From Branchinecta lynchi (lineage: Eukaryota > Arthropoda > Branchiopoda > Anostraca > Branchinectidae), in the NCBI GenBank assembly GCA_023053575.1, contig JAKZAP010000021.1, positions 1,247,501-1,311,500 on the forward strand: a DNA stretch of 64,000 nucleotides, given 5' to 3'. This document shows positions 1 through 64,000 of this stretch, piece after piece. How positions within the stretch are numbered: the stretch's first letter is position 1; each line of letters starts with the position of its first letter. The notes below the pieces were generated by a model. That model made no database searches, was not told where the DNA came from, and saw nothing but the letters and a program-made list of their open reading frames with translations. A program made the position numbers and the translations under genes.

Positions 1-301
1 AGACAGGCCATACTCGTAGCGCCACCAACTACGCTTGCGGCATTTAAAGCGAGACAAACTTGCGGGTTTAAAAATTTCTAGTAAAACAAAGGTGCGACCT
101 GCACACACCAAGGAAACAATGGAGGCTGTTTTATTTTTTTGCAAAGTTCAGATTATGAAATTATTAGAGCCAGTGTTGGTGAACGGCTGAATGAGTTTCA
201 GTAGGGATATTCTGTATCGCTAGTGGTGCTAGTATCGCTGCTATTCGAGTGTGGCAATTTTGTCAAGTCTTGGTGTTATTCCCTAGTGTTATTTTGCTCT
301 G
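1..301 (+). mobile_element. Family A short TIR element (hAT-like MITE), left end outside window
   Basis: Non-coding repeat ending in TAGTGTTATTTTGCTCTG at 301. The same interior and end recur at 22281-23112, 24238-24432 and 43484-43841. Complete copies begin with the inverse of this end (CAGAGCAAAATAACACT), so this is the right part of a TIR element cut by the window edge. No ORF of its own. Confidence 0.75.
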
Positions 302-430
302 GGCGGGATTTGAAACCATGACCTTCGGCTTTCATTGCCAAGGCATGAAACACATGTTTGTCTTTACCTAATAATGTTTTCATCTCAAGGGCGGCTTCCC
401 CGTCACATTAAAATCTTCGAACTTCTATGT
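302..430 (-). repeat. Decayed SINE-like sequence
   Basis: Shares the stretch CATCTCAAGGGCG and the following TTCCCC block with 31985-32100, where a clearer tRNA-like head is present. Here the tRNA part is degenerate. No coding potential seen. Confidence 0.35.
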
Positions 431-439
431 CGTTAGGGC

Positions 440-2110
440 ACAGGATCGCAATTTCTGTTTGTCCGTCGGTCTGTCGGTCTTTTGCTAGTTCGGTCTCTTC
501 CAAATAAGCTAGGATGATGAAACTTGGCAGACATGTGGGACTTCAGAAGATAATCACTTCCCTGATCCGAGCATCGTGGGGGGAGTGGAGGGAGGGGGAA
601 TCCGGAATCTTGAGGTAATTATCACTTTCGAACGGGTGATCGGATCTTAATGGAAGTTGATATTTGGAAGACCTCGTGTCTACGACAACCCACTTAAAAT
701 TGAATCCGGATTCGGTGACTTTGTGGGGAGTTGGAGGGGAAACCGGAAATCTTGGGAAACGCTTAGAGTGGATGGGTCGGGATGAAATTGGTGAGAAGAG
801 CAAGCACAAAGATACATCATTGACGTAATAGGACCGGATTCGGCCACTGTGGGGGAGTTGGGGGGGGTCTAGTGATCCCGCGAGCTCGGTACTTCCCAGG
901 ACGATGAAACTCGGCAGGCATATGAGGGACTCGAACAACTGACTTGAGATGTTCCGTGTCAAGTCAGGACCGGATCCGGTAGCTGGGGGGGGGGGGGGGA
1001 TTGGAGAGATACACCGGAATTTTCGTGAAACGCTTAACGTTGATGGAATTTGGTGGGAAGAACAAGCGTAAGTCCTAGATACATTCTTCACGGAACCAGA
1101 TCATATAGAGGCTCTTTGGGGGGGAGTTTCTGGGAATTTAGGTGATCGCAAGTTAGGATACTTCCAGATGTGCTAAGGACGATGAAACTTGGTAGGCATA
1201 TTAATGACGCAAACAAATAGAGTTAAGGACTTACACAATGCCTGGGGAAGACTTCCGTTCCTGGGTCCACCCGTTTTATTGGGAGTGAAGGGAAGGGGAA
1301 TCTAGAAATTACTGACCTCCGTATGCTGGTGGTCCGATTCGAGTGAGACTTTATGCGTGATAAGAACGGGTGGCCTAGATATGCAAAACATATGTCCGAA
1401 CCACATGCAGCCATGGTTGGGGGAGTTGGAGGGGGAAGGGGGCGGCGGAAACTTCATGACGTGCACAAAAACGAAACGGATGGGCTAAATGGGATGCAAG
1501 TTGGACAGTACCGAGTTTGTCCGGCCTAGATTTTTATTTGACGTCCGAATCGGATCTGGCCAGGGTAGGAGGAGGATGAAGAGAGAAGCAAAAATTTGCA
1601 GATATGTCCCGATTTCAGTCAAACTTGACGGACCAGTAGAAGAGATGTCAGAGATACGAAGTTCATGTGGAAATTCCTGGAAATTGTGTGGCTCCCATAG
1701 GCGTCAAACGAGAGGAGTGATTTGAATGCAACTTGGGAAGTAGAGAGATCATAGGCCCTAGATGACAATTTTTAGGGTCCGGATTGGATCCGAGGACTGT
1801 GAGAGGGGAGGGGTACCGGAGTTTCCCGAAAACTGTACCGATTCGAATGGAACTTTATAGTCGGTAAGACAAGATGCTCTAGGTGACCGAACCAGAATCG
1901 GCCGTGGTAGGGGGAGTTTGAGGGTAGGGGGTACCGGAAATAGTGTGGCACGTCTAGGGGTCAAACTAGTGGATCAGAATTTGGAAGGTAGACAACTCAT
2001 TTGCCCTAGATGATCCGAGGCGATGCCGGAAATGTTCAGTCTGGAGTGAAACTAGATATCCTATTTCTAGGTCCGATCATAGGGGAGTTGAAAGGGGTAC
2101 TTATGACGTT
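440..2110. repeat. Family D long G-rich dispersed repeat
   Basis: Begins with GTCCGTC/GTCTGTC-rich sequence and then repeats blocks built around GATGAAACTTGGCAGGCAT, GGGGGGAGTTGGAGGGGG and CCGGATCCGGT (near 510, 905 and 1180). Related blocks occur at 13.45-14.26, 38.6-39.4, 41.9-42.2, 52.8-53.4 and 58.38-58.5 kb. ORFs across it are short, overlap on both strands and encode nothing recognisable. It may be a decayed transposon or satellite. Confidence 0.6.
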
Positions 2111-2889
2111 CTCGTCTACTTTCTTGCACCACCTACTCGTAACAAGTGCCATATGATCTCGCGGCTCTTGTTCTCCATGACGCTCTGCAATTTGGGTCCT
2201 GGTTAGTCTGCGAGACTTCTAAATTGAATTCAGAAATTTGTTTATTTGTCACGGTAAAAGTCCTTTATGTAACATACCATAATATAATTACGTAAATCTT
2301 GTAATGGTACTCTTCTTCTCTATCACAGCATGGAGTTTGGAGGTTTGACGCCTTCTCTTTAATTTCATCAGCTAATTTAGTTGAGTCTCAATCTTTCTAG
2401 AATGTTTGGGAGGGGTTTCGTTGAGAGTTTGGTGTGAACCCTTCTTTTTGTTCCATTCTGTTTAAATTTGTAACATTCTTATAATGTCTCAAGTAGTTGT
2501 GCTGGTTTATTACCCGAGAACAGTTGCTACGAGAGCGCAAGACAAGAATGTTTTTTCTGGCTTTACCTCGCAAACACCTTGCCCCCATATGCGTGGCATA
2601 TGTGGCAACACTTTGTCCATACTCATGCCGCAGGCTCGTCCCCGTAATGCGTTGTCCAAATCAATCAATCAATCATTGCATTTATTCCTGAATATCTCTT
2701 CCACAACATGATAACAAAGGACTGTCAACTTAAACAAAATATAATTGATATATACAATTCGTTTTAAAACACGACTTCATAACTTGTAACAAAATTAAAC
2801 GGTATGTCAACATAAAAAATAAACAAAATTAAACGGTATGTCAAACATAAAAAATATAAAATATGTAATATTAGATTAATTGTCAAAAC
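2111..2889. other. Repeat remnants: SINE-like tail and LINE tail
   Basis: 2214-2290 resembles 32170-32275 (shared TTTATTKGTCACGGTA and the following AAGTCC). 2663-2690 is an (ATCA)n tract followed by TTTATTC, which looks like the 3' tail of a minus-strand LINE. 2800-2850 has a short direct repeat (AACAAAATTAAACGGTATGT twice). No gene seen. Confidence 0.4.
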
Positions 2890-3503
2890 ATTATAGGTGT
2901 TGTAACGTGTATTACGGCGTATAAGGCTTATGACAGATTCCTCTTTTCCTCGGGGTGCAATGTATTAAGGAAAATGATAAAGCCAGGTTCTATTTTCCTG
3001 TCAGATTTCCAATCAGATCGCTTGGTTGGTTTCGCCAGCGGGCCGAGGAGAGGAGCAGCGACGTCAGGGTTGCCACGTAAAGTTCTACTTTGTTGGAAGC
3101 TGAAGAAACAACTTTTTTTTTAAAGAACACGTTCTGTTCTCTTACGACTGCTTATTGTTAGTTCGAGGACAAATGCCTGTCCATCCGCTAATTTAATAGC
3201 TTTTTAAAATATAAAGGGCGCCAAATTTTACTCGTGTACCTAAGAACACTTTTTCTGATCTTTAGAACTCGAAAAGTTATATCAGCGTGGCAACACCAAA
3301 TGCTGCATCGATAACAACAGTTCCTATTTGAAAAGGCGTGTGTATAAAGACGTAAATATCACGTATAGCGCTATTCTTAAAATTAACTTAAATATTATTT
3401 TATTAATATTCGGCTTATTACACCTATTTGGACAAAACTTAAGAGCGCCACACGACGACATTTGTTTATATTTGTTTCCAAGCGTTAAATCAGTAAATTG
3501 GAC
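2890..3503 (+). repeat. Family F dispersed repeat
   Basis: About 600 bp of non-coding sequence containing GAACACTTTTTCTGATC and GTTCCTATTTGAA. It is nearly repeated at 45760-46260 (+), and as an interrupted minus-strand copy at 33860-34020 plus 34985-35160. No clear terminal repeats identified. Confidence 0.7.
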
Positions 3504-3840
3504 AGCATAAATTCTACTACGTCGGTTTAGAGGGCTGGCAGATCCTTTTCTTATTTTGGGTGGACAGATTGAGTTTGAGCAAAAAGCCCCAAAACAGTAA
3601 ATCTTAACCAACACTCCTGGATACGTCTGTACAACATAAATTTTACTTCCTCAGTTTAGACGGCTGGCGGATGCTTTTTTATAGGTGGACAGATTGAAAG
3701 AACAAGTAAATCTCAGTTTTGAGCAAAACCCCCAAAGCAATAAACTTAACGCTACCGGATACGGCTAGACAATGTAAACTATACTACGTCAGTTTAGACG
3801 GCTTGGAGATCCCTTTTATTGAAGGTGGACAGATTGGATA
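3504..3840 (+). repeat. Tandem repeat, about 135 bp x 2.5
   Basis: Three successive units share CATAAATT, CAGTTTAGACGGCTGG and GGTGGACAGATTG at about 3504, 3636 and 3776, with moderate divergence. It directly follows the family F copy. Confidence 0.7.
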
Positions 3841-4225
3841 TTTTTTTCTTAATCTTATGTGTTACTTGTAGCGGGGTTTCTTCTGATGTTATAAGCCGGT
3901 ATTCTTGATATAATAGGTAGCGTTCTTGAGGCTTCTGATCGAACACACTGTTCATTATTCCCAACCAGTTAACTGGACACACCTCTGTATTGGCAGAAGT
4001 ACAACGTAACACTAAATACAAAATGTAAAACGACGACCCGAGACCCCAATCTGTAACCCCGATTTTCAAGCTGTAACCCATAACTCCGAAGGCTCGAAGG
4101 AAACATAAAATGCTGGAGACAGATTAATGTGACAGGCCAGTTTGGGTCCAGCGTGAGAATCTCTTTTTCAACCCTGCCTCTTTCCCCCAAATACTTGTTA
4201 TATACTCCAACTTTTACTTGTAGAA

Positions 4226-4319
4226 TTGTGGGTCCAAAATCAGTTATTTGAAGATATTATTATTAGTCTCTTTTCATCCTTTATGTGTTCGATGTTGCTT
4301 GACTGTTGTTTTTTTCCAG
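4226..4319 (+). other. 3' end of an intron before the teneurin last exon
   Basis: The frame is open here, but the bases just before 4320 form a pyrimidine tract ending TTTTTTTCCAG, a strong acceptor. Homology to teneurin starts right after it, so the open frame upstream is read as intron. Confidence 0.8.
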
Positions 4320-5140
4320 ACGTTGCAGATGTTCTCCGACATCTCGGCTACAACCTTGACCTCCTCCAACATCGACGTAGCGTCTTCGACATGTCCTACA
4401 ACGGCATAAACGTATTCGAACGCTTTGCCCCCTCAGTCCATCCCGCCATGAGCCCTAGTCCAACTAGCAAACGTCCGGACCGGTTCCTAGATTTTATTGA
4501 ATCGAACCAGATCCTGAAGCCCCACGATATCTTTGAATTCCAGTTTGCCCGACAAAGCTCAGCACTTGGCAAAGGGTTAGTGGCGGCTTCAGAACTGAAG
4601 AGCATGAGGCTGTATAGCCTCTCTAATTCTGATGTAATCAATCGAGATGTATATACTAGTATATTGAGCCAGAGCACTAAATTGCCAGTTAATTCCTACC
4701 ATGGTCACCAGGATATATTCTACTTCTTCAAAGAAGGTGTATGGCGAGCCAGTGATGATATTGCGCAACTGAACAGGCTGGGGTCAAGGGTGAACCTGAC
4801 AGTTCACGATTTTGAATTAGATGGCGAACAGTGTCGAGAAATAAAGGTCAACACAGGGAGGGGTATCATTAGTCTCCATTACGGCATAGATTCGCAGAAA
4901 GAGCTGGAAAGGATTCAGAAACATCTTATTCGCGCCACTGGTAGGAAGGCGTGGCTCCTGGAACGAGAGTACGCCCATCGCGGGCTTCTGACCAATCAGA
5001 TGTGGACAGCCACGGAGGCCGAGCAGCTGATTCAAGATGGACACGTGACCAATTACAGAGCAGAGCTGGTGCATCCGATTCATGTCTATCCCGAATTAGC
5101 GAATGATCCCATGAATATACGATTTAAAAGGAAATCATAA
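4320..5140 (+). CDS. TENM: Teneurin (Ten-m family), last coding exon
   Basis: Teneurins are large single-pass transmembrane adhesion proteins of synapses and axons. Their extracellular part ends in a YD-repeat shell, an antibiotic-binding-like segment and a toxin-like (Tox-GHH) C-terminus whose last 40 or so residues are called TCAP. This exon encodes about 272 residues of that C-terminus. It begins in phase 1 after TTTTTTTCCAG and ends at TAA 5138-5140. Visible family hallmarks: a pre-shell segment with NGINVFERF-like sequence; YHGHQDIFYFF then RLGSRVNLTVHDFE, matching the teneurin NVTV region; a basic helix (ELERIQKHLIRATGRKAW) matching the R/A-rich helix; then MWTATEAEQL (codon at 5000), QDGHVTNYR, and YPELANDPMNIRF, the most diagnostic motif. 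The frame is intact. The rest of the gene must lie 5' of the window; no earlier exon was found in 1-4319. Biochemical activity of the toxin-like part cannot be read from sequence. Confidence 0.9.
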
Positions 5141-5156
5141 ATTTCGTGCTAGACAG

Positions 5157-5490
5157 ATGATTCAAGAGAGGACGCTGACCAACTGAAGAGCGGGATTGGT
5201 GCATTACCCCGAGCTCATGAATGATTCAGTGAATATTCTTTCCTGAGGAAATCAGAAACTTCGTGGTCAAACAATGATCCTATAAATATCCGATTTGAGA
5301 GAACATCTTAAATTTCGGGGTAAAAAGTTGATCCGAGATAGACCAATTACAGCGGATTTATTGCATTACCACACACTTGTGGATGATCAAAGGAAGAGAC
5401 GATCTGAGAGGAAATCATAAATGTCGTGGTCTAACAGTTGACCCAAGATGGGTATTTGACCAGCTATAGGCCGGAATCAGCAGTGATCAT
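5157..5490 (+). repeat. Decayed tandem copies of the teneurin 3' coding end
   Basis: Four degenerate repeats of the preceding 5028-5156 segment follow the stop codon: about 5157-5274, 5275-5328 (partial), 5329-5436 and 5437-5490 (partial). Shared landmarks are TGATTCAAGA, TGACCAAYTACAG, TTGGTGCATTACC, GATCC.ATRAATAT, GAGAGGAAATCATAAAT and TTCGTGGTCAAACA. Each unit spans the stop codon region. Frames are broken, so they are not coding now. They probably form part of the teneurin 3' UTR or its immediate flank. Confidence 0.8.
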
Positions 5491-7700
5491 GTGTATCAGG
5501 GAAGTTTGAAACCATGCTTCCCAAGCTACAATTAATCCTCTGTCTATAGGAGATATTGCAGACTCTGTGGCACCTACTGGCTGTCCCAAGAAAATATATC
5601 TGCAGGCCACAACTATATTTATCAATCTGTAAGCTTGACGTCTTGGATGAATTCAAAATATACGCCAAGCTTCCCCGAACCAAGGTTACGTCAAAGCGGT
5701 CGGCCACCAATCAGCTACCAGGCTTCTCAAGCTAAACTTTCGTACAGTCTGGGTTGGTTACTGGGTACTGGGTTGGTTAACTTGACAGTTCGGGTTGGAA
5801 AATACCTGTCAGTTTCTGTGGTGTGTGACACGACGGCCGCTCCTGGGATTGAGATTGAATGATACACTACACACCCATGAAGCATTTTGAACGCACCATC
5901 ACACCTTTTAAAGGAAATACTGGTATACAGTTACAAAGTTTTCCGGTTGGCTATGCCGTTAATTTGAGCATAATCGGGTAACATTTATAGCGAGGATACA
6001 TGATTTCTGTTAGTTGTTTTCGATTTCTAAGAGTATTTGCCTATGCTTGAATATTGCGATCTCTCCAGCCCTTTATTCTACTATTCAGACAGATAGTTTT
6101 TTTGTTGTTGTTTTTTTGTGGAAGAAGACATCGATATATCGGTAAAAATTTAAGAAGGAATTCCGGGAAAATAGCGTCGCAGTACCGTGAGAAAAAGCGT
6201 TAGAGGCTCCTCAGTTCTTGCCGGATTTGTCCCTGCTTCGAAGCTCTTAAGGTTTAAAAAGACTTATTCTTTTCTGTTCCACCAAGTTTTTTGCTTTTAA
6301 CCGCGAATAACTGAGGATCTGGAAGCTCTCTATCGGTGGGTTGAGGCTTACTGCATGAACAAGAGAAGTTTCTGGAAGGACCTATTCTTGTAGCACCGCG
6401 CCATCTAACAAGAATCATAAAGTCTTTGGAATGAGATCGTGCAAGCGAAATGACCTGTGGAATCGCAAGCAGTGAACAGACAATCATTTGATACTTGAAA
6501 GAGTTGAAAGCGTATACTAACAAAATGAAACGTTACCAGTTGAATGTGGAAAGCCTGGGTGTCCGAACCCTAGATCGCATGACTTAAGGACAATCAGTGT
6601 TTTGGTAGGATCTCAGTACCTACTTGGACCTATTTCCTGAACTATTTTTTTTTATCTGCGTTATAATTATATCATTTTCTTCGGTTTTTAACTGGCTCAA
6701 TCTTACCCAGTGTGTGTATGCTTTTAGGAAAGTCTGAGTGGATGGATATTTCGGATGCTTATTTTTATACCGCACTTGTCAGAGGCTCTGCGTTTGTAAT
6801 TATATTTATTTAGTTGTTGATCGCTAATATACATTTGAATTTTTATACAAAATGTGATGAAGAGTAAAGGAACGCGCACATCTGTGTTGACATGAGAGAA
6901 AACATCGCTGATATCAGGTCGCAACCCCTTCCTGTCCTATTTTATTTCTAGTCTCCCTCGCCTTTTTTTTTCAGTTCGACATATGGATTCTAAGCTGTGT
7001 TAAGAGGATGGAAGAGTGGAGGCGAGGTTTAATGAAGATAAGGCTCCTGGGGTGTGGGCTGAAGACATTCTGACACCGTAGGTGCCCACTAGCCCCAGGA
7101 CCAGTCAGGAAACCGGACAAAAGAGACAAGGGAAAGTCTCAGGGAATTCTATAGCTCAGCCGCAGTCAATCCAGAAATCCCTAATCAAGCTGGTTCACAC
7201 ATTCTAGTGAAGCTGGAATTCACATATCCAGTCAAGCCCGAGGCCTACTAGCCGAGATGGACCATAACGTCTATAGTTAATTTATCTCATGTAAATCGTG
7301 TACAAGAGTGTGACACATATAATATAGCACTAATGGGTCCCTAACTAAATATGTAAACTGGTCCTTACCATAAATTATAATACAGAGTAACTGAGGTCTT
7401 GCTCCGACCAAGGATGAAAGAGAACTACTTTTGGCTGCGGATTCATTACGCAGCCAAAATACTTAGAATGAAATGGATCAAAGCCTGACCTCGGATTAGC
7501 GAGCAGCTAACTGAAGCTAGGATAAAGACCGAGTGACCTATTGTCACGATGCCGGGAAATTAATGATGGTGATGGAAACCGAAGAGATATATAGAAAAGT
7601 AGGCGATAGATGGAGGGAATAACTAGGAGGACTATTGCAGAGCAAAGTGCTATGGGATGTCTCCATAACAGCTGAAACAATACCTGGTAGTGCGAGCACA
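5491..7700. other. Intergenic sequence, no recognised feature
   Basis: Between the teneurin 3' end and the 7.7-kb tandem repeat. Only short ORFs with no recognisable product, a few T-rich tracts and no clear splice-bounded exon. The teneurin polyadenylation site probably lies in or before this stretch, but I see no convincing AATAAA with a downstream GT-rich element. Confidence 0.4.
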
Positions 7701-7704
7701 TGAT

Positions 7705-8290
7705 CAGGAATTCCTGGCCGGATTTTCTGCACTTTCATAATCACTCTAAACAAATCACAAATTTGTGATGGTGACGAAAATCCGGCCAGGATTTTCAAGG
7801 TCTGCTAGGTCTTTGTGCTAGGTACCCCACCCTGAACATTTGTTCGATGCTACAAAAAAAAAGGATCCCAACAGTGATATCTGGAGTTGGGGTCCGTGGT
7901 TTCCCGGTCCTTATAGTACGAACACAGGATAAGGATTTCCCGGCCGGATTTCTTACACTTTCATCACCAAGTTGAAAAATTTCAACTTTTCCGTACGCAA
8001 GGGATGATGGTGACACAAATCCGGTCAGGAACTCCAGGTCTACTAGCACCCGACGCTGAACGTTTGTTCGACCCTAAACAAAAAGGATCCAAATAGTGAT
8101 ATCTGGAGTTGAGATCTTTGATTTCATGGTCCTTATAGTACGAGCACACGATAAGGATTTCCCGGCCGGATTTCTTGCACTTTCATCATCAAGTTGAAAA
8201 ATTTTCAACTTTTCCGTAGGGAAGTGATGATGGTGCCGAAAATCCGGGCTGGAATTCAAGTCTGGGAGCTCCCGATCCTGATCGTGTCTT
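7705..8290. repeat. Tandem repeat, about 220 bp x 2.7
   Basis: The landmark CCGGATTTCTTRCACTTTCAT recurs at about 7723, 7942 and 8164, and AGTGATATCTGGAGTTG at about 7876 and 8096. Each unit has an internal small inverted repeat around CCGGCCGG and TTGAAAAATTTTCAA. No convincing coding sequence. Confidence 0.8.
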
Positions 8291-8830
8291 CGCACTATTA
8301 GGGCTAGGGCATGTCAACCAATCAACGGGGTTTGTTGGGGACAGCTGTGGTGACGATTCCCGATCTTCACTAGGCACACGGTATCCGGATTCGTCCTTTT
8401 GGCCAGATTCGAATCTTCTGCTTGTCAGGCTGGATTCGGACTCGGATTCTAAACCCTCAGTTTTACGAACCCGCTCAAACTCCTAGACTTCATCCTTCCA
8501 GTTTCCGTTTTCCCAATCTATCACGTTATCTGATACTGAATATGTTAACTTAGATATCAGTGTGTCACCTCTGATTTTGAAACCATACCCTATCCTATGT
8601 ACATGATTTGATTTTTGTTAGGGTCGGTTTCGAGTCCGGATTCGATCCCGGATTCGAATCCTTAGCATGAAACGGTAGATTCGGACTCGGAATCGTATTT
8701 GTTCCTAGCCCTGGATTGAATTCGGATTCGAATTCTTTCACGACCGGGTTCACCCACTTCGGGTAGAGTCATCAGGTGGAACGCCTTCGTTTTGAAACTT
8801 ATCGACGGTAGGAAGTGAGAAAGAAAGGAG
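8291..8830. other. Low-complexity decayed repeat
   Basis: Contains many short variants of GGATTCGAATCC and GGATTCGGACTCGG (8380-8740). This looks like a degenerate short-period repeat. No gene seen. Confidence 0.4.
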
Positions 8831-8976
8831 AAAATTAGAATTCAGCTGCAATATAATCGGAAAGGATACGGACCGTCGCTACGTTGACCTTATCTTCGAC
8901 TCTTGTGCCTCCACAGGCGCCCAGGGAGTCCAAGAAGAAGTCTTCAGTCGTATCTGAAACTTGCGGCTGTGACTAT

Positions 8977-9384
8977 AGGCGTATTCTCGCCGCTCCCCGA
9001 GGACTCCACTTGAGGAGTCCCCGCGCTTTTGTCTGTCCCGGGGACTCACTCCCCGTATTTCTCGCGAGCCCTGACCGACCGGGAGTGCTCCGATTATCAT
9101 CACCATCATCGAAAAGGACTCCCTTTTAGATTTGGAGGGGAATGCTGGTGTTGGTGCGATGTAAAATTAACTTAAAAAAATCAGAATACAAAAACTAAAA
9201 AATAAAGTGGATCCAGAATAATTTCCTCAACTACATATTTTTTTGTAGAACAAAATCCAAATTCGAAGCATTCCCCGTGTTCTCGCTGTTTGTGTACGCG
9301 GAGTCCGTATGGAGTGACTCCCTCTGTTCTCGCCGTTCCCTTCGATTCCCCGAGGAGTCCTCGAGGAACGGCGAGAATACACCT
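8977..9384. mobile_element. Family C TIR element with TAT target duplication
   Basis: 408 bp, starting AGGCGTATTCTCGCCG and ending in the inverse (CGGCGAGAATACACCT), flanked by TAT at 8974-8976 and 9385-9387. Non-coding. A 3-bp TWA target duplication with long GC-rich TIRs suggests a PIF/Harbinger-type MITE. The interior includes TGTAAAATTAACTTAAAA and ATAAAGTGGATCCAG. Confidence 0.85.
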
Positions 9385-9537
9385 TATGTCTTCCCACTCC
9401 GGCTGTAATGAGGCATGAAAGTGCCGCAGTTCGTTTTTGCAGGTACCACGGAGTGCATTTTTGGGTCTTCCTCTGCGGCGGGTGCCTTCGGGTAACCAGA
9501 AAATATAAGTTGCGAAAACTGGCCATAAGGCGTATTC

Positions 9538-9922
9538 TCGCCGTTCCCCGAGGACTCGAGGGGAATCGAAGGGAATGGCGAGAATAGAGGGACTCCCCGT
9601 AGAGAAACAGCGAGAACACAAGGAAATCCAAAATGGATTTTGTTCCAAAAAAAATATGCAGTTGACGAAATTAGTCTAGATCCACTTTATTTTTGGTTTT
9701 GTTTATTCTGATTGTTTTTAATTAATTTTACATTGCACCAACACAAGCAAAACTTGATTACCCTCCGAATCTCAAAGGGAGTTCTTTTTGATGATGGTGT
9801 TGATAGTCGGAGCATTCCCCGTCCGTGGGGACTCGCGAGAATACGGGGAGTGAGTCCCCGGGACAAACAAAAACGCGGGGAATCCTCAAGTGGAGTCCTC
9901 GGGGAACGGCGAGAATACGCCT
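9538..9922. mobile_element. Family C TIR element, inverted copy, ATA target duplication
   Basis: 385 bp with the family C TIRs and flanking ATA at 9535-9537 and 9923-9925. It has the opposite internal orientation to the copy at 8977-9384, so the two form an inverted pair with a 153-bp spacer. Confidence 0.85.
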
Positions 9923-9925
9923 ATA

Positions 9926-10563
9926 GAGAACGTCCCTACTTACTCATTGCGTACTCAGAAGCTAGGGAGCCGGTAGTTGATACCGGAAACTGTAGAAATG
10001 GAGCTTCTGTTCCGGTAGTGTCGACGTGGAATATAAAACTCACGGAATTGTTTGGATGAGAGCTAGGATGCCGGGATTTTCACCGACTTAGAGAAAATAA
10101 CATGGGAAAAAATTCACTACCGGAAACCATATATTGAGTACTAAGGTACCGGTAGCAACTACTATTTGCTTGAAAATTACCAGCTCACGGACACAGGTGG
10201 CTAGGGTTCGGGTTCCAGTAGTGAAGAAAAAAAAAAAATTAAACTCACGGGCCCATGTCAGTGTAGAGTAGGAAACCGGAAGTGAATATTTTGGAGTCAC
10301 GGAACCCAGCTCCCGCGGGCTGGGGTTCCGGTACTGCCAAAAATTAAAATAACAAACTCACGGACGCGTGTCAATATGGACTTTGAGTCTGGTACAGCTC
10401 ACTGAATCCAGTTCAAAATCTTATTTTTTTGCCCTACTGGAACTCCAGCCCGCAGAAGTTGGGTTCCGTTAGTTAAAAATATTTGCTTCCGGTTTCCTAG
10501 TCTGCACTGACATGGGTACGTGAGTTCAATTTTTTGTTCGTAACGTGCTTTAGTCTTATAATA
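9926..10563. repeat. Short-period decayed repeat with CCGGTAGT motifs
   Basis: Repeated variants of GGGTTCCGGTAGTG, ACTCACGGACCCATGTCA and GAGGAAACCGGAAGTGAA occur roughly every 60-120 bp, in alternating orientation. No coding sequence recognised. Confidence 0.5.
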
Positions 10564-10933
10564 AGGCTTATACTCGCCGTTCCCCGAGGACTCCACTTGA
10601 GGAGTCCCCACGGACGGGAAATGCTCCTATTATCATCGGCATCATCAAAAAGGACTCCCTTTCCAGAGTTTGAAGAAAATGAATCTTTCCAGGTGTTGGC
10701 GCAATGTACAATTAATTTAAAAGAAAAAACAGAATAAATAAAACCAAAAATAAAATGGATCCAGACTAATTTCGTCAACTGTATATTTATTATTTCGAAC
10801 AAAATCCATTTTAGAAGCATTCCCCGTGTTCTTGTTGTTTCCGTATGTGGTGTCCGCGTGGAGTGACTCCTTCTATTCTTGCCGTTCCTTTGGATTCCCG
10901 GAGGAGTCCTCGGGGAGCGGCGAGAATACGCCT
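10564..10933. mobile_element. Family C TIR element, third copy
   Basis: Starts AGGCTTATACTCGCCG and ends CGGCGAGAATACGCCT, with the same interior as the copies near 9 kb. The left flank is ATA but the right is CAG, so the 3-bp duplication is not preserved. Confidence 0.75.
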
Positions 10934-11218
10934 CAGGTGGAGACTGCCAACTTCTGTTATCTCTGTCTCAGTCTCTACTCTACTCTAGCCCGAAAATTCA
11001 AGTTTAAATTTCGTGTCTTGACTTGGCGGTTACTGTTTTCACTCAAATTGATGAAAAATCTATAGTTTTATCAACAGAAAGCACAATGTCTATAAGCAGT
11101 TTGAGTAAGTTTTTATATTTTTGTCTCTGTATTTACAGTAGGCTATGCTTATGTGAATGTTTGTTGACATCATTGTCATTGGACTTTGCCATTCGCGATG
11201 AAAAATTATTCTCAGAAT

Positions 11219-11320
11219 AGTAGTAGCCTATGAAGTTGTACGAAAAAGTAGCATGAAGTACTACTAACTGATGCTACCAGGATGCTACTACATGCTTCTT
11301 TTTCGTCTTTGATGTTCAGG
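11219..11320. repeat. Family G repeat (GATGCTACTACATGCTT-like)
   Basis: Short variants of AGTAGCATGCAGTACTA and GATGCTACTACATGCTTC. Related blocks occur at 14262-14300, 15175-15290 and 58535-58790. Non-coding. Confidence 0.55.
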
Positions 11321-11464
11321 ACGACACATCTGCGACACATTGCCTTGACAGCTTTGTAAATTAGGTTGAAGAGGAGATCGTTGCATTTTTTTCTTTGCCA
11401 GTCCCAGAATTTTTTTTTTGCTACAGAACCCCTCTGTTTTAATATTCGAATATTATGGAATAGA

Positions 11465-11640
11465 TGTTCCTTCTGCCCAAGCTGACTGCGAATCATATTT
11501 GTCGGTGCAAAACGGATAAGCCAGCTACACTTTATTCGAGCTATATTTCGGCCCTTCTTGGCATGGGTCCTCTTCAGGCTCAAGCTGCCTTATCCGTTTT
11601 GCATGGTCAAATATATTATGGAATAATCGTCTCGGACAGC
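11465..11640 (-). mobile_element. Ribozyme-bearing repeat, subfamily 2 copy
   Basis: Contains the arm CCCAAGCTGACTGCGAATCA, then GCAAAACGGATAAG, then a minus-strand hammerhead-like core at 11538-11581. After it, an inverted remnant of the outer arm (CTTATCCGTTTTGCAT) makes a short fold-back. Confidence 0.75.
11538..11581 (-). ncRNA. Hammerhead ribozyme-like motif, intact core
   Basis: Read on the minus strand: stem I 5' strand GAGC, then CTGAAGA (core CUGANGA), stem II GGACCC...GGGCC with one bulged A, core GAAA, a minimal stem III ATAT, cleavage-site base A, then GCTC closing stem I. All fixed core bases are present. The predicted cut lies between plus positions 11542 and 11541. Hammerheads with very short stem III are known from Penelope-like elements and animal retrozymes. 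Activity here is inferred. Confidence 0.7.
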
Positions 11641-11645
11641 TACCA

Positions 11646-12971
11646 GACATTCCCCAACTGAAAAATATTGTTTGATATGCTTTCAGTCACGAACAGATGC
11701 AATCCATTTGTCTGATTAGCTTTATGTTGTCGAATATGGATTAAATACATGTCCCAGTAAATTTTGTGTGCACAAGTAGGCTATTCAAAACAAAAGTCAT
11801 TGTCAGATGTACGGAACCAGTGTGACATTTACTAATGTTAGTGACTTCGATATGTTAGCCCTCTTCAACAGAAACAGTAGCCTTTCCTGGCAATCTATTA
11901 AATTAAATTTAAATTTTATTCCTAACCAGTCTAGTTAAAGATGGAGTATGGTATAAAAGGAAAAGAGAAAGAAACAACAGAACATCAATAACAACCAAAA
12001 TACTTAAAATTCAGGAAACCGGAACATCATGGAGCTCATGGGTGGTTACAGTTTCCCTTTGTCCTGTTGATGCATCTCAGGACAGCCGCAGACAGATCAG
12101 CCGTATGGATCTATAGCTTTATGGAACTGTTTCTAAACAATCAGAAATTAAAATTTGGCCAACATTTCATTTGAATTTTTTCTTATAGCATTTCGAAAAG
12201 CTAGCAGCAGTTGAGTTTTGTTTTTTTGCAACTTTTGGCTATTCCTTTTTTTTGTAGTGCTATGACTTCGCTGTGACAAATAAAATAACATGTCTGATTT
12301 TGATTGTTTGGTTGGTGAACAAATTCCAATGTTTTACCTTAAATATAAACAACAAGTTCTTGCATGGGCTAGAAACCGTTTGTTAGCTCTGTTCATGATA
12401 AATAAGCTATTTGCAGAGGCCTAGAAAGCAGGAAGGATAGTTGCAAAGCCAAGAAAGGTATCCAAGTTTATCTCATGGCCTAGGTTTTGAGATTGACAGC
12501 TGAAGTGAAGTGCTAAGGCACTAAGTTTATAGGAGTTTGCAACATACAGACAACACACTCTTAAGCTAGTTTGAAAGACACCAAGCTTTTAAAGGATGTA
12601 CTAAGCTGGTGTTTTGTTAGACTCGGACTAGCATACATGTCACATGTTGAGGTCAAATGCCCAGTTCAAGGATACTAGATAAGATCTCTATAAATACTCC
12701 TGAGAACAAGGTGCCTTGGAAAAAAATTTATATGGCAAGTCAGCTTTGTTATTCTTCAGCAGAATGTCTTGCCTTCTTGGCAAGGTTCTCTTCCACCTAT
12801 AGTCTGAAGATTCTGTTTAGATACTAGATACAACAGAGATAAGATCTAGCCTAGTACCTGTTTGGCACCGTATCTGCCTGGTTCTCTCTCAGATTTTTTA
12901 AATTGTAAACTGGTGACCAACTAAAACATAGAAACTAAAAGATCAAGAATGCATTTCTTGATTGTTTAAAC
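11646..12971. other. Upstream region of the HAUS8-like gene
   Basis: AT-rich, fewer repeats than its surroundings, short ORFs only. It would contain the promoter and 5' UTR of the gene starting at 12972. I cannot place a TATA box or transcription start. An element near 12759 (CTTCTTGGCAAGGTTCTCTTC) is a weak remnant of the ribozyme repeat. Confidence 0.4.
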
Positions 12972-13020
12972 ATGTCATTTGGGAATGGTGTGTCACAACT
13001 GTTGAAAACACTTCATACAG
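12972..13020 (+). CDS. HAUS8: HAUS8-like augmin subunit, exon 1 (start codon)
   Basis: ATG in the context TTTAAACATGTCA, encoding MSFGNGVSQLLKTLHT plus the first base of the next codon. It ends ATACAG before a consensus donor GTGAGA at 13021. The in-frame codon at 12936 is a stop, so this ATG is the likely start unless a short upstream exon joins between. Phase 1 matches the acceptor phase of the exon at 13323. The KSRY-type motif found near the start of vertebrate HAUS8 is not visible here, so the N-terminus may be reduced or another 5' exon may exist. Confidence 0.6.
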
Positions 13021-13322
13021 GTGAGATTATTTTTTAAGTGAGGGAAAAACGGGTGGAGTTTTTTTTTTTGTGGATCGAGCATTCTGAAATGCATGAACTC
13101 AAACCTGAACCTGACCGTTCAAGTATCTAAAGATGTCCACCAAGCATTAAAACTTCATATTGAGAGATTAAGAAACACTTTGTTTTGTTTTGCTTAGAGC
13201 ACCTTTGTTGTATGGCCTTGTAAGTGTTATCATTATCAAGTATTACATATTTAAGTATTATTAGTATTACGCGATACATTCTCTGTACCGTTTCATTTCC
13301 CGGTATGGTTTTCTTTTTTTAG

Positions 13323-13424
13323 GCTCCACAAAAAAGAATTCAACTCCGAGAAAAGGTCCAGCACCTAACATGACAATTGACATATCTGCCATAGCCCCAG
13401 CAAAGACGACCATGACGTCCCAAG
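13323..13424 (+). CDS. HAUS8: HAUS8-like augmin subunit, exon 2 (basic region, IDISAI motif)
   Basis: Acceptor TTTTTTTAG at 13322, donor CAAG|GTAAGA at 13425. Only one frame is open through the exon, and it is the one demanded by exon 1 (phase 1 in, phase 1 out). It encodes STKKNSTPRKGPAPN followed by MTIDISAIAPAKTTMTSQ. A basic, proline/serine-rich stretch followed by a D-[IL]-S-A-I motif is the arrangement in the microtubule-binding N-terminal part of HAUS8 (Hice1). Confidence 0.65.
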
Positions 13425-14261
13425 GTAAGACTTCCAGTTTAAAGGAGGGAGGGGGAATTTGGGATCTGGTGACCCCCATTAAGTTGTGAATGGGGGAGCT
13501 TGATGGGTGGTAGGCAGGTCTCTTTAGGTGTCTTGAAGTATGTCATTGTGAATGGGGGAGCTTGATGGGTGGTAGGCAGGTCTCTTTATGTGTCTTGAAG
13601 GATGTCGTTGGTGTCCTCTGGGAGGAGGTGGAGGGTGTCTCGGAATTGTCCGGAAGTTCTCAGATTGGAGGGAAACTTGATGGGTGGTAGGAGACATCCC
13701 AGACTAGACATTTATGTGTCTAAATCGAACCGACCTAGGTAAGCCCGATGAAAAACAGTCTTAAGCAATAGTATTCAGTAGCATCCAGTTAATAATAGCA
13801 TGCAGCGGTAACATTTACTACTGTGTGCTGTACAAACTTACAACTTTTCATGGGGGGTGGAGATGGGACCGGGCATTTTTGGAAGTGCATTCGATTCGAG
13901 TGACACTTGATGGAGGGTAGGAATAAATGCTCTGGAAGGGACAATGAAGTGCCCGAATACCATGTGACCTCAGTGGGGGGAGATGGGGGGGGGGGGGCAG
14001 AGATTTAGCAGAACAGCTGGGATACTTTTGTAGTCCTCGGTGGGGGAGTTGGAGTGGGGGCCGTACATTTTCCAGAAGTGCTCCGAATTGAAGGAAACTT
14101 GTAGGATGGTTTGAGCAAATGGTTTATATGTGATAGTTTATGTGGCCGATTTGGGTCCGACCTAGGTGAGTGAGTTGGAGTGGGACTGGTTTGGAAGTCC
14201 TCCGATACGAGTGGAACTTGTAGGGTGGTCTGAGCAAATACTCTAGATGAAAAATTATCCC
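13425..14261. repeat. Intron start with family D-type repeats and a 62-bp duplication
   Basis: 13486-13547 is repeated at 13548-13609 (GTGAATGGGGGAGCTTGATG and what follows). Downstream, G-rich blocks with GGGGGAGTTGGAGTGGG and GGAACTTGTAGGRTGGT resemble family D. Intronic; no gene seen. Confidence 0.6.
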
Positions 14262-14299
14262 AAAATAGTAGGACGAAGTGGTACGAAAAAGTAGCATGC

Positions 14300-15050
14300 A
14301 GTAATTCAATTCAATCCAATTTATTTTCAAAACCGATACAACGATCAAGCCGATTTGGTGGTTCTCGTCCATATCAACACTAATCATAGACAAAAGATAA
14401 TTCTGCACTAGTTTGGATATAACAAAGACTTGTCAAACATAACACAAAATACTCAAATCTGTTTACAGTTAACGATGCGAGTTAAAAAGGCTGACGAAGG
14501 CGGGAACAAAACTTCTTAAGGTAATGAGTCGTTGTGTGTTTATTTGGCTGCAATTTGAGTATTGCCTGGGCTACCATTCTCTCAGGCCTTACTCTGGCCG
14601 CTGAAAAATCTGGGAGGGAGAATATCACGTAATGCTGGTGTGTTCAAGATTCTAGTTCCAAACTTTGACGAAAGTTTTTCACGGCGCTTCAGCAGGGTTT
14701 CTAAATTATAAGTATTAAAGAGGTCTATATATGGTACTTGAGGGGACTTGGGAACTATAAGGAGGGCTCTAAACTGTATCCTGTCAAGCGAATCAGACTG
14801 TTCACGAGTAATCCCAAAGTGCCACACAGGGCAACAGTATTCCAGAAGTGGGCGTGTGAAAGAGAGATAAGCCCTTAGGAGATACTTGGGGGCTCCATAA
14901 CGGGAAAATATTTGAGGGAACGGAGGGACATGTTACCTTTCCTTGGCATAAATTCAACCTGTCTCTCCCACTTCAGATCCGCCGTTATGTGAGTGAACTC
15001 CCAAGAGTTTAAAGTTCCTTAACATGCTAAGAGTGAGGAATTGGAGGAAA
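14300..15050 (-). pseudogene. Non-LTR retrotransposon 3' end (RT C-terminal part)
   Basis: On the minus strand, a frame broken by frameshifts encodes YLSFTRPLLEYCCPVWHFG, then REQSDSLDRIQFRALLIV and RREKLSSKFGTRILNTPALR. This is the conserved post-RT region of CR1/L2-like LINEs (R-P-L-LEY...W, thumb, then the KRRE..L..FGTKIL block). The 3' end at 14300 carries an (ATTCA)-type tail, TTCAATTCAATCC on the plus strand. It is inserted within family G sequence (flanks at 14262-14300 and 15175-15290). Confidence 0.75.
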
Positions 15051-15453
15051 AAAAAACAGGGTTACTTTTTAAAAAGGACACTGTTAGAACCACTGATTTC
15101 TCCATTTTAACAACCATTTGCTCAATAGCGGCTTCAACACAAATATTATCTAACAATAATTGGGCACTGCCTGTTATGTCACTACGAGTGATGCTGGTAC
15201 CAACTAATGCTACTACATGCTACTATTGCAAGACTGGATGTTACTGGAGCAAGGCGGGATGCTACTGAATGCCTTAAAATTACGTTAAATCGCATCCTGT
15301 AGAGTCGCTGGTGGTGTGATGATTTTTTGGTTGAATTTTCTGATTGGCTTGTAGACAGCTAATGTCTGGTTGCTGACTCCGCTGCATCCCATTCGTACTT
15401 CCAGGCTTTTGACGACCATTCCTTGTCCAACTTAACTTTGAAAGCATCTACTA

Positions 15454-15715
15454 GCTGCGTTCGTTGCACTCCGGGCTGTCTCTGGTGTTTTGTCACCAGT
15501 GTCCGGTTCTTTAACGCGTTTTTCTGGTTCACCGGTGAGTTGATGAAAACTGGCTAACTCCTCGCTGAAGCCGGGCTCCCGAGCAGGTTCTGGTTAGTCC
15601 GCACCGGTGAGATAAACCGGACACTGGTTAGTTCAAAAATGGGTTATAAGACTGATGAGCAGCTGGTGAGCAACCGGAGACCACCGGTGAGAACTCCCGT
15701 GACAAAGAACGCAGC
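15454..15715. mobile_element. TA-flanked TIR element (262 bp)
   Basis: Begins GCTGCGTTCGTTGCACT and ends in an imperfect inverse (GTGACAAAGAACGCAGC), bounded by TA at 15452-15453 and 15716-15717. Internal inverted pieces include TGTCCGGTT and AACCGGACA. Non-coding. A TA duplication suggests a Tc1/mariner-type MITE, but no transposase is present to confirm. Confidence 0.65.
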
Positions 15716-15890
15716 TACTGTTTCTGCGTTTACAGTATCCTCGGACAGGGAGTCCCAGTTGTTGATCACTCAAACAAGAACGCCTTACAAGTCAAAATTG
15801 CATACCGCAGCTAGGAACAGTTAAACTGTTTAATAAAGTATGGTACAAAAGACTTTAGGTAACGCTCGGATGAGTGTATTGGAGGAGGAA

Positions 15891-16893
15891 TTAGTTGCTT
15901 CTTCTATTCATTGTGAGATTTTCGGTCATTCTTGTGTTTCGGCAACTTCTTTTTTCGGAGAACTCGGGCAAAATGTCACGATGTAATTCGGACGCTAGTA
16001 TTTTTGTGCCAAATCTCTTGGTAAGCATATGCCTCCTTTGTCTTAACGACGTGATCTTTAAGATCAAGCTTTTTTCATAATCCTCATATCCCATTCCCAA
16101 TATTATTTTGCATGCTCTCTTTTGGATCTGCTCAGTTTTTTCCTGTTGTTCTTCGTTGAGTGAGCTGTTCCAGGCAGGACATGCGTACTCTGTTAGGGGT
16201 CTGATGTACATTTTGTAGCATGTCAACAATAAATGCCTGTTGAGACCAAATTTCCGCAGATTTGAAAAAGACTTGAGTTGGCCAGATGCTTTGGAGACCA
16301 CTGACTTAACATGAGAATTCCATCCCAGGTCACTGTCAATATTTCGTCCGAGGATTTTGATGTTTTGGGTTGCCGTTAGTTCGTCCGATGTGAGCTCAGG
16401 TATGTCTCTTTTTAAGAAGTTGACTCGGAAGAGTGTTGTCTTTTCTTTGCTTATTTCGAGTTTCACTGCCTGAGCTTCCGATTTCAGTTCTTCCAACACC
16501 TGCATGACTGGGTCTTTTTGCGGAGCATCGGAAAGTAGTCGGAATAGGCCTACTATCAGGGATAAGTCATCAGCAAATTTGTAACGGTTGGTAAGTTCTC
16601 GGACCACTCTGTTTATGACTACGACAAAGGCAATAGGCCCTATCTTTGTACCTTGAGCTGCTCCACATGGGATATTAAGGACGTCAGATAGCTCCCCATC
16701 CTGAAGTTCGACGCACTGTTGTCGGTCTGAGAGAAAACTCCCAAGCATCCTCAAGACTATTTTTCTGGCTCCCATGGCTGATGCTGCGTCGATTACTATG
16801 GTGTGATCCGAGATGGTCAAATGCCTTCACAGTATCAGCAATTAAGCAGTGCTTGAGGATGTCGTGAATAAAGCGAACCAGGTGTTTGCGCAA
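15891..16893 (-). pseudogene. LINE reverse transcriptase fragment 1 (CR1/L2-like)
   Basis: A 309-codon open frame on the minus strand, joined by a frameshift near 16820 to an upstream piece (HDILKHCLIADTVKAFDHL). It contains RT blocks: SFLSDRQQCVEL, GAAQGTKIGPIAF (usual G.PQG..LGP), FADDLSL (catalytic Y/F-A-D-D), then the thumb and CYKMYIRPLTEYACPAWN, followed by KRACKIILG and RRHMLTKRFGTKIL. The endonuclease domain and the start are missing. Inactive. It is closely related to the fragment at 14300-15050. Confidence 0.85.
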
Positions 16894-17549
16894 TGGTTAT
16901 CCCAAGCCATCGATTTTTTTCCTCGGCTACGAGAACATTGCCTCCAACATTCACAGAGGGTTTCCGAGGAGTAGCAGTAGCGTTGAAACAAACATACTGA
17001 CATTTACTAGCGTTGACTGATAGGCTGATCTCGCCAAGGGATTGGTTCAGGCTACCGACGTTTGTTTCAAGGCCCTTCCTGGATCGGCTGACAAGGAGGA
17101 CGTCGTCGGCATAGGCCAGGTAGCTAACATTAATGCCACGGAAGTTAAAAGTTGGCGTAAGCTTTCTTAGGCATTGAGCAATCGCACATTTAAAAATCTG
17201 TGGCAATAGGACCCTGCCCTGTGGAACTCCCCTTTTCACTGTAGTAGGGTCACTCAGCCTGTCTTGCAATTTGACTACCAGCTTTCATTTGGAGTACCAC
17301 GATCTCAAGGCTAATATGACCGACCCTGTTTACGTCGTTTTCCATCAAAGACAGTAGAGCCTGGACGTGGTTAACGTTGTCAAAAGCCCCAGCGATGTCG
17401 ATTGCACAAAGATGAACTGTCTCTCTCTTTGCTGATGCTTGCTTTAGAATTTGGATCAGTGACTTATGGGCATGGGAGCATCCAATTCGTTTTCTGAAAC
17501 CATACTGTAGGCTTCCAAAGTCACATTTAGAAATAATTTGTGGTGCCAA
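16894..17549 (-). pseudogene. LINE reverse transcriptase fragment 2 (different family)
   Basis: The minus strand encodes QYGFRKRIGCSHAHKSLIQ, AIDIAGAFDNVNH, then after a frameshift near 17260 RGVPQGRVLLPQIF, YLAYADDVLLVSRSRKGLE and SLSVNASKCQYVCFN. These are RT fingers/palm blocks with an intact YADD. The sequence type differs from fragment 1 directly downstream, so the two are separate insertions abutting near 16890. Both ends are truncated and it is inactive. Confidence 0.85.
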
Positions 17550-17641
17550 AGTCTACTCGAAAAATTTTGTTGAGGATGCAGGAAATGGTAATTCGTCTGT
17601 TAGAGTTGCAGTGATTTGCATCTTTGCCTCTTTTTAATGTA

Positions 17642-17968
17642 GCGTTTACACGGACAAGAAATCCCGTCGAGTAGAAAGGAATTCCGGTCGACTAGAAAGG
17701 ATTCCGTTCTTGAAGACGAGTAGAAAAAAAGTCTAGCGGGACGGGAATCCTTTCATGATGAAAGGAATTCCGGACTACCTGAAAGGAATCTTGTCGGCTG
17801 CACTGGTAAAAAGTACTAAAAAAAAAGTCCAGCTAGCTTTTGAGAGCAGCAATCATCAGTACTGATGTCATAAATGCTCTCAAAACGTTTTTTTTATTGG
17901 CTAGTGAATTTATTTATGTCAGATTTTCTGGTTTGAAGAATTTATTTTTTTCCCTCTGCGTGTAAACA
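17642..17968. mobile_element. Putative TA-flanked MITE
   Basis: Left end GCGTTTACACGGACAAGA, right end CTGCGTGTAAAC, roughly inverse to each other. The interior repeats GAAAGGAATTCCGG-type motifs in both orientations. TA precedes the left end and lies 1 bp past the right end. No ORF. Confidence 0.5.
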
Positions 17969-18704
17969 TAATCTTGTCACCACGATCGGATTCTGTTCAA
18001 GTTTTCCTGTACTTGTAAACGCTGCATAAGAGGGGATAGTCGTACCCAGAAGAAAACTTTTCGGTAAGGTGGATGTTGGCAGGATCATCTGGAGTAATAG
18101 AGCTGGCAATAAGAGCTGGTGAATCGTACTTTAAATGCTTATGGGAAATGCCATGTCTATCTGGATTCCTCTTTTCTTCATGCTTTTCATTTGCATTGTG
18201 GCTGGCAGAGATTGTAATGGGGAAAACTTCATGTTGTTTTAACCTGGGTGACAAGTGACGGTCAGCGCAGACTGAAAAGACGGAAGATACCTTTTCACTT
18301 CTGTCAGAAAACAGTTTTGTGTAGTGAGACATCCAATCCATACAAGACAGGATGGAAGGTACCATAAGTAAGGTATAAGTAAGTCATTTATTTCTGACCC
18401 GCGATTTGAAAAGTGGAGTATGTAAAGTAAAATAAAAGAATTAAATAAAACACAACAAAATAGAATATGCAATTTTTCATTCATCGGCCAGGAAAGAATG
18501 TAGAGCGTCGTGCGTCAGTTGTCCAGGATTTTTGTCGGAGCCGACGAAATTTCCAAAAGTATGACGCTTGCATCTTTAACTTGGAAACGCTCCGTTAGCA
18601 TGTGGGAATGGTATAACTTTGTCAAATACAGCTGGTCCTTCGCAGACTTAAAATAACATCTTCTCATCTTCTACAACTCCTTCTTCCGTAGAACATGTGC
18701 AGAG

Positions 18705-18854
18705 TATAGCAGCATATTGTCAGTGCTCGAATGTGTCATCAAGAACATATGATACTACTGTATTTTTTCAGTTCCCCCTGTATAGCAGCATATTGTCAGT
18801 GCTCGAATGTGTCATCAAGAACATATGATACTACTGTATTTTTTCAGTTCCCCC
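18705..18854 (+). repeat. 75-bp direct duplication
   Basis: GTATAGCAGCATATTGTCAG and the following sequence to TTTTTTCAGTTCCCCC occur twice in succession with almost no divergence, so the duplication is recent. Intronic, non-coding. Confidence 0.9.
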
Positions 18855-19057
18855 GTCGATTCACTCAGCTACTACTGACAGGCCAGCGATTAGAAGAAAT
18901 AATTTCTTCTCGGACGAATCTGGAGGTGCGTCTTCTCGGTCCAAAGTAAGCCAAATGAATCCCTAACTTCGAATTTAGGCCTACCAGCAAATATTAATAT
19001 TTAACCTTATAAGGTTTATCATGTAAAAATGACTCAGAACGGAAAAGTCAACTAGGT

Positions 19058-19230
19058 AGTTCTTCAGTGATGTTTCGGCCCTTCTTGGCATGGGTCCTCT
19101 TCAGGCTTTAGGTGAAGAAACGAGCGTGCAATCAGGCTATCACCTTATGACAAATATCGCTGAAGAATATCCTACCTGACTTTTCCATTCTGAGTCATTT
19201 CTGTGTATGATTTCCACCCAGCTTGGGCTG
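19058..19230 (-). mobile_element. Ribozyme-bearing repeat, decayed
   Basis: The minus-strand core CTGAAGA/GGACCC...GGGCC/GAAA is present, but stem III reads ACAT and stem I no longer pairs, so the motif is probably inactive. The outer arm (CAGCTTGGGCTGAAGGAATG) is visible at 19211-19230. Confidence 0.6.
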
Positions 19231-19281
19231 AAGGAATGTTAATAGGTTTGCTACTACCAAAAACAAATAATCAGGTAGAAC

Positions 19282-19605
19282 CAGTCAACCACAAACCCCT
19301 GATTTTTGGATACCCTATGCCAAACGCCGGATATGTCTAGCGTTTGGCATAGCCTATGCCTAACGCTGGATACACTGTGCCAGGTGCTGGATACTGTAAC
19401 CCAGTAAAATATTGATGATTTGAGTGAAGCTACAAAATCAACCAATCAGAATTCCTTTCTATTGAGGTAGGTCAGGGTTAGGTTACCAACAGGTATCCAG
19501 CGTTTGGCATAGGGTATCCAGCGTTAGGCATAGGCTATGCTAAATGCTAGATATACCCAGCGTTTGGCATAGGGTATCCAAAAATCAGGGATTTGTGGTA
19601 GACTG
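19282..19605. mobile_element. hAT-like MITE with 8-bp target duplication
   Basis: 324 bp with inverted ends CAGTCAACCACAAACCCCTG and its near-inverse ending ...GGTAGACTG, flanked by the exact 8-bp repeat GGTAGAAC (19274-19281 and 19606-19613). The arms are long and contain repeated CCCTATGCCAAACGCTGG motifs, so the element folds back almost entirely. An 8-bp duplication and CAG.. termini fit the hAT superfamily. No ORF. Confidence 0.88.
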
Positions 19606-19613
19606 GGTAGAAC

Positions 19614-19984
19614 CCCCGTCTTTGGTCCCATTCAGCGACTATGGATACCCCGACAAAACTGAGCGGAGCTAGAGGTACTTGCTCTAGCTTTGAGTTGATA
19701 CCGTCTACTTCCGTCTTTGCCCTTGCTCATCGCAGAGCAATAAGTGCAGGAGGCCCTGGAGCGTGTCCAGAGAACCAGTCGGCTTTGACGAAAGTTTCTT
19801 CTACGTGGCTTCACAGCAACATAGATATTTGTAGAGGTAGCGAAACGTGATGTGCCGTGTAGCTCATATCCTCCGCTCGTTTGCATCGGGCGGGGTTCGG
19901 AGAAATATTCGCTCCGCATGGTCATAGTACAGAGATAGGGAGACCGAGGTTCTATCAGATTATTTGCTCTTGCTGCTACGCGGG

Positions 19985-20015
<31 letters not shown>

Positions 20016-20109
20016 CATATATTTTTTCCCGTAGCATCTTTTGTAATTTAACTTATTTTTATATTACTTAAAAGCTAAGAAATCATATTTCGTACTTTTT
20101 GTGGCTAAA
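19614..20109. other. Unassigned sequence with a long T tract
   Basis: 19985-20010 is an uninterrupted T run followed by AT-rich sequence. This could be the poly(A) tail of a minus-strand retrocopy, but the adjoining sequence encodes nothing I recognise. Confidence 0.35.
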
Positions 20110-20356
20110 TATTCTTTGAGCCCAAGCTGACTTTGAAACATTTATTCAAACAATGTTTAGACGGATACGTCAGCTCTGATTTTTCATCAGCGATATTTCG
20201 GCCCTTCTTGGCAAGGGTCCTCGTCAGGCTGTCAATCTTCTTGTTCAACTTCGGGGAAGGAAACAAACCTGTAACCCTTGCCAAGAAGGGCCGAAATATC
20301 GCTGATGAAAAATCAGAGCTGACGTATCCGTCTAAACATTGTTTGAATAAATTTTT
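20110..20356. mobile_element. Ribozyme-bearing fold-back element, subfamily 1
   Basis: Two inverted arms (left 20130-20220, right about 20275-20350) share ACATTTATTCAAACAATGTT, GACGGATACGTCAGCT and the ribozyme half GGCCGAAATATCGCTGATG. The left arm has a complete minus-strand hammerhead-like core. The right arm has only the 3' half on the plus strand. Confidence 0.8.
20188..20231 (-). ncRNA. Hammerhead ribozyme-like motif, intact core
   Basis: Minus strand: CAGC, CTGACGA, stem II GGACCC...GGGCC, GAAA, ATAT stem III, cleavage base C, GCTG. Stem I is CAGC/GCTG, compensatory to the GAGC/GCTC of the other subfamily. The predicted cut lies between plus positions 20192 and 20191. Confidence 0.7.
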
Positions 20357-21002
20357 GTGGCTACTCCTCCATCCCTCAGTGACGTTACTTTTAATATATT
20401 TTTACCCAATTTTAACTATTCACGTCACCTAACTTTTTAAATTAACCCATATTTTATTTACGATTTTTGCCCCTAATATTTGGAAATTAATTCTCTCATT
20501 TTGATCTTTTAAAAAATTTCTTTAACTACATTAACAACGCGGGTTTTGAAGCACACCTCGCACTATTTACTGTTTATGTTTCAATATTCGAAACTATTTG
20601 AATACTGTAAAACTTGGCTCTGCTTTTAATAAATTATCCACTGCTGTGGCTGTTTTAAGCCCTTTCCCAGGTCCATTAACTTCTGGCAAAAATTCGGCAA
20701 AATTCAGATAACCGGTATACGCATCGATAGCATGATACGGGAATACTCATCGAGAGCATAATGCGCATGGAAAATAGTGAGTTGTGGCAAGTGCAGATAT
20801 TAGTGAGGCATCGTTAGCGGAAATGTAACTCATGAAATTTAGATACTCTTTGACATACAAGGACATGAAAAGCTTCACAGTTTTTATTTTTATTTTGGAA
20901 GACATGGCAGGTGATCAGGTCTATCTTCTGTTTCCGACTTATTTTGTGTTGCTCAGTTTTCCCACTTTTTAAAGCAGGTATATAAAAATGCTATTTCTGC
21001 AG
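20357..21002. other. Intronic sequence, no recognised feature
   Basis: AT-rich, only short ORFs. The last bases before 21003 (ATTTCTGCAG) form a plausible acceptor. Confidence 0.4.
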
Positions 21003-21149
21003 GAGAAACAATGATTACCATCACTACAGCCTTTCTGAATGTTCAAACACATGAAAACTACCAACAAACAACAAGAAAATCCAAAGAGACATACCAAGTT
21101 TCAGTTATTTCAAAAAATTCCGATTCGGCGACCGCCAGAAGACCGAAAA
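21003..21149 (+). CDS. HAUS8: Possible optional exon (3) of the HAUS8-like gene
   Basis: Bounded by acceptor TTTCTGCAG and donor AAAA|GTAAAT, 147 nt long, phase 1 at both ends, open in exactly the frame continuing from exon 2. It encodes ETMITITTAFLNVQTHENYQ then TTRKSKETYQVSVISKN and a basic end (TARRPK). A symmetric exon can be included or skipped without shifting frame. If the donor is not used, the frame stops at 21206. The composition fits the basic linker before the coiled coil of HAUS8, but there is no family motif. Not certain. Confidence 0.35.
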
Positions 21150-21209
21150 GTAAATGGCTTTCACCACGCGACATAATCCGTACGCAAAACATCTACGCAG
21201 TGAAATGAG

Positions 21210-22272
21210 ACAGTATAAAGGTTGTTGAAAACAGTATAGAGAGTGTTTGTTGAGAGTTTGTTGCTGGCATTTTCGTTATTTTTCGTAACACAGACCCACA
21301 CAAGCTCAGCTCAGGTAAGGTATGCCAAAAAAGGAATAGTGATTTGGAGGTAAAAGATAACTTATGTGAGGGGAAATGTCTAGAAAATTATTTTTTATGT
21401 CTCCTTTCTCCAATTTTACGGAAAACAAGGCTCTATTTTGGCCGACTAAAACAGCATACTCGAATTCCAGCCATTTGCTAAGACTATGGACTAAAGACCA
21501 GGACTAAACTTGCAGTTTAGCCCAAATTTTTTTCGGCGTGAAGGGCTTGCAAAAGTATACCAACAGTCTACCTCTGCCCATTTTTGTTCGAAATCAGCTG
21601 GAATGTAACCAACAGGAATACTTGTAGAGTTATTCGTCGGCAGAACTTTGCCCCAAGTAACTTGTGTCGGACGGCGAAGCCCCCGCAAATGCATGGATAT
21701 AAGTTTTTTCGGCAAGTCAAACTGACATGAACTCAGTGTCAGTGTCAACTCAGTTTTAGTTAGTCTGCTCTGCCAAAAAATTTCGCACTATGCATAAAAC
21801 TGCAGCTTCAACTCTCTAAGGCACTATTGAACGGAAATTCACGTGCACTTGACCGCATTGCAGGCGAAAAATATGAGCGCAGGCACGGCAAAATTTGCAC
21901 CGCGCCATTTCGTGTCGCGCTCTTTATTCGGGTTGTGTTCTAGAAGCGGACAAAATCGCGTTCTGTTTCGTACCAAGCTTGATGCATGATTTGTCATAGC
22001 TAACTGAATCGAGGGTAAAAAAGGCTAAGGAAAAAGCTGTACATGTCATAAAGAAACTAGTCCAGTATACCAGGGTTTTTATTTTAGAAAAATCCACAAA
22101 ATGCAGTAAAATGATACGATGGTGCTGATCGCCGATGATGGCATAGGTTCTGTCCCTCGACCTGTAAGAAAACGTTATATCAATCACTAACATTAGCCAA
22201 ATAACCTAGTACATTTGTGACCGATTCATAAAGCTTGGGTCTTCCTCGGCGAAGGATGGATAGTGTACTGAG
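21210..22272. other. Intronic sequence, no recognised feature
   Basis: Short ORFs on both strands with no family resemblance. No clear repeats matching elsewhere in the window. Confidence 0.4.
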
Positions 22273-22280
22273 AACCAGAG

Positions 22281-23112
22281 CAGAGCAAAATAACACTCGG
22301 GAGTAGCGTCAAAACCTATATTTTCCTTGCTTCGCAAACGGGCCATACTCATAGCGCCGCCCACCAAATTTGCTGCTTTCAAAGCGAGACAAACTTGCGG
22401 ATTTAAAAATTTCTAGTAAAGCTAAGAGCAGGAATTTCGCGAGATCACTTTCCGTCGAGCGAAGCGCATCGCGAAAACTGTGGGAAAGCGATTCCTGGAA
22501 TAACTTTCCACTTTCCCCCTGGACAGATCGTGAAAACGCATTGAAAGCTGATATCGACGAGAAAATGTTGAATTACAAACTTTTCGAATAAATAAATCAC
22601 CTAACGGTTCTTTGATTCTCATATTTTCCATCGAAGTCACCATAATTACGATTGTCATTTTTTATTTATTTATTAGTGATACTTGCAATGTTTTTTCTCC
22701 ACACTTTTGAAATTCCCGCCGAAACATTCAATTTTCAGCGGAGCTTTCCACTAATCTCGTGGAATGAGTTTCCGGGAAAGCTGCTTCGGTTTCTGAAGCG
22801 TGAAAACTGGGTTGGAAAGTTCGGCCAATTTACAAAGTAGCGCGAAAACTATTGGAAAGTCATTTGGACTTTGCTTTCCAGCTCGCGAAAACCCTCCTAA
22901 GATACGGTCTGCACACATCGAGGAAACAGGGGATAGTGCATCTTTTTTCTGCAGAATTCAGAGTATGAAGTTATTCGAGCCAGCGCTTGTGCACGACAGG
23001 TTGAGTTTCAGTAGGGACGTTCGCTATCGCCAGTGGTGCTACTGTCGCTGCTATTCGAGTGTGTGTCCCTTTTTCAAGTCTTGGCGCTACTCCCTAGTGT
23101 TATTTTGCTCTG
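22281..23112. mobile_element. Family A hAT-like MITE carrying a nested insertion
   Basis: Ends CAGAGCAAAATAACACT and AGTGTTATTTTGCTCTG, flanked by exact 8-bp AACCAGAG at 22273-22280 and 23113-23120. Compared with the 43484-43841 copy it is longer by about 470 bp because of an insert at about 22425-22895. No transposase. Confidence 0.9.
22427..22895. mobile_element. Insert nested in family A element
   Basis: This sequence interrupts family A. Its ends are loosely inverse (AGGAATTTCGCGAGATC on the left; CTCGCGAAAACCCTCCT on the right), and it repeats motifs such as GGAAAGCTTT/GCTTTCC and GCGAAAACT. Probably another small TIR element. Confidence 0.55.
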
Positions 23113-23125
23113 AACCAGAGCTAAG

Positions 23126-23245
23126 TAAGGGGACCTGACAAAATTGACGCACACATGAATATCAACGATACTAGCACCACTAGCGATAGAGAACGCCCCT
23201 ACTGAAGCACATTCAGTCGTTCATCAACCTCGCTGATGACTTCAT
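23126..23245 (-). mobile_element. Family A fragment, inverted
   Basis: Internal part of family A in reverse orientation (CACCACTAGCGATAGAGAAC and CATTCAGTCGTTCATC), directly after the full copy. No TIR. Confidence 0.6.
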
Positions 23246-23261
23246 TTTCTCGCCTATCCTC

Positions 23262-24115
23262 TAGGTTCTGTTCTAGGCCCTTTATTGTTAAGTCTGTACA
23301 TCAGTGACCTTGTGGACGGACTATATTCTACTATTCTGCTGTATGCTGATGACACGAAAGTATACGGAGTGATCGAATCCCCTGAAGACTCACTGCAACT
23401 ACAGGCTGATGTAGATGACATAAATCAATGGCTGATCGAAATCAACGCAACGAAAAGCCACCTGATGACCTTAGGACGAACTAAAGGCCGTCATTTATAA
23501 AATTGGAGACACCTCTCTAAGCAGCTGCGATGAGGAGAGGAATTTGGTTGTCATAGTTGACTCCCGAGTAAGCTTCCACAGCCACTATGAACAGACCATT
23601 TCCAAGGCTAACAAAGCTGCTGGTTTACTTCAAAGATCTTTTCAGTTTCAGGACGAGCATATGCTTACTACACTCTACGCTGTAACGGTGTGGGCCTTAC
23701 GCTGGTAAGGCCCACTCTCAAATATGTACACTGCTCAGTTAGACCCTTTTTACAATAGACATTGATACCCTCGAGACTGTTCAGCGGCGGTTCACAAGAT
23801 TCCCACCTAAACTGGGGCATCTCCCATACCAGCAAATGCTTGAAAGACTTAAAATCCATTCGCTGGCATACCGTTTCCAAAGGGGGGGGGGGGACCTCAC
23901 TGAGACATACAAGCTATGCCACTGTATGTACGAAAACGTCAAAGCTGACGACGTCATCAACTTCAACTTTAACAACTAATGCGGCCATAGCCTTAAACTC
24001 ACCACAGAGAGTTTCTGCATAGATATTGGTCGGTGGAGCTTCAAAACCGTGTGCCGCCCCAATGGAATCAACTGCCCGAACAAATAGCAAACTCTTAATC
24101 AATGAGCTGATTCAA
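23262..24115 (+). pseudogene. CR1-type LINE reverse transcriptase remnant
   Basis: Plus-strand RT with several frameshifts and stops. It starts at SVLGPLLLSLYISDL, then LLYADDTKVYGVI (catalytic YADD), QLQADVDDINQWLIEINATK, later SKANKAAGLLQR, LETVQRRFTR, KLGHLPYQQMLERLKI and a final domain with NGINC-like residues. The order matches the palm-to-C-terminus of CR1/Jockey-like LINEs. The N-terminal endonuclease is absent. A G run at 23882-23893 adds a frameshift. Confidence 0.85.
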
Positions 24116-24237
24116 GAAAGAAATTGAAGAAATGTTTCTTTCCCAAATGTATGACCCTAAATGTTTTCAGAAAACGTTTTAGAGGCTTTGTGGCCTTGTT
24201 GTTTTGCAATATATTATTATTATTTTCTGAACATAGC

Positions 24238-24432
24238 AAAAAAACTGATACAGCCTCCATTGTTACCTTGGTGTTTCCAGACTCCACCTTTGCTTTACTG
24301 GAGATTCCTAAACCTGCAAGTTTGTCTCACTTCAAATGCCGCAAGCGCAGTGGGCGGCGCTACGAGTATTGCCCGTTTTCAAAGCTGAAAAGCATCGGTC
24401 TTGGCGCTACTCCCTAGTGTTATTTTGCTCTA
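24238..24432 (+). mobile_element. Family A fragment (right end)
   Basis: Matches the right half of the 43484 copy, including GTGGGCGGCGCTACGAGTAT and the end CTAGTGTTATTTTGCTCT. The left TIR is missing. Confidence 0.75.
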
Positions 24433-24860
24433 TTGACAACGGACTTAATGCCCTCGGGTTCTATCCCCCCCTCCCAATTTAATACTCCCATTGTATCGAG
24501 ATCAATACTGACAGCTCTTATCTATTCAGCCCATGATATTGTGTTCGATGAATCCACCCCCCCCCCCCCCCCCCCCCTCGAGTTTTGGCTAGCGACGCCC
24601 CTGACCACTGTAATTGACCATTAACCAGATCCACTAGTTAATTATTTCTGGCAATAACAGCATAAGAAAATCATGTTCATTCTTAAACATCCAAGATTCC
24701 AACCGGACTATTCCAGCTAAGGCTAAAACAAATGGTATTTGCTAATTCACTGTGTCGATTCAGAGATAATTAGTATAAGTATCCCTAAGGTAGGGTCAAA
24801 GGTATCTCATCACATACTTTGTGGGATTCCACAAAGAGCAACACTTCAGGAGTGCAAAAA
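24433..24860. other. Intronic, with a poly-C tract
   Basis: 24556-24577 is a long C run followed by a TAGCGACGCCCCTG motif. Similar poly-C plus GACGCC blocks occur at 41876 and 42302. Non-coding repeat remnants. Confidence 0.45.
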
Positions 24861-25070
24861 TTATGTTTGACAGTGCAAAATGGATACCTCAGCTTAATTT
24901 TATTCAAGCTATATTTCGCTCTTCTTGGCAAGGGTCCTCTGCAGGCTCAAAGCCGCCCAAGTTGGAAAAAAAGTTCACAAAAAGCTCAAATAAAATTCAG
25001 CTGACGTAGCCATTTTGCACTGTCGAATATGATTCGCAGTCTGCTTGGGCTGAAGAAATACTTTTCAAAT
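24861..25070 (-). mobile_element. Ribozyme-bearing repeat, core mutated
   Basis: Fold-back arrangement with outer arms AGTGCAAAATGG and CATTTTGCACTGTCGAATAT. The minus-strand core at 24907-24948 reads CTGCAGA instead of CTGANGA, so the conserved A6 is lost and it should be inactive. Confidence 0.7.
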
Positions 25071-25276
25071 TATGAGTTACACATGTGATTTTTTTTTAGA
25101 CAATCATACCAGAATAATAAGATTGGCTCATAAAAACATCTGAGAACTTATGAAATTTCAAAAAAGTTATGTAGATTTAAATAAGAAATCATTGAAAAAA
25201 TGGGTGTGTTCACTTACAAATCAGTGCAATTTTCCTGGAGATACATCTGTACACAGCTCCAGTTCCTCTGTAAGTG

Positions 25277-25446
25277 TCAACTGAACTCAACATGATGAAT
25301 GCAGCGGTTGGATGGTGATGGGATGACGGCTTTCAGATTTTTGTATCTCGACCACACGCACTTGCACCACCTCCGCAGGTACTTGAACGCACAGACAATG
25401 AAAGTCAGTGAAGTTTTCTCCTTGTGCAAAGCTTTCAGGTTAAATG
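25277..25446 (-). CDS. Exon-like ORF, minus strand, unknown
   Basis: After a good acceptor (TTTATATTGCAG on the minus strand) a 56-codon frame runs from FNLKALHKEKTSLTFIVCAF through LRRWCKCVWSRYKNLKAV to HHVEFS and a stop. Entry phase is 1. It is rich in basic residues and cysteines. I do not recognise it. It lies in a low-repeat part of the HAUS8-like intron. A chance ORF is possible. Confidence 0.2.
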
Positions 25447-25905
25447 CTGCAATATAAACGTTTCATTAGCCATAACCAAAAAATGTTTCCAATGCCCATT
25501 TTTCATTCCTTCAACCACTTGCTGCATTTGTGCAATGTCAGGGGCATTACCAGCCATTTTTTTTTTTTATGGGGGAGGGGGGATTTAATTTACGCAGAAT
25601 GGTTTTTGCTGAAAAATTAGGTCAAGATGACTCTTTTGACGAAAAATCGACTGAACTTCAGAAAACTGTCTGTTTTTTAAGTAAAAACATGTGGTTTACA
25701 TGAAAAATTGATTGATATTAAGAAAAACGGCTGTTTTCATGAAAAAATCACTGTTTTGACGAAAAACTGTGGTGGTTAGCTCATTTATTGTCACTGACTT
25801 GCCAAAAACATCTGGAGGGGGTGCATGCCCCCTCCACCCCTCACACATAACAGCCCTGGCTTGATTACAAATTTTTAGTACAAGTCTTACCAACCAGTAG
25901 CATAA

Positions 25906-26051
25906 CTACAACAAAGATTCTTTGAACCTGCTATCAACATGTGCCACAGATATAGGCCGATTTTCTTTTTCTCCAAGTGTCTTCTCAGACTTCAGTTTGC
26001 TTTTTTTGTAGTGCATGGGCCTAACCAGTGTTGACGGTATTGGCAAAGCGG
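25906..26051 (-). CDS. Exon-like ORF, minus strand, unknown
   Basis: 48 codons after a weak acceptor (TTCTAAATAG), entry phase 1, encoding ALPIPSTLVRPMHYKKSKLK then EKTLGEKENRPISVAHVDSR and a stop. It has the same entry phase as the ORF at 25277-25446 and also ends in a stop, so the two could only be alternative last exons. No family recognised. Confidence 0.18.
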
Positions 26052-26274
26052 CTATTTAGAATGGCCAATCGGATTAGACAATGCCCCCAAGCAGCCTATG
26101 CTAAGATGCACTCTGCCATCCAAAACGTAATCATACCAACAAATCAAATTAGTGCATCAACTTGACCCTCACCAAAATAAAGTAGTGGCCATCCAAGAAT
26201 AGCCTAAAGCATATGATTTTTTGTCTGTTATTAATGAGAGAAATAAAGACAAAGTGCAATGTAAAGGCATTGGT

Positions 26275-26882
26275 TTAAATACTTTCCAGGTAGTTTTTAA
26301 GTTAGGTTGCCCATGACACGCCCAAAGTAATAAGCTGTGTTGCCATCATCCAGTTAACCGACCTATAAGATTTCCCACTATCAGTTGTTTTCTTCCTTCA
26401 AGTTAATCGAAGTAAGTTTTTATAAGCTATTTTTGGGCTCCATTTGCCGGTCGGTTAACCGTGCTGTGGACTGAGGCAGGAGCTCCATCCAACCGACCTA
26501 CGCTCTTGGCACTGCGCAAATTATAAATTCTCATTGATTTAAAATACTTTCCAGGTAGTTTTTAAGTTAGGTTGCCCACAACACTCCCAAAGTAATAAGC
26601 TGTGTTTTTTGACGTCATCCAGTCAACCGACCTACAAGATTTCCCACTATAAGTCGTTTTCTTCCTTCAAATCAACCAACCTAAGTTTTTATAAGCTGTT
26701 TTTGGCTCTGTTTCCCGGTCGGTTAACTGTCCTGTGGACTGAGGCAGGAGCCCCATCCAACCGATCTACGCTCCTGGCACTGCACAAATCAAAAATGCCT
26801 GAAGAGGACCCTTGCCAAGAAGGGCAGAAATATAGCTCAAATAAAATGTAGCTGACTTATCCATTTTGTACTGTCAAATATT
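26275..26882 (+). repeat. Direct duplication of about 264 bp
   Basis: AATACTTTCCAGGTAGTTTT and the next 260 bases occur at 26275 and again at 26539, about 90% alike by eye. Both contain CAACCGACCTA and GTCGGTTAAC motifs. The second copy is interrupted by a ribozyme-type fragment at 26795-26880. Confidence 0.85.
26795..26838 (+). ncRNA. Hammerhead-like motif, probably inactive
   Basis: CTGAAGA and GAAA are kept, but the closing base of stem II is A (GGGCAGAAA) and stem I (ATGC with GCTC) does not pair fully. Confidence 0.5.
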
Positions 26883-27167
26883 AAAAATTCTCATTGAAGA
26901 GATAGGCGCCAGCGAGGGGAAGACGCCATTGTTTCTTATAAGCTGTTTTTAGAGCTCAGAAAAACCGACCGGGGAGACAAAAACCGGTCAATAGTAGCAA
27001 ATAGGTAGGTTAACTGACCTATGGAGAAAAGGCAAAAAATGCAGCTAATGTTTCAAACAGGCTGACTGACTTTTGGCACACTGCAATATCAATAATCGTC
27101 ATGGATTTTGGAATTACACTTAGCACAGTGACTTAGAGTCAGAAACCTCACCATTTAGCTTATCTGT

Positions 27168-27473
27168 GAGCGTGTTCCACCCTTCTAACAATAGTTACTA
27201 ATAGTTACTATTTCCGTTCCATCCTCAGGAAAAGTTACTATGCTGACCGTTCCAACCTTGTCGGAATAGTAACTAATAGTTACTATTTGCTTACCATGCT
27301 CGGGACCGTAGTAAGCGTAGTAACTATGCATCTCTGTAACATGATTGGTCGTATTTGCCCCTGGCGTGAGATCCTACTGGAAAATAGAAAAATCGTTCCA
27401 GCCTTGACGGCGAAAAGCTAGAATTTGTGACGTCAGGCGTAGTAACTACGGTAAGTAGGATGGAACACGCTCT
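27168..27473. mobile_element. TIR element with GAGCGTGTTCCA ends
   Basis: The left end GAGCGTGTTCCACCCTT and right end AGGATGGAACACGCTC are inverse. The interior repeats TAGTTACTA in both orientations. Flanks TATCTGT (left) and TGTCTGT (right) suggest a slightly decayed 7-8 bp duplication. No ORF. Confidence 0.75.
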
Positions 27474-27561
27474 GTCTGTTCTCAGGAGAGCCTAGATATT
27501 CCCACCCTAAGAAAACTCATGGTTAAAAGACACAACACAATCAAAATTCAAATACAATTAC

Positions 27562-27716
27562 CTTGGCATCCCTATTATGGAGGCTCTGCTTGAAGAAGGT
27601 GTCTGGGACAGAAATGGACACTTTGTCCATGTAGCCTAAGATGTGTTCTTGTTGGCTGTTCTGAAGCCTCACATGCTGAGTAGCTTTAGTTTGTCCAGTC
27701 CTCAGCAAAGCAACTT
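27562..27716 (-). CDS. Exon-like ORF, minus strand, unknown
   Basis: 155 nt with a plausible acceptor (AACACTTCCTAAG) and donor (GCCAAG|GTAATT), phase 1 in and phase 0 out. It encodes VALLRTGQTKATQHVRLQNS, then QQEHILGYMDKVSISVPDTF and FKQSLHNRDAK. Hydrophilic, protein-like composition. Its exit phase does not match the two minus-strand ORFs at 25.3 and 25.9 kb. Unknown function; may be chance. Confidence 0.25.
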
Positions 27717-28109
27717 CTTAGGAAGTGTTAAGACACTTCCTATCCTAACAGCCATAACACCTGTCAGGAGTAAGTGAAGTAAAGTTTTCAGCATCAAGCG
27801 TACTGTAAAAGTATGACACGTAATCAAAATTAGAAAATTCCGTAAAAAGCTAAGCTAAGTAATCCAATTATTTCTAAAATAAAAAAAGCAAGAGAAGAAA
27901 CAACTACTATAATCATGAGAAAAATTAACTATAACACAACATAATTGAATCTCTTCTAATTATCGAAACAATCATGGAAGGGATGGAGCGTAGGTTTCGA
28001 TGCGGATTTTTTCTCGAGCCCCAGCAGCAACAAGACAAAAATAGGCAAAAATACTTGATTTCTGCCCTCGCGATTCGGTTGGAAAGGTAAACGGAAAGTT
28101 TATATAGCA

Positions 28110-28310
28110 TCTTTAACCACGGCCACCACGACGCATCCAGTTTTCAAATATTTTGCGTCCAGCCGCCGCGTTGGATCGCAGGAAGGCTGGATAAAGACGA
28201 TAAGCGCTAAGAAGAAAATCGCAAATTTCTCGTTGAAAGTAATGTTTTTTTCGAAGAACAATATTTCTGATCTGTTTAATCGTGGAAACATCATTTCTAG
28301 TAGGAATTGA
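28110..28310 (+). repeat. Family E repeat, partial
   Basis: Matches 34450-34640 and 54760-54930 (shared CAGCCGCC, GGAAGGCTGGATA, GACAAGCGCTAA-type and TGGAAAGTAATG motifs). Non-coding. Confidence 0.7.
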
Positions 28311-28585
28311 GCTTTAAGAATTGGTGATTGAAAGTTAGCGCTGAGGATGATGCGTTGAGGTTTGGATTAAGCCAGGAACTAGAAAACTTCAACTGGTTTA
28401 TCACTTGCCCATTTTTTGTTCAGTCAAGATGCCTGCAAGTCCTGGCTGTGTTGTCTAATTTTCGCGAAAGTTTGGCGCTAAACTTGTAAGTCAGCTGAGA
28501 TATTTGCGAGCGAACAGTCTACCATTATTCCAATTTTTGGGATCCCAAAACGTAAGTGGAGGGATACCTATGACATCGCAAAAGT

Positions 28586-28662
28586 TGTCCGTCTGTCCGT
28601 CCGTCCGTCCGTCCGTCCGTCCGTCCGTCCGTCCGTCCGTCCGTCCGTCCGTCCGTCTGTAA
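28586..28662 (+). repeat. (GTCC)n microsatellite
   Basis: About 18 uninterrupted GTCC units with CTGT variants at each end, followed by a repeat with AACTCTCGAAGG and ATTTTGATGAAACATGG. Confidence 0.98.
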
Positions 28663-28829
28663 GCACGATAACTCTCGAAGGGAATGAGATATTTTGATGA
28701 AACATGGTGAGAAGGTTCGTTGGGTCGTCGGACCAGTCAAGTTCGTAGATGGGCTTTGTAGCTCTACATTTAGGGGTGGGGGAGGGGATTGAAATTAAGG
28801 GACAAACAAAATATTTTGAAACAGCTAAT

Positions 28830-29860
28830 AAGATAGTCGATTATGGGGTAAGAAGACATGCTGAACACGATGGTGAAAACCATTTTGTCATCGGACAAGT
28901 AGTTCGCCCGGAATCCGGCCAAAACCGGAAAGTTTGTTGAAAGTAAAAGTTTTATTTGAAGTTGATTAGATGTTCGATTTAGGGGTAGGAAGACATGCTG
29001 AAGACGATGGTGAAAATTATTTTCTCGACGGACAAGTATTTCGCCCGGAATCCGGCCCAAACCGGAAAGTTTGTTGAAAGTAAAAGTTTTATTTGAAATT
29101 GATTAGATGTTCGATTTAGGGGTAGGAAGACATGCTGAAGACGATGGTGAAAACTATTTTCTCGATGGACAAGTATTTCGCCCGGAATCCGGCCCAAACC
29201 GGAAAGTTTGTTGAGAGTAAAAGTTTTATTTGAAGTTGATTAAATGTTCGATTTAGAGGTAGAGAGACATGCTGAAGACGATGGTGAAAACTATTTTCTC
29301 GACGGACAAGTATTTCGACCGGAATCCGGCCCAAACCGGAAAGTTCGTCGAAATAAAAAGTTTAATTTGGAGTTGATTGGATGTTCGATTTAGGGCAAGA
29401 ACACATGCTGAACACTTATGTGAAAATAAGTTTCTACCCGGACATTTAGTTCGTCCGGAATCCGGCCAAAACCGGAAAACTGTTGGAAGTCAAAGTTTTA
29501 TTTCTAGTTGATTAGATAAGCGATTTAGGGGTAAGAAGAGATGCTGAGTCCCTGTGTGACAATCGTATTTTACCCGGACATATAGTTCGACCGGAATCCG
29601 GCTGGAATCGGAAAATTTGTTATAAGCTAAATTTCTATTTGAAGTTGATTAGATGTTCATTACTGGGGAAAGAAGATACCCTGATTTCGTCTTTGAGCTT
29701 TCTTTTTTTGCCGGACAAGTAGTTCTGGAGTTCGGCCGGAACCGGGAAATTGGCAGAAGTGGCAGGAAGTTTTCGTCAAAACAGATATGACTTATAGGGG
29801 TAAACACACATGCTGAATCCAAATCTGAACTTGGTTTTCTCGGGTGATTAGCTATTTGGC
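28830..29860 (+). repeat. 137-bp tandem repeat array
   Basis: About seven units of 137 bp, the first ones highly alike (for example starting at about 28843, 28980, 29117 and 29254). Landmarks per unit are GTTCGATTTAGGGGTA, GAAGACATGCTGAA, CGCCCGGAATCCGGCC and AACCGGAAAGTTTGTTG. Divergence rises toward 29860. Minus-strand ORFs in it just mirror the period. Related single units lie at 36780-37530. Confidence 0.93.
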
Positions 29861-30362
29861 CTTAATCTGTTTCTGAATTTTAATTGTAAAAATGTTCAAG
29901 GAGTCTGGCGAAGACTGGATCTGGCTAAGACAAGACCCAGTTGTCTGGATCAGATATTGAATTTTTGGGATCCCATCGAAACCTTTGGTCTTGTTCCAAA
30001 AAAAAAATGCAGTAGTATTAATACTTGTAAAAATACACCTGTGACGGACAGTATTATTTTGTTTTGTAGTTGTATTCTCGTGTAATATAATAATTAGTGA
30101 AAAATACTCCCTTTATAGGCCAAATATGGTTGTTAGTGTATAGTCAAATTAATGGGTAGTAAGCTCAATTTTAATAGCGTCTACGGGAATATTAATAAGT
30201 TCTGGGAATTTTTATTAAATATGTAAAATGATAATAAATATTGGTGTTCTAGTTTAAGCTGTATTATGTCGATAAGTGCGAATATCTGCATTTTAACGGT
30301 TCTCCTTCCCCTGGTCCACTAGATTACCGAGTATTTAAGATTCCCCATGTCGTTTCTCTTAG
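29861..30362. other. AT-rich intronic sequence
   Basis: No recognised feature. ATTTTTGGGATCCCAT and what follows (29959) recurs at 37745 and 46355, so part of it belongs to the 137-bp repeat's larger dispersed family. Confidence 0.4.
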
Positions 30363-30912
30363 ATGGTTGGTATTATAGTAACGAGTTCCTTTCCGTCTTT
30401 CCGCGGCACTGCACTTATCGACATTAAGCGTAAGCTACAAAGAGGGTACGCGAAGATTGTAGCAAATCGGGGCAAGTACAGAAGAACAGCTCTAGCAAAA
30501 CTTTATGCTTCTTTTTGCGACCCGTCTGTGCTTTTCTCGGTTGGTCTGTTTGATATTTTTCATAAACGGGGTCTGTCCAGAATAAGGATAGATTATTTCC
30601 GTTACTGTAAGTTTCTTCTGTACCTGCCGGTCGCACAGTAATTCTAAGATTATTAAATCTTACGGAGATACTGACATTTTGTCACGGCTGCAAGATTTGC
30701 ATTCTGATTTCCGTCACAAGTCTTGTCTACGTCTGTTGCCGCATCACCGACTGATTAGACTTTTTGGCTTATAGCGGATGCATGTTGTATGTTTGTATGT
30801 TATTTTCTTGTTGTCTTTTGTTCCTTTATTTTTATTTTTATTTATCTCTTCTACTCCACACTCTTATGTTGTAAAACATTCTGTGGGTTATAAATACACT
30901 TACTTACTTACT
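30363..30912 (+). pseudogene. LINE 3' end with (ACTT)n tail
   Basis: A plus-strand frame (KRKLQRGYAKIVANRG, then SVGLFDIFHKRGLSRIR and LYLPVAQ) continues after a frameshift with DILSRLQDLHSDFRHKSCLR and a stop near 30775. The 3' UTR ends TTATAAATACACTTACTTAC, a short tandem tail typical of CR1/Jockey-type LINEs. The specific family is unknown. Confidence 0.5.
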
Positions 30913-31977
30913 TAATTAATTATAATTTAGTCAGTACTGAGGCTCGAAGAGTGGAATGTAGTTTGTTTTAGTCTGTATTATAATTTTATTGATGTGACAT
31001 GTCCTGTGAAAGTTGTATAGTCAGTCGATCTGTTTTTATTAATCAAAAAACATTTCTCACGGTGTTAATACAAAACGAACATTTGTTTTTCTATAGAGTT
31101 ACGTTTCTACATGGTCACACAATAAATAAAAGGTACAAATTTTAAAGTTAAACTTTCATTATTGGCTTCGAAAATATGCTACTCACAAATGAGAGATGTA
31201 ACTTATCTCAGACCGTCATCAGAGGGTCGTATGTAGTGACAAATGGAGATGAAGTGACAAATGGAGTGTTATTTTTTTTTTTTTATACCAAACTTATTAG
31301 AAAATTGGTGTCTACGCACGCATTGACAAGGATTCAGTTCAGTTCAATTGTATTAAATTGAAAATAAAGGAACAAAATAAATTTCGACCCCTACAAAGCT
31401 CCATGGCCCGTTACGTAGGGGTTAATGCCACAATAATTCAGGTCCACGCCGATCTCCCACAATCACCAATCTTCAACAAATAAATAAATTTAACGAGTTT
31501 GATTTGAAGCCAAACTAGCTGAGAAGGGAAATTTTGGGGGATTTTGTATATTGTTAGTAAAGATCGGTATTTGATCCTCTCGGGGCGTTCGACGAATGGC
31601 CACACCGGACAGCAGTATGCGAGGGAAAGGCGAATGAAAACAAGGCAGATGCGAAAGTAGCTTCGCCTTTATATTTATCTAAAGGTAAGGGAAGGTAAGG
31701 TACAATTTTAATGGCAAATATGAATAAACCTGGTGGTTCTCAAAAGCATCAGACATGCCAGTGGCATAAAAAACGTACTAATTCTTATGGGTTTGTAAAA
31801 ATTTATTTATTTTTTAATTAATTCATTAAATTAATTAATTTTTTTTTTTATTATCTAATGTAAATATGTTAGATTAAGTGTATGTTGATAGGGTACACAG
31901 TTGATGTTATTTTGTTTAGGATAAATTATTAACATTCAATGTTTTATAAGAAGTAAACTGCAAGACAAAAATGCTCC
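30913..31977. other. AT-rich intronic sequence with LINE-tail-like pieces
   Basis: 31333-31380 (CAGTTCAGTTCAATTG, then AAATTGAAAATAAAGG) looks like a LINE tail. 31800-31860 is AT-rich low complexity. No gene seen. Confidence 0.4.
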
Positions 31978-32275
31978 TCAGCCGTGATTTGAACCCAGGA
32001 CCCTCTTCTTACAAGGCAGGCGCTCTACCAACTGAGCTACCATATGTAAAATGTTTCCATCTCAAGGGCGTTTTCCCCATTGAAATTATATATTTGGCTC
32101 TATTTAGTTTTCACCATGGGACCCCGCCCTGTGGGTCCTGGTATGTCTACGTGGCTCCTACAATGGAGTACTAGACCGCTAAATTAAATTCGAAAAAACT
32201 GTTTCTAGTTTATTGGTCACGGTACAAGTCCCTTGTGTAAAGTGCCATCTGTGTATTATAACATTCAGTGTATTT
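31978..32275 (-). mobile_element. tRNA-derived SINE
   Basis: On the minus strand the head reads GGTAGCTCAGTTGGTAGAGC (D-arm/A box) and later GGGTTCAAATC (B box). The anticodon loop position reads TGT (Thr-like), but the anticodon and T stems pair poorly, so this is a pseudo-tRNA/SINE head rather than a gene. The plus-strand 3' part (TTATTGGTCACGGTACAAGT) is shared with 2214-2290. Confidence 0.6.
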
Positions 32276-32432
32276 GCTTTAGTGTTATGAATTAAAAACT
32301 TGAAGTTCGTCTATGCCTAAATAACAAGAAAAGAATGGATTATAAATACAAAACAGAAAAGATTATGGCTTACTCTAAAGACAAGCTATTTATGTAAATT
32401 ATTGATTTTTTACTAGGACATGTCCTCGTTAG

Positions 32433-32566
32433 CCCCTGAATCCGCATTTTCTTCTGATGAATTGAACAGCATGGACCCATGTGACCTATATGCAATTTAT
32501 CTCCAAAATGCTTGTTTGGCTCATCGGGCAAAGAAAGCTGCAGAGGAACAGCGAAAGAGCACCGAG
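32433..32566 (+). CDS. HAUS8: HAUS8-like augmin subunit, exon 4 (start of coiled coil)
   Basis: Encodes PESAFSSDELNSMDPCDLYA then IYLQNACLAHRAKKAAEEQR, leading into a coiled coil. Donor ACCGAG|GTAAGC, phase 0. Two acceptors are possible. The AG at 32431-32432 gives phase 1, which fits exons 2 and 3. The stronger-looking TTTTTACTAG at 32416 gives phase 0 (adding DMSSLA with an ATG), which would need another exon or act as an alternative 5' start. The LQ..FL..RA.KA....Q...E pattern matches the first helix of the HAUS8 family. Confidence 0.65.
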
Positions 32567-32635
32567 GTAAGCAAATATTCCTAGAAAATAATAAAATTCA
32601 AAGAAATCGTACTTGGAATTTTGAGAGTAAGAATG

Positions 32636-32935
32636 AATTGAATTCAATTCAGATTTATTCACCATAATATAAAAGCATGGCAGTTATAACATTGGCACGT
32701 CGACACACTACGAAACGACCAAGAAATATTTCAAATTCACGGCTTTTCGTTATAAAACTTAGTAAAATACGGCACAAATGTTTTTAAAAATCGCTCAGAT
32801 GAATTGGCACGAAGCTCGTCAAATTTTTGCACGGAACTAAATTTACAATTACGTCTGGTCTTAATTTCATATGAACAATTCGGTTTAAAGTTTGGTAGAA
32901 TGGTGCGCATGTTGATCGGGCTCGAGGCACTGGAG
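32636..32935 (-). pseudogene. LINE 3' end remnant
   Basis: The minus strand encodes CAPFYQTLNRIVHMKL and VPCKNLTSFVPIHLSDF then a stop at 32784. The 3' end at 32636 has the tail GAATTGAATTCAATTC, as at 14300. Broken at its 5' side by a SINE-like sequence. Confidence 0.5.
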
Positions 32936-33027
32936 ACTGGAGATTACGAGGACTGGAGATTAAGGATGAAGAAGGCTCCCCTGTTGAAAATGCATGTAGC
33001 ATTAGTGAACTGGAAGACTCCTCAACC

Positions 33028-33093
33028 TTGTTCGGAAACCCACGACCTTGGCCTACAATGCCAGTGCTCTGCCACTGAGCTACAGAGGGGCTT
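33028..33093 (-). mobile_element. tRNA-like sequence (SINE head)
   Basis: The minus strand reads GCCCCTCTGTAGCTCAGTGG, then CAGAGCACTGGCATTGTAGG and CCAAGGTCGTGGGTTTCCG. D-arm and anticodon arm are recognisable (loop ATTGTAG, anticodon TGT), but the T-arm is altered and no acceptor complement follows. A tRNA-Thr-derived SINE or pseudogene. Confidence 0.55.
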
Positions 33094-33387
33094 GTGAACA
33101 TGGTCCAGAAACCACTATAATAGTCAGGTGGTACTTTTAAATTCACATCTCCACTTCTCAAACTAACTCGCTGTAATTCCGCTCCGGACTTGCAGACTCT
33201 TTGTTTTACCTTGCTTCGTCTTTCTGATCCGTGTCGACGGAAACGGCTGTCTGAAACCCGGAAGAAAACCATTGATGTGAGCCTTGGTTTGATAGTATGT
33301 GTATCTTGATCGATTGAACGCTCCAGGGCTTCCAGGCTAAGTATTGTTCATATAAATGTAATAAGTTGCGTAGTACTGTACGTAATA

Positions 33388-33778
33388 GTTGCGTTTTTGA
33401 TCCGAATTCTCCTCGCGATTCTCCTCCGAATTCTCCTATTTAGTGTTTTTGGACTATTCAGATAAGTGAATTCTCCTTTTCGTGCGTTTTTTTCTGAATC
33501 GAGAACGGGGAAAGCCTCTCGGTTCTGCAGAATCGGGAAGCTGATCCGATGGTGAATTCTCGATTCTGCTCTCTGCGGTTTGCTCCCTTATTGGTCAACA
33601 GAGTGTGGGTGTTCATTATGCATAAACACGTATACCGGGTTGCGGACGAGCTGCAAAATTAGTGTTTTTGTCAAAAGCGAGAATGGAGAAGGGAGAGGAG
33701 CATAAACGGTAATTTGTACGAGAATCTAGAATTCAGAAGCGAGGATTCGGAACGGAGAATTCGGATCAAAAACGCAAC
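33388..33778. mobile_element. TA-flanked TIR element (391 bp)
   Basis: Ends GTTGCGTTTTTGATCCGAAT and the perfect inverse (ATTCGGATCAAAAACGCAAC), bounded by TA on both sides. The interior is rich in GAATTCTCC/GGAGAATTC. It resembles the element at 15454-15715 in its GYTGCGTT terminus. No ORF. Confidence 0.88.
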
Positions 33779-33859
33779 TAATGTTTACGTCTTATTGCGC
33801 AACCATATTGAAATTTAATATAAGATGTTCTTATTTCTGCGACCTTCAGTGTTGCCACA

Positions 33860-34020
33860 CTGATAGTGACACAATTTTCGAGCTTATAAAGATCAGAAAA
33901 AGTCTTCTCAGCACTACTTGAAGTACAATTTGACGACCATTATGTTGTTAAAGAAAACTACTAAATTAACGTATGGACAGTAGGGTTCCTCGAACTAGCA
34001 GTAAGCAGTCGTGACAGAAA
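33860..34020 (-). repeat. Family F, minus copy, first part
   Basis: Inverse of the 3' half of family F (contains GATCAGAAAAAGT and GTTGCCACACTGAT). It continues in 34985-35160, so about 960 bp was inserted into it. Confidence 0.7.
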
Positions 34021-34039
34021 CAAAACAACAAAACAAGTT

Positions 34040-34197
34040 ACACACCTTCATATATTCAAATAATGTATATAACGGATACGATTCTTCATCAGCAATATTT
34101 CGGTCCTTCTTGGGCAAGGGTCAAGGGGCAAGGGTTCGTTATATACATTATTTGAATAAATGTTTCAAAGTCAGCTTGGGCTCAAAGAATATTTGAA
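34040..34197. mobile_element. Ribozyme-bearing repeat, degenerate fold-back
   Basis: Arms AATAATGTATATAACGGATA and its inverse bracket a broken core (ATATTTCGGTCCTTCTTGGG on the plus strand). The outer arm CAAAGTCAGCTTGGGCTCAA is at 34167-34186. Confidence 0.65.
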
Positions 34198-34920
34198 CAC
34201 CTTCCACACGAGGAACGGCTAAAGCGCCTGAAACTCCCGACACTAGTCTACCGAAGAAGACGTAATCCAGGCGTTTAAAGGACCCCTCTCGCTTATTCTG
34301 TCTTTTATAATATACCGAGCTCCCTTATGGAATTATAAGCTTCTAAAATATCCACCTTACTCCATTGTTTCGTTTTGTTCCTACTCTTTTCACACAAGGA
34401 TAAGAGAATCTTCTCTTTTTGACTTCTCTTATTTGCTTAGTTTTCCCACTTTTTAACCACGGCGCGTTCAGTATTCGAATATTTTGAGACCAGCCGCCAC
34501 GTCGGTGAACAGAAAGGCTGGATAGAATCGACAAGCGCTAATAAGGAAATCGCTAAATTCAGGTGGAAAGTAATGGTATTTCCGAAACACGTTTCTGTGA
34601 TCCACTTCCTAGTGAAAACATCATTTCTCGAAAGAGTTGTACTTTAAGCTGTTGAGCAACACCCTTCCTCAACTCTTCACGCACGGTGAATCCAGGAGAA
34701 CCCGTGGGCACTCGAGACGCCTGGAGAAGCCATTCTTGAAAACAAGAACTCGGGGTCATTTCTTCCGGAACCGAGTCATCTCACTTCGGAACGATCTGTC
34801 AGAAGAGTCTGTTACACCCAAGACCGTAGAAGCCTTCAAACGGTCTGTGGACACTGAATGGGAAATAAAACCCGGGAACCTGTGCTGGGATCCGCCGGAA
34901 TCCAGTACAAAGAACTAGAT
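34198..34920 (+). pseudogene. CR1-type LINE C-terminus, interrupted by family E
   Basis: 34198-34266 encodes LPHEERLKRLKLPTLVYRRR. After a family E insert (34270-34640) the LINE resumes at about 34690 with RRTRGHSRRLEKPFLKTRTR, GHFFRNRVISLRNDL and TPKTVEAFKRSVD. These are the consecutive C-terminal motifs of CR1-like LINEs (LP.EERL..L.L..L.YRR, TRGH..KL, FF.NRV...WN.LP, FK..LD). The usual W of the WN.LP motif is replaced. Confidence 0.8.
34270..34640 (+). repeat. Family E repeat, near full copy
   Basis: Starts AAAGGACCCCTCTCGCTTAT and runs to the pieces shared with 28110-28310. Repeated at 54487-54935. Non-coding; ends not defined. Confidence 0.75.
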
Positions 34921-34984
34921 GATACCAATTAATAGAATCCCCACCAGTAGGAGCATCGCATCAGGATTATATCTTAGACTGCTC

Positions 34985-35160
34985 CGAAGTGCAATTTAAG
35001 GCAAAACGTGGTCTTTCCAAGAAAAGTCGCTACCTCTACTTCCAACAAAGTAGAACTTTGTGCTCCCTCTGGCGATCCTGACGAAGTTCCTCTTTCCTCG
35101 GCTCGCTGGCGGAGCCCAACTACGATCTGATTGGCTCTGCATAAGACAAAATAGAACCAG
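34985..35160 (-). repeat. Family F, minus copy, second part
   Basis: Inverse of the 5' half of family F (CTTCCAACAAAGTAGAAC, CTTTCCTCGGCTCGCTGGCG). Together with 33860-34020 it makes one copy split by the LINE/ribozyme-repeat/family E block. Confidence 0.7.
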
Positions 35161-35161
35161 G

Positions 35162-35625
35162 GTCTATTCTCCTTTTACATGGGATAAATGTGTTTATTTT
35201 AAAGCGGGTGTAGATAGGGAGGAATTGAAATTATTAATTAGTATGCCTGCTGATATTTTACCCCTGGGAGATAGGAGGAGGTGCACGGGTAGGCCGATTG
35301 GGAGAATTGGTCCTTACTTCTGCCCGATGGGTGGAGAGATGAATGAGTGTGTGCGACATCTTATGCATGCCTGTAGGGAATTGAATGATTTGATAAGCGA
35401 AATATTTGGTGTAAATGAGTGTGATGAACAATGGATGGAGCAAATGTTTAAGAGTGAGTGTTATGCTACTATAAAGAAAGGGGGCAGATTCCTCAAGCTC
35501 TCAATGATTCACAGAGAATATTTTTTGTAGTTTTAGTAGTTATTAGAAATAAGTTCGTCATTGTGTTTCCTTCTGTTTGTATTGCCATGACCCTTGGGCT
35601 TTTAGGGTAATACATATCATATCTA
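35162..35625 (+). pseudogene. LINE 3' end with zinc-knuckle-like C-terminus
   Basis: An open frame ends at 35530 with LKLLISMPADILPLGDRRRC, YFCPMGGEMNECVRHLMHAC and KKGGRFLKLS. The C-P-M-x-G-x(n)-H-x(3)-H-x-C pattern is the terminal zinc-binding motif of LINE ORF2 proteins. The 3' UTR (CATGACCCTTGGGCTTTTAG ... ATATCATATC) is shared with 50740-50848. The frame is read in continuity with family F at its 5' side, so the LINE is 5'-truncated. Confidence 0.7.
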
Positions 35626-35823
35626 AATACTCTTTGAGCCCAGTCCGACTTAGAAACATTTATTCAAACAAACAACGGATATACGTCAACTACGATTCTT
35701 CATCAGCGATATTTGAGCAGTCGAAGATATAATCCTGATGCGGATTGACAGCCAGAGGATTGACATTGACAGCCAGAGGATTACAGCTATGTTTCCTTCC
35801 CCGAAGTTGAACAAGAGGATTGA

Positions 35824-35867
35824 CAGCCTGACGAGGACCCTTGCCAAGAAGGGCCGAAATATCGCTG
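35824..35867 (+). ncRNA. Hammerhead ribozyme-like motif, intact core
   Basis: CAGC, CTGACGA, GGACCC...GGGCC, GAAA, ATAT, C, GCTG: every fixed core base is present and stem I is 4 bp. Predicted cut after C at 35863. Stem III is a bare ATAT palindrome, which in known minimal hammerheads works better as a dimer. Confidence 0.75.
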
Positions 35868-35951
35868 TAGAAGAATCGTAGCTGACGTATCCGTTGAAAA
35901 CATTGTTTGAATAAATGTTTCAAAGTCAGCTTGGGCTCAAAGAATATTTGA

Positions 35952-35994
35952 CAGCCTGACGAGGACCTTGCCAAGAATGGCCGAAATATCGCTG
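35952..35994 (+). ncRNA. Hammerhead ribozyme-like motif, core intact, stem II altered
   Basis: Same layout as 35824-35867, starting 128 bp downstream in the same orientation. One C is missing in GGACC and the return strand is TGGCC, so stem II is shorter. Predicted cut after C at 35990. Confidence 0.65.
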
Positions 35995-36124
35995 ATGAAG
36001 AATCGTAGCTGACGTATATCTATTGTAAACATTTTTTGAATAATCATATCATATCATAGCTTATTACAGCGGGGGGGGGGGGGGTAGATTGTATAGAAAA
36101 TGTATAATATTTTGTTTTGTTCAG

Positions 36125-36269
36125 GAACAACTTCTGCAAATGTTTTCATTGTACGAAGCACTGCTACAAGAGCTTAAGGCTCTCATTGAGCGACTGGAGA
36201 TACTGGAAGAGTTGAAGGTTGCAAAGTTGAATATAGCAACGACTGTGCCCCTTCTGAAGAAAATCGTAG
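36125..36269 (+). CDS. HAUS8: HAUS8-like augmin subunit, exon 5 (coiled coil)
   Basis: Acceptor TTTTGTTCAG, donor GTAG|GTAATG; phase 0 in, phase 1 out. It encodes EQLLQMFSLYEALLQELKAL, IERLEILEELKVAKLNIATT and VPLLKKIV, a heptad-rich coiled coil with a break at TTVPLL. The L..L..Q...L.P+ pattern before the break is that of HAUS8. The coil would pair with the other augmin subunits. Confidence 0.7.
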
Positions 36270-36779
36270 GTAATGAAATAATATTGTTGTTTCCCGTTGA
36301 ACAGAAAGAAAAGCGGAGCCTGCGATCGTAACAAATAAAAAACAAATACTGAACAAGAGCTAGCTCATATGGCACTTGCAAGGCTCGTTCACAGGATAAA
36401 ATATGGAATTTTTGTCGTGCGTTTGTTCTGATCTTCTGTAAGCAAAACCCTTGAGGTGAGAATCATCATGGACCCTTGGAAATCACGAGATCCCCCACCC
36501 CATAGTGCCCCATGACCCCAAACTTTCGCCGGGTGAAGCACGGCGAAAGTTCGCAGAAGAAATATAATTTTTTATATAATTAATACAGTTTTATATAAAT
36601 ATAATTTTTTTAAACACAGAGGAAATCAAATTTTGCATTCTTTTTGTCGTGCCTCGGTATTCTCTTCGGCATACCGGGTTCTTTTCATACATGAGGAATA
36701 CAGAAGAAATACAGTTTTTATACTTTTGTCGGGCGTCGTCGACTCGTCGACACCTCGGGTTCTTTTATACTCAAGAAAC

Positions 36780-37530
36780 AAAGTTGATTAGAGGTTCGAT
36801 TTAGAGGCAAGGAGACATGCTAAGTCCGAATATGAAATTTATTTTCTCGCTGGACAATTAGTTCGGTCGGAATCCGGCCAAAACCGGAGAATTTGTTAAA
36901 AATAAAAGTTTTATTTAAATTTGATAAGATGTTCGATTTGCGGGTAAGAAGACGTGCTGACTTCGTACATGACAATCATTTTCTTACCGGACGTATAGAT
37001 CGCTCGGAATCCGGCTGAAGCCGGAAGGAATAGAAAACCGTGATTTTCGGGTTTTTTTTTCTTGATCAGCTAATTATCCCTCTAGGATGATGTGCGAGGG
37101 ATAAATATAAAGTCGGATATTTCGGTTGAACTTCCGGCAAACCGTCCTTAGCGAAAAAACAAAACAAAACTAAATCGTAAAATACACCACAATCACGACA
37201 GGAAAACGATGCGGAACCAACAGACAATAAGACGAGATGTAAATAAAAACCAGAAGAAACAGTGTGGACTGAACGACATGTCTTTCAGTCCACACGGTTT
37301 TCTATTTCTTTCGTAATGAATGGTCAGCTTGGCTTCAAACCTTATAGTTGGCTGAAACCGGAAAATTTGTTAAAAGCAGAAGTTTAATCTTAAGTTGATT
37401 AGAGGTAGGATGTAGGGGTAAGGAGACATGCTGAATTCGTTTTTGAGCTTTAGTTTTTTGCCAGACAAGTAGTTTGTCCGGAATCCGACCGAAACCGGAA
37501 GTTGGGCAGAAGGAAGGAGATACGACGTAT
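36780..37530 (+). repeat. Dispersed copies of the 137-bp repeat
   Basis: GTTGATTAGAGGTTCGATTT, GGAATCCGGCCAAAACCGGA and GACATGCTGAATTCG units occur as in 28830-29860 but diverged and interrupted at 37025-37340. Confidence 0.75.
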
Positions 37531-37549
37531 ATGCTGAATCCGTATCTGA

Positions 37550-38030
37550 ATATTTGACAGCGCAAAACGGCTATCTTAATATATCTGAACTTTGAAATTC
37601 AGCTGGCTTATCCGGTTTGCTCTGTCAAATACGAATTTGGTCTTCCCCGAATATTACCATTGGCCTTAACCTGTTTGTAAATTTTAAAAGTAAGAAGTCT
37701 GTTGAAGACCGAATATCAACAGGACCGAATTGTCGGGAGCGAATATTAAAAATTTTGCGATCACATCGAAACCTTTGGTCTTGTTTTCGTTCGTCGGTAT
37801 TCTCGTCGGCACATGGTGTTCTTTTTACACGTAAGAAATTAAACTCTGTAAACATTTTTGGGACTCATCCCGAAAGTTTGTTTCGTCGGCACATGGGCTT
37901 CTATTTACATTTAAGAAATAAAGATCTTTTTACAGACTTGTCGGGCAAAACACAGAGGCTGAACGCTTTTGTTGGGTGTCGGTATTCTTTCTTCACGTCT
38001 GGTTCTTTTTATTCGTAAGAAACCATTCCA
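37550..38030 (+). repeat. Ribozyme-repeat end and 'GTCGGTATTCTCGTCGGCA' repeat
   Basis: 37555-37632 carries only the outer arms of the ribozyme repeat (CAAAACGGCTATC; GGCTTATCCGGTTTGC). It is followed by short repeats of TTCGTCGGCACATGG and TTTACA.GTAAGAAA (37790-38030), also seen at 36650-36780 and 46500. Confidence 0.5.
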
Positions 38031-38600
38031 TTTGTCGGGCGCAAATTTTACGGAAACAGATTCAAAAAACTTCGCATGCGGCGCTTCGTTCAACTTATTC
38101 TCAGTACAATCGTTGGAAGCTTTGCTTATTAGCGAAAGTTGAAATGAAAAACCGAATTTGTGAATTTCAATATACGAATGTTCGGTAAAGGCTCAATCTC
38201 AACTGATGCATTACAATTAGTTTTACAACAAATATCGCCTACGGTGCATTTAGTAGTTTCTCTATTAGGAAGATCAGTGTTTCATCTAGTTGGCGTTTTA
38301 GGATTAACATTCTTGGGGTTTGAAACAGATTAAAAGCTAGAACTTGTGGGGTAGGTATAGCAAAATGTTTCTGGAAGAAAGGCAGATAAACAAAATTTCG
38401 CCTGTGGCGCTTACTTTAACTTGTTCTGGTTACAGTCGTTTTAAGCTTCGTTTTTCAGCGAAAGTGAAATGAAATGCCGAATATGTGCACTTTAATAGAC
38501 GAAATTACATTAAAGGAATAATCTCAACTGATAATTACAATTAGTTTCACATAAAATTTCGCCTGCGGCGCATTTTGTAATGTTCTCTTTTTTGGAAGAT
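38030..38600 (+). repeat. Family H degenerate repeat
   Basis: AAATTTCGCCTGTGGCGCTT, TTCGCATGCGGCGCTTCG and CGCCTGCGGCGCATTTTG recur about every 180-350 bp. Related units are at 63340-63900. Confidence 0.6.
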
Positions 38601-39400
38601 TGGTTGTTATGGAACTTGCCCTTCGGCCAAGTGCCATATAGCGATAACAATTTCTGTCCGTCCGTGGGTCAGTCTGTCTGTCGGTCTGTCCAGGTTTTCT
38701 ACTTCGGGCTCTTCCACATAAGCTAGGACGACGAAACTTGACAGGCATATCAGGGACCCCAAAAGAATAAGTTGGAAATAGTCAGTTGCCCGGTCCGAGC
38801 ATCACAAGGGGAGTCGAGGGAGGGGGAATCCGGAATCTTGAGGTATTTATTACTTTTGAACGGGTAATCGGATCTTAATGAAATTTCATACTTGGAAAGA
38901 CCCTCTCAGACTTCCCATCACAAATCCGGACCGGATCCGGTGACTTCGGGGGGAGCCGAAAATCTTGGGAAACGCTTAGAGTGGAGGGATCGGGATAAAA
39001 CTTGGTGGGAAGAACAAGCACAGGTCCTAAATATATCGTTGACATAATCCGACCAGATTCGGGCACTGTGAGGGTGTTGGGGGGGGGGGCTCTGGAATTT
39101 GGTGATCCCGCGAGTTCGGTACTTCCTGATGTGATAGGACGATGAAACTTGGGAGACTATCAGGGACCCGAACAGGCTGACATGAGAATAGTCGTTTCCC
39201 TAATCCAGCCATCACGGGGGGAGTGGAGGCATGGGGAGCCCGGATTTAATGGCATACATAACTTATGAGCGGGTTATCGGAATTGAATGAAACTTGGCTA
39301 GTAGAAAGAGCTGTCGTCTCAGATGTTCCACGTCTGATCGGATCCGATACCTGTGGAAAGGTCCCGAGTGTTGAGGGGGGGGGGGTCCCTAGAAGGTCGT
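38600..39400 (+). repeat. Family D repeat
   Basis: Starts GCCATATAGCGATAACAATT and a CTGTCGGTCTGTCC block, then GACGAAACTTGACAGGCATA, GGGGGAATCCGGAATCTTGA and further units as in 440-2110. Confidence 0.75.
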
Positions 39401-39439
39401 TGGAAAAAAAAAAATCCGAATTCACCTGCACTTGATGAT

Positions 39440-40295
39440 TTTTATGGAGTCTACCGGATTACTGCTCAGGGAACCTACCGGAATTTTGCTAAGGGCATCT
39501 ACCGAAGTCTTTTCATGGAATCTACCGGAACTTGTCTCAGGGAATTTACTGGAGGCTGGATCAGGGATCTACCGGACTTTGCCCCACGGAATATACTAGA
39601 ATTTTAGAATCTACCGGAATTTTGCTCAGGGAATCTACCGGAATTTTCCTCAGAGAATTTACCGGAGTTTTGCTCAGGGAAACTACCAGAATTTTGTTCA
39701 GGACATCCACAGAAATCTTGCTCAAGGGATCTACCGGAACTTGTCTCAGGGAATTAACTGGAGACTGGGTCAGAGGATTTACCGGACTTCGTCACACGGA
39801 ATCTCCTAGAATTTTGGAATCTACCGGAATTTTGCTCAGGGAATCTACCGGAATTTTGCTCAGAGAAACTACCGGAATTTCGCTCCTGGAATCTACCGGA
39901 ATTTTGCTTTGCGAATCTACCGGAATTTTGCTCAGGGAACCTACCAGAATTTTGCTCAGTGAAACTACCGGAATTTTGCTCCTGGAATCTACAGGAATTT
40001 TGCTTTGCCAAGCTACCGGATTTGCTCAGGGAACCTACCGGAATTTTGCTCAGGGCATCTACCGAAATCTTGCTCAAGGAATCTACCGGAACTTCTCAGG
40101 AAATTTACTGGAGGCTGAATCAGGGAATCTACCGAAATTTTGCTGAGGGAATCTACCGAAGTCTTTCTCAAGTAATTTATCGGAACTTATCTCGGGGAAT
40201 TTACTAGAGGCTGGCTGGATCGGGGAATCAACCGGACTTCGCTCCACGGTATCAACCAGAATTTGGCTCAGGGAATCTACCGGAATTTTGTTGCT
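39440..40295 (+). repeat. 24-bp minisatellite, about 35 units
   Basis: Unit CTACCGGAATTTTGCTCAGG plus GAAT, 24 bp. Because 24 is divisible by 3, long ORFs appear on both strands (plus 39532-40146, repeating ESTGILLR; minus 39754-40077, repeating SGRFPEQN). Higher-order structure is visible: the GGAGGCTGGATCAGGGATCT variant recurs at about 39550, 39760, 40110 and 40205. I do not regard it as a gene. Confidence 0.93.
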
Positions 40296-41149
40296 TACCG
40301 GATAAGTAGAGACTCGCAGCATACCAGGATGACCCCGGCACACACCTTACTAGAGTGATTCTTGCAGACAGACAACATAGCTTTCAAGAATTAGGCAACC
40401 TACTGAAATCCATCATTTCCAACTCCAAATACTGTTCCAGGAATAGTTTCACGGTACCGTCTACGGCAGTTTCAACAGCTTTCTCGACTCCTCGCCGGTG
40501 ATACACCGAGGAGAGTTCAAAGAGGAGTTAGCCTTTTCCGACATATGATCTCAAAAGTCGCCAGGAGAGACTCGAAACAGACAAATAGAAAATATTAGAA
40601 GTTTTTCGTGAATTGAAAGATGTCTTCACAAGTATTGAAAGCTTTCAAGCTGGCCGAGACAATCCCTGTTAACTCAGCAAAAGGGGAAAGACGTTTTAGC
40701 AAGATGAGTGTTGGCTAAGGCCACTTGCTGACCAGCATCTGTTACTAATCACATTTGAAACCGAGCTAGTTGAAGAATGTAAAATTGGACGTGTTGTGGA
40801 CAAATGGAAAACGTGATGAAAAAAGTGTAGGGTAGGCTGAAGGTCGAGGACTTTTTAGTCTTAACTGACAATCTTAAAGTTTAACCGAATAGGTTCAAGG
40901 TCCAACACGTCTAGTAACATCACTTATTCTCTTAAATATTTATGAAAACCCGATAAAAACGCGTTACTTCGTTTCTCCGTTATCCCAGGATACTCGATTT
41001 CATAGAATGAACTTATTCTTTCGGGATTTGTGATACCTCTATGTGCTTGTCCCTCTAGGCTTGAAATATTCACCAAATAGAAATGTAAGCCATTGCCGAA
41101 AAACGAAATAAAAATGTCAGATTCATTGCAAGACATATCCTAAAATCAT
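40296..41149. other. Intronic sequence, hAT-like traces
   Basis: 40565-40790 reads, with frameshifts, like the end of a hAT/ZMYM-type transposase (AFKLAETIPVNSAKGERRFS then KMS, and LLITFETELVEECKIGRVVD). The rest is unassigned. Confidence 0.4.
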
Positions 41150-41460
41150 TTTCTTATTTGATAGTGCAATACGGATACGTCAGCTGAATTTTATTAGAGC
41201 TATATTTTGGCCCTTCTTAGCAAGGGTCCTCTTCTGGCTCAAAGCCGCTCAAGTTGAAAAAAAGAACTTAAGGGAAAACCACCAAGTTCGTTTTCCCACA
41301 AACTTTTTTTTCCCACAAGTCATTTTTCCAACTTGAACGGCTTTGAGCCAGAAGAGGACCCTTGCCAAGAGGGTCCGAAATATAGCTCTAATAAAATTCA
41401 GCAGACGTATCCGTTTTGCACTATCAAATATGATTCGCAGTCAGCTGAAGGAATATTGAA
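41150..41460. mobile_element. Ribozyme-bearing fold-back element, large hairpin
   Basis: Two arms of about 130 bp (41162-41260 and 41325-41430) are almost perfect inverse copies (GCAATACGGATACGTCAGCT against the inverse AGCAGACGTATCCG, and CTTGAACGGCTTTGAGCC), with a spacer of about 65 bp. Both arms carry the ribozyme region, but the core reads CAGAAGA instead of CTGAAGA in each, and the left arm also lost GAAA. Inactive core, shared by both arms. Confidence 0.85.
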
Positions 41461-41929
41461 AATCATTTTCCTACTTTTCTACAGGCTTAACTTCTCCGAT
41501 GTCGCATCTTCAGCCCTGGAAAGGCAGGCCTTTGTTTAAATTCAAATTCTCCGCGTCTGGGTGAATTTTGGTTTGCCATGCAAGCAGCCCACGCTCTGAA
41601 TGTTATTACGAAAACTACAAAATCCCTCAGATGTGTTCCGAATATATCAGTATTCGAATATCAGAATGAAAAATAAGGTGCCTTTTCAGTAAAACCTTAA
41701 CGAGCCTTTTTTTCTGTTATTTGTAACACATAATATAAGTGAGAACACAACAGTAGCCGAGGCCTATTCTGGAGTTTCTGTAGAGATGGTCATTAGGGAG
41801 ACATTTCCGGTAAAACCTGAAAAAAATTCCTGTAAAACTTCGAAATATTCCGGTAAAGTTATGAAGCTGCCCCCCCCCCCCCCCCCTATCAGGAAGGTAT
41901 CGCGACGCCCCTGCCTGTGGGGCGGGGAT
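41461..41929. other. Intronic; poly-C tract and short remnants
   Basis: 41871-41886 is a poly-C tract followed by GCGACGCCCCTG. No gene. Confidence 0.4.
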
Positions 41930-42240
41930 TGGAGTGGGGCGCCGGAAATCTCTTGAAACGCTTAGAGTCGATGGATTGGGATGGAACTTGTGGGAAGAAA
42001 AAGCATTAGCCCTAGATACATAACTGACAAAAAGAGATCGAATCGGGGCTCTATCGGGGAGTCGGTGATCGCCAGTTAGGATAGTTCCAGATATTCTAAG
42101 GACCGATGAAACTATGCAGGCGTATTAGTGACTTAAGGACCAGACATAATGCCCTAGGAATACTCGTTTTCCTGGATCCGACCATCTTTGGGGAGTTGAG
42201 GGAAGCGGAATTCTATCCTATGCTGGTGGGAAATGTACGC
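41930..42240 (+). repeat. Family D fragment
   Basis: Contains GAAACGCTTAGAGTCGATGG, TTCCAGATATTCTAAGGAC and GGGAGTTGAGGGAAGCGGAA, in the same order as 1020-1280. Confidence 0.7.
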
Positions 42241-43256
42241 CGTTGCGGCAACGGCGTGTTTTGTCGGCACATTATTTAGTCCGTCGGCATAAACCGGACG
42301 TCCCCCCCCCCCCAAGTTAAAACGCTAGTGACGCCGCTGGCCATGAAAACAAAAAAACTTCCGTGTCCCCGACATTGAATTGAGCATTGTTAAAATACTA
42401 GATCTATATAAGAGAAAATATGATCGATTTCTACCGTTTGCAGTATAAGCTGACTTGTATACCTCTTCTGCAGCTTGTTGCACCAATTTGAAGAATGCTA
42501 GGCTATAAAAACATTAAAAACCACTGAAGCTCGTCTGAAGAAATTCCTATGTAATAAAGATTATGGTCAATGTTTTCTTACTTGGGTCATTAGAAGGAAA
42601 AAAATGATTATAAAGAATTAACGAAAAAAAAAAATCAAATTTGAAAACACTTCCGTGAGCTTTTGGTGCTTTCTATTGGGCTTTGCAACTCGGTACCAGC
42701 CGATGCCATGCCAGTGTAATGAGCGACCCTAGCCTGATCTGATAGCACTGGTTTGACCCATCGTTCCGTACCTGAGGCGTGTCCCGTAAACGATGATGTC
42801 GAACCGCGGCGCCTGTGGGCGAGAAATACAAAAGTTAAGAACATGGAATTCTATGTTGTTGTTTTGTGAGGTGAATGTTGCGTAATACTTTTTGGGTCAA
42901 AGGCTGGACGAGGAAGAAACTAAAACTGGATCCAGTTAAATGTCGCCGCACAAACCGGTATTCGAATTCCTTTGTACCATATTTCACTGAGAAGATTAAC
43001 AAAAAACAAGTGAATTCTAAGTTATTTATTTTCTTTTATGTAATAATTGTATATATTCAGGTATTTTAACACATGAAATGTAATGGTCGAAGAATTTAGT
43101 GCCATGTCGGCGCTACGAGTTGGATCAATAAAAATATATATCTAAAAACTTTTTGTTGAAAGCGAATCCAGAGATAACACAGTTAGTGTGGGGATTGTAA
43201 ACCCTTCAGAGGTCAAAGATTGTTCCAGCTACAGTCTTATCCGTTCTTTTCGCTAG
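42241..43256. other. Intronic, no firm feature
   Basis: Includes a poly-C run at 42302-42313, and a minus-strand frame at 42640-42840 (TGMASAGTELQSPIES) that looks repeat-derived but is not assignable. Confidence 0.35.
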
Positions 43257-43370
43257 ACTGCATGGAAAGCCTAGAGATGGATCTGGAGCATCGAAAAACT
43301 GCATTCGAAGGTCTAGCAAACCATGTTATCGTCAAAAATACGGAACCTGTAGGAATTGGAGCATTAAAGG
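43257..43370 (+). CDS. HAUS8: HAUS8-like augmin subunit, exon 6
   Basis: Acceptor TTCTTTTCGCTAG, donor AAAGG|GTGAGT; phase 1 in and out. It encodes CMESLEMDLEHRKTAFEGLA, NHVIVKNTEPVGIGALK. The sequence 'coil, ...ALA....L.VK.I......L...L' is the characteristic post-coil segment of HAUS8 (compare the TALDTTRHELPVRSI-type region of the vertebrate protein). Confidence 0.7.
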
Positions 43371-43483
43371 GTGAGTAAGCTTGATTGTTCTTCTTCTTCT
43401 CCATCGTTATGCTGGCGTTGAGTTCGGCTGGTGCAGATCCCTTGCTGTTGGGGTTATGGGATGTTCAGTAGAACTGGTTCTTC

Positions 43484-43841
43484 CTGAGCAAAATAACACT
43501 AGAGAGTAGCGCCAAGACTTGAAAAAAGTGTCACACACCCGAATAGCAGCGACACTAGCACCACCAATGTTAGTGAATGTCCCTACTAAAACTCATTCAA
43601 TCGTTCACCAGCGCTGGCTCTGATCACTTCATATTCTGAAGATAGGAAAAAAATGATACAGCCTCCATTATTTCCTTGGTGTATGCAGTCCGCACCTTTG
43701 CTTTACTAGATATTTCTAAACCCGGAAGTTTGTCTCACTTTATATTCCGCAAGCGTAGTGGGCGGCGCTACGAGTATAGTCCGTTTGCAAAGCATGAAAA
43801 GCATAAGTCTTGGGGCTACTCCCTAGTGTCATTTTGCTCTG
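43484..43841. mobile_element. Family A hAT-like MITE, full length
   Basis: Ends GAGCAAAATAACACTAGAGA and the near inverse (CTAGTGTCATTTTGCTCTG). About 358 bp. Flanks GGTTCTTC and GGTTTCTC fit a decayed 8-bp duplication. It inserted 113 bp downstream of HAUS8-like exon 6. Confidence 0.85.
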
Positions 43842-44059
43842 GTTTCTCCGTTAGGAACTAGGTTATCGCTTCAAAGAGTGACCTCTCCTTGGATCTGAGC
43901 AGCTTGATCTGGCGATTGCATTTTTATTAATTTTGTTTTAGATTTTTGCGACCACAGTGGAGGTAGACTATGATGGAAGGGCACCTCTCTATGTGGACTG
44001 AGCTTTTTTTTGTTGTGTTTTTGTTTTGTTTTGTGATTAATATTCATTCCTTCAGCGGT

Positions 44060-44195
44060 CTGTTTCTCACAAGTTCGTTTTTCCAACTTGAGCGGTTTTG
44101 AGCCTGAAGAGGACCCTTGCCAAGAAGGGCCGAAATATAGCTCTAATAAAATTCAGCTGACGTATCCGTTTTGCACTATCAAATGTGCTTTATAT
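44060..44195 (+). mobile_element. Ribozyme-bearing repeat, subfamily 2 (single arm)
   Basis: TTCCAACTTGAGCGGTTTTG, the ribozyme core, then AAATTCAGCTGACGTATCCG and TTTTGCACTATCAAATGT. It lacks the opposite arm, so it is not a fold-back here. Confidence 0.8.
44100..44143 (+). ncRNA. Hammerhead ribozyme-like motif, intact core
   Basis: GAGC, CTGAAGA, GGACCC...GGGCC, GAAA, ATAT, A, GCTC. Complete core and 4-bp stem I. Predicted cut after A at 44139. This is the best-preserved subfamily 2 copy and is not in a hairpin, so its RNA could fold freely. Confidence 0.75.
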
Positions 44196-44870
44196 TCCTT
44201 TTTTCGGTAATGTTTCGATTAATTTTTAATTCATTCATATTTTGAGCTTTCTTGCGGGTAGGTGTTGAAAAGTATAATAGTGAAATTGTTTGTTTTTTTT
44301 CGAAGACAAAGTGACATTAAGTGGTTAAAAAAAAGAAGTAAGGGAGGTTACAAAGCAAGAACAACAAGTGCGCAAGGTCTCAGACGTGGAGTGTAAAAGT
44401 AAAATGTTCATCACATTTTATGTACAGACAGCTTTAGAACCAAGACATTCCTCATCCCCAATAACCAAACAAGTATTGAAATTACCTAATTTCGAATCAC
44501 CCCACTTTAAAAGATTTAAACGTAAACAACCGCCAGTATAAATCCAAAGAAATGTTGAAGATCTTGCACGAATAGCACCGTTCGAACACTGACTTAGGTG
44601 TAGATATGCTTTGCACTGAACGGTCTGCCAGCCGCAGTCCCACCCTTAAACCTCTTTTCCATTAGCAAGGTAATAACAAGTGGAATAAACCAAATCGTAG
44701 CAGATTAATGCCCCCTTTGTCACGATACATTAAGAACGGTATATCATCGATCATATGACAAAACAGTCCAGTTTCCAACTGTTCATTAAAGATTAAAGTA
44801 CGTCGCGTCGTCTTATTTGTTGATGTTACACCAAATCCTCATCCATAGATCTCCCGAAATATACAAGAGT
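44196..44870. other. Intronic sequence, no recognised feature
   Basis: AT-rich; only short ORFs; no match to other repeats in the window. Confidence 0.4.
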
Positions 44871-44879
44871 TGGACTTGA

Positions 44880-45600
44880 GAGCTGTCATAGACGAACTTA
44901 ACTCATGGGAAATCTGGGCCCAGCTGCCCATGAACGGAAGGGAGGGGGGGGGGGGGTTGGGACCTGTCAAAATGCGTATTGACACCTTTTTTTTTCCTCG
45001 AAGTATACCAGCTTAGAGTTTGATTCCAGTCACGGGTCAAAAACTTTTTTCATGAGCAATTTGGGCCCACTTGCCCATGACGGAGGGTGGGGGTGGTTCA
45101 GTTCTCCCCAACCCCTATGATCCAAAAGCACAAAGGAATTTCATCGCCTTATCTACAGTTAGTTAAAAACATAAAAAAATGGGCAATCTGGGCCCAATTG
45201 ACCCTGAACCAAGTGGGCGTGGGGTTTGGGATCCGCAAAAAGTAAAAAGAGACCCCAATGATCACAATCCTACCAAGTTTCAACTTGATACCTGTTGATT
45301 CGTGTCACGGATAACGAACTTTACTCCTGGGCAATCTGGTCCCAGTTGCCCATGAACGGGGTGGGTGGGGGAGGTGCGACTTTAATAGCAATTTCCCAGC
45401 GCTAGGATCTACACGTTCAAGAAACTTCATCGTCCTATGTCCAGTTCTGGTCAAGTTATGAACACTATTCACTGGGCAATCTGGTCCCATTTGCCCATGA
45501 ACCGGGTTGGGGTGGGGGGTGGGACCCCCAAAAGGCACAACTAGACCCCAATACCCACAAGTGTACCAAGTTTGAACTTGATACTGCACTGGTTCACGAG
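44880..45600 (+). repeat. Tandem repeat of about 147 bp with G-rich cores, 5 units
   Basis: GGGCAATCTGGKCCCAGTTG plus CCCATGAACGG recurs at about 44915, 45055, 45182, 45328 and 45475. Each is followed by a G run and by a CCAAGTTTCAACTTGATAC-like half-unit. Confidence 0.88.
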
Positions 45601-45759
45601 TTATGAGCTCCACAAAATACGGTGAAAACTGAAAGCTGCTACAGCGCTCGCAATAGTGGATTGTTCCAAGGAACACTCCACTAAAAACGAGAGTTTCCGG
45701 GTATTTTGTTGACCAGCTAATTATCTGCTTGGTATAATCCACTTAAGCATTGTCTAAAT

Positions 45760-46260
45760 AGGTGCTGTAAGGTGTAAAGGTGTTTTACGGCGTATAAGAC
45801 TTATTACGGATTCCTCTTTTCCTCGGTGCGCGCTTTAATAACGAGAATAGAGCCAGGCTCTATTTTCTCTTATGCAGAGCCAATCGACCGCTTGGTTAAT
45901 TCCTACAGCAGGCCGCGGAGAGGAGCAGCGTCGCCAGGGTTGCCACGGGAAGCACTAAATTTCTACTTGGTTGGAAAGAACACGTTTTGTTCTGTTACGA
46001 CTGCTTATTGTTAGTTCAAGGACCAATGCCTGTCCATCCGTTTATTTATTAGCTTTTTACAATATAAAAGGCGTCAAATTGTATTAGTGTACTTAAGAAC
46101 ACTTTTTCTGATCTTTAGCTCGAAAAATTGCATCAGCGTGGCAACACCATACGCCGCATCGATAACAATAGTTCCTATTTGAACAGGCGTGTGTATTAAG
46201 ACGTAAATAACGCGTAAAGCGCTATTGAGCTTATTACACCTATTTGGACAATAGGGATAA
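45760..46260 (+). repeat. Family F repeat, second full copy
   Basis: Parallel to 2890-3500: CGGCGTATAAGACTTATTAC, GAGGAGAGGAGCAGCG-type block, GAACACTTTTTCTGATCTTT and GCATCGATAACAATAGTTCC. Confidence 0.85.
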
Positions 46261-46735
46261 ATTTCGTGATTCCTGGCAGTTTAGCATCTTTGAATCTGAC
46301 GAAGACTGAATGGCGAAGACATGACCCAATTGTTTGAATCAAAAGTTAAGTTTTTGGGATCCCATCGTAACCAAAAGTTTCTCGCAGACGACTGACGACA
46401 GCGTGATACACGTCGAAGGTAGCAAAACACGACAAGTGAGAAAACCAGCGTGCAGAATTCGAGATCTTCAGTGTTTTGCCAGACAAATATTTACAGGATT
46501 CCATTTCTTGCGTATAAAAAGAACCCGATATGCCGAAGAGTCGACCGACACGCATGTTTTTCTTTTGTGTTTGCAGTCCCGTTGTTAGAGGCAGTCCTGT
46601 ATCCAGGAATTTGACCCTGGACAAAAAAGACATAGACCAGAGGGAAACCCTCTGATCCCCCCCCCCCCCTGGATGCGGTCTTGCCTGTGAGCTTTGAGCT
46701 TGCAACAGGAGTGGATTAAAGTTGTTATTGTTTAG

Positions 46736-46868
46736 GTCTTATGGAAGAACTTGACGTCTTTTCCAAGGAGGTTGACGTTCCGGAGACTGTGGAAGGACTT
46801 GTTGAATTCGCTACCGGAAGAAAAGATGTGCTACTAGCCTCGCGGAGCTGCGTCAGTCTGATACAGAA
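46736..46868 (+). CDS. HAUS8: HAUS8-like augmin subunit, exon 7
   Basis: Acceptor TTGTTATTGTTTAG, donor CAGAA|GTAAGT; phase 1 in, phase 2 out. It encodes LMEELDVFSKEVDVPETVEG, LVEFATGRKDVLLASRSCVS and LIQ. It follows the exon 6 segment just as the final L...L..+D.....V..L+.....KD..L...F..V+...K helices do in HAUS8. Confidence 0.7.
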
Positions 46869-46984
46869 GTAAGTTTTGTTTGGAACATGGCATCATCAGA
46901 TTGTGTAGTAGCCTACATTGTGAGGAGGTTGATACATTGTGAGGAGGTTGATAACATTTAACATAAAGAGCCACACTTACAACA

Positions 46985-47035
46985 GACAACACTAAATATT
47001 CCTTGAGCCCAAGCTGACTTTGAAACATATATTAA
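46985..47035 (-). mobile_element. Ribozyme-repeat outer arm fragment
   Basis: AATATTCCTTGAGCCCAAGC then TGACTTTGAAACATATATT; only the outer arm, no ribozyme core. Confidence 0.6.
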
Positions 47036-50000
47036 TTGAATACTAGACCTACGTTGCCCGGGCAACGTGAAGTGTTGCGGCAACCTTTGTCCGGCTTCGC
47101 CGGCTAAAGTGTTGCGAGAGCAACACTTTGGTTTTGTTTCTTCGCTGTCGGTTAAAAGCTGAAATTGTCAACTTATCGAAGCTTTTAAAACGGTATGTTC
47201 TAAAAAGAATAATCACATAATCAAAAGCTGTTGTTTAGCGTTGTAAAACCAACAACAAAACAATATCGGAAGAAGGCTATCCGTAACGTTTCAGGATTAA
47301 AATACCATAGATGACACTATTAATTATTACAAAACTACCTTCTTGGTTTACATTACCGTATCGTTTGTACCCGTTGCGTAAACAGTTAATCCTAGGTTAT
47401 AGCGATAGACCATCGATACAAACTTTCTTACTGTCATATTTACAGAAATCGAATACAATGTGCACCAATTTTCAAAAATTTCTAGCCCCTCGTGAACCGA
47501 TCTTACTTACAAGTCCCATGCATGTCTTACAATTGGGAACAAAATTGTTCTTACCATCGAATACACCTGAGACAAATAACAGGTATACCAGCTAGCAAAA
47601 GCTGCAAACTCCTCGTTGCCGAAGATGATTATGAGCTAACAGTCGACTCTAACCCCTTGAAACTTTCAAACTGGTTTATCTCATGAAGGATTTTTGTTCA
47701 AAAGAATGGATGGCATATATTTTGATCAGCTCTTCAAGGGCTATCGATTGCCATAACCACAACAAAAGCATATCGGAAAAAGGGACTAAATTGACTTTGC
47801 AGTCAGTTGAACTTTATCCTTTTCAATCGTAGACATCGTGACGGATGAAAACTTGGAATAATATCCTATATAGTCTAGTTGGTATTATAAAGCTATCCGT
47901 AACTTCTTAGGATTAAAATACCATAGATGACACTATTAATTATTACGAAACTACCTTGTTTTACATTACAGTATCGTTTGTACCCGTTGCGTTAACAGTC
48001 AATCCTAGGTTACAGCGATAGACCAACGATACAAACTTTCTTACCGTCAGATTTAGATAAATCGAATACAATGTGCAACAATTTGCACAAATTTCTAGCC
48101 CCTCGTGCACCGATTCTACTGACAAGTCCCTTTCCCGTGATAGACATCAAGTTCACCGGATAAAAATAATGGGTACACCGACTAGCAAAAGTTGAAAACC
48201 TCTCATCGCTGAAGATTTGTGTAGCATAACAGCCGATTATTACTTACAAGTCCCTTGCATGTTTTACATTTGGGAACCAAATTGTTCATCAAATGACAGG
48301 TACGCCAACTAGCGAGAGCTGCAAACCCCTCATTGCCGAAGATGATTATGAGCTAACAGTCGCCTGTCGCGTACAAGACCCCTAAATGTCTCACAACTGG
48401 TATCGCCTATTTTTGGTTTCAGTGTGTACCTTACTACTGAAGTTGTCAACCCCTTGAAACTTTCAAACTGGTGTATCTCATAAAGGAATTTTTTTACCAA
48501 AAAATGGATGTCATATACTTTGATCAGCTCATCAGCGGCTATCGATTGCCGTCGAAGTTGAACTTTATCCTTTTCAATCGTAGATATCGTGATGGATGAA
48601 AACTTGGAACAATATCTTATATAATCTAATTGATATTATAAAGCTATCCGTAACTTTTCAGGATTAAAATACCATAGATGACACTATTAATTATTACAAA
48701 ATTGCCTTATTGTTTTACATTACCGTATCGTTTGTACCCGTTGCGTAAACAGTTAATCCTAGGTTATAGCGATAGACCATCGATACAAACTTTCTTACTG
48801 TCATATTTACAGAAATCGAATACAATGTGCACCAATTTTCAAAAATTTCTAGCCCCTCGTGAACCGATTCTTACTTACAAGTCCGTCTCCCGTTCTTGAC
48901 ATCAAATTCACGGGAAACAAATAATGGATACAACAGCTATCAAAAGTTGCAAGCCCCTCATCGCTGAAGATGATTATTGCATAAGCTTTTTAAACGGGAT
49001 GTTCTAAAAAAGTTAATCATATGATCAAAAGGTATTCTTCAGCGTTGTAAAAACAACAACAAAATAATATAGGAAGAAGGGACTAAATTAACTTTGCAGT
49101 CAGTTGTACTTTATCCTTTTCAATCGTAGACATCGTGACGGATGAAAACTTGGAACAATATCTTATATAATCTAGTTGGTAATAGAAACCTATCCGTAAC
49201 TTTTCAGGATTAAAATACCATAGATGACACTACTAATTATTATGAAACTACCTCATTGCTTTACATTTTCGTTTGTATCCGTTGTGTAAACAGTTAATCC
49301 TCGGTTACATTGATAGACCATCGACACAAACTTTCTTACCGTCAGATTTATAGAAATCGAATACAATGTGCACCCATTTGCAAAAATTCCTAGCCCCTCG
49401 TGAACCGATTCCTACTTACAAGTCCCTCTCCCGTGATATACATTAAGATAACCGGAAACAAATAGTGGGTACTCCAGCTAGCAAAAGCTGCAAACCCATC
49501 ATCGCAGAAGATGATTGTAGCATAACAGCCGATTATTACTTACAAGTCCCTTGCATATCTTGCCATTGGGAACCAAATTGTTCTTACCATCGAATACACC
49601 GGAAACAAATAACAGGTATACCAACTAGCAAAAGCTACAAACCCCTCATTACCGAAGATGATTATGGGCTAACAGTCGACTGTTGCTTAAAAATCCCCTA
49701 TATGTATCATAACTGGTATCGCCTATTTTTGGTTTCAATGTACCTTACTATGAAGTTGTCAACCCCTTTGAAATTTTCAAACTGGTGTATCTCATGAAGG
49801 AATTTTTGTACCAAAAAATGGATGACATATACTTTGATCAGCTCATCAATGGCTATCGATTGGCGTCGAAAAAAAAATTCTACCTGTCTTAGTTCAAAAG
49901 TTGACTTTTTTGCCGTAGGCCAACTTTCTAACGTCACGACTTAGAAAGGAGCAAAGGATAAGCTCTAGTTTCTTTAGCAATGAGAGAACTTTTAAAGTTT

Positions 50001-50645
50001 AAGAGGCTCATCTGATACCGTTACTCTACCACAAACCAAAGTGCAAAAAAAAAAAAATTATAAACTCAGCTGAAATCGTCGCAGACATGGACAGAAACAA
50101 TAGATGGCAGCACTTTCGGACCCGTGGGAAAAAGCCACTTTTTTTTCTCTGTAGATTTTTCTATTCATCACTCAAAGAAGATATGTTGGCTGTGGGGCCG
50201 GGTAACTGCCGCATATATTTAACACTTATAGATTTTAGTCCATCTTCAATTTGAAACTGGTGCCTGCCTGCTTGCGTGCTAGAACGGAGCTTTCCACTGG
50301 AAAGCAGAAACATCTTTTGATGAAACGAAAGGTTCGCTACACAACTTCAGATAGTCCTCTCTGACATAGGCTATACAACTCCACTTCACTTCGCAAACCG
50401 TAGGCTCTGGCTCGATGACAAGCAAAAACCATCCTTATTGGCCCCAGGCAAGAGTTCTACGGAGCTTTCCAAAATGTAATGTCATATTCATCAATCCGGC
50501 CTAAGGTCCACACTTTCCGTAAAAACCGCACAGGTTAGACCCTTCTCAGTTACCAGGAATAAAATGAAATCGGAGTCATAGGAAAAAAAAAAAAAAAAAA
50601 AAAAAAAAAACGAGGACAAAACCAAAGTGTTGCTCTCGCAACACA
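47036..50645. repeat. 3.6-kb composite repeat block bounded by inverted ends
   Basis: Begins with an 18-bp palindrome (ACGTTGCCCGGGCAACGT at 47051-47068) and GTGTTGCGAGAGCAACACTT (47110). Ends with the inverse AAGTGTTGCTCTCGCAACAC near 50625, next to a run of about 28 A. Inside, a unit starting ATCCGTAACTTTTCAGGATT recurs at about 47279, 47890, 48646 and 49195, and CATCGTGACGGATGAAAACT recurs between them. No long ORF; units encode nothing recognised. Confidence 0.8.
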
Positions 50646-50848
50646 ATTATGCGGAGTAGGGATTTTCTTAGTATAAGAAACCTGGCTAGGTTCCTCAGAG
50701 TGGCCAGTCTGCACAGGGAAAAGTGTTTGAGTGGGGTTTAGTGTAGTAGTGTGACCGTATATTTTGTATTTACATGTTGTTATTTATGTGTGTTTGTTAT
50801 GGCCTTTGGGCTTTGAAGACAAATAAATATCATATCATATCATATTCA
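50646..50848 (+). pseudogene. LINE 3' end, (ATATC)n tail
   Basis: RNLARFLRVASLHREKCLS-like frame then a stop near 50744. The 3' UTR TGTTATGGCCTTTGGGCTTT and tail AATATCATATCATATCAT match the LINE end at 35580-35625. Confidence 0.6.
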
Positions 50849-50992
50849 AATAATCAGGCTATCAATCTTCAGGGTCAACGTCGGGGAAGGAAACAAACTT
50901 GCAATGGACAATGGATTGCAGTTTTGTTTCCTTCCCCGACGTTGACCCTGAAGATTGGCAGCCTGACGAGGTCCCTTAATTTAAATTTCAAT
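50849..50992. mobile_element. Ribozyme-repeat fragment, truncated core
   Basis: Fold-back of AATCTTCAGGGTCAACGTCG and GACGTTGACCCTGAAGATTG around CAATGGACAATGGATTG. The plus-strand core begins (CAGCCTGACGAGGTCCC) and is cut at 50977. Confidence 0.65.
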
Positions 50993-50994
50993 TT

Positions 50995-51640
50995 ATTTTC
51001 AAAATTCCTTCACGGGCAAGTCGAACATTGGATTTTTCGTCCTAAATATATTATAATTTAATTAAATATAATAGAAAAGTCATAATTTTGTCATAAATAA
51101 TAAACTTATATACAATTCGAATCACTGTAAGTGATCATTTACAGTTACACTTATATCAGAACTGAAAATCAAATAACCGTAACATAAACAAGAGTTACGA
51201 CGAATTATGCATTTCGACGAATGACGTCACATTACACGTATGTCAGAACTAGGATTGAAACAATTATAAAATAAGCAAGAATTACGCTGAATTATACACC
51301 AATTAAGACGAGTTATACATTTCGACCAATGACGGTATGTAGCTTTTTCTCTACCGGTCATGAGATGCAGAAACAGGATGTAACTTAGGAATCGGCTGCG
51401 AAACCATTCGCGAAGGTCTAGGCCTAACGGGTTGAAACTCGGGCGGGAAAATGTCTCGCAGACGAGGATTCTAAAGCGTCTTAACTCCAAATTTAAGGCA
51501 CATTTTTTCCCGACGTAGGGCCAAAGATTCCAGCTTGAAACTCAATGAATCAATCAAGTTTAATCCGAATAGCTAAAAGCTAGAAAAGGAATACAAATTT
51601 ACAAAATACACAGACACTCAAGAAACAAATTAACTAATAC
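50995..51640 (-). pseudogene. LINE 3' ends on minus strand
   Basis: The plus-strand sequence AATTTCAATTTATTTTCAAA (50985-51005) and ATCAATCAAGTTTAATCC (51549) are the inverse of LINE 3' tails. Adjoining short frames are too broken to assign. Confidence 0.4.
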
Positions 51641-51659
51641 ACTTACAAGAAATTACCAG

Positions 51660-51955
51660 AAATAAATGATGGAATGAAACTACGTAAAAATTGGGTAGAA
51701 GAATTAGCGGGATATGGGGAAAACTTATTGCCAGTATTCCTCTCGGACCGACGCACGGAAGACGGGAGGGGAGGGGCGAATAGATGGGTCATCTGGGGAC
51801 AACACGTTATCTTAGCTCCAAAAGAAGAACTCCGAAGAAGCTCAATGTATGGCACCTTTAGCGAGGAGGGAGGGGTCGGAAGGCTCGGAATTGCAATCTC
51901 TCCAACGAATTCGACTGAACCCGTGTCAAAAATAAATTGAATTGAATTTAAGACA
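51660..51955 (+). pseudogene. LINE C-terminus with (TTGAA)n tail
   Basis: Frame MKLRKNWVEELAGYGENLLP, FLSDRRTEDGRG, FSEEGGVGRLGIAISPTN to a stop at 51940, directly followed by AATAAATTGAATTGAATT. The tail and position suggest a LINE ORF2 end; family not identified. Confidence 0.45.
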
Positions 51956-52439
51956 AAATTGCGCTTACATTCTATGAAACTTTTGGCAACGTATCGACGT
52001 GACCGTAGTTCATTTCGTAACTGGAGTTGCGTTTTATTTGAGTTCATAGTACAGCGGGAGCGGATGGCGAACTGTAAATAGTCGTTTTATTCCTGGTGGA
52101 CTACGTCAGAAGGTACGCTGAACTGTTCTCTGCCCCACCCGGCGTACAAACTAGTGGGTCCGCTGGCACTTAGCGGGCGCCCCGCTGGCAAATTAAACGA
52201 CTTCGGCACCCCGCGCCTTCCCAGCGTACGGCTCGCTGGCGAATAAAACGACAACGAACAGTCCGCTGTACTATGAACTTCAAATAAAACGCAACTTGGA
52301 TGTATATAACAATTCTGGGATAACGTTCTATGATACATGTCCACCATAAGACTGCGTGATTGTTTATTTGTCTCGCCCATCTCGCACGGGGATTGGTTCA
52401 GACACGCTGCTAGAAAATAAAACAACAAGCTAGAACCCC
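51956..52439. other. Unassigned; a fold-back of CGCTGGCAAATTAAACGA motifs
   Basis: GTTGCGTTTTATTTGAGTTC (52027) and its inverse (GAACTTCAAATAAAACGCAA at 52276) bracket about 230 bp with internal GCTGGCAAATTAAACGAC. This is probably another TIR-type element (about 52021-52300). Confidence 0.6.
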
Positions 52440-52660
52440 TTCGCTAGGGTCCAATCCAACATGACTAAGAAATTCCGAAAAGACATTGGAAAATGGAGCT
52501 TTAGAAACCGAATAGTAGAATATTGGAACAATCTCCCAGAAAGTGTTGTAAATGCCGAAAATATCAGCCAGTTCGACGAGGGTGTCGACTACCGCCTGGC
52601 TGAAATTAAGTTCAAAATTCAAGATGCACTTTTGGCTGTTTCTTCATTGCTATAAAAAAT
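52440..52660 (+). pseudogene. CR1/Jockey-like LINE C-terminus
   Basis: Frame FRKDIGKWSFRNRIVEYWNN, LPESVVNAENISQFDEGVD then a stop at 52655. F.F.NR+++YWN.LP..VV.A..+..F+...D is the standard terminal motif of these LINEs. Confidence 0.85.
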
Positions 52661-52779
52661 CATTGACAACCGAGCCCAACCAGCGTGCGACCTTCTCCAC
52701 TGCTTCCTGACCGAAAATTGAAAATTAGTGTCTTTATGTCTTTTATCTATTTTCTTTCATTTGGTCCGCTTTTTTTTTG

Positions 52780-53385
52780 GCACTAGCAGCTCCGCTCAAG
52801 TGCCATATACCGATCACTTTTCGGTCGGTCTGTCTGTCAGGCCACTAATCTCTGTTTAGGGTACTTCTAGATGTGCTAGGACAATGAAACTTGGCAGGCA
52901 TGCTAGGGACCCTACCAAACTAATTTGGACATAGTCACTTTCCCGATTCACCCCCCATGGGGGGAGTGGAGGGAGGGGGAACCCGGGTTATTTATAACTT
53001 TCGAACGGGTAATCGGATCTTTAATGAAACTTAATATTTGGAAGGACCTCGTGCCTCAGATGTTCCACTGTGCGGACTGGATCCGATCAATGTGGGGGAG
53101 TCGGGGGGGGGGGGGGAGCGGAAATGTTGTGACACGCTTGGAATATAACAATTGGGATAAGACTTGGTGGGAAGAACAAGCATAAGCCCTATGCATACTC
53201 GGACCGGATTCGGTCAGTCTGGGGGAGTTGGACGGGGTCTTGAATTCCAGTGATCGCAGTTTAAGGTAGGCTACTTCCAGATGTGCTAGGACGATGAAAC
53301 TTTGGCTTGAACATTAGAGACTTGACAAGATTGGCTTAGAAATTGTCACTTCCCAGATCCGACCATCCCTTAAAGTACTCATCTT
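52780..53385 (+). repeat. Family D repeat
   Basis: AAGTGCCATATACCGATCAC, GGTCTGTCTGTC, AATGAAACTTGGCAGGCATG and G-rich blocks, in the order seen at 38600-39400. Confidence 0.78.
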
Positions 53386-53539
53386 AACCGCAAAGTACAA
53401 AAAATACTTTTACGCCAAACCTACATTTTCATGATCCCCTTGAGCCCACGATCATTTTTGGATGATTATACAGAAGAAAAAAATTTACCAAACGATACAA
53501 TCTCATGATTTCTAAGGATCCATCGTCATTAGATGTTCC

Positions 53540-53735
53540 TAGGGCCCAAGCTGACTGCGAATCATATTTGACGGTGCAAAACGGATAATCCAGCTACAGT
53601 TTATTCGAGCTATATTTCGGCCCTTCTTGACAGCTCAGCCGCTCAAGTTGGAAAATAAACTTGAAAAAGAAGGGCCGAAATATAGCTCGAATAAAATGTA
53701 GCTGACTTATCCGTTTTGCACCGTCAAATACCATC
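53540..53735. mobile_element. Ribozyme-bearing fold-back, deleted core
   Basis: Arms GCTGACTGCGAATCATATTT plus GCAAAACGGATAATCC, and the inverse GACTTATCCGTTTTGCACCG, are well paired. Only the 3' half of the ribozyme region (GGGCCGAAATATAGCTC) remains in each arm. CTGANGA is missing from both. Confidence 0.75.
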
Positions 53736-54486
53736 GTCATTCTTATTTACCAAGTCTTGCAAGTGCCACATGAGCTTCCAGCTCTTGTTGAAATGGCAGG
53801 TTACAAATATATTACCTACTTACTTACTTGATTTAGTGTATAAAGTGTCCCGAGAAATTTATATAGGCGAAAGCCTTATTATTGCAAGTATTATTGTTAT
53901 GACTAGAAACATTTTCTTGCCATCTGGAGCTTTATTTAAACGAAACTTGAGGCAGGACAAAAACAGACAAACATACACGAGATTGGAACACGTACCTTAA
54001 AATATTATTTATATATGATCCTTCGGAACTAAAAAATATGAAATTCGAAACAAAAATACATCAACAGTTACAATTGCAGTTCGGTTTATTTATCCATAAA
54101 TATCTTTTACAATAAACAAAAAATTGTGCTGGACATGTCGATACAGTTAAAAAGATCAACCAATGGATATATTTACAATTGTAACCTATGATTTATATAT
54201 ATAATTCACCGTTTAAAATACAATTCATCAAAATACGAGCGCGAATTAAAATGACAATCTTCAAAACAATTACAAAAATAATTCGTCATACGTGTCATTA
54301 CTATCCAGTCAATCATTTTGATCAGTCAGCGTCATGCCAAACAGTTACGTAATATGAAACAGCACTACAGAAATGTTAATAGGCCTACAGTTATAAATGA
54401 AAGAAAGGAAAATGAAGAATAAAGATGTCAGTGCATGTGTTTGTCGGATCAAAGAAAAGGAAGTGTTTTAGTCCTTTTTTTTTACT
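53736..54486. other. AT-rich intronic sequence
   Basis: Low complexity near 53815 (ACTTACTTACTT). 54060-54420 resembles a minus-strand LINE 3' UTR by its ATTTATCCATAAATATC-like start. Not firm. Confidence 0.35.
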
Positions 54487-54935
54487 TAAAGGACCCCTCT
54501 TGCTTATTCTGCCTTGTATAATGTACTTAGCTCACATATGGAATTATAAGCTTCTAAAATCCCAACCTTTCTCTATTGTGTCATCGCGTAACTACGAATT
54601 TTTAGCGCTTTTTCGGTCTTGCCGATTTTTCCCGTCACCCAACGAAAAGTTTGCCGGAATCTTCATTGTCGCTGATAACTCTTTCACACATAAGGATGTG
54701 ATTATCTTCTGTTTATTACTTCTTTTATTTGCTTAGTTTTCCCACTTTTTAACCAAGGCACGTTCAGTTTTCAAATCTTTTGCGCCCAGCTGCCGCATCT
54801 GAGAGCAGGAAGGCTGTATATAATCGACTAGCGCCAACAAGAGAATCGCTAGTTTTAGGTGGAACGCAATGGTATTTTCGAAAACGTTTTTTTCTGATCC
54901 GTTTTATAGGGAGAAGATCATTTCAGGTGAGAGTT
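54487..54935 (+). repeat. Family E repeat, full copy
   Basis: AAAGGACCCCTCTTGCTTAT, ATGGAATTATAAGCTTCTAA, TTTTCCCACTTTTTAACC and GGAAGGCTGTATATAATCG match 34270-34640, with about 60 additional bases. Confidence 0.8.
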
Positions 54936-55400
54936 CGTCGGTGTCACGCGCAAACCACATATCTCCCTTTTCCAAAACTTTTCAGGAGGTGAAAATAACA
55001 TAATACCTTTTTCTCGTTAGTAGTACAGCCCCCTATGTTAATCCGAGATACGTGGTTTCCATCTTGGTTGTATCTCCCAAACTGAGTCGGAGGCAATCGA
55101 GATACGCACCGTTCGATTCGTTTCGAATTTTCGTCGAGTAGAACTGTGTCAAAAAATGGACGTCGCAAATTTGGCCAGATACGTGGTTTCCGCTTGACAC
55201 CGACGAGTTGTGCTTTAAAAAAGTAATTTCTTTAAAGGAACGGACAACTTGACTCAAACTTGACTCGGGGAGCTAGCTGACATATCAAGCATGTACCCTG
55301 AGTCGACTTCCTTGCTGGATTACATAATATACTCAGAAGAAAGGACTTTCGACGCATACGCTCGACAAACTTCAGATACCTGAGATTTCTTCTCTACCTA
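54936..55400. other. Small fold-back and unassigned sequence
   Basis: TCGGTGTCACGCGCAAACCA (54928) and an inverse region ending GGTTTCCGCTTGACACCGA (55205) suggest a TIR element of about 280 bp (about 54928-55205) sharing ACGTGGTTTCC motifs. No ORF. Confidence 0.45.
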
Positions 55401-55673
55401 CCCCGACGCACACGGAACCGCTACCTAATCCGCCGCCTGTTAATTTCCGACCCATTGTTGACGCTTGAAGCCCTCTCCTCTAATTTGTGTTCTGCGATTG
55501 GAAAATTACCTGTCCACGATCCCATCACGGGATTCTAAATTAGTGAACCTTTATGGAAAATATTTGTTGAGTGTTTTGCGATTATTTTATATTTCTTTTT
55601 CTTTCTTTTTACTGCACTTACGCCCTTGGGCAGTGTGTCATAAATTCATTCATTCATTCATTCATATTACGAG
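55401..55673 (+). pseudogene. LINE 3' end with (ATTC)n tail
   Basis: Frame LICVLRLENYLSTIPSRDSK then a stop, 3' UTR with TTTTACTGCACTTACGCCCT and GGGCAGTGTGTCATAAATTC, followed by (ATTC)4. The layout is typical of a short LINE 3' truncate. Confidence 0.5.
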
Positions 55674-55761
55674 TAAGAAAAATTCTGGTTACGACCATTC
55701 CAGTTTCCGGGCAGTTTCCGAGAATTCGACTTTTGAGTTAGTAGAAAAAAAAAGCAAAAGG

Positions 55762-55829
55762 TTTGTGTGCCGGGAGTAGGAATCGAACACACGACCTCTT
55801 GACTACTACTCCGATACTATGGCCGAAAC
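55762..55829 (-). mobile_element. tRNA-like SINE head
   Basis: The minus strand contains GTCGTGTGTTCGATTCCTAC followed by TCCCGGCACA, a good T-arm/B box and acceptor-like end. The D-arm is not canonical, so this is a tRNA-derived repeat rather than a tRNA gene. Confidence 0.5.
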
Positions 55830-56050
55830 TTTACAGTACATAAGTGCATAATTGCAGTGCATAAGGGGCAAGGGCCTGCCAACTATCTTTGGCAACACTA
55901 AGGACGAGGTTCGAGATAACAAAGATGGGGGGTCCTGTCGACAATAGCTCCTTGTATCTTTATCTAAGCCCCCCAGGTCGGTTTGATGGCGGAAAGTTGC
56001 GTAGCCAAGTTTTCTGTGCCTTTAAGGTTAAGTACTTTTTTTCTTTTCAG

Positions 56051-56135
56051 GGTATCCAAGATGACTGAGAAAAGTTGTGGCTTGCAGAGTATGGAACAGC
56101 TGTATCGGTTGGAGCCTATGAATCCCACAGTCTAG
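56051..56135 (+). CDS. HAUS8: HAUS8-like augmin subunit, last exon (8)
   Basis: Acceptor TTTTTTCTTTTCAG; phase 2 in, so AA from exon 7 plus G gives K. It encodes VSKMTEKSCGLQSMEQLYRL and EPMNPTV, then TAG at 56133-56135. With exons 1, 2, 4-7 the CDS totals 762 nt (253 residues plus stop), exactly divisible by three with every junction in phase. The open frame seen here on another register is a shadow. A 3' UTR must follow, before or within the hAT remnant. Confidence 0.62.
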
Positions 56136-56637
56136 ACGTCGTTTGTCTGAGCTTCGAGTGTTTCTGGGCTCCAGGCCTTAAAGGTCACCTGAACAATGAA
56201 ACCATACTTGAAAACACCATGGAGAATGCATTTACAGACATGGCCACGGAGAGCATTCTTCTCCTGAGCGTGACGTTTTCAAAATAGGGATGTTCGTTTC
56301 TGGAGGTTTGGACATACAGACTCCAAGACAAAAAGCGCAATTCATTCAAATCTTGTACAGCGCTGGCCGGATTGTATTGGAATTTTTTCGAGATATACGT
56401 TTGGCCTTAGCTGGTTAAAAATATTCCAGAAGAAGGGTTGATCGGAAAGATTTGTTCATTTCTAGAATTGTTCGGTACTGAAATAAGGACAGATGCAAAA
56501 TGGAGCAAAAATCATAGCTTGGAAACAGTATTTCGTATTTGGGTTGGGTTTTCTGCAGGCAATGTTAACGGAAGTCATACAGATACCAGAGTAGAGTGAA
56601 ATTTGTCACGGGGACTTTCGTCCTTTAAGCGATACTA
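56136..56637. other. 3' flank of HAUS8-like gene
   Basis: No repeat recognised; short ORFs only. No clear AATAAA found. Probably 3' UTR in its first part. Confidence 0.35.
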
Positions 56638-56735
56638 ATGTCGGAAAAACGCAGACAAAAGACGCTTGACAACTTTGTCATTTCAAAGTCTCGCAGAACG
56701 GATATTGTAACTGTAACTGCAAGTAGCTCTTCAAT
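56638..56735 (+). pseudogene. hAT transposase remnant, N-terminus
   Basis: ATG at 56638 opens MSEKRRQKTLDNFVISKSRR then TDIVTVTASSSS. A basic start with Q..L..F is typical of hAT transposases of the DUF4371/52K-repressor type. The frame ends where inverted sequence begins. Confidence 0.65.
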
Positions 56736-57260
56736 ACTCTATGGAACACAAAACACGCCAGTGATTCTCAGGAAGAAGGAGTAAACGTGTCCGTGACGAG
56801 TCAAACTCAATGACTCAAATCCTGAGCCAGCGGACACCGTTTCTTCCGTTCGTCCGAAGGTACCCGGAGATTCTGCATCGGAAGGGAGAGATAGTCATCA
56901 AGTGTATTAGTTATATTAGAAGTGGCGAACATGTGCAAATTCCATCACAGATTCCTGACACTTCGCTATCTTCTGTTAACCCCGTAAGCGTTCAGAGTTA
57001 TCATCCAACAACACCCCTGCGCCATACCCTGTTTCCGGAAAACGATATTTGGATCCACATCTGTGCAATACTCTATATGACTAAGTCCAAAACATGCCAG
57101 TGATTCTGGGGAAGAAGGAGTAAACGTGTCCGTAACGACTCAATGACTCAAATCCTGAGCCAGCGCAGCTGTGACACCGTTCCTTTCGCAGGTACTCGGA
57201 GAGTCTGCATCAGAAGGGAGAGATAGTCATCAAGTGTATACATGCCAGTTACCTTCAACC
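56736..57260 (-). pseudogene. Inverted, duplicated hAT internal fragment
   Basis: Inverse of 60055-60270, present twice (about 56736-56935 and 57088-57252): CTGCATCGGAAGGGAGAGAT matches the inverse of the ATCTCTCC..CCGATGC stretch. On the minus strand it reads TLDDYLSL..Q.LRV, as at 60070. It interrupts the hAT gene near its start. Confidence 0.75.
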
Positions 57261-57984
57261 TCAAAGGTCTTCGTTTAATTACCGTTTTCGATCGCCCTTC
57301 GTCCTTCAAACACTGACCATCGAACCAAAAAGGCCCAGAAAGGCCTTTTTTGCAAATACTGCCCTTCTTTTGTAACTGGGGCGAGCGTGGTTTAAACAGA
57401 CAGGTTGCCCTACAAAAGCTGGCCACAAAGCCTGTCACAAAATTTGCTAAGTTACTGGGGAAAGATGCAGACCTGACAGTACATGATACTTTCCGGTACC
57501 ATGGTGACGCAGTAGAAGCTGGAAAGTCGTTTCTAAGAGCTTACTATTCTCCGCAATAACCGCGTAAACGAGCAGCGAATGAACCAAGTAACAGAAAACA
57601 AAGAGAGGCTTAAGCCCATTCTGGAATCAATCCTATTTCTAGAAAGGCAGAACATTCCACTGAGGGGCCATCGGATGGTGGCAGCTTAAACTTGGAGGAT
57701 ATGGCGCGTTCCAGCGAAGAAATTTCCGAGAACTACTACGTTATCGTGTTGAAAGTGGCGACAGTAAATAAAAGGAACAACTGAAAACATCGGGAAAAAA
57801 ATGCTACCTATATCAGCAACACAACTCAAAACCAGTTGATGTGAGTGTTGTGCGAAAGAAGGTATAGGTGTCATTTTAGAGAGAGTAAAGTCAGCAAGGT
57901 ATTACAGCATCGTTTTCGATGAGACAACAGATCTGTCACATTCATCGCAACTTAGTTTAGCTCTCTGCTATGCCTTCGATAACC
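57261..57984 (+). pseudogene. hAT transposase remnant, TTF finger to first catalytic region
   Basis: In shifting frames: KAQKGLFCKYCPSF (TTF-type zinc finger), [40 protein letters not shown], then [36 protein letters not shown] (a signature of this hAT clade), and VKSARYYSIVFDETTDLSHS (first catalytic Asp), ending LALCYAFDNH. Several stops and frameshifts. Interrupted at 57988 by a family C element. Confidence 0.85.
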
Positions 57985-57987
57985 ATA

Positions 57988-58893
57988 AGTCGTATTCTCG
58001 CAGTTCCCCGAGGACTCCTCGGGGAACATCGAGGGAGTCACTCCACGCGGACTCCGCGTACCGAAAACAGCGAGAACGCCGGGAATGCTTCCAACATCAA
58101 TTTTGTTCAAAAAAACAACATGCAGCTGATGAAACTAGTCTGGATCCACTTTATTTTTGGTTTCCCTTATTCTGATTGTTTTTAATTAATTTTACTTTGC
58201 ACAACACAAGCAAAAATTGATTCCCCTCCAGATCTGAAAGGGAGTCCTTTTTGATGATGTTGATGATAATCGTAGCATTCCCCGTCCGTGGGGACTCGCG
58301 AGAATACGGGGAGTGAGTCCCTGGGACAAACAAAAACGCAAGGACTCCTCAAAAGGAGTCCTCAGGGAACAGCGAGTCTCTTCCCCGATCCGACCATCGT
58401 GGGGGGAGTGGAGGGATAGGGAATCCGGTGACATTCATAACTTGGAACGGGTGATCGAACGTGCATTAAACTTGAAAAGTGTCAAGAACGAGTGTCTCAA
58501 ACAGGGGCGTCACGACTGGCCCGATGAAAAATTTATCTCAGAGTAGTACTATGAAGTAGTACGAAAAAATAGCATGCAGTACTAACGATGCTACTACATG
58601 CTTCTACTTCAAGGCTACCGTCTTACTGCATACTACTATATGCTACTATTAGCAAGACCGGATGCTACTATGGCAAGACAGGATGCTACTGGATACTACT
58701 ACATAAGATTGGACCAGTCTGAGGCACATTAAATGATAGTATTCTTTGCTATTACATAGTATTACAAGCAACGTCTTCGTACTACTACGCAGGCTACAAA
58801 TGTGTCATGGGGGGGGGGGGAGGGAAGACGCGAGTCGGCTTTAAGCCAGGGACTCCTCAAAAGGAGTCCTCGGGGAACGGCGAGACTACGCCT
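57988..58893. mobile_element. Family C TIR element split by a second insertion, ATA duplication
   Basis: The left TIR starts AGTCGTATTCTCGC at 57988 after ATA. The right TIR ends CGGCGAGACTACGCCT at 58893 before ATA (58894-58896). At 58377-58848 family D plus family G sequence is inserted; GACTCCTCAAAAGGAGTCCT occurs on both sides of that insert. Confidence 0.8.
58377..58848. repeat. Family D and family G sequence inside the family C element
   Basis: 58377-58510 is a family D block (CGATCCGACCATCGTGGGGG). 58535-58790 is family G (AGTAGCATGCAGTACTAA; ATGCTACTATTAGCAAGACC), then a G run at 58809-58820. Confidence 0.7.
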
Positions 58894-58896
58894 ATA

Positions 58897-59486
58897 GACG
58901 CGAGGACTTCATCGGTTTTGTTGACGTTCATCATGCCACCTTTGAAAGTTCTGCTGCAGACAAAGAGCCGACTGTCAACGGAAAAGTAATTGGCCAGCTA
59001 GTTCCAAGCCTTTTGGAAGAAATGGGTTTGAATCTACTTGACTGTGTTGGAATCGGGACGGATGGGTGTGCAATGATGTATGAAATAACTGTGGTGATGT
59101 AGTGGAAATTCAGAAAAAAGCTAAATACGCGTCTCGTTGCCCCTGCTTTAAACACGCCCTGAATCTTTCCTTGTCAAGAAGCGTAGCTGTTTCGAGCATC
59201 AGAAATGCCATAGGCATCATAAAAGAAGTTGTTGCATTTTTTAATGCATCTGCGACGAGAAATATGACGTCTAAGGTTCTGAAAGCTCAGCTCACGGGAA
59301 TTCGCGAGACGAGGTGGATCGAGCGGCACGAGTCACTTATGCAGTTTGTGTCCGAACTTCCAGAAATCGTCCAGTCTTTGGAACAGATCAGTCACTGGAG
59401 TGAATCAGTAACAACTCCGAAGGCGAAGACGCTTGTGACAGCGTTACATACTGCTCCCTTCAGTGTCTACGCAGCATTTTCGCCTC
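58897..59486 (+). pseudogene. hAT transposase remnant, catalytic middle
   Basis: REDFIGFVDVHHATFESSAA, GQLVPSLLEEMGLNLLDCVG, IGTDGCAMM (second catalytic Asp, GIGTDG), then after one frameshift VEIQKKAKYASRCPCFKHAL, NLSLSRSVAVSSIRNAIG, IIKEVVAFFNASATRNM, and IRETRWIERHESLMQF (the C..HALNL and TRW..RH motifs). This region is well preserved. It stops at the TTA duplication of the next family C element. Confidence 0.9.
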
Positions 59487-59489
59487 TTA

Positions 59490-59907
59490 AGGCGTATTCT
59501 CGCCGCTCCCCGAGGACTCCACTTGAGGAGTCCCCGCGTTTTTGTTTGTTCCGGGGACTCCCTCCCCTTATTCTCGCGAGTCCCCGCTGAGGGGGAATGC
59601 TTCGATTATCATCACCATCATTAAAAAGGACTCCCTTTCAGATTCGGAGGGAATCAATTTTTGCTGGTGTTGGTGCAATATAAAATTAATTAAAAACAAT
59701 CAGAAGAAACAAAACCAAAATTAAAGTGGATCAAGACTAATTTCGTCAACTGCATATTTTTGTTTGTCCGAACAAAATCGATTTTGGAAGCATTCCCCTG
59801 TTCTCGCTGTTTTCTGTACGCGGAGTCCGCGTGGAGTGACTCCCTCTATTCTCGCCGTTCCCTTCGACTCCCCGAGGAGTCCTCGGGGAACGGCGAGAAT
59901 ACACCTT
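59490..59907. mobile_element. Family C TIR element with TTA target duplication
   Basis: 418 bp, AGGCGTATTCTCGCCGCT to CGGCGAGAATACACCT, flanked by TTA (59487-59489 and 59908-59910). It is inserted into the hAT pseudogene. Confidence 0.9.
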
Positions 59908-59910
59908 TAG

Positions 59911-60420
59911 TCGGCTATTCTAGAAGAAGACTTTCGACTTGAGCGCTGCCGATGGCCACGTTTCCGATCTTTTAGATGTTCGAGAAAAGCGACGGGAAAC
60001 GTGTGACGAAGACTTCGCATTAGTATTCGAGCAAGTAAAAGAATTGTCAGATGAAATCCAATACTCTTGATGACTATCTCTCCTTGCCGATGCATAACCT
60101 CCGGCCTCTCCGAGTATCTATCGGAAGAAAGGCAGAAGTGGTGTCACAGCGGCTGCCAAAGATCGCGGTGATTGATTGAAACAGGATTTGAGTCGTTGAG
60201 TTTGAGTCGTACGGAAACGCTTACCCCTTCTTCCTGAGGATCGCCGGCGTGTTTGGGACTTGGTCATATAGAGTATTGTCTGTTGAAGTTCCAAGGATTA
60301 CACAAAGACAGGTTCATCGAAATAATCCTCCTCATACTACGCCTGGAGAATATTATCGACGTGCTGTTTTTATACCTATCACTCAGTCATAAGTGACTTA
60401 AAGAGCCGATTCTCAAGAGA
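59911..60420 (+). pseudogene. hAT transposase remnant, insertion-domain end
   Basis: LSAADGHVSDLLDVREKRRE, FALVFEQVKELSDEIQYS, DDYLSLPMHNLRPLRVSIG, then further on HTTPGEYYRRAVFIPITQSV and ISDLKSRF. P.EYYR..+F.P.+...+..L..RF is diagnostic of this hAT group. Frameshifts at about 60070 and 60395. Confidence 0.85.
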
Positions 60421-60464
60421 CATGCTGAACTCTTTCCAGTTAACCGTACTGCTGCCATCAAATA

Positions 60465-60775
60465 TTCCTTGTTCCTTTTGTAATTCGAGTGATGAGGGGC
60501 TGGGCCATGTTCTCTTGAGGTGTGAGGAGCTTTCTAATATAAGGGGTACTCTTTTTCAGAATGGGGGGGATGAGCTACTTCTAGGTATCCTTAAGTCTAC
60601 AAATGCTAGGTCTATAGTGTGTTTTGGCAACATGGTAGAAAAAGTTACTAGTTTAGCAGAAAGTCGGTAGGATACTAAGTTAAGAATGTGAGGTTGTTTG
60701 TTAGTTGAGATTGTTGTTTGTTTTGTTTTCTGTATATGGCTTTAACGCTTTCAAATACAGATATATATTATTATT
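60465..60775 (+). pseudogene. LINE C-terminal fragment inserted in hAT remnant
   Basis: PCSFCNSSDEGLGHVLLRCE, ELSNIRGTLFQNGG, SIVCFGNMVEKVTS and a stop at 60670, followed by a short 3' UTR. C.FC...+E...H+L..C is the LINE ORF2 terminal zinc motif. Confidence 0.72.
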
Positions 60776-60859
60776 GTGAATTGTATTGGTGATTTGCTGC
60801 AATCTCTCGTCAAAGAGATCTCCAGCTCTAGCATGTACGGTCAACTTCTTGGCATAACC

Positions 60860-61190
60860 GTGCTGTCTACCAGCGCAACGCTTATTCTGGCGCAAGCGCA
60901 TGCGTGGAGAAGTAGATGGCTTCGGGTTAAAAGAGAAGGAGGTAGTTTTCCTTGTTCACCGGAAGAAACTGCCAAGGAATGTGACAGAGACCTATATCCT
61001 TATGTCAGCTCACTTCTTGATATTTTTATATCTCTTTCAGTGAGCGTGGCATCTGCCGAGCGTAACTTCTCAACTTTACGAAACTGAAAACCTGGCTCAG
61101 AGCATAGATGGAGCAAATTAGACTCAGTGGTTTGGCACTCCTTAATGTGCACCGCGACATCAATATCAGCATTATCAAATGAAAACCACA
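60860..61190 (+). pseudogene. hAT transposase remnant, C-terminal dimerisation domain
   Basis: AWRSRWLRVKREGG, AKECDRDLYPYVSSLLDIFI, SLSVSVASAERNFSTLRN, then in the next frame LKTWLRA, QIRLSGLALLNVHRDINISI. S.ASAER.FS.L+..KT.LR...E.RLSGLALL..H is the hAT C-terminal dimerisation motif (the last catalytic Glu lies just before). Frameshift at 61085 and an in-frame stop at 61107. Confidence 0.92.
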
Positions 61191-61731
61191 TTTTGTTAAA
61201 TAAGAGACCGACAGGACACTTAAAACGCGAAAAAAATTAGCCTTGTTGCCGACAAAAAGGACACTACCCCCGCTCTTTTCGTTAAGAATCCCCCCCCCCC
61301 CCCCTAGAACAAAAGGCTGGATTGTTGGAGGTTTTGAACACTCTTTTATTACGCACTAACCTATATCCTTATGTCAGCTCACTTCTTGATATTTTTATAT
61401 CTCTTTCAGTGAGCGTGGCATCTGCCGAGCGTAACTTCTCAACTTTACGAAACTGAAAACCTGGCTCAGAGCATAGATGGAGCAAATTAGACTCAGTGGT
61501 TTGGCACTCCTTAATGTGCACCGCGACATCAATATCAGCATTATCAAATGAAAACCACATTTTGTTAAATAAGAGACCGACAGGACACTTAAAACGCGAA
61601 AAAAATTAGCCTTGTTGCCGACAAAAAGGACACTACCCCCGCTCTTTTCGTTAAGAATCCCCCCCCCCCCCCCCCCTAGAACAAAAGGCTGGATTGTTGG
61701 AGGTTTTGAACACTCTTTTATTACGCACTAA
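60992..61731 (+). repeat. 369-bp tandem duplication of the hAT C-terminal end
   Basis: 60992-61360 and 61361-61731 are identical by eye except for the length of a C run (about 61290 and 61659). The unit includes SVASAERNFSTLRN and 3' flanking sequence to TTACGCACTAACCT. Confidence 0.95.
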
Positions 61732-61739
61732 CCTAATCA

Positions 61740-62110
61740 TAAAAAGCGTATAATATGACTCTCTGGCCACTGGCACGGTACTGATCAGGTCTGATCATTC
61801 ATTTCATTTCTTCCCTCTTGGCGGCTGTATTTCTCTGATCGCCGCAAGCGGTGTGGGCTGTTGATCGTATCGTCGTGAGACCAGGCAAACCATAACATGT
61901 ATCCGCCCCTGTCAAGGCTCAGGAGGAATTACCCGCGTGTTTTAGAGCTGGTTAACCAGTCGCTGAACGGAAAACGAAAACGGAACGTTCTGTCACTGAT
62001 TGGGCAAATTCTTGTACTTTTATATATTTTTTGTAGAAAACAATGGTCTCTGAGATTTGGGCCTGTGGCAGACAAAGCATTTTAAGACGAATGTAGGGTT
62101 CCAGCAAACA
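61740..62110. other. No recognised feature
   Basis: Short ORFs on both strands. 61930-62080 has a minus-strand frame without family resemblance. Confidence 0.35.
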
Positions 62111-62114
62111 TTTC

Positions 62115-62338
62115 AGGCGTTTTCTGCGACGATCCCGGATTGTAATCCTAGATAGCTGATTCATCAGAGAAAACAGCGAACGGTTATCCCAGGCTACAAA
62201 CGACAATCCGGATCTTGCTCCGTTAATCGACGATCCAAAAAAGAATCCGGATTGTCGAGAAAACGATTTTTCAGAATCTGGCTTGTCCGCATTTCGGGGA
62301 ATCAGCGGGGAATGTTGGATTGTCACGGAAAAACGCCT
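62115..62338. mobile_element. Small TIR element with AGGCGTTTT ends
   Basis: AGGCGTTTTCTGCGACGATC at the left and GATTGTCACGGAAAAACGCC at the right are near inverse. The interior repeats CCGGATTGTC/GACAATCCGG. No clear target duplication. No ORF of its own. Confidence 0.65.
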
Positions 62339-64000
62339 TTACTTCAAAAAATTTCGGCGAAGAAAACGGTTGAATCAGAAAAAGAGTAACACAACCGCAA
62401 TTAATCTTTATTAGATATAAAAAACAAAATATTATGAAAACATGTTTGTTTCATAATATAATGCAACAAGGAACGTAAGTACTTATTGTCAGTTTATGTT
62501 ACTGCAAAAGTTAGCTTCTGTTTACTATAGGCTATATGTTTTTAATTAGTGGCAGTCTGTTCAGAGGCGGTTCGAAGGAGGGGTGACTCACCCCCCCCCC
62601 CATACTCCAGAGAATCTACTCTCAGTCCTATGTTTCGAGCTTGTCAGTATGACAGTTGTATGTTTCGAACTATTCAGAATGACATGCAGGCAAACATAAA
62701 TTTCACCGACAAATCACATTTTTAATTGTATGGCTACAAAGAATTTTTTTTGGTATGTTTGAGATTCACAGTTGTGTGCTCTGCATTTTTCAGAATGACA
62801 GTTGTGTGTTTGAGCTTGCCAGAATGACATCTACGGCGAATTGCCTGGAAAGACCTGTTTCTTGTCGTACTTTACCAAGGGATTTTCTAGTCGCAAATCA
62901 GAGACAGTTGTAAGCTTTGACCTTGCCAGATAAAGGCAAACACAGCAGTTAGCAAATCGGGAAGTTTTCCTTCAGATGACCTGTCTCTGGTAGTATTGTT
63001 CCGTATAGATTTTAGACTAAAAGTAGTATGTTTCAAGTTTGTCAGATTCACAGTTTTGTGTTCTCATTTTGTCCAAATCAGTTGTATGGAACTTGCTAGA
63101 ATGACATCAACCGCGAATTTTCCCTGAAAATGACCCGTTTCTTGTCGTCTTTTTCGAAGAGATTTTCTAGTTGTCTATTAGACACAGTCTTAAGTTTTGA
63201 GCTTGCCACATGACGCAGATATTACGTTACCAATTATTGTGTGCTCTGAGCTTGTTAGACATTTGTATGTTTCGAACTTGCCAGAGTGACCTAAATGCCA
63301 TTACCAAGTCGTGATTTTCACTCTGTGGTGCGAAAACAGGCTGATTTTCGAAAACTTCACATGCGGTGCTACGTTTCAGCATTATCCCACCTGGTTTTGT
63401 GCAAAAATCTCCTTATCTTAAAAAGAAACAGGCACAACCGCCTGATGATTGCACTATTTTATGTGTAGTCTAAAGTCAAAGTGGAAGTACTACCACATAC
63501 GAACTTCCGGGAAAGTATCCCACTCCTTTTGCAAGTTATCTGGGCATTGACAGATATGTGATATAGTAGGCAGCTTTAAAATGTTTCGCAAAACTTTACC
63601 TGCTCCATCTTTCAGAGTCGCTTACTCGCTATCTGGTTGAATGACCCGTAATTTAGGTGAGCTTCTAGGCTTAAGATTTCAGCCACTAGAAATGCCTGAA
63701 AAAGGTCTGATTACCAAAAAATCGCCTGCGGTGCTGAGTTTAAATTTGTCTTAGGTACATATGGTAAAAACTGCTGCTTGGGATCTGAGCCATGTTAAAA
63801 GCAAGAGTTTGTCTGGGAAGTAGTCGAATATAGCCGAATAAAGGCTGATTTAACAAATTTTGCCTGCAGCTCTTTCGTAGTCCTACCCTATTTCTATTTA
63901 GTTGAAGCGTACATCATTTCTGTCGGGTTTTAAGCTTGAGATTTGGAGTCTAAGCTACATTAAAAGGTAAGAGTTGTAAAGGAGTAGTTGAATTTTGCTC
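62339..64000. repeat. Degenerate repeats: CAGTTGTATGTTTCGA-type units, then family H
   Basis: From 62600 to 63300 variants of CAGTTGTRTGTTYCGARCTT plus GCCAGAATGACA recur roughly every 60-150 bp. From 63340 on, GAAAACTTCACATGCGGTGC, AAATCGCCTGCGGTGCTG and TTTTGCCTGCAGCTCTTTC resemble family H at 38.03-38.6 kb. Poly-C run at 62590-62600. No gene seen. Confidence 0.6.

Follow-up and report, generated by a model that had tools for sequence, protein, structure and literature searches.

A dispersed repeat family of Branchinecta lynchi carries a minimal type I hammerhead core and probably consists of short Penelope-like terminal-repeat pieces

The window analysed here, a 64,000-nucleotide stretch of the Branchinecta lynchi genome, contains a family of short dispersed repeats that share a conserved block. 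A search with CCAAGAAGGGCCGAAATAT at up to 3 mismatches gave 13 occurrences against 0.02 expected, and one damaged copy at 24910–24944 brought the total to 14 sites, leaving out a heavily degraded remnant around 12.75 kb. The original prediction had placed the block at about 12 sites as a hammerhead ribozyme core; the repeated block was confirmed, but not all copies are whole. A strict descriptor, in which both stems were mandatory, recognised a complete paired hammerhead at 5 of the 14 sites (11542, 20192, 35828, 35956, and 44104), while 200 dinucleotide shuffles gave a mean of 0.035 matches and a maximum of 2, on which grounds a chance origin of the motif was rejected. The hammerhead core in this repeat family is real and far above chance. 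The core was found to be altered at three further sites (CAGAAGA at 41201–41236 and 41349–41384, CTGCAGA at 24910–24944) and reduced to its 3' half at four (20281, 34094, 53611, and 53665). The looser pattern CTGA[A/C]GA...GAAA matched 16 times in the window, seven matches being family sites and nine unrelated. Exact-pattern scans of viral contigs and of prokaryote contigs gave 0 matches in each, which is what an animal host would lead one to expect. The hammerhead copies are the following.

35824..35867, plus strand: complete subfamily A copy of the minimal hammerhead, with CAGC/GCTG as stem I (extending to 5 bp); cut predicted after 35863
35952..35994, plus strand: complete hammerhead, subfamily A, second of a tandem pair; stem II one base shorter; predicted cut after 35990
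20188..20231, minus strand: complete subfamily A copy of the minimal hammerhead; cut predicted between 20192 and 20191
11538..11581, minus strand: complete subfamily B copy of the minimal hammerhead, with GAGC/GCTC as stem I; cut predicted between 11542 and 11541
44100..44143, plus strand: complete subfamily B copy of the minimal hammerhead; cut predicted after 44139
41201..41236, minus strand: damaged copy, with the 5' core changed to CAGAAGA and the 3' core to CAAAA; lies in one of the two arms of the inverted repeat at 41.1 kb
41349..41384, plus strand: damaged copy, CAGAAGA, stem II lacking the bulge; lies in the opposite arm of the same inverted repeat
24910..24944, minus strand: damaged copy, CTGCAGA, stem II minus one base
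19069..19104, minus strand: degraded copy, 5' core intact, stem I and AUAU broken
26799..26834, plus strand: 5'-truncated copy, stem I lost, one stem II base pair changed; its 3' end lies at the inner site described below

Stems I and II were paired in 90.7% of 108 cells across 10 copies, and 53–55-nt pieces of four copies fold with both stems. In the 44100..44143 copy of subfamily B, the 55-nt piece 44096–44150 folds as a hammerhead, whereas the longer 44090–44155 takes another fold; free pairing of stem I in the 11538..11581 copy reaches 6 when G-U is counted. The hammerhead was not favoured when the 35952..35994 copy was freely folded by itself. The two stem I subfamilies were recovered as first described, with CAGC/GCTG at 20192, 35828, and 35956 and GAGC/GCTC at 11542 and 44104; the latter also occurs in both 41.1 kb arms, and stem I is broken at 19069 and 26799. 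Their paired change had been taken to argue for a conserved RNA structure, but it is weaker evidence than supposed: it amounts to a double change in one of 11 base pairs, a count reached by 433 of 500 shuffles, although the covariation score was reached by only 4 of 500. Since a single pair is concerned, we set this covariation aside as the main proof.

Complete cores of subfamilies A and B are identical at 33–34 of 36 positions (31 positions when the damaged copy at 41.1 kb is used), and in the cleanest pair the core differs at N7 and H17 alone. Among copies long enough to compare, the flanks share 7 of 25 positions upstream and 42–47 of 78 downstream; the 11542 upstream (4–5/25) and 44104 downstream (32/78) values are low because these arms are truncated and were omitted from the figures. 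The original proposal of a type I hammerhead core within a dispersed family is supported, and this core is much better conserved than the sequence around it.

The ATAT segment, previously read as stem III, does not form one. All five complete copies have AUAU without a loop at this position and no stem III hairpin, so that a hairpin is impossible within one molecule. The hammerhead here is the published minimal variant, in which stems I and II are kept and AUAU replaces stem III. Rfam hammerhead models, proposed earlier as a check, gave no match at gathering scores or even at E ≤ 10. This null result was not taken as a refutation, because excerpts of PMC6155905 and PMC7761336 describe the hammerheads of Penelope-like elements (PLEs) as having stems I and II but no helix III. 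Matches to Rfam microRNA families lay below gathering scores and were regarded as chance matches to long hairpins. The AUAU segment may help two ribozymes to pair as a dimer, an idea that rests on the literature because the double hammerhead was less stable than two monomers in 4 of 4 copies (ViennaRNA). Self-cleavage would occur at the predicted sites listed above.

Twelve loci were examined for target-site duplications, which were found at seven (8–13 bp); no duplication of at least 8 bp was present at the other five. The seven flanked insertions and one tail are as follows.

11463..11613, minus strand: insertion of 151 bp, head-to-head inverted repeat; duplication TATTATGGAATA (13 bp including one ambiguous base)
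20108..20351, minus strand: insertion of 244 bp; duplication TTTTTGTGGCTA; 83-nt arms, 99% complementary
41154..41458, plus strand: insertion of 305 bp; duplication AAAATCATTTTC; 127-nt arms, each with a damaged hammerhead copy
53531..53730, minus strand: insertion of 200 bp; duplication CCATCGTCATT; arms hold the 3' half of the core only
53531..53564, minus strand: one-sided 34-nt tail beyond the inverted repeat of the preceding insertion
24866..25066, plus strand: insertion of about 201 bp; 8-bp repeat AAATTATG; 6 outer-end bases not alignable to the family
34050..34196, plus strand: insertion of about 147 bp; 8-bp repeat ACACCTTC
35624..36044, minus strand: compound insertion of one inverted and two tandem arms; flanked by CATATCATATC

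The last duplication is less certain because its site is CATAT-repetitive, and two of the seven are just 8 bp long. In this repeat-rich window an 11-mer was shared between two 28-nt flanks in 1017 of 200,000 cases, so that any single duplication is little proof. All seven insertions hold inverted repeats in head-to-head arrangement, and in each of them one end exceeds the other by about 33 nt. Each has one inner end, 44–53 nt 3' of the predicted cut, and one outer end, 77–87 nt 3' of it. The family supplies 8 of the 11 inverted-repeat pairs of at least 40 nt in the window (two of the 8 at one locus). An inverted copy at about 37.55–37.63 kb, without a target-site duplication, has two inner ends and is an exception to the one-sided tail.

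Long inverted repeats, short size, and no recognised coding capacity would also suit a foldback DNA transposon or MITE in which the likeness of the inner arm to a hammerhead is accidental. Such an origin is highly improbable, as duplication lengths vary (8, 11, and 12–13 bp), the core, which changes at N7 and H17, is conserved far more strongly than the flanks, and all 7 of the 7 insertions have unequal ends; on the unequal ends we rejected it. A SINE moved by LINE machinery, with the core present by accident, would be compatible with the duplication lengths and with the reverse transcriptase fragments in the window, one of them R2-like. The probability of this is very slight, and it was likewise rejected on the ends: they fall at two fixed sites, a 3' poly(A) or simple repeat is absent at all seven insertions, and these insertions are as a rule head to head.

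The same ends are familiar from PLEs. In Poseidon PAc of Anolis carolinensis, a 30–40 bp tail is the stretch between two reverse transcription start sites, and the hammerhead consists of stems I and II with the cut at +26 and the start at +111–118 (PMC11167929), giving 85–92 nt from cut to start compared with 77–87 nt here. Two adjacent start sites bounding a 30–40 nt tail are therefore common to both; the PAc ORF, however, begins at stem II, whereas no PLE ORF was recognised with the present family. Cleavage by the PAc hammerhead reportedly needed the PLE protein. The Anolis element also has an AC-rich stem-loop, whereas folding of three start-site (tail) stretches here gave no significant stem-loop. 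The Penelope families of Adineta vaga are described with mostly head-to-head inverted terminal repeats (pLTRs), a 31-bp tail on one of them, target-site duplications of 8–10 bp, and some solo pLTRs (excerpts of PMC3846280), all resembling our insertions. Their pLTRs of about 190–220 bp in most cases border an ORF or some other cargo, unlike those here, and the same excerpts do not mention a hammerhead. Animal genomes are reported to hold thousands of dispersed minimal hammerheads, some in PLE pLTRs (excerpts of PMC6155905 and PMC7761336); our family shares their stems I and II and the absence of helix III, but has no attached ORF, and its sequence was not matched with that of any named PLE.

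The family thus combines inverted or tandem pLTR-like arms, a tail of about 30–40 nt at one end, short target-site duplications, and a minimal hammerhead near the start sites of reverse transcription. PLEs with minimal type I hammerheads were reportedly described by Cervera and De la Pena in 2014 and Lunse et al. in 2017. The family was placed with published PLEs (PMC11167929; excerpts of PMC3846280) by anatomy and not by a sequence match: it agrees with them in the tail on one side, the inversion of the ends, the minimal hammerhead, and the distance from cut to end. We consider it likely that the copies are short pLTR pieces dispersed by target-primed reverse transcription, with an enzyme encoded at another place in the genome. 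The family is new, but the kind of system is already known.

A non-autonomous animal retrozyme, that is, a small circular RNA with a type I hammerhead moved by PLE or LINE enzymes, shares the dispersed short elements, the hammerhead type, and target-site duplications of more than 4 bp; the pair at 35824..35867 and 35952..35994 forms one tandem unit of 127 nt from cut to cut, and a very weak helix III is possible in amphibian retrozymes too (excerpts of PMC7229834). Nevertheless, animal retrozymes as outlined in these excerpts are mostly canonical type I in tandem repeats, with RNAs of about 170–400 nt and no tail described, whereas helix III is missing here, the copies with duplications are in inverted arrangement, and a tail on one side is characteristic of PLEs. 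We therefore regard a retrozyme as unlikely.

PLEs encode a telomerase-like reverse transcriptase, with or without a GIY-YIG endonuclease, and the copies here are too short to encode it. A GIY-YIG domain was not found in the 48 ORFs tested of 126 listed, which agrees with the earlier observation that no Penelope-type reverse transcriptase with this domain is visible. The tested ORFs contain four RVT_1 fragments, none of which could be assigned to PLEs: a 149-aa piece has R2 elements as its nearest PDB relatives, a 311-aa piece, for which one relative was found, matched nothing in the PDB, and NCBIfam classing of the fragments gave just matches far below cut-off. These enzyme results count against the PLE placement, as do the five loci that yielded no duplication, the short or repetitive duplications, the six unaligned bases at 24.8 kb, and the copy with two inner ends. 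Another ORF in the window carries Tox-GHH, with one matching protein. A PLE enzyme would be the mover of the family.

For pLTR pieces of this kind, insertion would proceed from a transcript bearing the minimal type I hammerhead, with stems I and II around the core and AUAU for stem III. Reverse transcription would start at the inner or the outer site, about 33 nt apart, and two copies joined head to head would fill a staggered cut, leaving the inverted repeat, the tail on one side, and the 8–13 bp duplication. Cleavage may trim read-through or tandem transcripts. Among 21 arms reaching the 3' side, local alignment showed 15 continuing upstream of the cut and 1 beginning at it; arms that start at the cut as copies of cleaved templates are hence not enriched. 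Since most arms pass the cut site, cleavage is seemingly dispensable for insertion.

The one-inner, one-outer pattern may further record the insertion itself, if both nicked strands prime separate reverse transcription on sense RNA, one at each site, and the cDNAs are joined head to head. We hold this tentatively and think it somewhat doubtful. Self-priming on an antisense template was proposed for inverted PLE copies (excerpts of PMC3846280), but would be expected to run through the tail, in contrast to the observed pattern. The 37.6 kb copy with two inner ends counts against two-strand priming, as does the Anolis enzyme, whose start site in vitro did not differ between the two strands (PMC11167929). 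If such priming is true, inserts hold ribozyme parts on both strands, and there is a non-autonomous class of PLE composed of terminal repeats alone.

The ribozyme is unsurprising as one more family with a PLE-type minimal hammerhead; the value of these short copies is that both ends of every insertion are cleanly exposed. If the one-inner, one-outer pattern holds genome-wide, it would provide a direct test of PLE insertion, which the in vitro study left for validation (PMC11167929). It would also test whether hammerhead cleavage matters for insertion, a question on which the family bears because 15 of 21 arms derive from RNA that still had the upstream side of the ribozyme.

The block proposed in the original prediction (CTGA[A/C]GA, a hairpin, GAAA, ATAT, and a closing strand) was common to 14 sites of the window, where about 12 had been counted, and its right-hand part gave 13 matches in a pattern scan of the window against 0.02 expected. 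One further copy lies beyond these matches:

24910–24944 (−): additional damaged copy of the block

The stretch from CTGA[A/C]GA through GAAA is present in 7 of the 14 sites, the core is altered in 3, and the 3' half alone is present in 4. A strict descriptor required the core together with H17, a stem I and a stem II of at least 4 each (the latter with a single bulge), and closure of stem III by an A...U pair. Recurrence of the block was borne out, but this full descriptor matched five sites (11542, 20192, 35828, 35956, and 44104); on 200 dinucleotide shuffles it gave a mean of 0.035 and a maximum of 2 matches.

In the cleanest copies, GG-A-CCCUU pairs with AAGGG-CC to form stem II, which has a single bulged A and is capped by the loop GCCAAG. 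The two subfamilies differ in stem I (CAGC/GCUG for A, GAGC/GCUC for B), and stem III is AUAU alone, without a loop. When two subfamily A copies were compared with three subfamily B copies, 33–34 nt of the 36-nt core were identical for both complete B copies, as were 31 nt for the damaged copy at 41.1 kb. The corresponding values were 7/25 nt for the upstream flank (B copies having that flank, 44104 and 41.1 kb) and 42–47/78 columns downstream (B copies having that arm, 11542 and 41.1 kb), for which B copies with truncated arms were left out. The cleanest pair, 35828 and 44104, exhibited two core differences, at N7 and H17, which are hammerhead positions tolerating variation. The paired stem I change, previously put forward as evidence for a conserved RNA structure, is a single base pair, CG versus GC, of which CG occurs in 3/10 copies. 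The covariation score is unusual (4/500 shuffles), but the number of pairs with a paired change is ordinary (433/500). Pairing was 90.7%, and fell to 53.7% or less once the partner strand was slid. Stems I and II were recovered by free folding in 53–55-nt pieces of 35828, 20192, 44104, and 11542; 44104 adopts another fold when given other flanks, and the hammerhead was not favoured in the fold of 35956. The thermodynamic z-scores of six folded stretches ranged from 0.19 to −3.08, and folding energy by itself is therefore insufficient for the hammerhead case.

Flanking repeats were sought at 12 loci and were found at seven, while no duplication of at least 8 bp was detected at the other five (19.1, 26.8, 37.6, 44.1, and 50.9 kb). 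These loci and further copies are as follows.

11.5 kb: flanking duplication of 12–13 bp
20.1 kb and 41.1 kb: flanking duplications of 12 bp
53.5 kb and 35.7 kb: flanking duplications of 11 bp, that at 35.7 kb being less certain because the site is CATAT-rich
24.8 kb and 34.1 kb: flanking duplications of 8 bp
19.1 kb: copy with an outer end on one side and an indistinct end on the other
26.8 kb: copy terminating at the inner site
~37.55–37.63 kb: copy with both ends at the inner site, contrary to the pattern of one inner and one outer end
44.1 kb: copy terminating near the inner site
46.9 kb: fragment of an outer end
50854–50977: inverted repeat of subfamily A upstream sequence only, reaching as far as the first half of the core and lacking the 3' arm

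The seven duplication-flanked inserts are 147–421 bp long, and all consist of head-to-head inverted arms. Their ends, positioned by alignment and counted from the predicted cut, lie at 44–46 nt (subfamily B) or 51–53 nt (subfamily A) for the inner end and 77–80 nt (B) or 85–87 nt (A) for the outer end, with 0–2 unaligned terminal bases except at 24.8 kb, whose outer end has 6. Each of the seven has one inner and one outer end. If ends were chosen independently, unequal pairs would make up at most half and 7/7 would have a chance of at most 0.8%, which serves only as a guide because some duplications were located by looking near the expected ends. Among the inverted-repeat pairs of at least 40 nt in the window, 8/11 derive from this family, which also forms two tandem arms at 35.8–36.0 kb with 127 nt between the predicted cuts. 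A separate 114-nt inverted repeat of GCGTTTGGCATAG-type units (19281–19606) adjoins the family and is not a member.

This anatomy agrees with features of Penelope-like elements (PLEs) described in PMC11167929 and in the excerpts of PMC3846280, PMC6155905, and PMC7761336. Rotifer Penelope elements carry inverted terminal repeats (pLTRs), most often head to head, an optional 31-bp tail on one pLTR, and duplications that are 8–10 bp in several cases and absent in others (PMC3846280, excerpt). Reverse transcription by the Anolis PLE begins at two internal sites whose interval is the 30–40 bp tail, and both target strands are extended, with start sites that do not differ between them (PMC11167929). 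Its hammerhead has stems I and II only and is cut 26 nt into the ORF; starts at 111–118 place 85–92 nt between cut and start, as compared with 77–87 nt for the outer end here (PMC11167929). According to extracts of PMC6155905 and PMC7761336, helix III is absent from PLE hammerheads, minimal copies are dispersed by the thousands over animal genomes, and the minimal PLE forms may work as dimers. An animal retrozyme fits less well than a PLE, since hammerheads of that group are mostly canonical and in tandem, though helix III can be very weak in the amphibian ones (PMC7229834, in part).

The Pfam search covered 48 of the 126 window ORFs of at least 80 aa and detected reverse transcriptase (RVT_1) fragments and one Tox-GHH domain, along with a weak match to hAT and a few others that fell below the cut-off.

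15891–17552 (−) and 23240–23500 (+): four broken RVT_1 fragments

No GIY-YIG domain was found among these 48 ORFs; the original prediction had likewise seen no Penelope-type RT with such a domain in the window. The RVT_1 fragments were checked further because a PLE would match RVT_1 too. R2 elements were closest to the 149-aa fragment (16835–17284) among solved structures in the PDB, and comparisons of the other fragments gave no class assignment. We take the motifs of these fragments to be LINE-type, and the enzyme was presumably supplied by a PLE. Other features were also observed.

4157–5140 (+): ORF presumably resembling the C-terminus of animal teneurin, with one relative (80% identical). 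It ends in the Tox-GHH domain (Pfam PF15636)
28837–29658: 137-bp unit, six copies in tandem
31981–32040 (−): tRNA-like stretch (Rfam score 30.8, gathering 29; no ARAGORN call), perhaps a SINE or tRNA relic
39446–40290: 24-bp minisatellite, ~36 copies, with ORFs of more than 100 codons on both strands
60746–61087 (+): weak similarity, slightly under the cut-off, to the dimerisation region of hAT transposases; adjoining ORFs look like more hAT pieces and have no Pfam match
60990–61735: tandem duplication of a 369-bp unit (99% identity) overlapping the hAT-like piece, either a recent duplication or an assembly effect

It is highly probable that these repeats represent a short PLE-type family carrying a minimal hammerhead motif, a real motif of a kind already known, though our confidence is slightly lowered because RVT_1 alone cannot separate LINE from PLE. 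In the PLE-type reading, a PLE protein would bind a transcript containing the terminal repeat, both target strands would be cut with a stagger of ~8–13 bp, and reverse transcription would be initiated at the inner or outer site. Among 21 locally aligned arms reaching the 3' side, 15 run upstream past the predicted cut and one starts at it; most templates therefore appear to have been uncut, which accords with in vitro work suggesting that the Anolis PLE uses predominantly uncut RNA (PMC11167929). Trimming of tandem transcripts is a possible role of the hammerhead, which might then work as an AUAU-mediated dimer or with the help of a protein.
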